The position numbers and the translations under genes are program-made. From positions 64,645,953 through 64,709,952 of the forward strand of contig CM049311.1 in NCBI GenBank assembly GCA_026874595.1: DNA of 64,000 nucleotides, written 5' to 3'. This DNA comes from Sipunculus nudus (Eukaryota > Annelida > Sipuncula > Golfingiida > Sipunculidae). Positions within the stretch are counted from its first letter, which is position 1. The number at the start of each line of letters is the position of its first letter. Below the pieces are notes generated by a model, which was not told the DNA's origin, ran no database searches, and worked only from the letters and a program-made list of their open reading frames with translations. This document shows, one piece after another, positions 1 to 64,000 of this stretch.

Positions 1-710
1 CATTTTAGCTCAGTGGCTACAAAGATCTTCTCCTCAAAAACCACTGGGCCAAATTCTTAAATCTCACACATTAATTATCCTTAGATGTTGATAATTCAAG
101 TTTGTTCAAATGGTTCTGGTTCAGTGATTTTTGGCTGAGTTATGGGAAGCTTAACTTAGCCATTTTGCTGTATTTTCCCATATGAGTTATAAACCTGTAA
201 AATTTTTGTTGACTGACCCTACTGAGGCCAATTTGTTTAATATTTTACAAGAATAATCCCCTGAATGATTCTTATAATAATTATCTTTTATGGTTCCAAA
301 GAATGAATTTTGGCTGAATTATAAAGGTTCAATTGAGTCATTTTACCATATATGTTAGCTGTGTGAAGCAGATACACAGATATATCTAGATACATCTAGA
401 CTGGCACCAGTTTATCAGCATTTATTACATCATGCCTCTAGACATTTAGATTTCAGGTTATCTATGGTTAATATTGACAAGAATGTTTTTTAAAAGCTTT
501 TAAAAAATGTAGATTTATGATTTTTAGATATTCTTCATGCCAGGCAATGTTTACAATCACAGCTATACAGCTCTCTGTGGGTATATAAAGACGGCTGTAC
601 ATGGATTATAAATAATTGGTATCCATAGTCAGGTTAATTCAAGATTTTGCCATCAGTGAGATGTATCTGCATTACAATTTTGCATTCAATATGCATCTGT
701 ATTAATTTTT
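1..710 (+). repeat. H1-family repeat fragment
   Basis: This stretch matches 8714-9209, inside the second H1 element: both read through 'gctcagtggcta' and later 'gcattca.tatgcat' with small differences. It is an internal piece whose start lies outside the window. It stops where a fresh H1 5' end begins at 711. It holds the unoccupied form of the site (around 410-425, 'ttattacatcatgcc') that carries a micro-palindrome insertion at 8894. No gene is seen. Confidence 0.7.
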
Positions 711-3044
711 TGTGAACCTGTGAACTAATGTGATGGTGTGGCGGCGTTTGTCTTCTGTACGTTTACCCATACTATTTTGAAAATGATTGGAGCTAGCATC
801 ATGAAATTTAATGCAAAAATTAGCCATCTGAAAATTTTCTTAAATTTCATAGAGAAAAAGCTTAAAAAACCTTTAAAAATCTTCTCCGACGAAACACTCA
901 AGCCAAATTGTTCAATATTTCACAGAAATAATCTTTTATACCATCTCCCTCAATTTTGTTCAGGAAGTTGAACTTAGTCATCTGTCCAAAAAAGCATACT
1001 AAAATGACAGTCTCAGAAACAGCCAGAGCTATCATCACCAAATTTTTTGCCAGTGTTGGTCACATGAGTCATATATGAAATTCAGGTATTGGTGGCGCCA
1101 CCTGAATTGACCTATTTTTGTACGGGGGTCATTGGTCATCTGTACATTAATCCATAATTTCTCAGGAATAGCAGGAGCTACCATTCCCAGATTTTATGCA
1201 ATAATCTGTCACATATCAAATTTTGTGGGATTCAGCTTATTTTTTTGCTATCTGCATTTACTTAGATTTTATAAGGAAAAAGCTGACAATATCTTAAAAG
1301 TCGTCTTCTTGTAGATGGTCCAGCCAAATTGTTAAATATTTTACATAAATGATCCCAGAGGCAAGCCCTCTCAAGTTTGTTCAAATGGTTTGCATTTGAT
1401 GAATTTTAGTGGAGTTACACAAATTTGAACAGTCATTCGGCCAAGTAAGCATACTGACATAGTACTCTCAGAAATGACAGAAGCTAGCATTACCAGGTAT
1501 TGTGCAAATGTTGGTCACATGACTCATATTTGAAGCTGTAAATTTAGTGGTGCCACCTACATTGACCTGTTTTTTTATGGGCAAAAAACCTCATAATTTT
1601 AGCCTCTTTCAGCTTAATGATGAAACTGTCAAGTTGAATTGTTCAATTTTTCAAAAGAATTATCCTAGGACATGGTTCTTTCAATCGTATCAGAATATAC
1701 TGAGTTTGTCAATTTTTGGTTGAGTTGTGAAAAGCTTAAGTTGGTCTTATGGCCATTATTATGTCTTTTTCAAACTGAGGACTGCAATAGCGTTCTTCTA
1801 CAAAATTATTATTTCAATTATATCTTGTGTAACATTGCACAAAAATTATTCTTAGGTGGCCTTTGTTCAAGTTTACTAGAATGATTTTTGGCAGAACTAT
1901 TGGATCTTTAACAATAAGAGTACTGCATCTTTTATTATTCTAGATATTTTGATAAAAAGTTTATGAATATGTCGGCTTGAAAAAAGAAATTTTAACCAAA
2001 GTCTTTCATTGTGTGTAAACAGATATACCAACAGGCCAAGATGGAATCTGTATCTTTAAATAGGTTGAGAAACTGCCAACTGCTTCAGATTTGGGAACAG
2101 ATCAAGAGTTCATTCAGTGCAGCCAGATATAGGTCAAGAGTTCAATCAGTGCAGCCAAGCACATGGCATGTGATCACCTCATGGGTGACATGTGAACACC
2201 TCATGGGCACCATGTGATCACTTCATGGGTGTCAAGCCCCTCAGGGCAGGGCCCCTGCATGAGCTGATGCAATGGTGTGGCTACTATTTCAGATTTGGCA
2301 ACAGGCTAGAGGTCAGTCTGGATCTATTTATAGCTTTGGCAGACTGCCAACTGTATCAGATTAGGCAACAGGTCAAGAGTTCACTCAGTGCAGCCAGGTA
2401 TGGGTCAGGAGTTTACTCAGTGCAGTAGCTGCATTCTATTTATAGCTTTGGCAGACTGCCAACTGTGTCAGATTATGCAATAGGTCAAGAGTTAAAAACA
2501 CTCAGTGCAGCCAGGTACAGGTCAAAAGTTCACTCAGTCTAGCCAGGTGCAGGTCATGAGTTCACTCAATGCAGTAGTCTGAGCAAGCAATTTGTCACAG
2601 TTCACTCGGGGCAACAGCCTTTCTCACCTAAGCCTGGTCAGCCCCATGCATCAGACTCAAGGTTTGATGTATTTGGCCTAATATTTTGACCTGTCTATGT
2701 GTCTTTGCTGGCTTTCTCGCTCACAAGACAGGTGTCGCCACCTACCATGACTTTTGCACACGTTTTTCTCAGGAGGGGTTTGATATATCAGTCTGAAATT
2801 GGGCGTATGTATATATCTCTGATAGCTTCGTTGTATACAAGACTAGTGGTGCCAGCTACAATCTTTTTAGTGTTGTGTGCACCTATGCCAGAATTTCAGC
2901 AGTGATGTTTGTGTAATTGTTTCTTATTCAAAATGTTTAGTACTTGCATTGTTCATATACATGAAAAGTAATGGTCCAGCATTGAAGCATTATACCTGGT
3001 GTATTTCCCAATGCACAAGTTCACATTAGGCCTGTAGGCCTTGT
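711..3044 (+). mobile_element. Complete H1 element, Helentron/HINE-like, non-autonomous
   Basis: The left end reads TGTGAACCTGTG (711-722). Its inverse, CACAAGTTCACA, sits at 3014-3025, just inside a 3' hairpin AGGCCTGTAGGCCT (3028-3041) followed by TTGT. Short inverted repeats with one copy at the extreme 5' end and the other just upstream of a 3' hairpin are the asymmetric arrangement described for Helentrons and their non-autonomous HINEs. The body has a box GGTGGCGCCACC at 1091 and a degenerate tandem block at about 2088-2580. No Rep/helicase or other long ORF is present. The copy at 8037-16166 shares both ends, which supports these boundaries. The class assignment is inferred from structure. 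Confidence 0.7.
2088..2580 (+). repeat. Degenerate tandem block in H1 (GTCAAGAGTTCACTCAGTGC motif)
   Basis: The motif 'gtcaagagttcactcagtgcagcca' and variants recur at irregular spacings of about 35-110 bp. The same block occurs at about 9440-9670 in the second H1 element, so it belongs to the element and not to the locus. Confidence 0.7.
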
Positions 3045-5910
3045 TTTATATTTTACGAATTTTTTCTCTATTTTTGAGACCTTTAAAAATGTGGACATCT
3101 GTTAACAGGGCACAAATTGTAAAGACTGGACCTAGAATCTTCATTCTTGACATTCAGAGAGACCTATGAAAAGTCTCCATGGAAACCAGAAATTAGGTCT
3201 CTGTTACCCATATTCTTTGAGCTATGGGGCCCCAAAGTACCCCCCAGAATAGTGAAAAATTTGATACAAATACTTCAATATCTCATTAACTACATCACTG
3301 ATGGTCATGATTTTTGGCATACATATTGATCATGAGATGTTCCATCAGTTCCTGCAGACTGGTGGCGCCACCTGTATTTTTTTATTTTTTACGAATTTTT
3401 TTCTCTATTTTTGAGACCTTTAAAAATATGAACATCTGTTAACAGGGCACAAATCGTAAAGACTGGTCAAGAATCTTCATTCTTGACATTCTGAGAGACC
3501 TATGAAAAGTCTCCATTGAAACCAGAATTTAGGTCTCTGTTACCCATATGCTTCGAGCTATGGGGCCCCAAAGTACCCCCCAGAATAGTGAAAAATTTCA
3601 TACAAAAACTTCAATATCTTATTAACTACATCACTGATGGTCATGATTTTTGGCATACATATTGATCATGAGATGTTTCATTAGTTTCTGCAGACTGGTG
3701 GCCCCACCTGTATTTTTCGATTTTTTACGAATTGTTTTCTCTATTTTTGAGACCTTTAAAAATGTGAACATCTGTTTACAGGGCACAAATCGTTAAGACT
3801 GGACCTAGAATCTTCATTCTTGACTTTCTGAGAGACCTATGAAAAGTCTCCATGGAAACCAGAAATTAGGTCTCTGTTACCCATATCCTTTGAGCTATGG
3901 GGCCCCAAAGTACCCCCAGAATTGTAAAATTTCATAAAAAAACCAATATCTTATTAACTACATCACTGATGGTCATGCTTTTTGGCATACATATTAATCA
4001 TGAGATGTTTCATCAGTTTCTGCAGACTGGTGGCGCCACCTTTATTTTTCAAATTTTTCCATTTTTTTCTCTATTTTTGAGACCTTTAACAATGTAGTTA
4101 TCTGTCAACAGGGTTCAAATTGTAATGACCGGACCTAGAATCTTCATCCTTGACACACAGGGTGACCCATGAAAAGTCTCCATGGAAACCTGAAATTAGG
4201 TTTCTGTTACCCATATCCTTTGAGCTGTGGCACTCCAAAGTGCAGCTTAGAATAATGGAAAATTTGATACAAAAGCTGAAGTATCTGAACAACTAATGCA
4301 GAGATCACCTTAATTGTTTGCATGGATATTGATCATGGAGTATTTCATTCTTTTCCGCAGCCTGGGTGCGCCACTTCTATTTTTTTTATTTTTTACGAAT
4401 TTTTTCCTCTATTTTTGAGACCTTTAAAAATGTGGACATCTGTTAACAGGGCACAAATCGTAAAGACTGGACCTAGAATCTTCATTCATGAAATTCTGTG
4501 AGACCTATGAAAAGTCTCCATGAAAACTTGAAATTGGGTCTCTGTTACCCATATTCTTCAAGCTATGGGGCCCCAAAGTACCCCCTAAAATAGTGAAAAA
4601 TTTCATACAAATACTTCAATATCTCATTAACTACATCACTGATGGTCATGATTTTTGGCATACATATTAATCGTGAAATGTTTCATTAGTTTCTGGAGAC
4701 TGGTGGCGCCACCTGTATTTTTCGATTTTTTACGAATTGTTTTCTCTATTTTTGAGACATTTAAGGATGTAGTTATCTGTCAACAGGGTTCAAATTGGAC
4801 CTAGAATCTTCATTCTTGACACACAGGGAGACCTATGAAAAGTCTCCATGGAAACCTGAAATTAGATCTCTGTTATCCTTATCCTGTGAGCTATGGCACT
4901 CCAAAGTACAGCTCAGAATAATGGAAAATTTGATACAAAAGCTGAAGTATCTGAACAACTAATGCAGAGATCACCATAATTGTTTGTATGGATATTGATC
5001 ATGGAGTGTTTCATCAGTTTCTGCAGCCTGGTGGCACCACATATATTTGTTTGCCCTTTTTTTAATTTTTTTTCTCTATTTTTGAGACCTTTAAAGATAT
5101 GGACATCTGTTAACATGGCACAAATCATAACAACTGGATCTAGAATCTTCATTCTTTACACACAGGGAGACCCATGAAAAATCCCCATGGAAACCTGAAA
5201 TTAGGTCTCTGTTACCCATATCCATTAAGCTGTATTGCTCTAAATTACCCCCCAGAATAATGAAAAATTTGATACAAAACTCCAGTATCTCAATAACTAC
5301 AACACTGATGCTCATGATTTTTGGCAAGCATATTGATCATGACATGTTCCATCAGTTTTAGCAGACTGGGTGTGCCACCTCTATTTTTTTTCAAATTTTT
5401 ACAAATTATTTTCTCTATTTTTGAGACCTTTAAAGATGTGGTTATCTGTCAACAGGGTACAAATTGTAACAACTGGACCTAGAATCTTCATTCTTGTCAT
5501 GCAAGGAGGCCCATGAAAAGTATCTATGGAAACCTGAAATTAGGTCTCTGTTACCCATATCCTTCAAGCTATAGGACTCCAAAGTATCCCTCAGAATAAT
5601 GGAAAATTTGATACAAAAGCTGAAGTATCTGAACAACTAATCCAGAGACCACCATGCTTCTTTGCATGGATATTGACCATTAAGTGTTTTTATTAGTTTC
5701 TGCAGACTGGTGGAGCCACCTGTATTTTTTTTAAAGTTTACTCATTTTTTCTCTATTTATGAGATATATTAATACAGAAACAATCTCAGCCTGTTGGTTA
5801 ATCTGTTTGATGCTTCAGTTGAATGGTTATATACTACCATTCAGATGATAAAATTTCCTTTTGCAAATCTCTTCCCAGTCAGCTTAGTGTCATGACCCAT
5901 GGGTCACTTG
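3045..5910 (+). repeat. E2 element: ~335-bp tandem array (Q units) plus 3' end
   Basis: About eight tandem units of roughly 335 bp. Each runs from 'ttttttacgaattttttctctatttttgagacc' through 'atctgttaacagggcacaaatcg' and 'ggtctctgttaccc' to a box such as GGTGGCGCCACC. Boxes or degenerate boxes lie near 3361, 3700, 4029, 4363, 4702, 5030, 5366 and 5710. The array ends in the E2 3' terminus: 'cagtcagct' then the hairpin 'tgacccatgggtca' and CTTGTT at about 5890-5912. The 5' end is missing, because the array starts directly after the H1 end at 3044. The open minus-strand frames in each unit are judged to be repeat shadows. Confidence 0.8.
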
Positions 5911-6550
5911 TTATTTTTTACACAGTTTCTCTGTTTTTGAGACCTCCAAAGATGTAGTCATCTGAGTTAACAGTTCACAAAGGATAACCACTGGACCTAG
6001 AATCTTCTAACTAGACATGCAGGGAGTCCATGAAAAATCTGGAAACCTGAAATTAGGTCACTGTTACCTGTATCCTCTGAGCTATGAAGCAGTCATCTGT
6101 TTACAGGGCACAAATGGTGTCCATTTGACTTAGAATCTTTTAACTTTACATCTGAAACCTGAAATTAAGTCATAATTAGGTCACCTATATCCTGTATGAT
6201 ATATGAAAGCACCCTGTAGGACAGACTTGCATGATTGGTTACATTTTGACCTAGAAACCTCTCATTTGATTTAGATCCAGGGAGGTTCCTGTAAAACATT
6301 TCTTGGAAACCTGAAATAATGTCACTGTGACCTATATTCTGCGATCTGTGTGAAAGAACATTATTTCAACATTGTGTTAGTCAGATGGGCACAAAAGATA
6401 GCAGTTGCATGCAGAATAAGTTCACTGTAACCTATATCTAATATCTTTTGGTAAAATGCATGATTTTGAGCATTCTGGGGGTCATGTTACCCAATGATTG
6501 TTCAAGATTCCTTCAGTTCAGCTGAGCGTCATGGTCCATGGGCCATTCTT
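5911..6550 (+). repeat. Diverged E2-type 3' remainder
   Basis: The sequence restarts in the middle of a Q unit ('tctctgtttttgagacctc', 'tggacctagaatcttc'), degrades, and reaches a second diverged E2 3' end ('cagctgagcgtcatggtccatgggccattctt') at about 6520-6549. This fits an older E2 copy that was interrupted by the one ending at 5910. Confidence 0.55.
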
Positions 6551-6559
6551 TCATGGAAA

Positions 6560-6741
6560 ATTGAGGTTTTTCCTTAATATATTATAGGAACAAAGTCATA
6601 ATGACCCAACTTTTGGTATGGAAGGAGATTTTGGGGACATCTAACTTAATGCCGAAATTCAGATTCATAGGTCCGATTGTTTTAAAACCTGACAGTTAAA
6701 CTGACGCTATAGCTCAGTCGACTTAAGTCAGCTGAGCTAAA
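6560..6741 (-). repeat. E2b 5'-end fragment, reversed
   Basis: The minus strand reads AGCTCAGCTGACTTAAGTC and its hairpin partner, then the same 'ggacatctaac' and 'ttgaggtttttcctta' blocks found at 34660-34881. Only the 5' end of the element is kept. Confidence 0.6.
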
Positions 6742-7433
6742 AACTAATGTACTAGTGCAAAGGAATCAATGGCAGCAGAAGGGATGTGTGTGTGTGTGTG
6801 TGTGTGGAATGTAATGGCTTTAATAAAAAAAAAAACCAACTAATTATATTCACTTTTGAATACTGTGCCATCACTTTTGAATACTGTCTACACACTAAAC
6901 ATAGCAAGACACTTATGTCAATTATTAACATTATAGACATCATAATGAGTACTTGTCTTTAAGATCTGAATTTTTTATCACATTTGAATATTTAAACATG
7001 TGTCAGAAAAAAAAGAAGAAAAGTAATCTTAGTTATGAAACTAATACATGTGTTAAAAATAACCCAAAGATAAAAAAAAACCCAATAAATTATACAATGA
7101 GCGAACAAGAGTTGGGAATGATTATTTTTATTAACTGAAATAAAGGAATCAGTAATATAAATTTTGATTAATTATCATGTAACAGCTGATACTGCCATGA
7201 GTCTTATTGTCATTAGTCAAACATATTGACATCTTTAAAGAGCACTTGTCTGATATATATTTTCAATTTTTTTGACATATTTCACATTTTAAAAAAATTT
7301 TGTAATAAATATAAACCAACAAATTAAACACCTGGAAAAGTTCTGGAAATTAAGATTAATTTAATATAATCATCTTTATCCTTGTCTATCACTAACAAGC
7401 TTTATATAATTCCTTAAAGTAAACAATTTTATT
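6742..7433. other. AT-rich interval, no gene seen
   Basis: Low-complexity AT-rich sequence with a (TG)n tract at 6785-6806 and several A-runs. Short open frames here look like chance. No repeat ends are recognised. Confidence 0.5.
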
Positions 7434-7960
7434 GTATCCCCAGACAAAGTCGTGGGATACTATGTTTTCATGATGGTCCCGCCACCGCTGCCGCATATAA
7501 ATCTTGTTGGCGCAATAACTCAAAAAATATTTTACGGATCTTTACCGAACTTGGTATATGTATAGATAAGGGTGAGAGGACGACGCCTATTTAAAATGAA
7601 GTCATGACCTTTACTAGGAGTGTCCTTGACCTTGAATAGGTCCAATTTTGGGGAAAATCACACAAATTCTTAAATATCTCAAGAAATCTTGCATAGATTT
7701 GTCAAACAAGTCAACTTGACCGAAGATCTTAAGTCAAAAACTAATGGACAGATTTCTTTCATATTTTCAGATTTTAAGTCAAAAACTAATGGACAGATTT
7801 CCATATACATAGAAATTGGTTAGGGGATGATGTACATTGAAATTGGGGTCATGACCTTATCTGTGAGAGTGACCTTTTCTATGAGTGGTCTGATATTAAT
7901 TTTTGCTGAAGATGGGGGACCTATTCTAAAAGGGGGGGGGGGGGGTTAATTGTCTTGGGA
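7434..7960 (+). mobile_element. Hairpin-ended element E5 (GTATCCCC type), boundaries uncertain
   Basis: It starts with a hairpin: GTATCCCC and its partner GGGATAC lie either side of 'agacaaagtcgt' (7434-7460). 'tatgttttca' follows, the same layout as the E3 start but with a different stem. The body has 'tgaccttgaataggtcc'-type motifs and a direct repeat of 'gattttaagtcaaaaacta'. A G-run at 7931-7945 and 'attgtcttgggattc' lie near the probable right end. No coding potential is seen. Confidence 0.45.
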
Positions 7961-8893
7961 TTCTATGGCACCGCACAAAGAAATATCAAGTCACATATTG
8001 CTTGCACCTATGGTTAAGCCATTATATATTTTATTAGCGAACCTGTAAGCTTATGAGAAGGTGCGGAGTCGTCCGTCGTGTTTATCTGTAAGTTAACCAT
8101 AGCTATCTCAAAAACTGCAGGAGCTAGCATCGCCAAATTTTTTGCAAATAATCAGTCATCCAAAAAACTATATCGAATTTTGTTTATTTTTTTTCTAACT
8201 GCATTTTCTTAGATTTTATAGGGAAAAAGCTAAAAAAGTTTTAAAAATCTTCTTCTCCGAAACTGTCCAGCCAAATTGTCCAATATTTCACAGAAATGAT
8301 ACCTGGAACAATCTTTCTCAAGTTTGTTCGAATGGTTCCAGTTTGGAGATTTTTGGCCTAGTTACAGGAGGTTAAACTTTGTTAACTGTGCAAAAAAGCA
8401 TATTAAAATTTAAATCTCAGAAACGGCCGGAGCTATCATCACCAAATTTTATGCCAATGTTGGTCACATAGGTCAGATCTGAAATTGAGGTATTGGTGGC
8501 GCCACCTGCATCGGCCTTTTTTATACAGGGTCATCAGTGCTTGTACACACTGAGGGCTACAAAAAACTTCGTCTCTGAAACCATATGGCCAAAATGTTTA
8601 ATATCACACAGAAATGATCCTAGGGTAGTGCTGAAGTTTGTTCAAATGGTCTCTTTTCAGTGACTTTAGGCTAAGTTATGGGAAGCTAAGTTTAGTCATA
8701 TGCCATAATAGCCCATTTTAGCTCAGTGGCTATAATGATCTTCTTCTCAAAAACCACTGGGCAAAATTCTTAAATCTCACACTTTAATTATCCTCAGATG
8801 TTGATTATTCAAGCTTGTTCAAATGGTTTTGGTTCAGTGCTTTTTGGCTGAGTTACGAGAAGCTGGCACAAGTTTATCAGCATCTATTACATC

Positions 8894-8938
8894 TAGCCCG
8901 ATTGAATCGGACTCTTAGAGTCCGATTCAATCGGGCTA
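8894..8938. mobile_element. 45-bp perfect micro-palindrome with 10-bp target duplication
   Basis: Two perfect 21-bp arms (TAGCCCGATTGAATCGGACT plus one base) surround a 3-bp loop TTA. The insert is flanked by direct repeats CTATTACATC at 8884-8893 and 8939-8948. The related sequence near 410-425 has a single copy of this site and no palindrome, so it is an empty site. A 10-bp duplication is in the range produced by Mutator-like transposases; that assignment is inference. Confidence 0.75.
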
Positions 8939-9439
8939 CTATTACATCATGCCACTAGAGATTTAGATTTCAGGTTATCTTTGGTTAATATTGACAAGAA
9001 AGTTTTTTTAAAAGCTTTTAAAAAAATTAAGATTTATGATTTAAGTTATTCATCATACCAGGCAATTTTACAATCATGGATATTCAGCTCTCCGTGGCTA
9101 TATAAAGACAACTGTACGTGGATTATAAATTATTGGTATCCCTACTCAACTTAATACAAGATATATCTGTATTTTAATTTTGCATTCAGTATGCATCCGT
9201 AATAATTTTACATATATTCCTGATTTCTTTTTTTTATAAAAAAAGTCGGCTGAAAAGCACTTTGTATTGGGAAAATAAATTTCAAAGTTATTTCAAGTAG
9301 TGACCACTCTTGTGTACAGATGGCAGCACTTGGTTTACCATTGGCAGATTGCCAGTGCCTTGATGTTGGCCATTAGCCAAGATGATGTCAGCTCAATAAA
9401 TAGTTTTGGCACAGTGCCAGGATTGGAAGAAGCGCAGCC

Positions 9440-9670
9440 AGGTATAGGTCAAGAGTTCACTCAGTGCAGTAGCTGCATTCTATTTATAGCTTTGGCAGAC
9501 TGCTCACTGCATCATATTTGGCACCAAAGTTCAGCCTGAATCTATTTATTGCTTTGGCAGACTGCCAACTGTGTCAGATTATGAAACAGGTCAAGAGTTC
9601 ACTCAGTGCAGCCAGGTACAGGTCAAAAGTTCACTCAGTCTAGCCAGGTGCAGGTCAAGAGTTCACTCAG
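9440..9670 (+). repeat. Degenerate tandem block in H1
   Basis: The same 'aggtcaagagttcactcagtgcag' units as at 2088-2580. This confirms that 711-3044 and 8037-16166 are copies of one family. Confidence 0.65.
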
Positions 9671-10600
9671 TGCAGTAGCTTGAGGCAGCAATTTGTCACA
9701 GGTCACTCGGGGGCAACTGCCTTACTCACCTAAGCCTTGTCAGCCCAGTGCATCATACTCTGGGGAGGTTTGATGTATTGGACTGATATTTTGACCTGTC
9801 TATGCATATTTGATGGTATTCTCATTTACAAGACAGGTGGTTCTACCTACATTGACTTTTGCAGTGTATGGGCCTGAGTATTTCTACAGAGGAATTTGAT
9901 ACATCAGCCTAAAATTGGGCATGTTTATACATATCGGGTAGCTTTATAGTGTACAAGACTGGTGGCGCCACCTACAATAATTTTTGCGCAGTGTATGTCC
10001 TTGCTTATTTCACAGGAGGGGTTTGACATATCAGTCTGACATTGGGCATATGTATATATCTCTTCGTTGTATATAAGACTGGTGGTGCCAGCTACAATCA
10101 TTGTATCCTCCAAAACAGAGATTTGTGGATATTATGTTTTCAGTCTGACGCAGACGCTGCCGCCATCTCCACATAGGTTTCCGGAGAATTCCTCCATAAC
10201 CACTGGGCAGAATTTTTTTAAATTGGGAATTATGATCGGTCACATGTGAACTGCTGCACCCTCATTTTTGGTTGACCTCTGACCTTTCCTCTCTGCCCAG
10301 CGTCCATTTGTGCGTCTGTTTCCACACATAAACCCACATATCTTGGGAACCGTTTGACCAATAAGGCTAAAGATTTTGCACAAATGTAGCCCTTGGAAAG
10401 CTTTTTAACATACACTAACAAGTGACCCATGGGTCATGACGCTCAGCTGACTGGGAAGAGATTCGCAAAAGGAAATTTTATCATTAGAATGGTAGTATAT
10501 ACCCATTCAACTGAAGCATCAAACAGATTAACCAACAGCCCAAGATTTAGTCTGTATTTATATATCTTAAAAATAGAGAAAAATGTGTAAACTTTTAAAA

Positions 10601-11772
10601 CTAGAATACGGGTAACCGACAAGTGACTACATGTATCTGCCAAAATCGGATAGTGAGGCATGGATTGAGTGGCAAGGGGAAATAGAGTGAGGTATGTTGC
10701 ATATTAGCATGGATGTCTGCAGCCTAAATGTGTATGTAGGTTGTGCCACCTACCACAAATCCAGAAAGCTGTCCAAGTTGTATACACCTGCAAAATTTTA
10801 GGCAGAAAAGTCAAACAACTACATGTATATGAGCGATTTTTGCCCATGGCAGACAAACAGACAAACACTGTGCAAAAATCTTTGCAGGTAACCCCTCCAG
10901 TTTTGTGTATGATAAAGACCTATGTGAGATCTAAACACATGCACAATTTTGGCCCAATCGGTCAAATGGTTCCTGAGATATGAGCTTGGATGTGTGCAGC
11001 GTTAACTAGAATGTAGGTGGCGCCACCTGTCATAAAATCAAGAAAGCTGTCCACGATGTATAAACCTGCAAAATTTTAGGCAGTTATGTCGAACCACTAC
11101 AGAGAAATGAGTGATTTTAGGCCACGGCAGACTAACAGACAGACGCTGTGCAAACATTGTTACAGGTGGCGCCACCATTTTTTGTGTATGTAACAGAGCT
11201 ATCAAAGGGCTACATTTGTATAAATTGTATTTCCTGATCGGTCAAACGGTTCCCAAGATATAAGCTTGGATGTCATCAGCGTGAACGTGAATGTAGGTGG
11301 CGCCACCTGTCATAAAATCAAGAAAGCTATCCTGGATGTATACGCATGACGAATTTCAGGTGAATTAGTCAATTCACTGCAGAGATATGAGTGATTTTAA
11401 CCCAAGGCAGATGAACAGATGGACACTGTGCAAACATGGTTACAGGTGGCGCCACCATTTTTTGTGTATGTTATAAAGCAATCCAAGGGCTACATTTGTA
11501 TCAATTTTATTTCCTGATCGGTCAAACGGTTCCCGAGATATGAGGGTTTATGAGTGGAAACAGACCCACAAATGGACACTGGATAGAGAGGAAAGGTCAG
11601 ATGTCAACGCAAATTGGTTAGGCACCAGTTCACATGTGACCCGATAATAGGTGTAAGTTTGGGAAAAATCGGTCCATTAGTCTCCGAGGAGCTCTCTGGA
11701 AACGAACGCCGCCGCGGTGGAGGAACTCGGTCAAAAACATAGTATCCGCAAAACTTCGTTTTGGCGGATACA
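10601..11772 (-). mobile_element. Inner E3 element nested in E2 (left stack)
   Basis: On the minus strand a perfect stem GTATCCGCCAAAAC / GTTTTGCGGATAC (11742-11771) marks the 5' end. The 3' side has TTTTGGCAGATAC, an inverse of the 5' stem, then ACATGTAGTCACTTGT and ends TATTCTAG at 10601. Its length of about 1.17 kb equals the inner E3 of the right-hand stack. The ~280-bp P units inside carry boxes at 11016, 11165, 11296 and 11446. Confidence 0.75.
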
Positions 11773-13740
11773 AAAATACAGGTGGCTCCACCAGTCTGCA
11801 GAAACTAATAAAAACACTTAATGGTCAATATCCATGCAAAAAATCATGGTGATCTCTGCATTAGTTGTTCAGATACTTCAGTTTTTGTATCAAATTGTCC
11901 ATTATTCTGAGGGATACTTCGGAGTCCTATAGCTTGAAGGATATGGGTAACAGAGACCTAATTTCAAGTTTCCACAGGCACCTTTCATGGGCCTCCTTGC
12001 ATGACAAGAATGAAGATTCTAGGTCCAGTTGTTGCGATTTGTACCCTGTTGACAAATAACCACATCTTTAAAGGTCCCAAAAAAAAGAAAAAAATTCGTA
12101 AAAATTTGAAAAAAATAGAGGTGGCACACCCAGTCTGCAGAAACTGATGGAACAGCTCATGATCAATATGTATGCCGAAAATCATGACCATCAGTGTTGT
12201 AGTTATTGAAATACTGCAGTTTTTGTATCAAATTTTCCATTATTCTGGGGGGGGGGGGTATTTTGGACCCATACAGCTTAAAGAATATGGGTAACAGAGA
12301 CCTAATTTCAAGTTTCCATGGAGACTTTTCATGGGTCTCCCTGTGTGTCAAGAATGAAGATTCTTGGTCCAGTTTTTATGATTTGTGCCCTGTTAACAGA
12401 TGTTCATATCTTTAAAGGTCTCAAAAATACAGAAAAATTTCGTAAAAAAAAAACGAACAAATACAGGTGGTGCCACCAGTCTGCAGAAACTTATGAAACA
12501 CTCCATGATCAATATCCATGCAAACAATTATGGTTATCTCTGCATTAGTTGTTCAGATACTTTAGCTTTTGTATCAAATTTTCCATTATTCTGAGCTGTA
12601 CTTTGGAGTGCCATAGCTCAAAGGATATGGGTAACAGAGACCAAATTTCAGGTTTCCATGGAGACTTATCATGGGTCTCCCTGTATGTCAAGAACGAAGA
12701 TTCTAGGTCCAGTCGTTACGATTTGTACCCTGTTGACAGATAACTACATCCTTAAAGGTCTCAAAAATGGAGAAAACAATTCGTGAACATTAAAATATAC
12801 AGGTGGCGCCACCAGTCTGCACAAGCTGATGAAACATCTCATGATCAATATGTATGTCGAAAATCATGACTATCAGTGATGTAGTTAATGAGATATTGAA
12901 GTTTTTGTATGAAATTTTTTACTATTCTGGGGGGTAATTTTGGGCCCCATAGCTCGAAGGATATGGGTAACAGAGACCTAATTTCTGGTTTCCATGGAGA
13001 CTTTTCATAGGTCTCTCAGTGTGTCGAAAATGAAGATTCTAGGTCCAGTTGTTACGATTTGTGCCACGCTAACAGATGACAGCATCCTCAAAGGTCTCAA
13101 AAATAGAGGAAAAAATCATAAAAAATCAAACAGTACAGGTGGCGCCACCAGTCTGCACAAACTAATGAAACATCTCATGATCAATATGTATGTCGAAAAT
13201 CATGACCATCAGTGATGTAGTTAATGAGATATTGAAGTTTTTGTATGAAATTTTTGACTATTCTGGGGGGTAATTTTGGGCCCCATAGCTCGAAGGATAT
13301 GGGTAACAGAGACCTAATTTCTGGTTTCCATGGAGACTTTTCATAGGTCTCTCAGTGTGTGGAAAATGAAGATTCTATGTCCAGTCTTTATGATTTGTGC
13401 CTTGTTAACAATGTTCACATTTTTAAAGGTCTCAAAAATAGAGAAAAAAATCATAAAAAATCAAACAGTACAGGTGGCGCCACCAGTCTGCACAAACTAA
13501 TGAAACATCTCATGATCAATATGTATGTCGAAAATCATGACCATCAGTGATGTAGTTAATGAGATATTGAAGTTTTTGTATGAAATTTTTGACTTTTATG
13601 GGGGGTACTTTGGGGCCACATAGCTCGAAGGATATGGGTAACAGAGACCTAATTTCTGGTTTCCAAGGAGATTTTTTATGGTCCTCTCAGAATCCCAAGT
13701 TACAAGGTTCTAGGTCCAGCGGTTACGATTTGTGCCTGGT
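11773..13740 (-). repeat. Q-unit tandem array of E2, reversed
   Basis: About six reversed ~335-bp Q units with boxes near 11781 (ggtggctccacc), 12125, 12467, 12801, 13137 and 13473. Near identity with 24680-26560 is visible by eye: the conceptual reading of one unit differs at only 2 of 64 codons (11865-12059 versus 26274-26468). Confidence 0.75.
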
Positions 13741-13742
13741 TA

Positions 13743-13806
13743 ACGGACGGACAGACGGACAGACGGACAGACAGACAGACGGACAGACGGACAGACGGAC
13801 GACGGA
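13743..13806 (-). repeat. GGAC/AGAC microsatellite at the E2 5' end
   Basis: 'ggacagacggacagac' repeats. The same kind of tract follows the 5' hairpin in every E2 or E2b copy (24628-24670, 34798-34840, 42083-42150, 43147-43165), so it is part of the element. Confidence 0.8.
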
Positions 13807-15211
13807 CAAAGAGTGATCGCTATAGCTCAGATGACTTTCAGTCAGCTGAGCCAAAAATGGTGGTGCCACATGCAACCAATTTTGCACAGTGTCCATCTCT
13901 CATCTGCCTTGGAATAAAAACACTCATATCTCTGCATTGGTTTGGCTTATCCACCTGAAATTTTGCATGTGTATACATCCTGGACAGCTTTCTTGATTTT
14001 ATGAGAGGCCGCGCCACCTACATTCACGAAGCTGCAGATATCAAAGCTCATATCTCAGGAATCCTTTGACCAGTTCGGCCAAAATTTTGCATGTGAATAG
14101 ATCTCCCATAGCTCTTTATCATATGCAAAACTGGTGGTGCCACATGCAACCATTTTTGCACAGCTTCCATCTGTTCATCTGCCTTGGGATAAAACCACTC
14201 ATATCTTAGCAGTGGTTTGACTTACCTACCTGATATTTTGCAGGTTTATACATCCTTGACAGCTTTCTTGATTTTATGACAGGTGGCGCCACCTACATTC
14301 AAATTTATGCTGCAGACATCCGAACTTATATCTCAGGAACCATTTGACCTATTAGGCAAAAAATTTGCATGTTTATAGATCTCACATAGCTCTTTATCAT
14401 ACGCAAAACTGGTGGCACCACCTGCAATCATTTTTGCACAGCATCTGTTTCTTTGTTTGCCGTGGGATAAAATCACTCATATCTCGGCAACGGTTTGACA
14501 TATCTGCCTAAAATTTTGCAGGTTTATACATCTTAGATAGCTTTCTGGATTTTGTGGCAGGTGGCGCCACCTACATTTATGTATACACTGCAGACATTCA
14601 GGCTTATATCTCAGGACTGGTTTGACATATCCCCCTGAAATTGTGCATGTGTATAGATCTCACATAGCTCTTAACCATACACAAAATTGGTGGTGCCACC
14701 TGCCACCATTTTTGCAGAGCGTCCTTCTGTTTGTCTGACGTGGGCTAAAATCACTCATATCTCAGTAGTGGTTTGACTTATCTGCCTAAAATTTTGCATG
14801 TTTATACATCTTGGATAGCTTTCTGGATTTTTTGGCAGGTGGCGCCACCTACATTAATGTATATGCTGCAGACATTCAGGCTTATATCTCAAGACTGGTT
14901 TGACATATCCCCAAGAAATTTTGCATGTGTATAGATCTCACACATCTCTTAATCATACAAAAAATTAGTGGCGCCACCTGCCATCATTTTTGCACAGCGT
15001 CCGTCTGTTCATCTACCTTGGGATAGAAACTCTCATATCTCTGCATTGGTTGGACTTATCCACCTGAAACTTTGCATGTGTATACATCCTGGAGAGCTTT
15101 CTTGATTTTATGACAGGTGGCGCCACCTATATTCACGTTTATGCTGCAGACATCTAAGTTCATATCTTGGGAACTGTTTGACCAGTTGGGCCAAAATTTT
15201 CTGTTTGTCTG

Positions 15212-15821
15212 TGTCAGGGACAAAAATCCTAGGAGAAAAATGTTGAGGCCATAAATTCTGGGACACTGGTCATGTGACCAAAACAAGGGGCCACCAGAAC
15301 TAATTGCTCTGATATTGCATCAGGCTCCAACAGCCCTTGCTACTGATTTCATCAGTTTGTAACAGGTCAGCATATTGCACCACCCTGTGCAAGGGTTAGA
15401 GACCTTATAAACCCCAGGTCTGGGGAGCAGGCGGGGGAAATTACACTGAGAATCTGCCAACGCCAGGTACGACAGCAAGGACAATACTGGCAATAGAGAT
15501 CATGAGATGCTGATGCCGCACCATAGGGGTGAGGGGGCTGATGGCTGAAGTAACCTGGTGATAATATATGTTAAGAATAGAGAATAAGAAGAACCTGTAC
15601 TATGTCACATTGAAGCCTACTGTTAAGCTAGAACTACTGGAGTGTATCACTGGAGAATAATCAATATAGTAATTTGTGAACCTGGATATATCTATATATA
15701 TATACTGTGTATATATATATGTGTCAGATGAGGAATAAAGACGAGATATTCCCCTTTGGAGGACTACATTATATTTATATGGGACACTGAACACAAACAG
15801 CTCACACGAGCTGCCACGACA
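15212..15821 (+). mobile_element. Solo LTR, 610 bp, flanked by TCTG duplication
   Basis: It starts TGTCAGGG and ends CCACGACA, giving TGTC...GACA inverted tips. The 4-bp sequence TCTG flanks it on both sides (15208-15211 and 15822-15825) and splits a P-unit sequence ('gtttgtctgccatgggctaaaatc' when joined). A TATA-like 'cttataaacc' (about 15405) and a poly(A) signal 'ggaataaag' (about 15732) suit LTR promoter and terminator functions. The 4-bp duplication suits Ty3/Gypsy elements. The ORF at 15600-15842 is considered incidental. Confidence 0.8.
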
Positions 15822-16166
15822 TCTGCCATGGGCTAAAATCAATCATATCTCAGTAGTGGTGTGACTTATCTGCCTAAAATTTTGCAGGTTTATACACTTC
15901 TGATAGCTTTCTCGATTCTGTGGTAGGTGGCGCAACCTACATTTCAGCTGCAGACATCCATGCTAATATGCAAACACACCTCACTCTATTTCCCCTTGCC
16001 ACTCAATCCATGCCTCATGTTTGTTTGTTTCTTGTTCTAAGTGTTTAGTACTTGCATTGTTCATATACATGATACACATGTTTTTGAAAAGTAATGGTCC
16101 AGCATTGAAGCATTATACCTGGTGTAATCTCATTGCACAGGTTCGCATTAGGCCTGTAGGCCTTGT

Positions 16167-17690
16167 ATTTAATCACATTTGAATGCTGTGTAGATCCTCA
16201 ATTCACTTTGAGTCTGTTTGGAATACATATGATTTGAACCTGGTTTGTTCTGTTCAGATCTGATCCCAATTTTACAGTTGATTGAATCCTCAATTCATAT
16301 TGAATCTGAATATGGCTGCTGACTGCCTTGGAAAGACTATATTAGAGAGCTTTCATGTCAGTTAGAAATGTATCGGCAATATTTCAGGAGTCTAGACAAC
16401 ATACAGAACATGGGGTAAGTTGGCACAGCATAGACATAGCCCAAATAAATAAAACTGCAAATGAAAAACAAGGCCTTTCTCATTATCACAAATGTCACAT
16501 TTATTAAATCCTCACTGGCATTACCAAATATATCTGCCTGGCTGACAGACCACCTGGACACTAAGGTCACGTTATCAGATGGCAGTACTGTCACTGTTTA
16601 CATATGTATGGCAGCTAGATGAATAAATGTCAAAATACACTATGGCAGTGAATTATTTATCATGGTACAATTTATTAAGGGGCCTGACCATTCTTGCTCA
16701 GATCAATTCCCTCAGCATTTAGAGACAAAACCTGCCAATGACACCTGGAATGTTATAGTAGGTTATTTATTAATACGGTGAAGGTTGCACTCAGTACCTC
16801 AGAAACCAGGTATATCTGATCATTTGATTTAATTCTGGTAACTCTATTCTTGATAAGGTAGGCAGGTTATCATTCCACACAGCAAAGATAATACCAGTAC
16901 ATGTACTAGAGGATGACCATATTCACACAGAAATTGAAAAAATCTGTACATGTCCCTTAGAAGAACGTTTATATACTTGTTTATATAATGAATTTTAAAA
17001 ATAATTAGGCTTATAAAAAAGCAACATGTGTACAAAATCACATATTGTGAACATTTAACAATTTAACAATGAACTCTTGTTTAAGATCATATGTCAACAT
17101 GTCAGTTATCCATTAAATATTTGACTACTGCTTCCCCTACAAATTCAAATACAAATTAAGAACAAATCCTTGTCAGTGTTTCCCAGTTGTTTGCACAACA
17201 ACTCACTCTGATCAGATGTGTAACAGTTATGGCTTTTCTGAAGTCAAAGGCAATGTTTTTGAAACTCTTTGGTTAATCAATGAATAATTTATTACAGTCA
17301 TCTCCTTAGATTGGACACTGCTATTTCTAGCTTTATAGAAACTATAGAATTTTTTATTTTCATTCAGATCACCATTCCTAATTATCATTTTAGTTAATTT
17401 GTTTGTTCAATATTAACCTGCTGTGCATTTGCTAACACAGGAAAAGTGAACCTTTTAAAAATAAATTTCTGAAGCATACAATTACAAAGTGTACATAAAT
17501 AAAAGAGACGGTTTCTTTAGTGATGTTATATCTGGAGATCCCTAGAATTATAGCAACTAGCCATGATGAGATTACAGCATTACTGCAAAAACTTCTAATC
17601 TTTTTAGACATTATTCATACATTATGACTGTTCTTTCCCTAAACTGGTACTAAACATACAACAATATTTTCAATCCTTTCATTGGCCGAC
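16167..17690. other. Interval with no gene recognised
   Basis: AT-rich non-tandem DNA between the H1 end and the DIRS element. Open frames of 65-78 codons show no recognisable domain. 'tcctcaattca' recurs near 16200 and 16285. Confidence 0.5.
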
Positions 17691-17739
17691 AAAACCCCCC
17701 CATTCCCTCCCTGTGAATGGTGGTTTTGTTAGTAAACTG

Positions 17740-17870
17740 TTGTGAGCTTTTCTGTATTAATGAGAATTTTCTCTGTTAAAGTTTATACGCCAGAGTAAGC
17801 CAACCGAAAATTTTCCCTTATTGGGCCTATTATCGCCCATCCCGCCTCGTTCCCGTGTATCTAGATCACA
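17740..17870. repeat. DIRS inverted terminal repeat (left)
   Basis: It contains 'ctgtattaatgagaattttc', 'gccagagtaagccaaccg' and 'gggcctattatcgcccat'. The same string is found inverted at 22829-22948. An outer tail unique to this side (17691-17739) includes 'cattccctccctgtgaatgg'. Confidence 0.9.
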
Positions 17871-17908
17871 TTTTCGAAGGCGTAAGGAAGAGGACTGGGA
17901 GCGAGCGA

Positions 17909-18024
17909 TGTTTGTAATACAGAAAAGCTAACAACAGTTTACTAACAAAACCACCATTCACAGGGAGGGAATGGGGGGGTTTTATTACGTAAACATAATT
18001 GTGAGCTGTTTCTGTATTAATGAG
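17909..18024. repeat. DIRS internal complementary region
   Basis: Its first part (to about 17981, 'cagggagggaatggggggg') is the reverse complement of the left outer tail. Its second part ('ttttattacgtaaacataat' onward) is the reverse complement of the right outer tail. It therefore represents the two element ends joined, as used in the DIRS circular-intermediate model. Confidence 0.9.
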
Positions 18025-18083
18025 AAAAAAACAGACATGCCTTGGGGAGGGAGCACCTACCTGTAACGCTGGAACGAGGAATC

Positions 18084-19067
18084 TCAGTGCTGGGATGGAG
18101 CAGCAGACGACGTCGGCGGTGGAACCGACATAGATGAAGAAGATGTCCTGGGAAATTGCAGGACCTCACCCGACGCGATCACCGGGCCCATGGAGTAGAG
18201 GCCCGAAGCCTTGAGCTGAACATCTTTCAGATAGAAGCGTGTGAACGTAGATGGGGATTTCCAGTATCCCTTCTTGACCAACTGATTGGGTGAGATCCCG
18301 GAGAAATGGGCCAAGGAAGTCGAAATAGCTCGAATGTCATGGGCCTTGATGTGAAGTTGGTCTAATGTGGATTGGGAAGCTGATTCATATGCGGCGACGA
18401 TAGTAGCTTTGAGCCACGCACTAATGGTGATAGGGCTAATCTCCTTATTGGAAGATGTGACTTTTGTAGAAATAAACAACTTCTTGCGCCCCCCCCCCCC
18501 CCCCATAAAAAATGAGTAGCTTTTAGATAATAACGCAACGCACGAACCAGGCAATTGGTAGCCCCATAACGGTACTGACCGTTAGGGAGGGCCGGAACAT
18601 GCCAAGCAGAAGGAGGGTCATCGAAATTTTGATTTTTCCTATAAAAATCCGGAGGAAAATGTAGGGTGGCCGACGAACCGTCGGCCGCAATTTGCGTGAA
18701 TTTCGAGTCAGCCACGAGGGCATGAAGCTCAGAACAGCGACCTGCCGAGGCAAGAGCTAGGAGGAAAACCGTTTTCCGAGACAAATGGATGGAGAAGATG
18801 GGCTGAACGCAACGGCTCATAAGGGGGTTCCCTGAGGTGACGTAAGACGACGTCCAGGTGCCAGGAAGGCGCAACATACCGAGGACGAGACGCCCTGGCA
18901 TGAACCCCCTTGAGAAAGTCCGACACCAACGGGTGATGAAGGACACGATCGTGACCCAGCGGACGGAGCACCGACAGGAGGGCGGCGCGATAGCCACGCA
19001 GAGAGGGATAGGATAAAAGTTTATCCTGCAGTAAGAACACGAAAAAATCTAAAACAGCCGCAAGCAA
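18084..19067 (-). pseudogene. DIRS tyrosine recombinase (integrase), frameshifted
   Basis: The family cuts and joins the circular cDNA during integration. In order the minus strand encodes an N-terminal SAM-like part ('SLRGYRAALLSVLRPLGHD'), then 'LSRKTVFLLALASAGRCSEL' with the first catalytic Arg (about 18730), 'IKAHDIRAISTSLAH' with the His-x-x-Arg pair (about 18328-18347) and 'TFTRFYLKDV' with the nucleophile Tyr (about 18230). All four signature positions can be seen. The frame is broken twice: near 18780-18830, and at a C/G homopolymer of about 16 bases at 18489-18504. The latter may be an assembly or sequencing slip. The C-terminus is Ser/Pro-rich. Confidence 0.88.
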
Positions 19068-19099
19068 CGGATCTAAAGGGGAGATTCAACGGGAAGACG

Positions 19100-19640
19100 C
19101 CCACTCCGTGAAGAGACGCCACTGGGAGTCATAGATGCGGTCCGAAGAACGGCGATGGGGAGCCGAGGCAAGGAGAGCAGCCGGACTTGAAATGCCCTGA
19201 TCTTTGAGGTGGCCGATGAGAGCACGCATGCGCATAGAGGGCATGACCTAAACGGGCGACGCGCTCGAGGGAACGACGGGAGCGCGATGCGGAGCGGAAG
19301 TATTAGCGGGGGGCGAGAGAGAAGCGAGTGCCACAGAGGAAACCAGGGAGCCGCAGGTTGAAACGGGAGGATGAGAAGCAGGGTAGTCTGGTCCGCGCGG
19401 GACAAGCAGAGAAGGACACGGCGGATGAGAGGAGGCGCCGGAAACGCAAAAAGAAACCGGTGAGACCACCCGGACGGCGGCGTGTCAGGGAGACGGTCGC
19501 GAGGGTGACGTAGAGGCGTCTCGGAAGGTACGAGAAGGGCGGGGGACGGAAAATCGAACAGATCGAATTCCGGCCGCCCCAGGCGAGCGAAAACACTCCG
19601 AATAACCGGGAGCGGAAGGAGCGGCGGAGAAGGAAGAGAC
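19100..19640 (-). pseudogene. DIRS polyprotein region between RNase H and recombinase
   Basis: Reading frames here give fragments such as 'GRPEFDLF', 'GWSHRFLFAFPAPPLIRRVL' and 'PAAPWFPLWHSLL'. They resemble the 'DLFA...', 'AYAFPP..LL..VL' and 'P.WP.Q.WFP.L' pattern found downstream of RNase H in DIRS polyproteins, where the Dam-like methyltransferase domain is usually placed. The region is in a different frame from the RNase H, so at least one frameshift separates them. A functional methyltransferase cannot be claimed. Confidence 0.6.
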
Positions 19641-20020
19641 TCCGGATGACGGGAAAGGGCACCGCGGGGATGTTCGACACGCCCAGAAGATGGGATGCAC
19701 GAACTGATGCCCGGAGAGAGAGGCATAGATCGAACAAAAGGTAAGTCTCCTGCATGAGCGAGGGAGACCCAGTACCGTCCTGCTTGTTGATATATGCCAC
19801 AACCGTGGTATTGTCGGTCCGGATGAGAATGTGACGGCCGATCAAACCGGGAGACCAGTGAGAGATCGCGCGACGGACGGCACGCAGTTCGAGGATATTG
19901 ATATGGAGCAGACGTTCCGACGGGGACCATATCCCGGAAGCGCGAAGATCGGCAAGATGGGCCCCCCAACCGAGGAGAGACGCATCGGTATAGATGGTGC
20001 AATCGACATCCATGGAAAAC
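19640..20020 (-). pseudogene. DIRS RNase H domain
   Basis: The family degrades the RNA of the RNA-DNA hybrid. The frame from 20013 reads 'DCTIYTDASLLGWGAHL' (first catalytic Asp), 'NILELRAVRRAI' (Glu) and 'ILIRTDNTTVVAYINKQ' (Asp), then 'HLLGVSNIPA'. The D-E-D core is intact. It sits in another frame from the RT above it, with the intervening thumb/connection largely missing. Confidence 0.88.
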
Positions 20021-20039
20021 GGAACGCCGCGCAGGAGAA

Positions 20040-20745
20040 GGGAGTGAGAAGAGAGTTCTCCGCATTGACCAGGAAGCCGAGGTTCCGAAGTAGGTTGAGA
20101 ACCCGGGAGCGATGCGACAGTAAGAGGGAGCGATCAGCCGCATGGACCAGCCAATCGTCCAGATAAGGGAGCACAGAAATGCCCTGTGATCAGAGATAAC
20201 TCGTGACCGTGTGAACCAGCATGGTAAAAATCCAGGAGGCCACATTGATCCCGAACGGAAGGGCCCGGAATGATAAACGCGGTTCTGATACGCGAAGCGA
20301 AGAAACTTGAACGATCTTGAACGCCCAATCCATCCTCCGAACAATGCGGAGCACAGCATGGATATTGAACATCCGAAACGGGGGCAGACGGATGAACCAA
20401 TTGAGGCGCTTCAGGTCTATGATCGGGCACCAACGGCCGTGCGGTTTGGGAACAAGAAAAAGGCGAGAGTAAAACCCCACGGTGGATGGGGAAACCTCGA
20501 AAATTGCCCGTTTGTCTAACATAGAGTGAATGGCCTCCTCCAAAGCGAGGCGTTTGTCCCGATCGGACGGAGGCGGAGTGAAGAACGGGTGCATGGTGAC
20601 GGGAGGTTCGTGCAAAAACGTAAGACGGAACCCGAACTTTACGGTGCTGAGAATTAACCGCTGTGAGGTGAGACCCGCCCACGCTGGAAAATGGGCGCTG
20701 AGCCGAGCGCCGACCGGAGCGAGAGAGTCATTTATGGGTCGAACC
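20040..20745 (-). pseudogene. DIRS reverse transcriptase, nonsense-mutated and shortened
   Basis: From about 20745 the frame reads 'NEVRPINDSLAPVGARLSAH', then 'GFYSRLFLVPKPHGRWCPII' and 'DLKRLNWFI' (fingers/palm), 'LSFRALPFGINVASWIFTML', an in-frame TGA at 20190-20192, and 'SVLPYLDDWLVHA' with the YxDD-type catalytic pair (20150-20169). After 'NLGFLVNAENSLLTP' (about 20050) the sequence runs almost directly into RNase H. This implies loss of roughly 100 codons that normally lie between these motifs in DIRS elements. The 5' part overlaps the Gag 3' end in another frame. Confidence 0.88.
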
Positions 20746-22684
20746 TCGTTTTGAGGATGGACCACGAAAAGGCTGAGAACGGCCGGAACGGCCGGAAGGA
20801 CGGGAAGACGGAGCAGATGCTTGACGCGGTTGAGCGGAAGCTGCAACCGGAGGCCGAGGGCGGGGCACGCGGAAGGAAGGCCTAGGCGCAAAGGAGACCG
20901 AGCGGAGGCGGGCCTGATGATCCGAGCGCTCCAAGGCGCGGTCAAAAAGAGGCCGTAAGTGGCCGCCAAACAGCAGGGAACTGGTAAAAGGCTGAGAATA
21001 AAGTTCCGTTAACTCCGCCTGAGTAAGCTCCGGCTTTAAGGTCTTTAAAGACTGAATGCAAGCCGTGCGGCGTAACAAAATTCAACTTTCAACCAGGCGC
21101 CAAACGACTTGATTTAACTCAGCGTAAGTATGGGCAGAAGCCTGCCAGATGTCATTGAGAGTGAGCGGGTCCGTAGAAACGGCGAGCAAGCTAGTGACAG
21201 CCTGCAAGTCGTTAACCATACCTCCAGATCCGACAGGTGACGATCGGACAGGTGGACAGAGGACGGAAATAAAGACTTACCGTCCGCAAATGGGTGTTTC
21301 AGGCCGGACTCGACATGCATCGGAGCAGACGGAATATCTGGGTGATCAGGAAAAGGTAGTAAGCGATCGAAACAGGTAGCCCGGTACCCACATGTATTCC
21401 AGAGGGTACCGGGGGACCAAGGTTTATCTGAACCTGGCGGAAGCGGGGCCCCAGTAGTGGTAGAGCGAGACCCCGAGACGACCGCGTGGTGCTCACGTAA
21501 GATATCCCCCGTGTGGGCTGTGAATTCCATGCACACGGTGGGCGTGGTCGAGGGCGATTGAAGGGCGGCAGGATTCAAATAAGAACCGGCCGCCGACGCC
21601 GAGGAAGTCCGAGGTTGTAACCGTCAGAACTTCGGACCACTAGGGTTAGCCTCCTGTGTGGAGGTAGCCACAAGGTCCAGAAGCGCAGATTTGCGCGTAT
21701 GCCAAGCCTGGCTTTGCAGCGCGATCTCCGACCACTGGTCAGGTGCCAGGGCGGGATCGGCTGACTGAGAAGTTGGGGACTCTGGAGAACCCCGGGTAGG
21801 GGGAGCCAGAGAGACCCGCTGTGCCAGAACAACCGGAGGCTGGAAACAGGAAGCCGGGGAACGAGCAGCAGCAGGAACCATCCAGGAAGGCACAGGAACC
21901 GGAGCCTCCGGCCGCACATCAGACGGCAACTGAAAAGAAGATACGGCCGGCCGGTCAGTAACAGCGGGAGACTGAGGAACCGGCAGCGAGGCCGGCTGCC
22001 CCGAGCCTGAGGCAGGAGGGACCGACGCACTACCTGCACACCCGGAAGGGCAGGGCGAACCAGGGGGACGGCCCCAGCCGGCCCTGGGGATAACGAAGGA
22101 AGCCGGCGAGGAGCCGGGGGCGACGAGAACGGCCGGGGAGTAAGTACTGGGGGCGCCGGCGAGGGAGCCGGGCGGACGGGATCGGGTCTAGACGAACCGT
22201 CTAGATCCGACATAAGTGATGAGCAAAACCGGGACAATTTATGTAATATGGAATAGGCAGATGTGCTGTCAGAACGGGAGGCCGCGGGAACTGGGGAAGA
22301 TTTCCGTTTCCGTGAATGAGAAAGCAATGATTTAACTGGCGAAACCACGGGAGAGGTGACAGGACCGGGGGGAACGGACGGTGAACGCAGCACGGCCATG
22401 GTGCAGTCAACCAGGGTAGGCTCCCCCCCCTCCCCCCCGGAGACAACCACGGGGCCAGACAAGGGAATATTGGAGGGGGAACCCCCAATAACCAGGGAAT
22501 GAACCCAATCCTGGAACAAGGCCCACTTGTCAGTGGACCACGTCTGGCAATGGAAACAAGGATCAGCCGGACCGCGGCAGGAGTCATTGTTGGTGCGGCA
22601 ACTATAACAAGTGGGGTGGGAGTCCCATACCGGGATTATAGTGCCACAAGAGACACAATAAGTGGGGTTCTCCATGGCGGGCAA
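20728..22684 (-). pseudogene. DIRS Gag-like ORF, broken
   Basis: The ATG at 22684 (or the next Met at 22675) starts a protein with a Cys/His cluster: CVSC, then HPTCYSC, then a lone Cys, then CFHC. It probably binds zinc. A long Ser/Pro-rich linker follows. The frame shifts at about 21930-22200, meets TGA at about 21620, continues through 'NPAALQSPSTTPTVCMEFTA', and shifts again. It finishes with 'SLKTLKPELTQAELTELYSQ' and an Arg/Pro/Ser-rich tail to 20728. The Cys/His start plus a basic tail fits DIRS Gag. There is no evidence for a cellular gene. Confidence 0.75.
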
Positions 22685-22828
22685 GGGAAAATAAGAACAA
22701 CTTACAATCAGTTGGCAAACTCAAAACGACAAACCCAACAGTGGAGGAATCTCGCAGCGCGGAATCAAACGTCCATCATGGCGTACGCCAGAAGAAAATG
22801 TGATTATGGGTAACGGAAGTGTGACCTA

Positions 22829-22948
22829 GATACACGGGAACAAGGCGGGATGGGCGATAATAGGCCCAATAAGGGAAAATTTTCGGTTGGCTTACTCTGG
22901 CGTATAAACTTTAACAGAGAAAATTCTCATTAATACAGAAACAGCTCA
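22829..22948. repeat. DIRS inverted terminal repeat (right)
   Basis: Inverse of 17740-17870 with only a few differences. The outer tail 'ttatgtttacgtaataaaacc' continues to 22972. Confidence 0.9.
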
Positions 22949-22972
22949 CAATTATGTTTACGTAATAAAACC

Positions 22973-23447
22973 AGTTTATAATCACTCTTTTAATATAATT
23001 TCTATTGTCACTCACACTGTAACATCAGAAAATTGCACATTATGTTAACAAGAAAAATGACAAACATATCTGTAAAAAATCTGCATTTTTTATACATAGA
23101 ATTCAACATAAAACAAATCATTTAATACAATAAAGCAGACCTGTGGCCAATTCTGAACTGAATTGGAACTGAAAGGAAAATCATATGCACTGAAATTGAA
23201 CTGACAAAAATAAGAATGAAATTATTTGGAATTAATGAGTGAACTTGCCAAGATGGGATAAATTTACAAACTACCAGTAATGTTCCATTTTACAAAAGTG
23301 TAGCTCCATCTCTTAATCATAAAAAGTACTGATTAAGAACTGAACTGGAATGGGAGAATCTGGATTGACCCAAAGTCTTATGTACATCATTCAGTTAAGA
23401 AATGGCATGCCTTTGTTGAAAGGTTTCACATGGACTAGAATACATAA
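22973..23447. other. AT-rich interval, nothing recognised
   Basis: Unique-looking AT-rich sequence between the DIRS and the right-hand nested stack. 'actagaataca' at about 23434 echoes the E3 3' tip that follows. Confidence 0.5.
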
Positions 23448-24627
23448 CTGGAATACGGGTAGTCAACAAGTGACGTGTATCCGCCAAAATCAGAGTGGAA
23501 TGGGTGAAGTGAGGCATGGATTGAGTGACAAGGGGAAATAGAGTGAGGTGTGTTGCATATTAGCATGGATGTCTGCAGCTGAAATGTGTATGTAGGTGGC
23601 GCCGCCTGCCAAAAAAATCAAGAAAGCTAACCAAGATGTATGAACACGCAAAATTTTAGGCAGATAAGTCAAACCACTACTGAGATATGAGTGATTTAGC
23701 CCACGGCAGACAAACAGACAGACGCTGTGCAAAAATGGTTGCAGGTGGCCCCTCCATTTTTGTGTATGATAAAGAGCTATGTGAGATCTATACACATGCA
23801 ACATTTTGGCCCAATCAGTCAAACAGTTCCTGAGATATGAGCTTGGATGTCTGCAGCGTAAACTAAAATGTAGGTGGTGCCACCTGTCATAAAATCAAGA
23901 AAGTTGTATATATCTGCAAAATTTTAGGCAGATATGTCAAACCACTGCCAAGTTATGAGTGATTTTATCCCACAGCAGACAAACAGATGGACGCTGTGCA
24001 AAAATGGTTGCAGATGGCCCATCCAGTTTTGCATATGATAAAGAGCTATGTGAGATCTATACACATGCAAAATATTGGCCTAATCGGTCAAACTGTTCCC
24101 GAGATATGAGCTTGGATGTTGCAGCATAAACTAGAAGTAGGTGGCGCCACCTGTCATAAAATCAAAAAAGCTGTTCCGGATGTATAAACCTGCAAATTTT
24201 TGGCAGATATGAGAAACCACTGTCGATATATGAGTAATTTTATCCCAAGGCAGACAAACAGACGGACACTGTGCAAAAATTGTTTCAGGGGGCGCAACCA
24301 ATTTTGCGTATGGTAAAGAGCTATGGGAGATCTATACACATGCAAATTTTCAGGAAGATACGTCAAACCAGTCCAGAGATATAAGCATAGATGTCTGCAG
24401 CGTGAACATGAATGTAGGTGGTGCCACCTGTCATAAAATCAAGAAAGCTACCCAGGATGTATACGCATGCCAAATTTCAGGTGAATTAGTCAAACCACTG
24501 CGGAGATATGAGTGATTTTAACCCAAGGCAGACAAACAGGTGGACACTGTGCAAACATGGTTGCAGGTGGCACCACCATTTTTAGCTCAGCTGACTGAAA
24601 GTCATCTGAGCTATAGCGATCACTCTT

Positions 24628-24670
24628 TGTCCGTCGTCCGTCTGTCTGTCTGTCCGTCTGTCCGTCCGTT
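24628..24670 (+). repeat. CCGTCTGT-type microsatellite of E2
   Basis: 'gtccgtcgtccgtctgtctg' repeats immediately downstream of the E2 5' hairpin; counterpart of 13743-13806. Confidence 0.8.
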
Positions 24671-24679
24671 AACCAGGCA

Positions 24680-26562
24680 CAAATCGTAACCGCTGGACCT
24701 AGAACCTTGTAACTTAGGATTCTGAGAGGTCCATAAAAAATCTCCTTGGAAACCAGAAATTAGGTCTCTGTTACCCATATCCTTCGAGCTATGTGGCCCC
24801 AAAGTACCCCCCAGAAAAGTCAAAAATTTCATACAAAAACTTCAATATCTCATTAACTACTTGACTGATGGTCATGATTTTTGGCATACATATTGATCAT
24901 GAGATGTTACATCACTTCCTGCAGACTGGTGGCGCCACCTGTATTTTTCGATTTTTTACGAATTTTTTTCGCTATTTTTGAGACCTTTAAAAATGTGAAC
25001 ATCTGTTAACAAGGCACAAATCATAAAGACTGGACTTAGAATCTTAATTCTTGACACACTGAGAGGTCCATGAAAAATCTCCTTGGAAACCAGAAATTAG
25101 GTCTCTGTTACCCATATCCTTTGAGCTATCGGGCCCCAAAGTACCCCCCAGAATAGTAAAAAATTTCATACAAAAACTTCAATATCTCAATAACTACATC
25201 ACTGATGGTCTTCATTTTTGGCATACATATTGATCATGAGATGTTCAATCAGTTCCTGCAGACTGGTGGCGCCACCTGTACTGTTTGATTTTTTACGATT
25301 TTTTCCTCTATTTTTGAGACCTTTGAGGATGCTGTCATCTGTTAGCGTGGCACAAATCGTAATGACTGGACCTAGAATCTTCATTTTCGACACACTGAGA
25401 GACCTATGAAAAGTCTCCATGGAAACCAGAAATTAGGTCTCTGTTACCCATATCCTTCGAGCTATGGGGCCCAAAATTACCCCCCAGATCATGAGATGTT
25501 TCATCAGTTTGTGCAGACTGGTGGCGCCACCTGTATTTTTCAATGTTCACGAATTGTTTTCTCCATTTTTAGACTTTTAAGGATGTAGTAATCTGTCAAC
25601 AGGGTACAAATCGTAACGACTGGACCTAGAATCTTCGTTCTTGACACACAGCGAGACCCATGATAAGTCTCCATGGAAACCTGAAATTTGGTCTCTGTTA
25701 CCCATATCCTTTGAGCTATGGCACTCCAAAGTACAGCTCAGAATAATGGAAAATTTGATACAAAAGCTAAAGTATTTGAACAACTAATGCAGAGATAACC
25801 ATAATTGTTTGCATGGATATTGATCATGGAGTGTTTCATAAGTTTCTGCAGACTGGTGGCACCACCTGTATTTGTTCGGTTTTTTTTACGAAATTTTTCT
25901 GTATTTTTGAGACCTTTAAAGATATGAACATCTGTTAACAGGGCACAAATCATAAAAACTGGACCAAGAATCTTCATTCTTGACACACAGGGAGACCCAT
26001 GAAAAGTCTCCATGGAAACTTGAAATTAGGTCTCTGTTACCCATATTCTTTAAGCTGTATGGGTCCAAAATACCCCCCCCCCCATGAATAATGGAAAATT
26101 TGATACAAAAACTGCAGTATTTCAATAACTACAACACTGATGGTCATGATTTTCGGCATACATATTGATCATGAGCTGTTCCATCAGTTTCTGCAGACTG
26201 GGTGTGCCACCTCTATTTTTTTTTCAAATTTTTACGAATTTTTTTCTTTTTTTTGAGACCTTTAAAGATGTGGTTATCTGTCAACAGGGTACAAATCGCA
26301 ACAACTGGACCTAGAATCTTCATTCTTGTCATGCAAGGAGGCCCATGAAAGGTGCCTGTGGAAACTTGAAATTAGTTCTCTGTTACCCATATCCTTCAAG
26401 CTATAGGACTCTGAAGTATCCCTCAGAATAATGGACAATTTGATACAAAAACTGAAGTATCTGAACAACTAATGCAGAGATCACCATGATTTTTTGCATG
26501 GATATTGACCATTAAGTGTTTTTTTATTAGTTTCTGCAGACTGGTGGAGCAACCTGGATTTT
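24680..26562 (+). repeat. Q-unit tandem array of E2
   Basis: Five to six units of about 335 bp, with boxes near 24930, 25267, 25524, 25857 and 26200. One unit between 25267 and 25524 is about 80 bp short. A C-run at 26073-26083 lies in the 'taccccccag' segment common to all units. Confidence 0.78.
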
Positions 26563-27734
26563 TGTATCCGCCAAAACGAAGTTTTGCGGATACTATGTTT
26601 CTGACCGAGTTCCTCCGCCGTGGCGGCGTTCGTTTCCAGAGAGCTCCTCGGAGACTAATGGACCGATTTTTCCCAAACTTACACCTATTATCGGGTCACA
26701 TGTGAACTGGTGCCTAACCAATTTGCATTGACCTCTGACCTTTCCTCTCTATCCAGTGTCCATTTGTGGGTCTGTTTCCACTCATAAACCCTCATATCTC
26801 GGGAACCGTTTGACCAATCAGGAAATAAAATTGATACAAATGTAGACCTTGGATTGCTTTATAACATACACAAAAAATGGTGGCGCCACCTGTAACCATG
26901 TTTGCACAGTGTCCATCTGTTCATCTGCCTTGGGTTAAAATCACTAATATCTCTGCAGTGAATTGACTAATTCACCTGAAATTTGTCATGTGTATACATC
27001 CAGGATAGCTTTCTTGATTTTATGACAGGTGGCGCCACCTACGTTCACGTTCACGCTGATGACATCCAAGCTTATATCTCGGGAACCGTTTGACCGATCA
27101 GGAAATAAAATTTATACAAATGTAGCCCTTTGATAGCTCTGTAACATACACAAAAAATGGTGGCGCCACCTGTAACAATGTTTGCACAGCGTCTGTCTGT
27201 TAGTCTGCCGTGGCCTAAAATTACTCATTTCTCTGTAGTGGTTCGACATAACTGCCTAAAATTTTGCAGGTTTATACATCCTGGACAGCTTTCTTGATTT
27301 TATGACAGGTGGCGCCACCTACATTCTAGTTAACGCTGGACACATCCAAGCTCATATCTCAGGAACCATTTGACCGATTGGGCCAAAATTGTGCATGTGT
27401 TTAGATCTCACATAGGTCTTTATCATACACAAAACTGGAGGGGTTACCTGCAAAGATTTTTGCACAGTGTTTGTCTGTTTGTCTGCCATGGGCAAAAATC
27501 GCTCATATACATGTAGTGGTTTGACTTTTCTGCCTAAAATTTTGCAGGTGTATACAACTTGGACAGATTTCTGGATTTGTGGTAGGTGGCACAACCTACA
27601 TACACATTTAGGCTGCAGACATCCATGCTAATATGCAACATACCTCACTCTATTTCCCCTTGCCACTCAATCCATGCCTCACTATCCGATTTTGGCAGAT
27701 ACATGTAGTCACTTGTCGGTTACCCGTATTCTAG
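26563..27734 (+). mobile_element. Inner E3 element nested in E2 (right stack)
   Basis: The perfect stem GTATCCGCCAAAAC-GAA-GTTTTGCGGATAC is at 26564-26593. P units carry boxes at about 26880, 27029, 27162 and 27308. The 3' side has TTTTGGCAGATAC (27690-27702), CACTTGT and TATTCTAG, ending at 27734. The flanking T-runs belong to the host Q unit, and the insertion lies 8-9 bp after GGTGGAGCAACC. There is no coding sequence; it would need an autonomous partner. Confidence 0.78.
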
Positions 27735-28229
27735 TTTTTAAAAGTTTACACATTTTTCTCTATTTTTGAGATATATAAATACAGACTAAATCTTGGCCTG
27801 TTGGTTAATCTGTTTGATGCTTCAGTTGAATGGGTATATACTACCATTCTGGTGATAAAATTTCCTTTTGCGAATCTCTTCCCAGTCAGCTGAGCGTCAT
27901 GACCCATGGGTCACTTGTTTATGTATGTTATTAAGCTATCCAAGGGCTACATTTGTACAAAATGTTTTTCCTGATCGGTCAAACGGTTCCCGAGATATGT
28001 GGGTTTATGTGTGGAAACAGATGCACAAATGGACGCTAGGCAGAGAAGAAAGGTCAGAGGTCAAAACAAAATAGGGGCGCAGCCGTTCACATGTGACCTA
28101 AACATAATCCTGGGTTTCCTAAAAATCTACCCAGCGGTTAGGGAGATGTTCTCCCGACACCTACGCATCGGCGGTGGCGGTGGTGGGCTGAAAACATAGT
28201 ATCCGCAAAACTCTGTTTTGGCGGATACA

Positions 28230-29127
28230 ATCACATCATATGGACTGGAGTAATGATAAATCTTTTTGGACATCACCTATGACAGCTAATCAATTTAAAT
28301 GGGCCATTAAACCCAGACTGAAAGGAATGAACTAAAAAAAAAAAACACACACACACACATGGTAACCAGCTGCACAGTAATCCATATCTGAAAACCAGTA
28401 GGACTAATGTAAATGTGGCATCAGATTTTGTTTACAGAACTCTTATTTCAGAGTCAAGTGTAAACAGGTTTTAGAAAACTACTTAAATATATGTGCCAAA
28501 TTTCTCATCATACAAATTTAACAATAAACTTCTACTCTTGGGCCTGGGTTTCAAAAATGAGATACAATAATAGTAACAAGACAACAAATATAACAAATAT
28601 ATCATTTTTCCTACCACTAAAATGTGCATTCTACAAAACTGAAAAAAGATAAAATCACAATAAATAATTTGAATACATGAATATATACTACACTCAGGTG
28701 TATATTTCTTCAAAGTGTAATTTGGCGTTTGAAAATTAGGTAATTTAACTGTTACAGCAATTACTCATTTGTTAATCAGCACTTTGCAATGTTCATGCTT
28801 GAAAGGATTTCTTTTTGCAAGTTAGTTGTTAATTCCAAGTACTACTGAACAGTACTACACTAAAGTATAACTTTTACTATCTACTTTTGTAAACTGGTAG
28901 TGGTAGCTTTTTATAAAATATAAATTTGAGATTTTCCTGAAAGGACATCTCTCTTGAATTTTCTTTGTTACAATAAATGACAACTAGATCATACAAATGT
29001 ACAATTGCAGTATTACTGTTAATGGAAAGAACTATGACTTTGCAGTTCCTGCTATTCACATTATTTTTCTATTTTTGCTTTTGAGACAGCATCCTCTTCA
29101 CTTCCTGATTTTTCTCTGCAATGGCTT
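28230..29127. other. AT-rich region downstream of the dehydrogenase exon
   Basis: Contains an A-run and (AC)n tract at about 28334-28360. It probably includes the 3' untranslated region of the minus-strand gene that ends at 29128, but no clear poly(A) signal was settled on. No other gene is recognised. Confidence 0.45.
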
Positions 29128-30198
29128 CTATGAAGCTTGTGGTTTGTACTTTGAAGTTTTCTTTATGTGACCTGCTTCTATCATGCTGTAACACATATCA
29201 ATAATGGTCTTCTCCAGTGGAATCGGTCTCACGCCCAATACATTAACAAGCCTGCTGTTGTCCATGATGGTTTCTTTATTAATGATTGGGACAATGACTC
29301 TTAAAGTTTTGTCAAAAAGGCTTGCAACACGGATCATGAACTTTGGTGCAATCTTGGTAGGAATATTATATCCCTGAGGCCGAAATTCCTTTTGGACAAT
29401 TTCAGCGATTTGATGCATCCACAGGCATCCGTTAGAAACAATATGTCTGTGTCCTGCTGCCTCAGGAACGTTCATGGCATTAACATGGGCAGCAGCCACA
29501 TCACGGACATCACAGATGGCAAAACTCAGCTTCGGCAACAAAGGCATCTCATGCTGCATCAAACGTTTGGGTACTTCCATGCTGGTTGTGAAAGTCCCGC
29601 ACATTACTGGACCCATCACATAACCTGGATTTATCACTGCTAGTTCAAACTTTTCTCCTTGATCTAATTCTTCTACAAATTTCCATGCAGCTCTTTCGGC
29701 TTTAGCTTTACTTCTGATATATGCAGTATTACTCATATCGTTTTCATCAGTCCAATCCTGTTCAGTGAACACCTTCCCATCATGCCCTCCTGTGTACGCT
29801 ACTGATGCTACAGAACTGGTTAGTACAACTCTCTTGACTGTCCCAGCAGCTTTGCAAGCTCTCAACACTGACAAAGTTCCTTCTACGGCTGGTTTGATCA
29901 GTTCCTCATCAGACTTGGGATTTGCGGCTGGAAATGGACTTGCCACATGCATTACATAATGACATCCCTGTACTGCTGGTAACCATGAATCTGGTTTCAT
30001 CAAATCCGCCTCAACCAGCTCCAGTGACTCCTTGGCCTCTGGACACAACTCTTGCAGAGGTTTGACTTTCTTCTCATTCTTGAGGCTTCGCACAGTACCT
30101 CGAACATTATACCCTCCTTGTAGTAACTGTTTCACAACATGTGTTGCAATGTAACCTGATGCACCTGTCACTAAGACCTTCCCACTTCCTGATGCCAT
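29128..30198 (-). CDS. Extended short-chain dehydrogenase/reductase, DFR/aldehyde-reductase-like
   Basis: A 356-residue NAD(P)H-dependent oxidoreductase, probably cytosolic, encoded without interruption. The Rossmann motif is VLVTGASGYIATHVVKQLL at residues 8-26, with Ala where the family often has a third Gly. 'MHVASPF', 'LTSSVAS' (catalytic Ser) and 'TAYIRSKAKAERAAW' (Tyr-x-x-x-Lys) follow. The C-terminal substrate domain includes 'AVINPGYVMGPV' and 'ICDVRDVAAAHVNAM'. The length suits dihydroflavonol-4-reductase / yeast-type aldehyde reductase relatives; the true substrate is unknown. The ATG at 30198 was chosen over an upstream Met because a splice acceptor ('tttatatttcag') ends at 30207, 8 nt before this ATG, so an upstream non-coding exon is expected. 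No signal peptide or membrane segment is seen. Confidence 0.93.
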   Translation of the reverse strand: MASGSGKVLVTGASGYIATHVVKQLLQGGYNVRGTVRSLKNEKKVKPLQELCPEAKESLELVEADLMKPDSWLPAVQGCHYVMHVASPFPAANPKSDEELIKPAVEGTLSVLRACKAAGTVKRVVLTSSVASVAYTGGHDGKVFTEQDWTDENDMSNTAYIRSKAKAERAAWKFVEELDQGEKFELAVINPGYVMGPVMCGTFTTSMEVPKRLMQHEMPLLPKLSFAICDVRDVAAAHVNAMNVPEAAGHRHIVSNGCLWMHQIAEIVQKEFRPQGYNIPTKIAPKFMIRVASLFDKTLRVIVPIINKETIMDNSRLVNVLGVRPIPLEKTIIDMCYSMIEAGHIKKTSKYKPQAS

Positions 30199-30230
30199 TA
30201 TAGTACCTGAAATATAAATACAAACACATT
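30199..30230 (-). other. Splice acceptor and short 5' UTR of the dehydrogenase exon
   Basis: The minus strand reads 'tgtatttatatttcag' then 'gtactata' and ATG. The AG occupies 30208-30207, so the exon starts at 30206. The upstream exon could not be placed. Confidence 0.65.
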
Positions 30231-31530
30231 TAAAAAATATAGACCATTTATTACAAGACAAGACCCTTATAATAAATACAGACCATTTAAATTAAGACAG
30301 TCCTTTTAAAAGAATACAGCCTGGTTTACAAATACAAACACTTTAAATATACAGTAAAACCTCAGTGTGTCAAAGTCAAAGGGACTGGTGAAATTACTTC
30401 GACTCAAGCGGAGTTCGAGACAACCGGTATATTCATTATATTCAACCTCCTTCAGCCTTGGTTATTATAGATAAATTCTGCACATGTATACGGCCGATGT
30501 TATATAGTTCTATCGAATGTTTGCGTGAAAGAACAACATAAATGTTTTGATTAATTTATTTATCAATAATAAAAAAGCATACAAGTTCCACAAAAAATAG
30601 GATTAGGTAAATAAAAAAGTGAAGCAGTAAAGCAGCATAAAATGCTCTACAGTAAATAAGAGTCAGTCTTAAAGGTGTCATCTGTTTCCTTATTTATAGA
30701 GTCCTTTATGTTTATCCTAGATACATCAAAGGTAAGGATTCCATTTTGTTTGGTTTATTAATAACTTCTCATTTCGAATTAATGCTTTGTTGGCGAGTGA
30801 AGAAAGGCATGATCATGAGTGACTTATTGGCCAAACAGGTAAACAATGAACCAGGGGTGTAAACTATTGGGCCTGATGCGTAAGATCCTAGATAATTATA
30901 TAACTGGTCATCACGGCCGTAGGTATGATTAATGGACCATGTACAACTGATATCCAAACATTAAAGTGGCATGACCTCATGTTGAGCGACAGAGCCATCA
31001 CCCTTGCCGGTATTAATTACGTATAACTGGTCATCACGGCAAAATCACGATTGACAGGTCGTGCACAACTGTTATCCAAACATTCAAGCAACATGACTTC
31101 CAAATACTAGCTTGGGACCAACAAAACACTTCGACACATCACGTTTTTCAATACATCCAAGTTTGACACAAAAGGGAGTTAAATTAGTAAGGTTTTGACT
31201 GCTTTTTGCAGGGACTCTGCTATTGACTTTGACACATGCGGGAATTGGACTTAACCTAGGTTGACACAAAAGGTTTCACTGTATATACATACTCTTTCTA
31301 TTACATACCCTTTAAAAGTATACAGATTCCTTATGTAAATGAATACAACCCTTGAGATAAATACATACCCTTTAATACACACAAACACTTTATATTTAGC
31401 CTTAAAAGGGACACAAACCCTTTAGAATTTAAATATCTGTTGAAAGGAATGGAGACCCTTAACACCAATAAAAACATTTAAAAGAATTTAGAACCTTTAC
31501 AAAAATACAGACCCTTAAAGTATATGCTAC
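30230..31530. repeat. Degenerate minisatellite (AATACAGACCCTTTA-like), split by a Tigger-like element
   Basis: Before 30350 and again from 31300 to 31530 the sequence repeats variants of 'aaatacagacccttta' about every 25-35 bp ('aatacatacccttta', 'aatacagacccttaa', 'aatacaaacacttta'). The two blocks are separated by the element at 30352-31281 and were probably continuous. Confidence 0.55.
30352..31281. mobile_element. Tigger/pogo-like non-autonomous element
   Basis: The left end CAGTAAAACCTCAGTGTGTC and the right end, inverted as CAGTGAAACCTTTTGTGTCA, match the CAGT.AAACCT pattern of Tigger termini. TA flanks both sides (30350-30351 and 31282-31283), as expected for the Tc1/mariner superfamily. 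At 930 bp it has no transposase ORF. An internal near-repeat, 'taactggtcatcacgg', occurs at about 30900 and 31024. Confidence 0.75.
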
Positions 31531-32980
31531 CCAACAGAAGATTCTGGATAAAGGGAAGTTTCCAATATGTACTAAAATAAATGTTCAAATTATTATTTTT
31601 TTTTATTTTTCATTTGTAAATGTACTCTTTACTTGATAATTTTACAATGTTTAATAAAAACAAATGAAATGAAATGAATGAGTCACATACCTCATGTGCT
31701 TTACATGAGGTTTTTTTCCATTTAAATGGTAATTCAATCATGTCGCATGAATATTGAAATGAGAAATCCTTTGAATTTATGCAAAAGAAGAAAGATTAAT
31801 TGTAATCAGAGCTTTTGCTCACTTGTGTATTACAATATTAACACACTGGGATTTAGGAAGCCTACTCAATGTGAACATAACTCAGTCCATAAATCAAGCT
31901 TTATCAGCTCCACTTTTCATCTGTATTGCACATGTAATAATTAAGACCCTGGTGGTTTCAGACAAGATTAGCTACAGTACATAATGAATGCACTGTACAG
32001 ACAGGGCAATTTATTGTAAGTTGTATATTTCAGACAGAAATCATTACAGACCTGACCAACTGATGTAAAAATCCCAGATAGCAGAGCAAATAGCTAGGGA
32101 TGGGGCTCTCCTGAGAACCCTCCACCTCACTTCAATGTTTACAAGGTCAACGTATTAACTATAAAGAGCGATGACATATGGTACTATGGTAGACTGGGTA
32201 ACCTATCTTTTGACTCCTAAAGGACTCATACATAAACAGTTACTTAATTGTGCCACAACTGATGATATACATCCCTTGCCAAAGTAATCTCTAGCTGACA
32301 GCTGGTATACCAATGTCAAGATAGTGTAAAATGTTAATAATAGCCAGCCTGCTTGGTTTCAATGAACATGCACATCAAATATTATATAAATATGCACTAA
32401 TTGCACTTTGACCAGTGATGTCCCAGAATAAGCCAGCTGTGATGATAACAGGGGAGTATCTGTTCTGTATGATGATACATGTATACATACAGGATCTCTG
32501 GTGGTGATTACTACGTGGATATTGAGTACACCAAGTGCATTGTACCAAATGTATGATTCAACACACTAAAGGATTTGTCTGGTCTGGACAAATATAATCA
32601 CACTCTGTATTGAATACCCTCTGCTGGACCTGGTTAGGCCTTCGTGTGTTTAATACACTGGCTTTTTCAAGCAGAAGCCTAAAATCAAGCTTTCACAGGC
32701 CCATAGTGGACATTCTAGTTTGCATGTACTATGACTATACAAGTAGATCAAGATTTTAATATTTAATAGTCTATTGAGTGCATGAGGTTTAAGGAAAAAG
32801 GGGGAAGAAAAAGGTCTTAGCTTAAATATTATGTATCTTATGCCATTTACCAAATGAAAGATTTGGCCCATCATTTGAAAAGAATGCCTGAAAACCCCTA
32901 AGGGGAGTAACTACAGCCTATACAGAATAAGTGGCCAATTGGCATGTTGTTCCGCTATCAACCAGTCTTTTTTATTAACA
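31531..32980. other. Interval with no gene recognised
   Basis: AT-rich DNA with ordinary short frames only. A small inverted repeat 'cctcatgtgctttacatgagg' lies at about 31691-31711. No exon or transposon end could be supported. Confidence 0.4.
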
Positions 32981-34881
32981 AACAAGGGACCTATGGGTCA
33001 CTGTGCTCAGCTGATGTTAACCTTGAAGGTAAAAATCTAAAATAATATCAAATGGAGATAAAGTGTAAGAGGAAGAGGTAATAAAGGCCATGGTTGGTTT
33101 ATATGATTGGTTTGTATTGATGAGCAAGAAATTGTTGCAAAAAATATTTTGTGACCTGACCATGTGTTTCCTAATGTTAAAACTAAAGCATGTGAGCAGT
33201 TTGTACAAATGATCTGTACTATTACCATGATCATTAGTTTGTTTTTCGATTAACTGTAGACATTTCAGTAGTTTACACATTTGTTCAATTGGATCTATTT
33301 TTTTGTATAATATATATTATTAAATATATATGTATTTTTTTAATGATATGTATACAGTTGAAATAGAGCTAATAAACAACATAAAACAGGGCAAACAAAG
33401 CCTGATCTCAAATTCTGCTGAGGCAGGAAAATAATGAACAAATGTTTGTATTAAATCCTCATTTTTTTTTATCACATCAATTATTTTCTAATTTAAGTTT
33501 TTATATCTATACATTTCCAATTTAACATATATATCTGAATATAAAAGTTGATTCATAATTCTCAAATGCATCATCATAAATCTCAATCTTGTCAGATAAC
33601 ACCACATCATGCATACAAATGTTTATTTATGTTTATGTTTATGTTTAGCAAAAACAATAAATATCTAAAAATAATACTTGATTTAGATTTCACAATTTTT
33701 AATTGTGTCTTTATTTATCCATAATGTGCTTCATATTTTATAATAATTTAAGCATACTGATGGGTTCAATTATATTTGTTAAAATCAATTAAAAGAAAAC
33801 TGATTTCTTTAAAAATGCTACTTTACACAACATTGCATCTTCTTGATTACACCTTGAATAATTTTTTCAAGGAAAGTTTTTGCATATCGGAGTGGAAACA
33901 GCATTACAATTAAGGAGATACAGTGAAAACAATAACAATTAGTGCATAACACTTGGTGGGTTGGGCTTGCGGGGGGGGGGGGGGGGGGGGGAGGGGGGGG
34001 GGAGGGGGGGGGGTGATTGGGGTGGTGATATGAGAATAACTGTACACCTGTCACAGCAGGGGATCTCCCCCAGTGACTGTAACAATTTAAATCAGAAACC
34101 CTGGCTGACTTCCAGTGACCTGGAGTGGGACCTTGCATCTGTAATCAAAGCAAGTGACTACAGAAAAAAAAATCAATAACTAGCTTAATTTTCAAGCTTT
34201 TATTTTCAAATTTCAGATTTAAACAAACTAAATATTTATGTTTATATGCTGTGAAAATTAAATCAATGGTGCTTACAGGAAAAAAACGTGCTATGGTCAA
34301 AGTTGGGCAAAATTTAAGGTACTGATTTTTTTTAAGCTAATAACTTAAAAAAATTTACAAAATTCAGATCTAATTTTTGGTAAACAATTGAATCTTAATT
34401 AAACATAGTTATATACTTGAGAAAATAGACTCTAGTTTCAAAATTTTTCATGTTAAGTGAGTTATTATTTTTCCTGATTTTTTACAAAGTCCATTATGTT
34501 TGGGCCCATAACTTAAAGAATTTATACTTTACAGACTTAATTTCTTGCATGTACATAGGAACTATATAGAGGAATATTTATGGTAAATATGAGGAAACAC
34601 AGATGAGTGGTTTTGATATTAGGCAGTCCTGAAGTGTGAAAATAGGATTTTAATAAAAAATTGAGGTTTTTCCTTAATTTCTCAAAGGAATGAAGTCGCA
34701 AAGACCCAGTTTTTGGCTTGGTAGGAGATCTTGGGGACATCTAACATTATGCTGAATTTTGGATTCCTAGGTCTTACGGTTTCAAAACGTGCCACATCTA
34801 CGGACAGACGGACGGACAGACGGACGGACGACGGACAATGGACCACTACTATAGCTCAGATGACTTATAGTCAGCTGAGCT
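32981..34881 (-). mobile_element. Complete E2b element, reversed
   Basis: The minus strand begins AGCTCAGCTGACTATAAGTC with its hairpin partner (34881 downward), followed by a GTCC microsatellite (34798-34840) and a body that includes 'ttgaggtttttcctta'. It ends TCAGCTGAGCACAGTGACCC, the rest of a hairpin, and CCTTGTT at 32981. At 1.9 kb it is close in length to the other full E2b (43101-44972), and the two share a body. A G-run lies at 33971-34012. No ORF of note. Confidence 0.72.
33971..34012 (+). repeat. 42-bp nearly pure G tract
   Basis: Only G with two or three single A interruptions. It could form G-quadruplexes and is prone to copy slippage and assembly error. Short Gly- or Pro-rich frames over it are artefacts. 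Confidence 0.9.
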
Positions 34882-35780
34882 AAAAACCTTTTCCCCCAAG
34901 CTTTTAACCAGTATTTGATACAAAAATCAAATAAAAATGTATAATCAATACATCTCAGGTGTTCCTGCAAGTGTATTGCAATATTATTGTAACTGAATAG
35001 GCTGACCAATGCCCAGCACTAGTAAATACTGTTAAGTCTAAATGATTTCTTAAACAGGATAGAAGTAGCAGGGAATACCGAACTGTAAGTATTGCTTGAG
35101 TTAACATCATTAAAACAAACAGTTCTACATTGCTGCACTTTTTCTTGCCGGCACCTACAGGTTTTTACATTTGCCTGATATTATTATTCTTTGTATAAAT
35201 TTACAGAAAATGAATTATTCATTAGAGAGAGTAAGAGACCTTTGTTAAACATGTATATGAAAAGGACACATTAGACATTTTAAGTTTTACTTACATATAA
35301 ATTTTTGTTTTCAACAGATCCCAGAACTTCAATAGAGATGGTAAGGATATATAAAACTATTTCACAATATATAATACATGACTTGTGTGAAATTGTATGA
35401 GCTTTTCATAAAACTCCTCATAAATCCTCTGGAGTCTTTATTATGTAACATATCATAATCTGATTAGGCCAGTTTAATTCAACATCAAGAAAAACAAATA
35501 AAAATCTAGTTTTTGATGCTTGCTGTAAAGGGGCATTATTAAACAATACTTTAACCCTTTCATTTGCTCTGTCTTTTTTTCTAGATTTGTTAAACATCAT
35601 TAAGTGTGTTTTATATATATTCAAAGATAATTTATTGACATTAAGCCACACAATTAGTTTGGACGTACATGTACATATTTAAAGTATGCCTATGTCATTT
35701 TAGCTTTTTCCATTAACAAATTTTTTTGTATCATCTGTAAACAGTATTGGAAACAAAATAATTGATATATCAACCATCTA
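34882..35780. other. Interval with no gene recognised
   Basis: A minus-strand frame at 35418-35651 includes 'WLNVNKLSLNIYKTHLMMFN', which resembles the 'W...N.L.LN..KT..m.F' stretch after the catalytic centre in non-LTR reverse transcriptases. It may be a tiny LINE scrap, but nothing else supports it. Confidence 0.35.
35418..35651 (-). pseudogene. Possible non-LTR reverse transcriptase scrap
   Basis: The 77-codon frame has 'NKLSLNIYKTHLMMF' followed by 'KTRFLFVFLDVELNW'. It recalls the segment 'N.LsLN..KT..m.F ... .KfLGv.lD..L.W' downstream of the YADD box in Jockey/RTE/CR1-type enzymes. The LGV position has decayed to 'LFVFLDV'. No catalytic motif is present, and it is too short to assign to a clade. 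Confidence 0.5.
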
Positions 35781-36310
35781 ATTAACAAATTTCAACAAGA
35801 GCACCACAAATGTTGCATTATATACTTGCTGCATATATTGTGACCTCAGACCTCAATAAATATGCAAGAATGATGCTGAGATTTGATTGAGATGAGAAAC
35901 TGTACTGGTAAATATGTATAATGAGTTTCATTACAAGCCATAGGATTTTTCATAAGTCACCACGGTGCCTCCAAGGTCAGTGACTTCTGACTTCAATGAA
36001 TATGACTTGATTTTCTCAAAAGTGGAAATTGAACTTAGGCGAGATATTTAATTGATAATCATTTCTGATGAGTTTGATCAAAATCCATCATATTCCTCTA
36101 AGCTATTGCAGTGACACCATAAAGTAGCCTAATGACCTCTGTGACCTTATTAAATATGTACAGACTAAACAAACTCAGGTGAGGTAATCTATTAGTAAGT
36201 AGTTACGGTGAGTTTTGTGAAAATCCCTCAAAGCCCATGTAAGTTATCGCAGGGTCACTAAAAGTTGACAGATGGTGGGTTACTATATAATACGTCCCAT
36301 TATAGATGTG
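35780..36310. repeat. Degraded repeat with 'tgacctc...caataaatatg' periodicity
   Basis: Roughly 115-bp units share 'tgacctc.gacttcaat.aatatg' and 'atgagtttgatcaaaatcc'. The stretch 'gatggtgggttactatataatacgtccca' at the end resembles the last part of known bivalve hairpin elements. It is degraded and its ends are not defined. Confidence 0.45.
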
Positions 36311-37060
36311 TGTATAGAAAGCACAAAAGGTCTCAGTATTGAACCTTGAGGGAATCCCCAAGTAACTGCCACAAGTCCTGAACTGGTCAGGTATTAAATG
36401 AACTTATTGTGCTCTATTTTGCAAATAACCAAAGCACCAAACATTTGCATTTCTTCTGATACCATATTTCTGAGCTGTGACAATATCATGACACAGAGTA
36501 TCGAAATATAACAGTACATCTGATAAGAGACCTATAAAAGTACAATAAAGGTCAATTACAATGGATAATTCATCATCTTATCAAATTTTCTTTGTTCCAA
36601 AACCCTGTTAGCCTAATTTCATGTGATACTTATTTCAAATATATATAAAATTATTTATGATGATTTAAATAAGCATGAAATAAATTTATTTACTTTGCAA
36701 AGCCAGAACTGGACTGACATGTGTAGTAAGAGCTGCAAAAAGGATGGTGTCAGTTTAATTATCAGATCTGTTTATCCATGTAATGTAGGAGGGATGATGT
36801 GTGGCATAACAAACGTGTGACCTACAAATACCACTGTGATGTCATCACTGCAAATCCTCAAATGTATGTAGTTTATGACCATCAGCTTAGGTCACCACTG
36901 ACATGTCATAAGACCGTACATCTTTTCAGTCATATTTCTTTTTAATTAATCATATGTAATTCATACATTTGAGAGCATTATTTTGCTGTTGGATAATGAC
37001 TGCATTTGCCTGAGTTACCTCTGGCATTAAAAAAGGTAAGCTTAAGTACACTGTATAAAA
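36311..37060. other. Interval with no gene recognised
   Basis: AT-rich DNA with no supported exon or element terminus. Confidence 0.4.
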
Positions 37061-37061
37061 A

Positions 37062-38628
37062 TTATGACCCTTGGGTCATGACATTCAGCTGACCAGCACT
37101 CCATTTAAACCTAACATTCACAACAGTAATTTTATCATCTAAAAGCCACATTGAGATATACTTCAGATGTGATCTTGACCTTTGACCTTTTGACATCACA
37201 GTCGACAGTGTTATTCTGTCATGGGTCACATATGTTTAGACTGAATCCACTCACCCTAGGTCCAGATACAGGTTGAGAAGAATAAGATCAAAGTCAAGAT
37301 CACCATTTTTTAGTCGACTGATAATTTGATTGAAATATTTGTCTATCAAATCGGAGTATATTGAAGTTATCACATTCACAAGATATTCTTAAGATGATGA
37401 ACCATAATTCAGCTGATTTGACCTTGTAGATCTAGGTGAAGGTCACCAGTTTTTCTAACTCTTCTGAGAAAATGGCCAAAGCAACTGGTGTGTCAAAATA
37501 TAAGAAAAAACCTGCTGTGCTTCAAAAAGTTATATAACTCAAAATAATCCTAAAATTCTGCAGGTTTGACCGAGACCAACGACAAAAACAGATGATGGGC
37601 TGCAAACAATATGTCAAACACAATGACAAACACACTAGTTTTCAGGAGACTAGATGAAACCAGAGTTGAGAAACTGACACTTTTGCTGTAATATGACAAT
37701 CTGTATCAGGAATTGACAAAACTAGTCATAATCAATAAACGTGAGGTTTCAGGATACTGGATAAAACCACAGAAGACAAACTGACACATTACTGCACACC
37801 AGTTTTTGGGAAATTCTAAAACTAGTCATGATTAATAAACATATGAGGTTTTGGGACATTAGATGAAACCACAGATGAAAAACTGACACCTTGTTGCAAT
37901 TTGAAAAGTCCAAAAATTAGGAGAAATGTGTGAAAAATCAAAACAAGGACCCATAGGTTAAAATCTAAAATAATATCAAATGGAGATAAAGTGATAGAGG
38001 AAGAGGTAATATAGGCCATGGTTGGTTTATATGATTGGTTTGTATTGATGAGCAAGAAATTGTTGCAAATAATATTTTAGGACCTGAACATGTGTTTCCT
38101 AATGTTGAAACTAAAGCATGTGAGCAGTTTGTGAACAAATGATCTGTACTATTACCATGATCATTAGTTGGCTTTTTGATTAACTGTTGACATTTCAGTA
38201 GTTTACACATTTGTTCAACTGAATCTATTTTTTATGATATATTATTAAATATATGTTTCTTTTATAAAATGTATACAGTTAAAATATAACTAATGTCCAC
38301 AGTCCATAGATGATAGGACTTGGTGGTGTGTGTGTGTGTGGGGGGGGGGGGAGGGGGGGAGGTTATATGGAATGGTGGGAGTTACAACATATCTGTATTA
38401 TAATAGTGTATATACATAGGATTTTCATTTAATTCAACAATGCTTACAGGAGTTCATTCATAATTACTTAATATTCAAGAAATTTTACCTAATTTTCAGG
38501 TCTCCCAGGATATTCTTTATGGACCTCTCTGGGTGTTAAGTAAGAAGATTCCAGGTCCAGCAGTTACGATTTGTGCCTTGTTAACAGCCAGAAGACGGAC
38601 AAAGAGTGATCACTATAACTCAGATGAG
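37062..38628 (-). mobile_element. E2/E2b-type elements, reversed, fragmentary
   Basis: The 3' hairpin is seen inverted at 37066-37085 ('atgacccttgggtcatgaca') followed by TTCAGCTGA. A second, damaged 3' end ('aacaaggacccataggt') lies at about 37942, followed by a body (37953-38240) that closely matches 33020-33300. The right side has one reversed Q-like segment and a damaged 5' hairpin ('gatcactataactcagatga', to about 38628). Two overlapping partial copies seem likely. Confidence 0.55.
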
Positions 38629-39035
38629 GTGGACATGGAGAGTGGAATAGAGTACAGTGTATGAGAGCTAGACTAATGGTATTTTAACTTAATCCGAACT
38701 GGTACCTGTCATCATACAAAATATTATGGTTTTCAATAATGTTTATAGTCTATTCTACATTAGTTTTTATAGTACTTTTGAAAAATAGGCAACAATAATA
38801 CAGGTCTGCAAATAGAAATAGACATACACTCACCTTCATTATATAAGGAAATCAATTTTGTAACTTTAAGTTTTGTTGGGAAAGTACCCTGCCTGAGAGA
38901 TAAATTAGAAATGTGCACAATATGCTGGATGAATAAATGAAAGGAACTTTTTTTACATTTGTAGCAGTAATATCATAACTATACTAAGAAAGGACAATAT
39001 TTGTTTATTTCTTTACATCTGTGGGTTAATTAATA
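38629..39035. other. Interval with no gene recognised
   Basis: AT-rich sequence between the E2-type fragment and the MITE; nothing supported. Confidence 0.4.
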
Positions 39036-39800
39036 TATATGTCAAGGCCCAGATCCCCACCTGAAATTTTGGCTGGACCTAATCCTGATCGGGATTTGGA
39101 CCAGCCAAAATCCAAATCGTCAGTTACTAACAAGAGAATGACTTAAATTCCTGTCTAACTTGTCGAAGGTTATGGGTACCCATACCCCTGATCCAGCCAA
39201 TAACTGTATCTACTTGCCGCCTTCATGTCCAAAAGGCTAGTTTTAATTTTCATATCAAAGTAAAAGTTTTTAAATTTTATTTTAGATACAGAATTTCAAT
39301 ACTTTGATTCATACATACATGATGAATGTAGGTTATACAAGCAAGAAAAGTTTTTTTCATCAGGTTTAGCATAATTCAAATTTTTTATAAAGGTTAATAT
39401 GTGCCACAAAAGTCAGCAGTATTCTTTTATTCCATTAATTGATTCATGTCAGGTATCAGCTCTACTAATATTCTCTTGTTCAACTTTAACTCTATGTATT
39501 TGAAGTATGGCATGGCATAAATAAAATCTTGTCTTGACAAAATAAGATTTAAGTTTATGACTAGGCTGAACTAAGGTGAATTTACCTTACATTAATCACA
39601 AATCATAATTGGCTGAAGATGTTATCTAGTATAATAACAGCAGCCTTAATCAGGATTTCGGCTGGACCAGACTCTGATCGAGGTTTGGACTGGTCAGAAT
39701 CCTGATCGGTGTTTAAATTAGGATGGACTGAATCCCTATTGGGATTTGATCAAGCCCAATCATTGATTGGTACAGACTGAGATCTGGGACTTGACATATA
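39036..39800. mobile_element. 765-bp MITE with TATATGTCAAG termini
   Basis: TATATGTCAAGGCCCAGATC (39036-39055) is inverted at 39781-39800 with one mismatch. Behind each end lie inverted 'gatcgggatttggac' and 'ctgatcgaggtttgg'-type subterminal repeats. The ends begin TATA, so a TA target as in Tc1/mariner-like elements is possible. It has no ORF of its own. Confidence 0.7.
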
Positions 39801-40222
39801 CCGGTATACCAGTATATACCTGTAGCCACCAAGGATGACTAAAATGTTGGCTATATCTGAGAGAACATTTTAGTCAACATCCCATGTATGCACATGGGTC
39901 AGATTCTAAGCTCAGGATGATCTATGTCTATAAAAGGGTGATAAGCTAATAATAATTGCATAAATGATAAGCTAATTGCATACATTCCCTGTTTAATTAA
40001 GTCTATAACCCTTATAAAATTGGACCAGTACACAAAGCATTGTCGCCCCTACCTATACATTCTGACTGCTTCTGTCATGGCGGTAATGAGCAGCATGACT
40101 TGTATTTTCTTAGACCAAAACACACATTAACTAAGGTAAAATGCACTTACAGTTGCCAATATGTTGCAGTTGTATTGAAAATAAGATACTTTTGCCATGG
40201 TGAAGGAAAATATGATTGTATT
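39801..40222. other. Interval with no gene recognised
   Basis: Short unique stretch between the MITE and the hAT-like element. It includes 'taccggtataccagtatatacc', an AT-rich imperfect palindrome at about 39799-39820. Confidence 0.4.
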
Positions 40223-40860
40223 TAGGGCTGGGGTTATTACAACCAAATGTAATTCATTACGATTACTTGCAAATTTTCGAATTACAATTACAATTATAAT
40301 TACATAGATTTGCAAATGCAATTAATTACAATTACAATGAAAAGAAATTGAATTACATTTTATTAACTTTTAATTACTTTGTAAGTTAAAAAAACTTGGA
40401 CACTTACAATGCAGAAAATGAACAGAAAATATACAAAAGTGGGCTTTATTAGCATTAAAATGTCAGATTAAAAATGTCAGGATGTGTACCAGTGTATAAT
40501 GTGGTCGCTGATTAACTATACTGAATACAAAAAATACATAAATGTACTTGCACTGCTTGGTTGAATTAAATTCATGTCTATTTGGTGCATATCTGTGCAT
40601 GTCTATGATATTATATTGTTCACAAACTGTTGGCTGCAGTTTATCATGAACAAAGTCTAAGATGTAGTGTCATTCATGAAACATCTGTCCGGCCTAAACA
40701 AATTGCCTTCTATACTGAAAGGTCACTTATCCTTGGACATTATGTCCTCCCTTTGGGCACAAAAGCTAATGATGACTGCATTATTGTTAAATCACTGTCA
40801 GCATTCCCCGATCATCACTGATAGGTCCTTGATATCCAAACACAATGAAATTTTCTATGT

Positions 40861-41720
40861 TTAGGAGCCGTAAAACAATCAAAAGTAGGTCAACCGGGAT
40901 GAAACGCAAACTCGATCTGTAACTGTCATTATCTTCCCACACAAAAAAATCAGGGTGGTAACTGCAGGCATTGAGGAAAAAAAGTCAGTACATATGCATT
41001 TGTTATGAATATTTCTATTTTTCATGAAAATTTCTAAGTTTAGGAGCCATAAAACGGTCAAAAGTAGGTCAACTGAGACAAAACAAGAACTCGATCTGTA
41101 ACTGGTCTATATCTGCCCACACACCAAAAATCAGGCCAATATCTGCAGGCATTGCGAAAAAAAAATCTGTACATGTGTATCTGTCATGAATATTTCTATT
41201 TTTCATGAAATTTTCTAAGTTTAGGAGCCGTAAAACGGTCAAAAGTAGGTCAACCGGGACGAAACGTGAACTCGATCTGTAACTGGTCCATATCTGCCCA
41301 CACACCAAAAATCAGGCCAATATCTGCAGGCATTGCGAAAAAAAGTCTGTACATGTGTATCTGTCATGAATATTTCTATTTTTCATGAAAATTTCTAAGT
41401 TTAGGAGCAATAAAACGGTCAAAAGTAGGTCAACCGGAACGAAACGCGAACTCGATCTGTAACTGGTCTATATCTGTCCACACACCAAAAATCAGGCCAA
41501 TATCTGCAGGCACTGCGAAAAAAAATCCGTACATGTGCATTTGTCATGAAATTTCATATTTTTCATGAAATTTTCTAAGTTTAGGAGCCGTAAAACGGTC
41601 AAAAGTAGGTCAACCTGGACAAAACACAAACTCGATCTGTAACTGGTCTATATCTGCCCACACAACAAAAATCAGGCCAATATCTGCAGGCATTGCGAAA
41701 AAAAGTCCGTACAACTGTTT
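40861..41720. repeat. 180-bp tandem array, about five units
   Basis: 'ttaggagccgtaaaacggtc' recurs at 40861, 41040, 41221, 41401 and 41581. Each unit also has 'aactcgatctgtaactggtc', 'atatctgcaggcattgcg' and 'atatttctatttttcatga'. The array is probably the core of the element whose 5' hairpin lies at 41769-41797. Confidence 0.9.
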
Positions 41721-41799
41721 GATTTCGGAATGACGGAAGGACGGAATGACGGACATGGGTAAAACTATATGCCCCGGCCACTTTGTGGCGGGGGCATAG
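41721..41799 (-). mobile_element. 5' end of hairpin element E4
   Basis: 'atgccccggcc' and 'ggcgggggcat' form a stem around 'actttgt' (41769-41797), and 'gacggaaggacggaatgacgg' follows on its left. On the minus strand this is hairpin, 'atatagtttt', then a short microsatellite, the same order as in E2 and E3. The 180-bp array would be its core; no 3' end was found. Confidence 0.65.
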
Positions 41800-42041
41800 A
41801 AAACACAATGCAACCAGCCTCTTAAGATGCTTTTTGGTCAACAGCAGACAGCTTGGATGAATGCAGTGAGGCAGAACACCTGCAGAGGGCTGCTTCAAAT
41901 TAACTTAGGGAGGTGTCACACAGAAACCCTCCCAAGAGACATTGTTAGGGATAAGATGGAAACATACAGCGAAGGTGAAACATGGACACAGAGGGATCCA
42001 AGTCAGCAGTGTTGACTACTGTGTAGCAATATTCATTTTTT
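41800..42041. other. Short interval, nothing recognised
   Basis: The frame at 41827-42015 has no recognisable domain. Confidence 0.4.
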
Positions 42042-43100
42042 AGCTCAGCTGACTGTAAGTCATCTGAGCTTTAGCAATCACTCTTTGTCCGTCGTCCGTC
42101 CGTCTGTCTAGCTGTCTGTCTAGCCATCTGTCGGTCCGTCCGATAACCAGGCACAAATCGTAACCGTGGACCTGGAATCTTCTAACTTTACATCCAGAGA
42201 GGTTCATGAAAAATCTCCTTGAAAACCTGGAATTAGGTCTCTGTTACCCATATTCTTCAGGCTATGGGGCTCTGAAGTACCCCCAAGAATAATGAAAAAT
42301 TTGATACAAAAACTCGAGTATCTGAACAACTAATGCATTGATCACGATTCTGTGCACAGATATTGATCATGGAGGGTTTCATCAGTTTCTGCAGACTGGT
42401 GGCGCCACCTGTATTTTTTCGATTTTTACGATTTTTTTCTCTAGTTTTGAGACCATAAAAAATGCGGTCATCTGTTAACAGGGCACAAATCGTAACTGCT
42501 GGACCTGGAATCTTCTTACTTTACATCCAGAAAGGTCCATGAAAAGTCTCCATGGAAACCTGGAATTAGGTCTCTGTTACCCATATTCTTCATGCTATGG
42601 GGCTCTGAAGTACCCCCAAGAATAATGAAAAATTTGATACAAAAGCTCAAGTATCCGAACAACTAATGCATTGATCACCATGATTTTTTGCATGGATAAA
42701 GATCATGGAGTGTTTCATCAGTATCTGCAGACTGGTGGCGCCACCTGTATTCTTTTGATTTTTTGCAATTTTTTTCTCTGTTTTCAAGACCTTAAAAGAT
42801 GCGGTCATCTGTTAACAGGGCACAAATTGTAACCGCTGGACCTGGAATCTTCTTACTTTACATCCTTAGAGGTCCATGAAAAGTCTCCTTGGAAACCTGG
42901 AATTAGGTCTCTGTTACCAATATTCTTCAAGCTATGGGGTTCTGACGTACCCCCCAGAATAATGAAAAATTTGATACAAAATCTCAATTGTCTGAACAAC
43001 TAATGCATTGATCACCATTATTCTTTGCATGGATATTGATCATGGAGTGTTTCATCAGTTTCTGCAGACTGGTGGTGCCACCTGTATTCTTTTGGTTTTT
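42042..43100 (+). mobile_element. E2 element, 5' part with three Q units
   Basis: The 5' hairpin AGCTCAGCTGACT / AGTCATCTGAGCT starts at 42042, then a CCGTCTGTCTAG microsatellite. Q units follow with boxes at 42399, 42735 and 43071. No E2 3' end follows directly; the array runs into an E2b at 43101. These Q units are a distinct subfamily ('ggacctggaatcttct', 'gatgcggtcatctg'). Confidence 0.75.
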
Positions 43101-44972
43101 AGCTTAGCTGACTATAAGTCATCTGAGCTATAGTCGTGGTCCTTTGTCCGTCCATCCGTCCGTCTGTTAACAGGGCAAGTTTTAAAACCTTTGGACCTAC
43201 AAATCCAAAATTTTGCATACCATTAGATTTCCCCAAAATCTCCTACCATACCGAAACTTGGGTCATTAGGACTTCGTTCCTTCGAGATATTAAGGAAAAA
43301 CCTCTGTTTTCCATAAAAAAAGCCATTGTTACACTTCAAGGCTGCCTAATATCAAAACCACTGATCTGTTTTTGATCATATTTAGTATTCATATTCTTCC
43401 ATACATTTTCTATGAACATACCAAAAATTAGGTCAGTATTGGGTATTATTTTGAAGTTATGGGCCCAAATAAAATGCAACTTTTAAAAAATCAGGAAATA
43501 TATTTACTCACCTAACATGAGAATTGATGAAGCTGGAGACTTTTTTCCAGGAATATAACTTTATTTAACCAAGATTCAATTGTTTACCCAAAATTAGATC
43601 TGAATTTTGCAAATTTGTCAAATTATTAGCATAAATAAAAAATCAATACTTTAAATTTTGTCCAACTTTGGTAATGGCACGTTTTTTCCCTGTAAGCACC
43701 TACTGATTAATTTTCACAAAATATATACATAAGGATTTAATCTTTTAAAATCTTTTGAAATTTTAAAGGAATTGATTGAAAAGAGTAGCTTTTATTCAAG
43801 TTTCCATACACCATGTCAAGTGTTGTTTACATCTAGCCCACCTGGTAGTACAGCCTTCACTTGCATTATGTAACAGACCCCGGGCAGGGTGTTTTGGCTC
43901 AGCTTGGCCACTACTAGCAGGCTTCTCCTCTGCCCTGAACTCACCCCCCCCCCCCCAAATGGTACATTAACTAGATGAATGTTATAATTTTCTGTATTAT
44001 ATTTTATTCTTGGCTATGCTACATTTTAGATTTTGTATTGTACCACCAGGGTTACATTGATTAAAGTGCACATTTAATTGTGTCCACCAAGTAATTGCTA
44101 TGAAAGTGTGGATGTTCATCAGATAAGTAATTCCTTACTTGAGAAGAGTAAAAACTTCACCAGGTGTGAAATTGACTATTAATTCCAGTAATAAATTATA
44201 GCTGAGATTGTAATTAGCATAATGATATTGTTGGACCCTCATTCAATCAACAGTGTGTATACTTATTTGAAAAGATGTTTTTATTTTACAAATTTACTGA
44301 ATCTTTTATCTTATTTCGGTGAATAAAATTAAGCATATACTGAAAACTCCAATGTGCAAAACTTTTTAATAGTGATTCAAGGAATGATCTTGTAGATGCC
44401 ATGTTGTGGCATTATTTTCTTTTAAATTCAGTTTAATCCTTTTTTAATTTAAAATTAATAATATATATGTGTATGCATAATATGACCCAATATGAGCTAC
44501 ACTCTGGATTATATGATTGCAACTTAGAATTCTAATATTTTAACTTATATTTTCAGTTTTTTTATTACAAATTTATAAAACTTGTAAAAAAATGAATCAG
44601 ATAAAAACTATTAATGGAAAAAGTGAATATGCTACAAAAATAGGCTTATATATAAACTTAAATGCATTATTCCCTTGAAAGTGAAATAAAGGTATTAGTC
44701 CATTCTGTCCACTTGCCTGTCCCTCTGTAAATTTTTCATATGCATCACAGTATCTCAAAACTGTTACTGTTTTTCTTCATGACTGTCTTGTCAGAGTATT
44801 AGTTTGCAATCATATATTTAGAACTTTACTATAACCAAGTAGGAGGGCCCCTTTCCTCTTACCTTCTCATATGCTTATATAAATGAAAAACATTACAACA
44901 GATTATTTTGCATATTTTGCATTTGCAAAAATTTCAAACTTCAGCTGAGCGCCATGACCCATGGGTCCCTTG
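43101..44972 (+). mobile_element. Complete E2b element
   Basis: It starts AGCTTAGCTGACTATAAGTC plus hairpin partner, with a short GTCC tract. It ends TCAGCTGAGCGCCATGACCC, a hairpin partner, and CCCTTGTT. Its first 500 bp mirror 34881-34400. It lies 18 bp after the box GGTGGTGCCACC (43071-43082). E2 sequence does not resume afterwards, so 42042-44972 could also move as a single chimeric unit, with an E2 start and an E2b end. Confidence 0.7.
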
Positions 44973-45131
44973 TTAGTTTCTTTGTGACTTCAGGCAGAAT
45001 ATCTGATTCAAGTGTAATTGAAAGGTTATTAAAAATTATTGTATTTTTAAAAGTAATTAATTACAATTACAAATAATTTTCAATTACATGATATCATGTA
45101 ATAAATTACATTTTCAATTATCCCAGCCCTG

Positions 45132-48100
45132 ATGGTATCATGGTCAAACATCACTTTTTTTATATATGGGGAGATGATGAAACAGTCTTCCGTTAACAGT
45201 GAAGGTGGCTGCAGGTGGCTAATATATCCGTACCCTGAATGTGGAGGTTGTTAAGACACATCCAGAAACCTACAAATTATACATTAAATTTTTAATCATG
45301 TCTCATTCTCAATTGCTGGAGTGCAATATATAGATACATATTTATTTGACAGTTATATGAAAATTATAATAATTATAATTTCTGGCAAAAATCTCTTGTA
45401 CATAGCTTAAACTATCATCAGTTCATGCAGCGAGTGGGAGTGTTTAAAAAAATGAAGAACACACTAAAGTGCCAATAATATTTAACAGCAAATTGTAGTC
45501 TAAATTTAATATAAATTTAATTATAAACAACTTTTTATTCCTATTATTAAAATCAAATGCCCCACCCGGATTCTTGACATGCCGGGCAGCTGCTACTGTA
45601 CTGTTACTGTAATATGAAACAGAGACAGAGAAAATGCCAATACTGACTTTTGAACCTGTGTACAGTGCAGTGAAACGTATGTACGGTGTACAAAGGCAAT
45701 CCGTCTCTGGAACGTGAACGGTGGACACAGTCGACTTGGTGTTTCTGGTGAAGTCAAGCCTGCACCTGTTCCCGGAAAGTCTCTGTTGTCACAGTCACAT
45801 GAATCCACCGATCTCCTGGATCATTTGTTTACTGATTGCTGTCATCTAACGTCGCGGGTCGTTTTCTGAAACTCCACAAGGGGGCGCTGTTGAATTAGCT
45901 GCCTTGGCCTAGCGCCACATTCCCAAGAGTCTGACTCACAGGAGTACGTTTTGAGAAGAAACAAGGGCGGATCCAGGATTTCTGGAAGCAGGGGGGGGGG
46001 GGGGGGGGTACGATATAAAATAAGATTACATCCACAAACTGGGAATGGCATGTCTATAGAGAAAGTTACAACAGCCGAGATCTGTATTAACTCATCACGT
46101 TATAAAGTAATAAAATAGGGTTAGTCAAGCCAAATAGTCATTCCACCACAAGAACATGTACAGTGGGAATTGTTAATTCAAAACAGTAAATCATGCATGA
46201 TAAATCACAATGTAGATAAATCCCAAATAATGAATCAGGATGGACCATGGCCACAGAAATCCTCCACCATCAGCTCCGTAATGTAAAATATAATACCTTA
46301 ATTATTTTTTATTATTTATTTCTATTTGTTTTGTTTTACAAAACTATAGATCACTTTTGTTTGCTTTCAGTGCCAGTTATCAGATGCCCTGCTTGATCCT
46401 AATAAAAAATAAGTCTCAGCGACTTTTTGCATCTTACGGAGCATAAAATCTAATATATAGCAGCAGTTGTGCATGTGCAACTTAAGATCATATATACTAA
46501 TATTCAAAATATACTCATATGCATTAAGGCTTATTTCTCAATATATTTTTCCAGTTTTGCAAATAATGTATTTTACTTTTTCTGTAATTAATGACTGGGC
46601 TAGCAAAGTTGATCTGTACTTTGCCTATACATCATAAAAAGAAACGCCTTACGGTCAGGAAATATTAGTTTACTTTAAAGAATTTTAATGAGATGAAATA
46701 CATTTATAAAGGCAGTTATAAAGAAACACACAAAAAAAGGCGAACGCTAATATTAAATGCGTGTTTTGATCAGCTGTGGCCAGTAGAAACGATCGTCAGA
46801 AACCGACATGCTTGAATAACCCTGTCATGATCGCAACAGACCTGATGAAGTCGCACAATTCTTGTAATACCAAACACCTGATATGTAGGGATCGTGCGTT
46901 AGACATCGTCAGTTGCAGGTTCCATTAAACAGGGCCGCGTCATTTGCTTTATATACTCCCGTTACCAACGTGACCGTAACTGAAAAATTTTAATCACCGT
47001 AAGCGACACGATGTCAGTGAATATTTACCCCGCAAAAATAGTCATGAATGAAGTCATATGGATAAATTTTTACTACGAAGTTCAGCCCCCCCCCCCCCAT
47101 CACAATTTTATTGGGGGGGGGGGGGGGGGGCGGCCCCCCGTGCCCACCCCCCGGTTTCGCCGCCTATGATTTCTAATTGCTCAATATTTTTTTCAGGCTG
47201 TTTCGCCCGAGTTACTAAATTTGGTAGCGGTTTCTCAGAAGTTTCTCTCCTTATGTACACGAGTGTATACCAATCGTTTCACGAATAAAGGCACAATCAG
47301 GCTAATTTTTAAGGCCCAAATTAAATGATCGGCATCACCGGTAATACCTTTCATTATGGAAATTAAGAGCATCTAAGAATGTACAAGAAGAGCTATTTTT
47401 CTAGCAAATAAAGGCAGATTTTTACTCGCCAAGGTGCGCTTGCGCCAGATCATACCAAAAGAAATTGCAGATTAGTCAAATAAAATACAGCTGCAGCCAA
47501 AAATCTCCGCCGGCAGCGCGGGTTAGCCCCAACACAGAATTTTTTAAGGATGATCTCTGTAGTCTCTATACGGGGCATATTTTCTTCAATCTTATTGAAT
47601 TTCGCTCCAGAATTGTGAAATTCAACCACACAATCGCACCCCTCCTACATATGTAATACTCTTCCATTTAAAAATGTGCGGTTTCCGAGGGCTTCCGAAG
47701 CACAAGAGCGACCCTCTGGAGTTAAATGTGGATATAAACCAATTACAGCTCTCGGTCTATTTAGCTTCAAGTGCACCCTGTAGGGTTTGGAAACGTCTTA
47801 CAGAAGTTATTATTTTTTAATTTGTTAATTTTAACGATTGGCGGGCGGAATAATAAATATTTTAATATAAATCTATTTTTATTTTTTTTTCCTTTTGGAC
47901 ATTTTAGAGGTCGGCGCTGTTTTTTAAAACGTAAAATAAAAAATACCCTCAAAATCTCAGAAGTAAATGCATCAATGAATTTCTCATGGTGTAACATTAG
48001 GATATTGTCTACAGTTCTTTTAAACGTTAAAGAAACAGATGCATATTTTGCGAGTACAACCAAAATTCAAAATGGCATAAAGAAACTCAGAGTTGAGTTA

Positions 48101-48504
48101 TCCGACTTGGCACATGCACGGCACTACCATGTCTGCCTCCAGCTGTTGACATCTGTAAATCAGTTTCAGTTAAATGTTACCTGAGTGATAAAAGGCTATC
48201 ATTGAGAACTGTTTTAAAGAAAAGGGCTGTCAAGAGTGGTTGACGAATTGTTTCTGGAATTTTCTTGAAAAGGATGGGATCATCGAACTGTCAAAAGATT
48301 AATAGCAAAATACAAAACTCAGGCTCAGTATGTCGACAAACAGATGGTCGGAGACCAAAATGGGCACTAAAAAGAAAAACTAGGTGTCGAAATGTAAATT
48401 ACCGTTACTCAGCCGCACATGGCAGGAGAATCGGCTTTACGAAAGGGAAATTTACTTTAGAATGAAAACGACTGAACAATATGATCTACGATTAACAAAA
48501 TCTT
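45132..48504. other. Region with no gene recognised; mixed repeats
   Basis: At 45963 'aagggcggatccaggatttctgg' matches one terminus of the small element at 54333-54502, followed by a G-run (45991-46008). More C- and G-runs lie at 47086-47098 and 47114-47131, beside 'ggtttcgccgcc'. A frame of 137 codons at 47771-48184 and an opposing one of 98 codons show no known domain, and their Lys/Phe-rich make-up looks like AT-rich chance. The rest is AT-rich and unassigned. Confidence 0.4.
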
Positions 48505-48980
48505 TTTTTTTACAGCAATATTTAGTTTTATTCTTTGTCAAGCTTGGGACAATCAAACATATATGCTATATCTCACGATACCATATGCACAATACGGTGC
48601 ATATAAGGTATATTAATTTTTTTTATTCATCAATAATATACATTCATACCGCATTGGTACATTACAAAAAATATACAAAATCTTATTGAAAAACAAATTG
48701 CCTTAAGCAATACAACTCCATTACAAAATTTCTCTTGACCTTCAAATTAGTCATTTTAACCCACATCCCAACCCCCATAATAGAAAACCAACTCCACTAA
48801 ATAAATGCAAATAATGGATTGCTCATGTGTGACTCCTAAACATGACCTGCCCTACAATACATATTATGCGATCTTCCTGAAGAAATCGCTTCAACCAACA
48901 TCCTCAAAGTGTTCATGGAAGTATAACTCTCTACTCGTATATACATATCTATACCAATATACATATACATAGATATATCA

Positions 48981-49015
<35 letters not shown>

Positions 49016-50345
49016 CATCTGCATACAAACATTTTTATATATGCATGCATGTCCTACTATGGTATATATTCTGACAAATTTCTGTCTTGAATGTATGGAT
49101 GCCATTTATTTCTAAAATTATCTACTTTATTATTTTTTTGCAATATTATTTTCAACTTTTACATATCTCCAAATAAAAAATTGTAACTTTCGTAAAGTTG
49201 GATATTCTTTGTTATTTCTGCAGTTGTTTATGAATTGTTTAGCCAGCAAAATCATTAAATTACTACTCACTGAAGCATTAAAATTGCTAAACAATATTAC
49301 TGATAAACATTTGTCAAATATTATCCTCTCTTTCCGACACCATACTTCTAACCCTGACCAAAGATCAACTATTTTATCACAGTCCCAAAATAAATGTATT
49401 AAAGTCTCCGGCTTCTTATCACAAAATGTACATAGATCAGAATCCTTAATTTTCCATTTGCACAACCATTAATTATTGACCAAACAATTTTTCAGAAATT
49501 TATATTGAAATACTTGTGATCTGACATCCTTACAAATTTTTACAGGAAGTGAATATATTCTTTCTAAATTAATATCACAGTCTGGACAATATATACGCAC
49601 TTTTGGACAAAGGGCCATTTTCTAACAACATGTTTTTAAAAGTATAATATATTATCTTAATGGAGATCTCTATTATCTGTATAAATGTATCCATGTAAAT
49701 ATAAATGTCTAGAGGATTTCCCGAGTTAACCTGCCTGCATATACACTTTCTTTTCTTATCATAGAAACAAGAGCATACCACTTCAAGAAATCTATTCCTG
49801 GTATACCTCTATTTGTCCATTGTTTGAAAGGAACATTAGAATTATTTAGAAATAATCTGATCCTGTGATGATGCCTGCATCTATAAAACTCTCCCAATAG
49901 ACAGGTTGTGCAGATAATGTTAACATTTTATTATTCCATATTATTTGTTGTCTTACAGGGACCACTTTAAAGTACTTTGTGCGCAAGATTACATAACTTC
50001 TCAATATTTCTTTATAAAAACTAGGCATTTTTACTTTATTTTATTTGGATCCATATTACTATTCAATAAAATTTCTATAGTTGGACATACTGTTTCCGAA
50101 AATAATTAAAAAATGCCTCCCAGATTTCATTGTCTGATTTAATGTATCTTTAAATCCAAGATATTCTTAAGTTAATATAATTGATTCAATATGTGGAACA
50201 TTAAGCCCTCCTTTCTCTAAATCCTGCATTAATCTTGATATTTTAATTCTCTCTTTTCCTCCACTCCAAATGAAAGAAAATATTAACTTATTAAGTTTTT
50301 CACAAACAAAAATCTTAAATTCAGTTATCTCGCCTCTAAAATTAT
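48505..50345 (-). pseudogene. LINE 3' portion: C-terminal RT region and zinc-knuckle, decayed
   Basis: The minus strand reads 'KLNKLIFSFIWSGGKERIKI' then 'LEKGGLNVPHIES' (about 50300-50180). After frameshifts come 'IIWNNKMLTLSAQPVYWESF' (about 49930) and 'DLCTFCDKKPETLIHLFWDC' (about 49440). The last is a zf-RVT-type C-x2-C...H-x4-C knuckle found at the end of many non-LTR retrotransposon ORF2 proteins. A T-run at 48505-48513 on the plus strand is the probable poly(A) tail. It is 5'-truncated at about 50345, so no catalytic RT motif is included. The Tx1/L1-like style is inferred. Confidence 0.82.
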
Positions 50346-50575
50346 GGTTTCAGCTAGAGTTTCCTGGGCAAGAAACACAAACATTCATTTCTTTGACACC
50401 AACGTTAATAGCGAAAGCTTCATCAGTTTTTCAGATGATAATCTTCCCCCGGATTTAGGACACTTTATCCAAGAAATTTCTGTTTTTCGACTAGATGAAT
50501 CCCCTTTCCATACTATTAAAGAAATACAGGAGGATTTCGGGGGGGGGGGGGGGGCACATCGGATTAAGTCGCGTT
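50346..50575. other. Short interval with G-run before the 240-bp repeat
   Basis: Ends in a G-run of about 15 (50539-50553). A similar G-run precedes the other copy of the repeat at 58265. Confidence 0.5.
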
Positions 50576-50576
50576 G

Positions 50577-50955
50577 TTAGACATCAGGCCTACAACCGTC
50601 AGCTATCAGTATTTGGACTCGCCCACTAATGCCACCCCTATTGTAAAGTAGGCTGGCCTACGGCCAGGACTGTTCCGGCCTCTTCACTCTTCTGCGTGCA
50701 TTTGAATGATGCAGACGTGGGCCACTGGCCGGCGTCTGGTCAGCACTAGGTTTAGTCATTTAGACGTGTTAAAGGGCTAAAGGATAATCGATATAAGGCG
50801 AAGTTCAGTAGTCTTGTAAGACATCAGGCCTACTACCCGTCAGCTATCAGTATTTGGACTCGCCCATTAATGCCAACCCTATTGTAAAGTAGGCTGGCCT
50901 ACGGCCAGGACTGTTGCGGCCTCCTCCACGTGCATTTGAATGATGCAGACGTGGG
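50577..50955 (+). repeat. Tandem pair of a GC-richer ~240-bp repeat
   Basis: Unit 1 begins 'agacatcaggcctacaaccg' (50578), and unit 2 begins 'agacatcaggcctactaccc' (50819) and is truncated after 'gacgtgggccactg'. Internal landmarks are 'cagctatcagtatttggact' and 'ggctggcctacggccaggac', an inverted-repeat-rich core. A third, internally deleted copy is at 58268-58458. It has no open frame and no tRNA-like A/B boxes. Confidence 0.85.
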
Positions 50956-51546
50956 CCACTGAGTGGCTGGAAATAGGGAACTGCTGTAGTTCAATGGCAT
51001 GAAAAATTACCTCAGCGCTCGAAAGGTTCAAACATGTGTGGAAATAAGGCGAACCTATATAGTATTAGCCTGGCGTGATAGTTTGAAAACTTTCCAATAG
51101 CGCTCAAACGAGGACTGGCTGTATAACTATTATATATATATATACATAACTGTGCCTTGGGGCAGTGTGTAAAGAATGACACAAGTGTGGTGTCAAATGA
51201 TCGGCCCGGAGGTAGGCCTATATTGTGAGAAAATGTACTAAATTATTGTCCTTATTGACACAGGTATGTGCCACTATTGTTTTGATGTGTATGAAATGTA
51301 GAAACTGTAGAAAATGTTACCTCGAGTGTATTTGTTCATAGTACAGAGCCAGGGAAGACAGCATGAACTAATTGTACAGAGATAGAGCAGTGTGCTAATT
51401 ACGTTAATGTAAAAGATGATGTTTAAAGGTTGTTATGTCAAGTAAGCTTTGATATGTGTGTGTATATATAATGTAAGAACTTTATAATTGTTATGATAAA
51501 AAGGGGACAGGCAATCGTTCATTTCTTAATTATTTTGATTACGTGC

Positions 51547-51593
<47 letters not shown>

Positions 51594-53792
51594 AGATAGA
51601 ATAATTAAGTGCAGACTTTAGTTTAAAGTTGACATAAAAAACGACAAAATATTGTTATATCAATATGTCCCATTATAAATCCATATAACAATAATTAAAA
51701 TAAATAAATGTTAAAGTAAGCCCATAATACAGTCTAAAAATAATAATATCAGTCTTCATTTTTGTAAATCTTTGTTAGAATCTATCATCCTGGTTTCAAG
51801 GGTTTAATATGGTGTTTGAACAAGATATAACAATTTATAACCTTTAAAAGATGTAAGCACATAAGCCTCAAAATAATAATTAAACAGATTTATCTTAAAA
51901 AAAAATACACATCTGAGGAAACAAATAGGAGTGTGTGCACTCGGATCTGAATAACTATATATTGGCTGACCCTGTAAAAAGTCATGAATGCGAATGCATG
52001 TGAATTTTCTGTCATTCACTGGTAGGGACAGCAATTAGTGACATGTTTCATCTAATATTCATTTTGCTCCCATCTTACAAGGCCAAGCAGACAATATTTC
52101 CATTAACTTAACCCATAAGGGAAAAGCTATTTAAAAGTATACTATAAGATAACAAAATTTATAAGGTACATTCCATAGTTATTTTAATGCTTAAGATCAT
52201 AATTTATTTAACAATTAAAATTTGATGAAAGAACAAATAAAACAAGGAATTTCTCATTTTAAAATAAATTTTATCAACAGATTAAAAGCGAGAACAAAAA
52301 TCCAATAATATCCCCTTGTGAAAGTAGTAGTGCAGGTGCAGAATTTGTTGTTTAAGGGCCAAGGTCAGTAGTCTTTAGATTTGCATCGTAATAGGTATTT
52401 TTGTGTGGTTAAAGTGAATCATCAAAACTTTTAATGAAAACTCTAAAGCAATAAATATTACTAAATAACAAACCAGGCATATTTAAATATTAAATGAAAG
52501 TAATTAGTTCTCTCTGAGATAGTTTAAATATATTTCTGTTTTGACTAGAAAATGAAGCCCCTAGTTAACACCTGTGGCAAATGAAAAAGGTATTTCTGAA
52601 GTAGGTTAATAGCTTTATTGAAAGAATCTATCACGTGCTCAGTCACATGTGCATTCACAGTGAGGTAATACAAGTCACAAGTTCAGGCATATTTGTCGAG
52701 CACACTGGTATCAGATGATGTAACACACAACGACCATCAGCCTTTGTGATCTCCCAAACCCTTATAATCGCCCTCCTTTTTATCAGTCCTCCACAATTCA
52801 CACTATATTACCCTGTATATATAAAGTCTGATATCTACTAAGCACCTGGCCTTGTGTCATGTCTCTGTTTATTAAGCGTTCAGCTGTCAAAACGGTTATC
52901 AGGTGCAGTAGCTTTGTGTACCTTTCGAGTGTCAGGAAATAGTGATAAGTCTAGTAATATCCCAGATTAGTTAAATCTGGATGAGAAGTAATGCGTGTTT
53001 GTTGACTGTCAAGTGTGTTTAAGGTGGCCTTTAAGAAACAGGAAACATATTGTAATATTTGGGGATGCCATTAGCCACTTTTTTACACAGTTTAGTTATT
53101 TGAACAACATAGGGCATTTCGAATAAACAAAACTTTAATATTTCTAGAAGTATACATTTTAAATTACTGGATAGCAATATTAAATGTAAACAATTAAATC
53201 TATTAAAAACAGATATGTTAATTTAGGAATTATACCCAATATATATTTGTTAGCTTGTTATCAGCTAGTTCACTCTCTCGCATTAAAGGATTGAATAAAT
53301 AGTGTGATATTTATAATAAACAGTGTGATATTTTATTCATAATTCGACCAACTGGTCTGTTGGTTTTTTTGCAAACTGATACAGTATTCTTTTATCACAG
53401 TTAACGGTTTAAGGGTATTTAGTTTCTTCCTTTGAGTATAACATGACTTGCACAACCGAATTAATTAAAACATTGATTATGAAAACATCTTATTATACTT
53501 TGAGTTTATTGTTATTCATGCAAGTTTGCGTCCATTGAGGTACATATATAATCACTGGCAATGTATTGTTATGACCTGACCGTATTCTCCATTCAACCTG
53601 TATATGATAAGATACATTAACCAGATCAGTATAGCATGTCAAAGTTATTCAGACCTGTAAGCTGTAAGCGGTAGTTATAAAAACAAAATCACATTGACTT
53701 TTAAATCAGAGTTGTTCATTGTTGTTATATGTTGTGATATAATTTGTGTGGAATAGATACTGCGGCGTTGTTTTATTTCTTTGCAGGAGAAA
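50956..53792. other. AT-rich region with no gene recognised
   Basis: Contains (TA)n at 51550-51590 and other AT-rich low-complexity stretches. No exon, RNA gene or element terminus could be supported. Confidence 0.4.
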
Positions 53793-54332
53793 CACTCTAA
53801 GAAAAAAGGGTTCTTGGGGGTTCCATGCAGAACCTGTATGGTTCCAGCTGGAACCATGGTTCAAGTTAGAACCGTTTTTGATACCCATGGGTTCCAGATA
53901 GCCCACTTAAGGTTCTTCGTGTGTTCTGCCCGAAGAGAGGAGTGCCTGATAGAACCCTACAGTACCATTACGTGTGTATGTCACTGTCCCCAGCTGCACT
54001 TAGAATCTGTATTCACTGATTTTGTGTAATAAATAATGTCATTATCTTAACTCATCTTATCTCATATTATCTTTTATAAAATCGCATTATAGTTTCATTT
54101 AGTTTTATCTTACCTTATGTTATATTATATTTATAAATAATAAAAATAATAGAAATTAAGAAATATATAATATGATATAATATTAAATCATAATAGCATA
54201 TTATATATTATAAAACATATATATACAAATATAAACACACCAAAAATATAAAAATATATAAACATATTTATATGTGTATATACATATATATATATATAAA
54301 TATATTTATTTATTTATTTATATAATTATATT

Positions 54333-54502
54333 CAGTGGCGGATCCCCTTTTGAGCTAAAACAACTTTTTTTTAGGGGTTCAAACCAAATTTTGCGACCCT
54401 GACCCCCTACTTAACGGAGTAGACGACATTTTTTTAGAACTACTTTTAGTTTTCCTGCATGGGTTTGACCCTCCCCTTTCCAAAATCCTGTATCCGCCCC
54501 TA
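54333..54502. mobile_element. 170-bp MITE with GGCGGAT termini
   Basis: 'cagtggcggatcc' on the left and 'gtatccgccccta' on the right are inverted. The inner half, 'ccaaaatcctgtatccgcc', is the reverse of the motif at 45965-45985, so this is a family. The flanks are AT-rich and a duplication cannot be called. Confidence 0.55.
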
Positions 54503-54563
<61 letters not shown>

Positions 54564-55209
54564 ACAACACCTGATGGCGGTATCGATTTTGTTCATAATG
54601 CAAGGCAAGATTAACATTACACTGACAACATAAACTCGACATTTTCCCCCTAAACTCGTCAGAAATAACGAGAAGTGATCCCGTCAGAGCCCTCATCAGC
54701 CAGATGGGTTAGTCCAAGCAGCGGGAGGCGGGCTACGGGTGACGAGTTTGCCTGGTCGGGCGCGTACAGCGGGGGGCGCCTGGCAGCATATGGTCACTCC
54801 TGTGTGCTGGCATTCGCAGGCTACTGTCACGTGGCAGCATCTCAGCGGCCTTTTCGAATGTCTAACAGCTTTGAACGAAGACATCAACAACGGCCATTCT
54901 ATATTTGCTTTACCAGTCCCTCTTGAAAAGTGAAAATTTGCTGAAAAAAGAAGACTCTAAGGGTACGGGTAAGTTGCTGTGTGGTGGATCGCTTACAAAG
55001 ACCCGGTATCACTCTGATGTTAAGAAAATCTAAGTGTTTTTATACAGCATTAACGCTAGATTCAGCCTTCAATAATGCCCAGACAAAAGACCAGTTAAAA
55101 CCAAGTGTTCTTGTATTGTGTATATGGGTGCCCTGGCAGATTGGTCATATTTATGTATAATAATCTGCAGTGCCAGCGATGTGTTTTCATACTCAAGTAC
55201 ACATTTATG

Positions 55210-55278
<69 letters not shown>

Positions 55279-55592
55279 GGTGGGGGGTGGGGTGCTTGCG
55301 TGTGTTTGTATATAAGTACACTAACACACAATAAACGCACACATGAGTATACTATATGTATGTGGATTTGTTTCGCCTTATTACTATGGGTAGCATTGCA
55401 TTGATATAGACCATATTTCATATTGGATTATAATATGTGTATATTTCATATGAATTAACTTTATTTTCTGTGTATTTGTAGATTCGACTATAAATAATAT
55501 TTATCTCTTGTTCATTAAAATTATTAGTTTAATTGCCTCTGCATTGATAAAATATTGCCATTTTAAATTAATGAATTAATAATAGCTTAATC

Positions 55593-55660
<68 letters not shown>
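54500..55660. repeat. (TA)n microsatellites inside the CACT-ended element
   Basis: Long TA runs at about 54506-54556, 55217-55276 and 55597-55658. Frames made of Ile-Tyr repeats across them are artefacts. Confidence 0.9.
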
Positions 55661-55661
<1 letters not shown>

Positions 55662-56540
55662 CTTATAACATTAACTTATCGTTCTTCCAGAGAGCATGAT
55701 CAAAGAAGCAATATATTTGTCAGCATTTTTTTTTGAAAGGCAGAAATGTGTTATGTTGTTGACACAATTTATATAGCATATAAAAATTTGTTCTTTTCAG
55801 AACAGACCATCAGTACTGCGTCAGTATAACTTCAATGGCTGTTTAAAGAGAAAGATGAACAGCTGTTTGTCATGATGAGGTAGGTGTGGTCTGTATTATT
55901 GAATATGTCTCATTATTCCTTCAAATTCAAACATTTTTTTATTATTTTATTATTTAAACTTCAAGCACAGGCATGTTTTACAATGAAAGATGTTTAATCT
56001 GGATCATTTATTTATTGTTGCTTGGTTATATTTTGTTTTAACAGTTTTACCAGGTAATACATAGATTGTACATATTACATTGTATCCCATCTGTGTCGCA
56101 TATATAAGTAAGATGAGACATTGGTCACATTGAGTTACAGGACAATGTCCACAGATTTCCATGTTCAGATTGCTTACTTATTGTTTCCTTCTTTCTTTTG
56201 CAGGCTGATGCAAACTGACGCCGTGTGAACTGTTTAAGGATTTCAGGAAGGGAATCCATTGACTGCCAAGAGGGCATCAATCCTGGTAGATCGCGTCATG
56301 GTCGTCGACGAGGATCCAACTATGGACGCGACAACAACCTAATGTTGTGTCATAGGGTTGTACTTTATGTTTAGTACACTTTATCCTTAGGGACTGACAA
56401 ACACGTAGGAATTTCTCCATGCGCAGGTGTTGAACCTGCCAGATCCACCCAAAACACAAAGGCCAACAGTCGTAAGGGTCTATGAGGCCCTAGGATTGTG
56501 AATAAAGGTCAAAGGCGACAAAAGTAAAAAATAAACCGGT
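54690..56540 (+). ncRNA. Candidate three-exon transcript, apparently non-coding
   Basis: A GC-richer block (about 54690-54968) ends in a strong donor (ACGG|GTAAGT). A 79-bp exon at 55801-55879 is bounded by 'ttgttcttttcag' and GAG|GTAGGT. A third exon starts at 56204 after 'cttctttcttttgcag', and AATAAA signals follow at about 56502 and 56529. Joined frames contain stops, so no protein is proposed. The GC-richer first exon and clean splice signals are what support it. It could be a lncRNA or remains of a transposon gene. This is a by-eye prediction. Confidence 0.35.
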
Positions 56541-57239
56541 GCGGCTGTGTGTTATGCTCGGTGTGGAGAAGTTTGAAATCAAGCCCTCAAATCGACCGTT
56601 TTAGGGATCATTTTATTGAAATATTGCTCATCACACATCTTGAATATTACCATAAAATCAACACTGTTAGAAAGACCAGAAATTGGTAATGAAGATGCAG
56701 GCTTAATAATTGTTGTTACCGAGGCCATGAAAGTGATGAGCATATTTATAGGTGTCTCAATGATGTAATTCGGTCTTGTAAATTACATGCAATGGATCCG
56801 TTGCATGTGTCGTGGATTATATTACTGCATACATTGTATGGACATCAAATTCAATATATGTTACCTTCGGACTAACCGAGTATGACGAATGGACATTATC
56901 CCGTACTGTTTGAAAGAGTCGTTTGCGATTTTAAGATGTGCAATATCATCAATTTATGCCGCATGGTTATGTTTATATAATTATTTACAGTTGTTTATGA
57001 TATGCAAATTAAAATGTTTTAACATGGTGCACGTTTGTTTTTTTTCAGTTAACAATCAAAGCATATTTTAACCGCAACAAACACAGCAAAAGAACAGCCT
57101 TTTATACATTTAAGCAATGAAATGAAGTTGACCCTAAGAAATATTTTGCCAAATATTTTGCATGAATTGCCCAACTGTGCTTCTCCACCATATAGCTGCT
57201 TTATCTCAATATCACCACCACATCACAACATAAAGTAAT

Positions 57240-57610
57240 ACCCTAAATGCATAAGATCCTATTGGTTTAGGTAAAGAGAACCCATATCCTAAAGAAAATT
57301 TCGTAATTCCAGAAAGAACCTTTCAGTAGGGTTACAAGAAACATCCATTGTTAGGGTTATACATAGAACCCTTGGGGTTCCATGAAGGACCATAAGAGAG
57401 GGTTCTATGAAGAACCCTGACGAACCTTTCAGTTGGGTTCTAAGAAGCACCCATTGTTAGGGTTATATATAGAACCCTTGGGGGTTCCATGAAGAACCCT
57501 AAGAGAGGGTTTTATGAAGAACCCTGACCAGAGGGTTCCACCTGGAACCTTTTAGGGTTCCCCACTGGATCCACTCTAAAGAACCCTTAAGGGTTCTACT
57601 TGTAACCCTT
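57240..57610. repeat. Subterminal GAACCCT/AGGGTTC repeats
   Basis: About two 110-bp near-copies ('ttgttagggttat.atagaaccct', 'ggttccatgaag.accct.agaga') plus short inverted copies. They are probably transposase-binding subterminal repeats of the 53793-57623 element. Confidence 0.7.
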
Positions 57611-57623
57611 TTTTCTTAGAGTG

Positions 57624-58264
57624 AAGACGTACATGTTCTGCCTCCTGCCCACACCATTATATTCAGCACAGCTACAAGTTACAACGCTTGGGATACAGTT
57701 GTTGCCCAGCAGCAGTGCCCCTAACATATATATATATATTTTAAAATATATATAGCAATACAATAAATAAAAAATCTGCCTATGGACTTGCCACCTTGTG
57801 CAAAGTTAAAAAGAAAGACATTTTTGAATGCTACATGCTCAGTAATTTATGAGTAGGACTGTCTTATATTTTGTGCTATGCTGACACAGTGCAACCAATT
57901 TGAACACTATGCAAAATATTTTGCAAACATTAATGTTTTACTGATGCATGAAATGCTATTCTATGTTGTTTTCATTCCATTACTAACTGATGTGCTTATT
58001 TGAATAAAATTACCAATATACAAAATTGTGGGAGGGGAACCAGATTAATATATTGCTGTTATATAAAATAAATACTGGCAGCTCTGTTAAGCACAATTCT
58101 TTACAAGCTCATGGTTTTTCCTGGAATCTCTGCCCCAAGGTTGTTTACCTTGAGGCTGGAATGTGCGTCTGTTCAAAATTGCATTTGCCTGTATACGGCC
58201 AAGATGTCTTCTTTATTTAACAAAAAAAACTTCGTATTTTTTTCAAATAAGGGGGGGGGGGAGT
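57624..58264. other. Interval with no gene recognised
   Basis: AT-rich, ending in a G-run of about 12 (58250-58261) just before the third copy of the 240-bp repeat. Confidence 0.45.
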
Positions 58265-58267
58265 GTA

Positions 58268-58458
58268 AGACATCAGGCCTACTACCCGTCAGCTATCAGT
58301 ATTTGGACTCGCTGGCCTACGGCCAGGACTGTTCCGGCCTCCTCATTCTTCTGCGTACATTTGAATGATGCAGACGTCTGGTCAGCACTAGGTTTAGTCA
58401 TTTAGACGTGTTAAGGGGCTAAAGTATAATCGACATAAGGCGAAGTTCAGTAGTCTGC
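58268..58458 (+). repeat. Third copy of the ~240-bp repeat
   Basis: It starts 'agacatcaggcctactaccc' like 50819. It lacks the 'ccactaatgccacccctatt' stretch and a later 'gggccactggccgg' stretch, and it ends 'cgaagttcagtagtct' as unit 1 does at about 50814. It is therefore dispersed as well as tandem. Confidence 0.85.
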
Positions 58459-61260
58459 CGCGACCCTTCTAGCTCCCTGTTTATCACGTGTAAATATCAG
58501 ACTGGCAGTATAATATAAAGGACAGATATTTCGGCTACTTGGTAATTTAAACCTAAAATTCTGTGTTGTTTTCTATTATCTATGGGAAAAATCCTACAGC
58601 GTCATAGGCCTGATTGTAATCGAATTGATTATTAATTCCATTTGTTATTCGCTAAAGGAAAGGATTTACAGAGGAGTGAAGGGAATGGAAGGATACTGGG
58701 TCGCAGGAGGATGTTTTATTAAAAGAAATCCGGAAATCATCTTTGATGGGGGAAAGGTCTACGTAAATTTGAACAGAAAGATGGAGGGCATAGTGGGGAC
58801 AGGTTAATATAACTATAAGTTGTTCTGTGATATTGCATTTTTTCGTATTTTGAATTTTGGATACGCGCATAATATGCATCTGATAACTTTGATATTTTAA
58901 AGAAAATATCCAAATGTTACACCCTGAGAAATGTCAAGGGAATTATTTTTTCACTCCCAGTGTCTAATATCCCGATGAATGTATAAATCCAATAACACAA
59001 TGAAGCATGATGGACTCCTTAACTGCATCTTTAGTGACTGGCGCAATGTGGACAAAAAAAAATATTGCGTCGATACTTCAATAGTCCGACTTGATAAAAC
59101 GAAGGGCGGAGTGAGTTCTCTCAGCTGTGACATGCATTGGCAGCAACCGTTGTATGAAAATTACACAGAACTATATAGTGAGGTTGGGAAACATATGACC
59201 ATGCATCTGACTGGGTACGCTTCAAAGTTTGTCAAAGCGTTCTTGATATGCTTTGTTCTAGTGACCAGTGACGAGGGACTTAGCAGGTCATGATGGTAGT
59301 ACCAGAGGATGGCTTTTTCTGTATCTGAATCATCGCAAGTTTCTGCCGATTGTCAGAAATCAATAGCACAGCCTTGACTGCATTTTTGTTCATTCGCGTG
59401 AATCTTTCATTCAGTTACTACACGAAATTGTCGAGGAATGGGGCGCCGGAATAGTTTTTTTCTGCAGAGTACTGAATTAAACAGTTGAAGGCTCAGACGG
59501 GATGCGGTTCATGAAGTGTGTATTTGTGTCCTGTAAACTTTGCCATTCTGATACATTTTTAAGAGAAAATTACAAATTTTAAAGAATAAAAAAATATTAA
59601 AGAGAAAGCACTTCTAGACTCACCTTCCATCCAAATTTATTTACAGCAAGCAGCACTAGTGGATTGGTTGTTTGATGTCATTTGCACAGCTGAAATATAT
59701 TTGTACCGCATCTACATCCTTGAAATTAGCAACTCAAATAGAATTTGACAAACTAACGAAAAGATCGATATGGATGTTTTGTGCAGATATACTGAACCGC
59801 TACGCGGGCAAGACAACTTTTTTCACAAGTCCGAATTCCGGATACATATCCGCTTCACAAGCATGATCACGCGCCTTTTTGTTGAAAAAATCTTTATTTA
59901 CAAGATTAAACTTCCAAATATAAAAGTTCCCCACACTAACCGCGAATTCCAGAACGTATATTCTAGCTACGACACCGTCATTTGTCATGTATACATTTAC
60001 TAGTTGCGAAAGTTGACGTCATCCCGGGCTTAATGTATGTTATGGTTACAGAACAGACGTTAATGTATACAAACAAGTGATATAATGGTCCTGGTTGTGT
60101 TTGCATTCCATGCCCACTGATTTTAAACTTCATTGACAATTTGACAGCTGTTTAAATTGTGCGCCTAAAAGAGATGTAGAAAACAACTGGTACAATGCAG
60201 CCAATCACAGACGCCAGCTCAGGGGGAAATCCATTCAGTTAAATTATGTTGAAATAAAGCCATTTCAAATATCAGTCAAGCTATCCATTATTTTATGGTA
60301 ATGGGCTTAAATAACTATTTAACAACTGTTAGTCAATTTATTTGGTTATGTAAAAACAATTAAATACCTTGCATATCATAGTCACAGATAGTCACTCAAT
60401 GATGTATGCGAGCGATTACTTGGTCAAAGTCCAAGCTAATATTCTTGAAATTAAAAATCTCCAAAACAAACAACTAAAATTTTTAAAAATTATGATGTTA
60501 TTGAGAATTATTTTTTTTAAGAAAGTCCACTTTAATGAAGAATATGAATAAAGACGACATAAGAGCCTTGGTTCTCAAACTATTAGACAAGATTAAACTG
60601 TAGTGTTCCTTTGGCTGAAGAGCGAATACCCTTGCAGGCAAACCTATCGATCGGTCTGACAAAAAATAGAAACAGGAAAACCCTGAAAACCATAATTTTA
60701 TGTCTTAAAAGTACAAATGAGGGAAGCAAACGTGTATAAGTATACGTGATACATTTTAGAAAGCTGTATGTGCTAAAATGTTTATCCAAAGTAAATAATG
60801 TACATTTGTATAAAAAAAAGACACGTATAGAATGGTGTAATTTGGGGAACATACATATTTTGGGAAATAATGCAAAACCGCTCTTTTAGTTGTTGGGTAG
60901 GAAAATATGAGCGAACAGAGTTTTATTCAAATGTACGCCATTCCGCACACTGGGCCATCACCTGGAGCGAAAACACAAATTTTATCTATCGAAAATGTAG
61001 TGTAAATGACATTACGAAAAAATATATGGGATATTTTTCATACAAATGCTTGCAGTGGTACAGAAATTTTTGCACAACGTTGAAATGCACCATGTTTAGA
61101 AGAATCGAAAAACGCTTATTAGCAGTGACAATCATTTGGGACGGCATAAATATAATAACATTTTGAGAAAACTACACATTTAATAATGATTACAATACAA
61201 GTCTGTAGCATATTCTCATTTTTGGGAAACTTATCAATGGGCAAGACAGGGCACCGAGTC
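58459..61260. other. Region with no gene recognised
   Basis: Frames of 60-104 codons (for example 58979-59293 plus, 60870-61166 plus, 60583-60852 minus) have no recognised domain and no supporting splice sites. They are not called as genes. Confidence 0.4.
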
Positions 61261-64000
61261 TTTTTTTAGTACATTTATTGGAAACAAAAACAAACATACA
61301 TTTCACAGAAACATTGAAAAGTGCATATACATATAACATTGACAATACATATATATTACAAAAACACAGTACACTTATTGTACAAAATAATTTTCATGTC
61401 TATGATTCATTTAGTCTTAAACTAACTTTTGTCTAATCTTCTGTTAATTTTCTCCATTAGACTTCCCCATTTTACTTGATGTATGTGGAATTTAACATTT
61501 TTTGTAGCTATCCTCTTTTCTATATCACAGATATTATTTACAAATTTTAAGGCTTCTTCTGTACTAGGAAGTTTTAACTTGCATCGCACAGATACAGATA
61601 TTTCTTAACAACAAGTATTGTAATATTCAACATTGTGAATCACTATTGTTAAATATGACATCCTTCAATCCAAAACTGCATGAACCGATTTCTTCAGGGA
61701 TCAAATTATAAATATTAAGCCAAATATCCACTACTTTTGTGCATGACCAAAACAAATGTCTGACTGTTTCCGTTTCTACTTTACAAAAGGTGCATCTATC
61801 ATCTATTCGTTTCTTAATTTTGACTAGAAATGGCGTCTCTGAAGTAAACGGTATTGAAAAAATCTGAGTTTACTGTCTATGGTCGTGACATATAACTGTT
61901 TAAATGACCGTTGTACGTAATTCTTTTCAGTACCAAGTTCTGATTTCCAGGACTCATACATGTTTAATGGTTCTTTGCAGACACCTTGCATGACTTATGA
62001 CGTATACATGTTTTGTGAAATTTTTAAAGCTATTAAGTTTCTGAGTTAAGGATTTACATTAAATACCTGTATTGATTACACTTTGTAAGTTTCTTACAAA
62101 TTGCTTCCATTCCACTAGTATCGCCATTATCAAACTATTATATGCTAAAAAGTTAACACTACAGGCGTAATCATTACACATTTTTTTCATATGACAGCAA
62201 TGTGGATCCTTCATCATCATACATATGTGTAATATGTTGCAAATTCTTCATCCCTTGCTCTGCCATTGACTTATAAAATATAACTTTTTTTTATCAATTT
62301 TTATATGGGAGTTGTACCAGAGAGGTTGCTCATTAATATTTATATTCTCTAATGGAAGGAAATTAAATTTTGCCCAGCTGATGAGTATATCTTTCCAAAA
62401 GGGGTTACATTGAGATACAATTTTACACATATCCTCAACACTTACATTGCCATTTAGTATATGTATTGCCTTTGATTTTAACTTACCAAAAACAAGGTAA
62501 CTCAATGATTTTAATTGATCTCCTTCGAAAAACCTTTTGATCCATTCAACCTTAAGTGATAGGTTTTTCTTTTAAATTAATCATATTTAATCCTCCTTTA
62601 TCTTTGGGACTATACATTAAATTTCTATTTATCTGTGCTTCCATTCCAAATAAAACGAAACATCATAGAATTTATTTTTTTTGTAAAATTCTTTGGAGGG
62701 GCTTGGATGCACAGTCATTACATATATCAATTGTGAAATAACTTGTGATTTTAATAATAAAATTTTACCATACGGTGTCAATATCCTTTTTGACCAGGAT
62801 TTTAAAATATTTATTGTTTATTATAGTTCATGTCTATCATCATTTGCCAATTATCTGTTATCATAATTCCTAATACTGATATTGGTTGCTCTGTCCATTT
62901 TATTCCCATTTTAATGATTTCTTGTTTATCTATCACTTCATATGTTTCTACAAGTGGTTTGATAGAAGTTTTTTCTTTATTAATTCTTAAACCTGACATC
63001 ATGTAAAAAAAATTCAATGGGTAAGCCGTCAGTACCCGGAGTTTTATTTTTGGAAAAGGTTTTCATAATATTTATTATTTCTTCCTCTGTAACATCTCTG
63101 TCACACCAACCTATACTATCCTCCATAATCTTATTTATACCATCTGTTAATAACGGTTAAGTATCTTCCATAAACCATTCAACACCCTCAGATAGATATA
63201 GTTTTTCATAATATTTCTTCATTTCCTCTAAAATATCTTTTGTTTTATCAACATCTGTGCCTTCAGATGTACGGAGTTTATTTAATGCACTTTTTGTTAA
63301 AGTTTCTTTTTTTTCTAAATCGAGGAAATATTTCGATGGTTTTTCTCCTTCTTCATACCAGGTTACCCTGCTTCTGATTATTGCCCCTGTTGTTTTCTTA
63401 TCTGTAAGTTTTTCTAATTCATTTTTTTGTTAATTGTATTTTGTAGTAGATTCAGAACCTCCGTCCTGCATAACTGACAAGAGTAATACCATTTCTTTCT
63501 CTATATTTTAAATCTGATTTTCACGTGTACGTTTCTGTCTTGCCGAATATTCAATAGAGACTTTCATACATTTCAATGTATCCCTTAAAAGACTAGGGTT
63601 TGCGGTTGGGTTTTCTTCTAAAACTAATTTAATATTATATTTTATTAATTCTATGTATTCTTCATCATCTAACAGTGAACAATTTAATTTCCAGAATCCT
63701 GGTCCTCTGGGGTTGGTTGTTGTTTTGACTGAAATTTGAACTGCCAGGTGATCAGTTTTATAACTACTTTGTATTTCTGTATGACATATAAAATCTCAAA
63801 GTTCTTGTGACGTTAGGAAGAAACCTAACCTGCTTTGAACTTTTGTAGGGTTTTCCCCGACTCCATGTATATTGTTTTAAGTTGGGATGCTGTTTTCTCC
63901 AAATATCTTTCATCTTTTAATCATCACACCATTGTTTTAAAACTGTTCTTGAATGTTTATGAGTTAATATCTTGCTTCCAAACTTATCTTTATCATTATC
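61261..64000 (-). pseudogene. LINE: endonuclease, RT remains and zinc-knuckle, decayed
   Basis: The minus strand reads, from the window edge, 'DIWRKQHPNLKQYTW' (about 63900-63855), the APE-type endonuclease signature; 'KTFSKNKTPGTDGLPIEFF' (about 63070-63010), the start of the RT; 'MMSGLRINKEKTS' and 'IKWTEQPISVLGIM' (62870-63000), after the catalytic centre; 'RFIWNGS' (about 62650); and 'DRCTFCKVETETVRHLFWSC' (about 61795), the C-terminal knuckle. The RT start runs almost straight into the post-catalytic segment, so the palm with its catalytic Asp pair has been deleted. There are several frameshifts. It continues beyond the window. Same family as 48505-50345. Confidence 0.87.

Follow-up and report, generated by a model that had tools for sequence, protein, structure and literature searches.

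Several mobile elements are nested in one another in a 64-kb stretch of the Sipunculus nudus genome (the window, by which we mean the whole stretch analysed), and their junctions lie next to the same palindromic box, GGTGGCGCCACC, and a run of T. The question raised by this arrangement is whether the box is read when the elements insert, or is carried along at sites chosen for the T-run. The initial annotation had seen six such junctions and favored the box as an extra layer of targeting. On re-examination all six pairs were found in the window, with 6-18 bp between box and 5′ end and not the 5-18 bp first given, and with one box (24566-24577) shifted by one base:

10081-10092, box with 2 mismatches in H1, beside the outer left E3 (E3 5′ end at 10103)
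13859-13870, box near the E2 entry into the left E3 (E2 5′ end at 13852, minus strand)
24566-24577, box near the E2 entry into the right E3 (E2 5′ end at 24584)
26543-26554, box near the inner E3 of the right composite (E3 5′ end at 26564)
11781-11792, box near the inner E3 of the left composite (E3 5′ end at 11771, minus strand)
43071-43082, box near E2b joined to E2 (E2b 5′ end at 43101)

With up to 2 mismatches allowed, 54 boxes occur in the window (mean 0.55 in 100 shuffles), and because 47 of these 54 sit in tandem arrays, the box is mostly array-monomer sequence. It belongs to array monomers that are carried by several families, with a T-run close behind, and any insertion into this T-run will adjoin a box. 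The box is present at 6 of the 11 recognised 5′ ends in the window. Ends free of it are those of E2 at 42042, E2b at 34881 (minus) and the outer right E3 at 28228 (minus), together with an E3-like hairpin at about 7434 and an E2b-like end at about 6742 (minus), both placed by eye.

Anatomy of the nested elements

The elements and their hosts are arranged in the window as follows:

3045..5912, plus, E2 copy whose T-rich tract was entered by H1 copy 1 (up to 3044); the 3′ side alone is visible
8031..10102, plus, 5′ part of H1 copy 2, into which the outer left E3 is inserted; continues from about 16017; similar to 706-2869 and 2905-3047 of the window
10103..16017, plus, outer left E3 (E3L); 5′ hairpin end, 3′ part at 15822-16017, final bases absent; interrupted twice, by the left E2[E3] (10417-13852) and, near 15217-15815, by an LTR-like insert of the TG..CA type
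10417..13852, minus, left composite E2[E3] with the E2 5′ end at 13852, a microsatellite at 13743-13808, an array at 11772-13744 and the 3′ end near 10417
10601..11771, minus, inner E3 within the left E2; 98.4% identity with the right inner E3
13853..15200, plus, array of the outer left E3; box spacing 129/149 bp
16017..16166, plus, 3′ part of H1 copy 2; 3′ palindrome TTAGGCCTGTAGGCCTTGT
17719..22973, minus, retroelement-like unit between both outer E3 copies; DIRS-like layout, with inverted termini and an internal complementary region
23446..28228, minus, outer right E3 (E3R); 5′ end at 28228, own host junction without a box; interrupted by E2[E3] at 24584-27919
24584..27919, plus, right composite E2[E3]; subterminal inverted repeat (subTIR), inverted repeat (IR), microsatellite, array, 3′ subTIR and palindrome
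26564..27734, plus, inner E3 within the right E2; a near-identical junction on its left side occurs in 924 exact copies in the genome
32981..34881, minus, E2b copy in box-free surroundings
42042..44974, plus, chimaera of an E2 5′ part (42042-43100) joined to E2b (43101-44974); no E2 resumption downstream

In the unit at 17719..22973, a Pfam scan found an RNase H domain (PF17917, E = 5.9e-7) in one of five fragments; an earlier scan of ten proteins, seven of them fragments of this unit, gave no mobile-element domain.

By their anatomy, the elements are very probably non-autonomous Helentrons (HINEs). The complement of AGCTCAGCTGACT occurs in the 3′ end of E2 with 1 mismatch (criterion 11-13 bp), and the subterminal inverted repeats of E3 have 1-2 mismatches in 13. 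An inverted repeat complementary to the 5′ subTIR is found in E2 with 1 mismatch and in E3 with 3 mismatches ungapped, giving an imperfect hairpin. E2 carries an ACGG-type microsatellite and a tandem array of about 337-bp monomers; E3 carries an array and no observed microsatellite, a part also missing from some published HINE copies (PMC4067079). The 3′ palindrome is TGACCCATGGGTCA in E2 and, by eye, AGGCCTGTAGGCCT in H1, and E3 has a weak one only. The E2 and E3 flanks read show a T-rich or TT target without target duplication. This T-run insertion and the HINE anatomy bear out the initial annotation where it took the elements for Helentron-like ones that favor T-rich sites.

The published description of Cg_HINE in Crassostrea gigas (PMC7492417) has the same layout of 5′ subTIR, complementary IR, microsatellite, tandem array, 3′ subTIR and palindrome, as well as a T-rich target without duplication, and likewise includes elements with two arrays. 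The Cg_HINE monomers mostly measure 140-180 bp, as against about 337 bp and 280 bp in the present families; further differences are a 12-bp palindrome common to several families and a composite in which the inner element has kept its two ends and whose junction occurs in 924 exact copies. Bivalve Pearl elements have central repeats of about 160 bp, roughly half the length of the E2 monomer. The termini layout, the TT/T-rich target and its unmodified state are also those described for DINE-1/HINE elements and Helentrons (PMC4067079); no autonomous partner was matched to the present families by its termini. At least 143 genomic matches to the Helitron Rep domain (Helitron_like_N) were found with 150 of 195 candidates scored, several of them in open frames of 1,882-2,426 aa. 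Because of the element anatomy and the Rep genes present in the genome, we infer that a Rep/helicase encoded elsewhere in the genome would mobilise the HINEs in single-stranded form.

At the junctions a T-run or TT directly precedes the 5′ end, and in the copies in which the far side was read, the host continues beyond the same run past the 3′ end without duplication. The box, as a sequence common to the families, could also have served to join their arrays by recombination or template switching, but the element boundaries lie at 5′ hairpin ends within the T-run and the host resumes across that run after the 3′ end, so that such an origin is very improbable.

The box as a possible target signal

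The genome contains 111,729 exact copies of the box, compared with 14 of a reversed control. Counting exact half-boxes only, and copies that are not proven to be single events, 543 of 32,724 E2-type 5′ ends (1.66%) lie beside a half-box genome-wide, and the other 98.3% have no exact half-box 1-11 bp from a run of five T (T5). A site-specific transposon directed by the box would have most insertions at the recognised sequence, and 543 of 32,724 is far from that. Among E3 5′ flanks (70 of the first 100 listed among 4,848 places), 50 terminate in ATT, 14 have a box within 25 bp and 56 do not. In these counts most ends have no box nearby, the outcome that the initial annotation had named as speaking against its proposal. 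E2-type flanks not picked for the box agree, with a box within 25 bp in 1 of 20 genuine ends outside the window (L064; counted by eye, the 46 rows including wrong-strand hairpins) and in 1 of 20 in a second set.

T-run supply alone predicts that 1.0-1.1% of ends (325-364) should be box-side, given that about 111,000 of the 10.0-11.2 million T5 runs are box-side (density of 3.51-3.93 per kb per strand, from four non-random samples), and the ratio of observed to expected is 1.49-1.67. At the E2 box site, 125 insertions at 27,910 sites give a ratio of 1.37-1.53 to the average T5 run, and overall the per-site use of box-side runs is 1.4-1.7 times that average. In the same E2 monomer, a T-run about 45 bp from the box took 42 insertions as against 125 at the box-side run; these distant and box-side sites number 28 and 37 in the window and sampled loci, which would put box-side use at about 2.2-fold. 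Because the excess surpasses counting error, some effect of the box or its context exists, and the box may have a weak effect on targeting. An extra targeting layer is thus weakly supported at best, with the 1.4-1.7-fold excess on one side and the box-free 98.3% on the other.

A stronger role is conceivable in which Rep takes palindrome and T-run as its nicking site, because together they resemble the element's own 3′ end (palindrome, few bases, T). AAV Rep treats its chromosomal target as a nicking site. Repeated hits fit such guidance: one spot in the E3 array was struck by at least three kinds of insert among seven copies compared, the insertions read at an E2-like spot differ in host or insert in 4 of 4 cases, and 54 different gap strings occur in the 100 listed of the 543 box-side junctions, in addition to the excess of 1.4-1.7-fold or perhaps 2.2-fold against the matched run. 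At the E3-array and E2-like spots, box-bearing arrays of one family do take separate insertions of others, as the initial annotation had supposed. However, the box is missing at nearly all E2-type ends; 13 of the 14 box-bearing E3 flanks are copies of a single junction, so that the sampled E3 box junctions total two, both repeated elsewhere; and among 20 flanks, a box-free spot in an E2b-like host was also entered by E2-type elements at least twice (L096/L110 and L098). Guidance by the box is unlikely. A box-centred 27-mer matched no viral contigs, and a literature search with the box string returned one unrelated match.

It is highly probable that HINEs insert in T-runs, that the box rides along in array monomers and is not read by the transposase, and that nested pairs spread as units. 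The small excess would then reflect the context or access of the T-runs. Box-side T-runs are used repeatedly mainly because they are T-runs within very abundant arrays, and the whole-genome numbers make the shared palindrome at nested junctions mostly a consequence of T-run placement in abundant array monomers.

History of the nested stacks

The junction of E3 inside E2 has 924 exact copies in the genome, and the DNA past the outer 3′ end of E2[E3] differs in most copies read. This junction is one old insertion that now moves as a composite, which shows that two nested elements can spread together. E2[E3] is a clear case of a nested HINE turned unit of spread, and offers one route to multi-array elements. 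For composite FoHelis of Fusarium oxysporum, a nick at the outer 5′ end and a stop at the first 3′ end have been proposed (PMC5148889), a scheme that the chimaera at 42042-44974 resembles; unlike those Helitrons, the elements here are non-autonomous and E2[E3] keeps both inner ends.

The left and right arms of the window are 96% identical over 2,753 bp, which might suggest that all nested cases come from a single duplicated stack. The identity is 95-98% within E2[E3] and 81-84% in the outer E3 parts, however, and the shift falls at the junctions. Among the sampled copies, E3L comes nearest to L022 (92% over the 5′ part); L022 shares its H1 junction string and carries no E2 where E3L is interrupted by one. 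The best identity of E3R, 89-90%, is with other sampled copies, and E3L and E3R share 81%. In L080, the E3 position in question also holds a related E2 insert, and host (87%) and insert (88%) are about equally diverged from the left copy, so that an older shared E3[E2] event is conceivable. Judged from these sequence comparisons, a single-stack origin holds for the inner junction and would be contradicted at the outer level unless gene conversion ended exactly at both junctions; for the window as a whole it is quite improbable. Most likely, the two outer E3 copies received E2[E3] in separate insertions. The left and right stacks are thus neither six events nor one, and the doubt about their independence in the initial annotation was justified for the inner E3 insertion and probably not for the outer entries.

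Strand orientation of insertions along one contig

Between 0.096 and 1.15 Mb of contig C1, the minus strand carries 74 of the 75 listed E2-type 5′ ends, and all 14 listed at 1.228-1.469 Mb are on the plus strand. The 100 listed ends form 6 strand runs where 36.4 are expected (0 of 20,000 shuffles), while T-run supply differs between strands only by about 1.3:1. E2 arrays lie in alternating strand blocks to 4.65 Mb (13 runs vs. 21.2 expected; 207 of 50,000 shuffles; 100 listed, collapsed to 50 loci in the first 4.7 Mb of this contig). Of 21 E3 ends, 20 lie on the strand of the nearest E2 array, or 16 of 17 when the four that share a composite with it are left out; beyond 1.5 Mb, 87 E3 ends show no significant clustering (39 runs vs. 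44.5; 2,837 of 20,000 shuffles). All these statistics treat neighbouring copies, which are not independent of each other, of E2- and E3-type elements at the start of one contig. Another hairpin tried for the orientation test had 7 copies only.

Tandem segmental duplication was considered as a cause of the blocks and set aside, as the 20 minus-strand flanks read are 20 different places. Some likeness remains: L012 and L013 share a flank by local duplication, and L096 and L110, which agree at 94% in both host and insert, may go back to a single event. L098, L100, L092 and L107 also lie within related repeat hosts.

Bacterial IS200/IS605 elements insert into the lagging-strand template, and their orientation follows replication direction (PMC5371812); the counterpart here is the set of orientation blocks on part of one contig. 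By analogy, we tentatively suggest that the elements might enter single-stranded T-runs on the lagging-strand template, so that along a eukaryotic chromosome their orientation would record which way replication proceeds. Apart from that review, the literature matches listed gave no report on Helitron orientation bias or Helentron target-strand choice. If the blocks reflect replication, the elements would be a fossil record of fork direction, with a bearing on Helentron target-strand choice. The 64-kb window itself has mixed orientations.

Palindromic box and insertion sites

The 12-letter palindromic box of the array monomers occurs 54 times in the window (≤2 mismatches) against 0.55 expected, and tandem arrays contain 47 of these 54 boxes. 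Across the genome scanned (1,426,538,692 bp, 153 contigs; the window is C6:64645953-64709952), there are 111,729 exact copies of the box and 14 of the reversed string used as a control. Among 22 E2 monomers compared, mean conservation is 0.92 in the box and 0.83 across the monomer, and 25 of the 337 twelve-base windows match or exceed the box; it thus lies within the best-kept stretch, together with other windows. The bases following the box are similar among H1, E3 and E2 as judged by eye, which suggests that these repeat families may share a common ancestral core.

The six junctions that the initial annotation had placed beside the box are all found in the window, at positions agreeing within 1-2 bases. 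Its proposal that the box is an extra targeting layer finds weak support at best. E2-type 5' ends following a run of five T (T5) number 32,724, and 543 of them have an exact half-box 1-11 bp ahead of the T5 (54 distinct strings among 100 of these junctions listed). Box-side T5 sites gave a forward count of 55,659 and a reverse count of 95,311 (3,250 and 2,127 for the reversed-pattern control); the latter was taken as counting overlapping T windows, and doubling the forward count gave the figure used here, about 111,000. Four samples gave 3.51-3.93 T5 runs per kb on each strand, which corresponds to 10.0-11.2 million in the genome. With about 111,000 sites, 325-364 box-side E2-type ends are expected vs. 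543 observed, a ratio of 1.49-1.67, which would drop to about 1.1-1.2 if both counts were summed (150,970 sites); for the E2 box site taken by itself, with 125 insertions over 27,910 sites, the ratio is 1.37-1.53. A box lies within 25 bp in 1 of 20 E2-type flanks chosen outside the window without regard to the box and in 1 of 20 E2-type flanks in contig C1 (locus L103, 3 mismatches), and 56 of 70 E3 flanks have none. Counting against so weak a role are the box-side excess itself, small but real, and a raw count of 125 insertions beside the box vs. 42 at a matched T-run that lies at a greater distance from it.

Element anatomy and neighboring features

The anatomy of E2, E2b, E3 and H1 is HINE-like, to differing degrees. 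Tandem arrays are present in these families, subTIRs and the complementary repeat are seen in E2 and E3, the two families examined for them, a microsatellite is present in E2 and E2b, and a 3' palindrome is clear in E2, E2b and H1; this is the layout described for HINEs (PMC4067079; PMC7492417). Where E2 lies in E3R (the outer right E3 copy) and where E3 lies in E2, the host picks up past the 3' end on the far side of the same T-run, with no duplication. The Helitron Rep family has 143 matches in the genome, several within long open frames. Other features in the window are as follows.

15217-15815: TG..CA insert in the array of E3L (the outer left E3 copy), solo-LTR-like, TCTG on each side by eye
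17719-22973: GC-rich unit resembling a retroelement, with inverted termini, complementary internal region, RNase H domain and broken frames; DIRS-like by layout
29128-30291, minus strand: NAD-dependent epimerase/dehydratase ORF (3-beta-HSD like), 387 aa (Epimerase, E 6.8e-24)
40845-41810: 180-bp tandem array adjoining a GC-rich hairpin; the genome has 7 exact copies of the hairpin's 23-letter arm

Repeated insertion and the two stacks

At CACCATTTTT, 8 of 132 loci were read, of which five lie in diverged E3 arrays, one lies in another box array and two have no box. When the five E3-array loci and the two window copies are compared, one kind of insert is found at L080 and both window copies, a second at L081, L083 and L085, and a third at L082, which shows that this one spot in E3 arrays was hit three or more times. 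Among inserts of one kind, the host has diverged about as much as the insert, too similar a degree to prove further events, except for the window pair, whose hosts are 83% and inserts 94% alike, indicating separate events. At CCACCTGTATTTTT, all four loci read, out of 125, are distinct in host or insert. E2-type inserts also occupy one box-free spot in an E2b-like host at L096, L098 and L110, in at least two separate events.

In inverted order, the arms at 10100-12846 and 28231-25487 share 96% identity, which at first suggests that a single duplicated stack was the source of both. Left and right share 97.8% identity in the E2 3' tail, 98.4% in the inner E3 and 96.8% in the remainder of E2 (94.8% in its 5' half). 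However, the outer E3 parts are just 81% and 84% alike. The 5' part of E3L shows 92% identity with locus L022, where the E2 site is empty and the H1 junction string is the same as that of E3L; E3L and E3R are 81% identical, and E3R is nearest to loci L035 and L046 (89-90%). The H1 hosts of L022 and the window share 90% identity over 473 columns and 68% over the last 300 bp. The simplest reading of these comparisons is that the composite E2[E3], with E3 inside E2, entered two distinct E3 copies, at the same T-run in each. The earlier caution that the stacks may not be independent therefore holds for the inner E3-in-E2 junction, which is one old event, but on this simplest reading not for the entries into the outer E3 copies.

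Composite amplification and orientation blocks

The inner junction was seen in 13 of the 70 E3 flanks read; over 42 bp it is letter-identical in 11 of these and has one change in the other two, and a 33-letter junction string has 924 exact genome copies. The outer 3' end was located in 12 of the 13 E2[E3] flanks, and the DNA beyond differs except in the pair L012/L013. Amplification of the composite is worth following. A different fusion, at 42042-44974 in the window, joins an E2 5' part to E2b without the E2 remainder; its junction at 43100 is one-sided, with no E2 beyond the E2b 3' end at 44974. Such a junction would be left by a strand that starts at the outer 5' end and halts at the first 3' end, as in the model published for FoHelis (PMC5148889).

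Rolling-circle orientation blocks, also worth following, extend over C1:96436-2225363 and on to 4.65 Mb. Among the places listed, same-strand blocks are long for E2-type ends at the start of C1, reach 1.5 Mb for E3 ends and continue to 4.65 Mb for E2 arrays. Tests of strand clustering give a strong signal for E2-type elements; E3 ends taken by themselves do not reach significance past 1.5 Mb of C1. H1 shows such blocks too, judged by its plus-strand monomer markers, with none at 0-1.16 Mb and four at 1.2-1.5 Mb among the first 100 listed. If forks are presumed to move leftward to a chromosome end, the lagging template would be the minus strand, and the first C1 block fits this arrangement.
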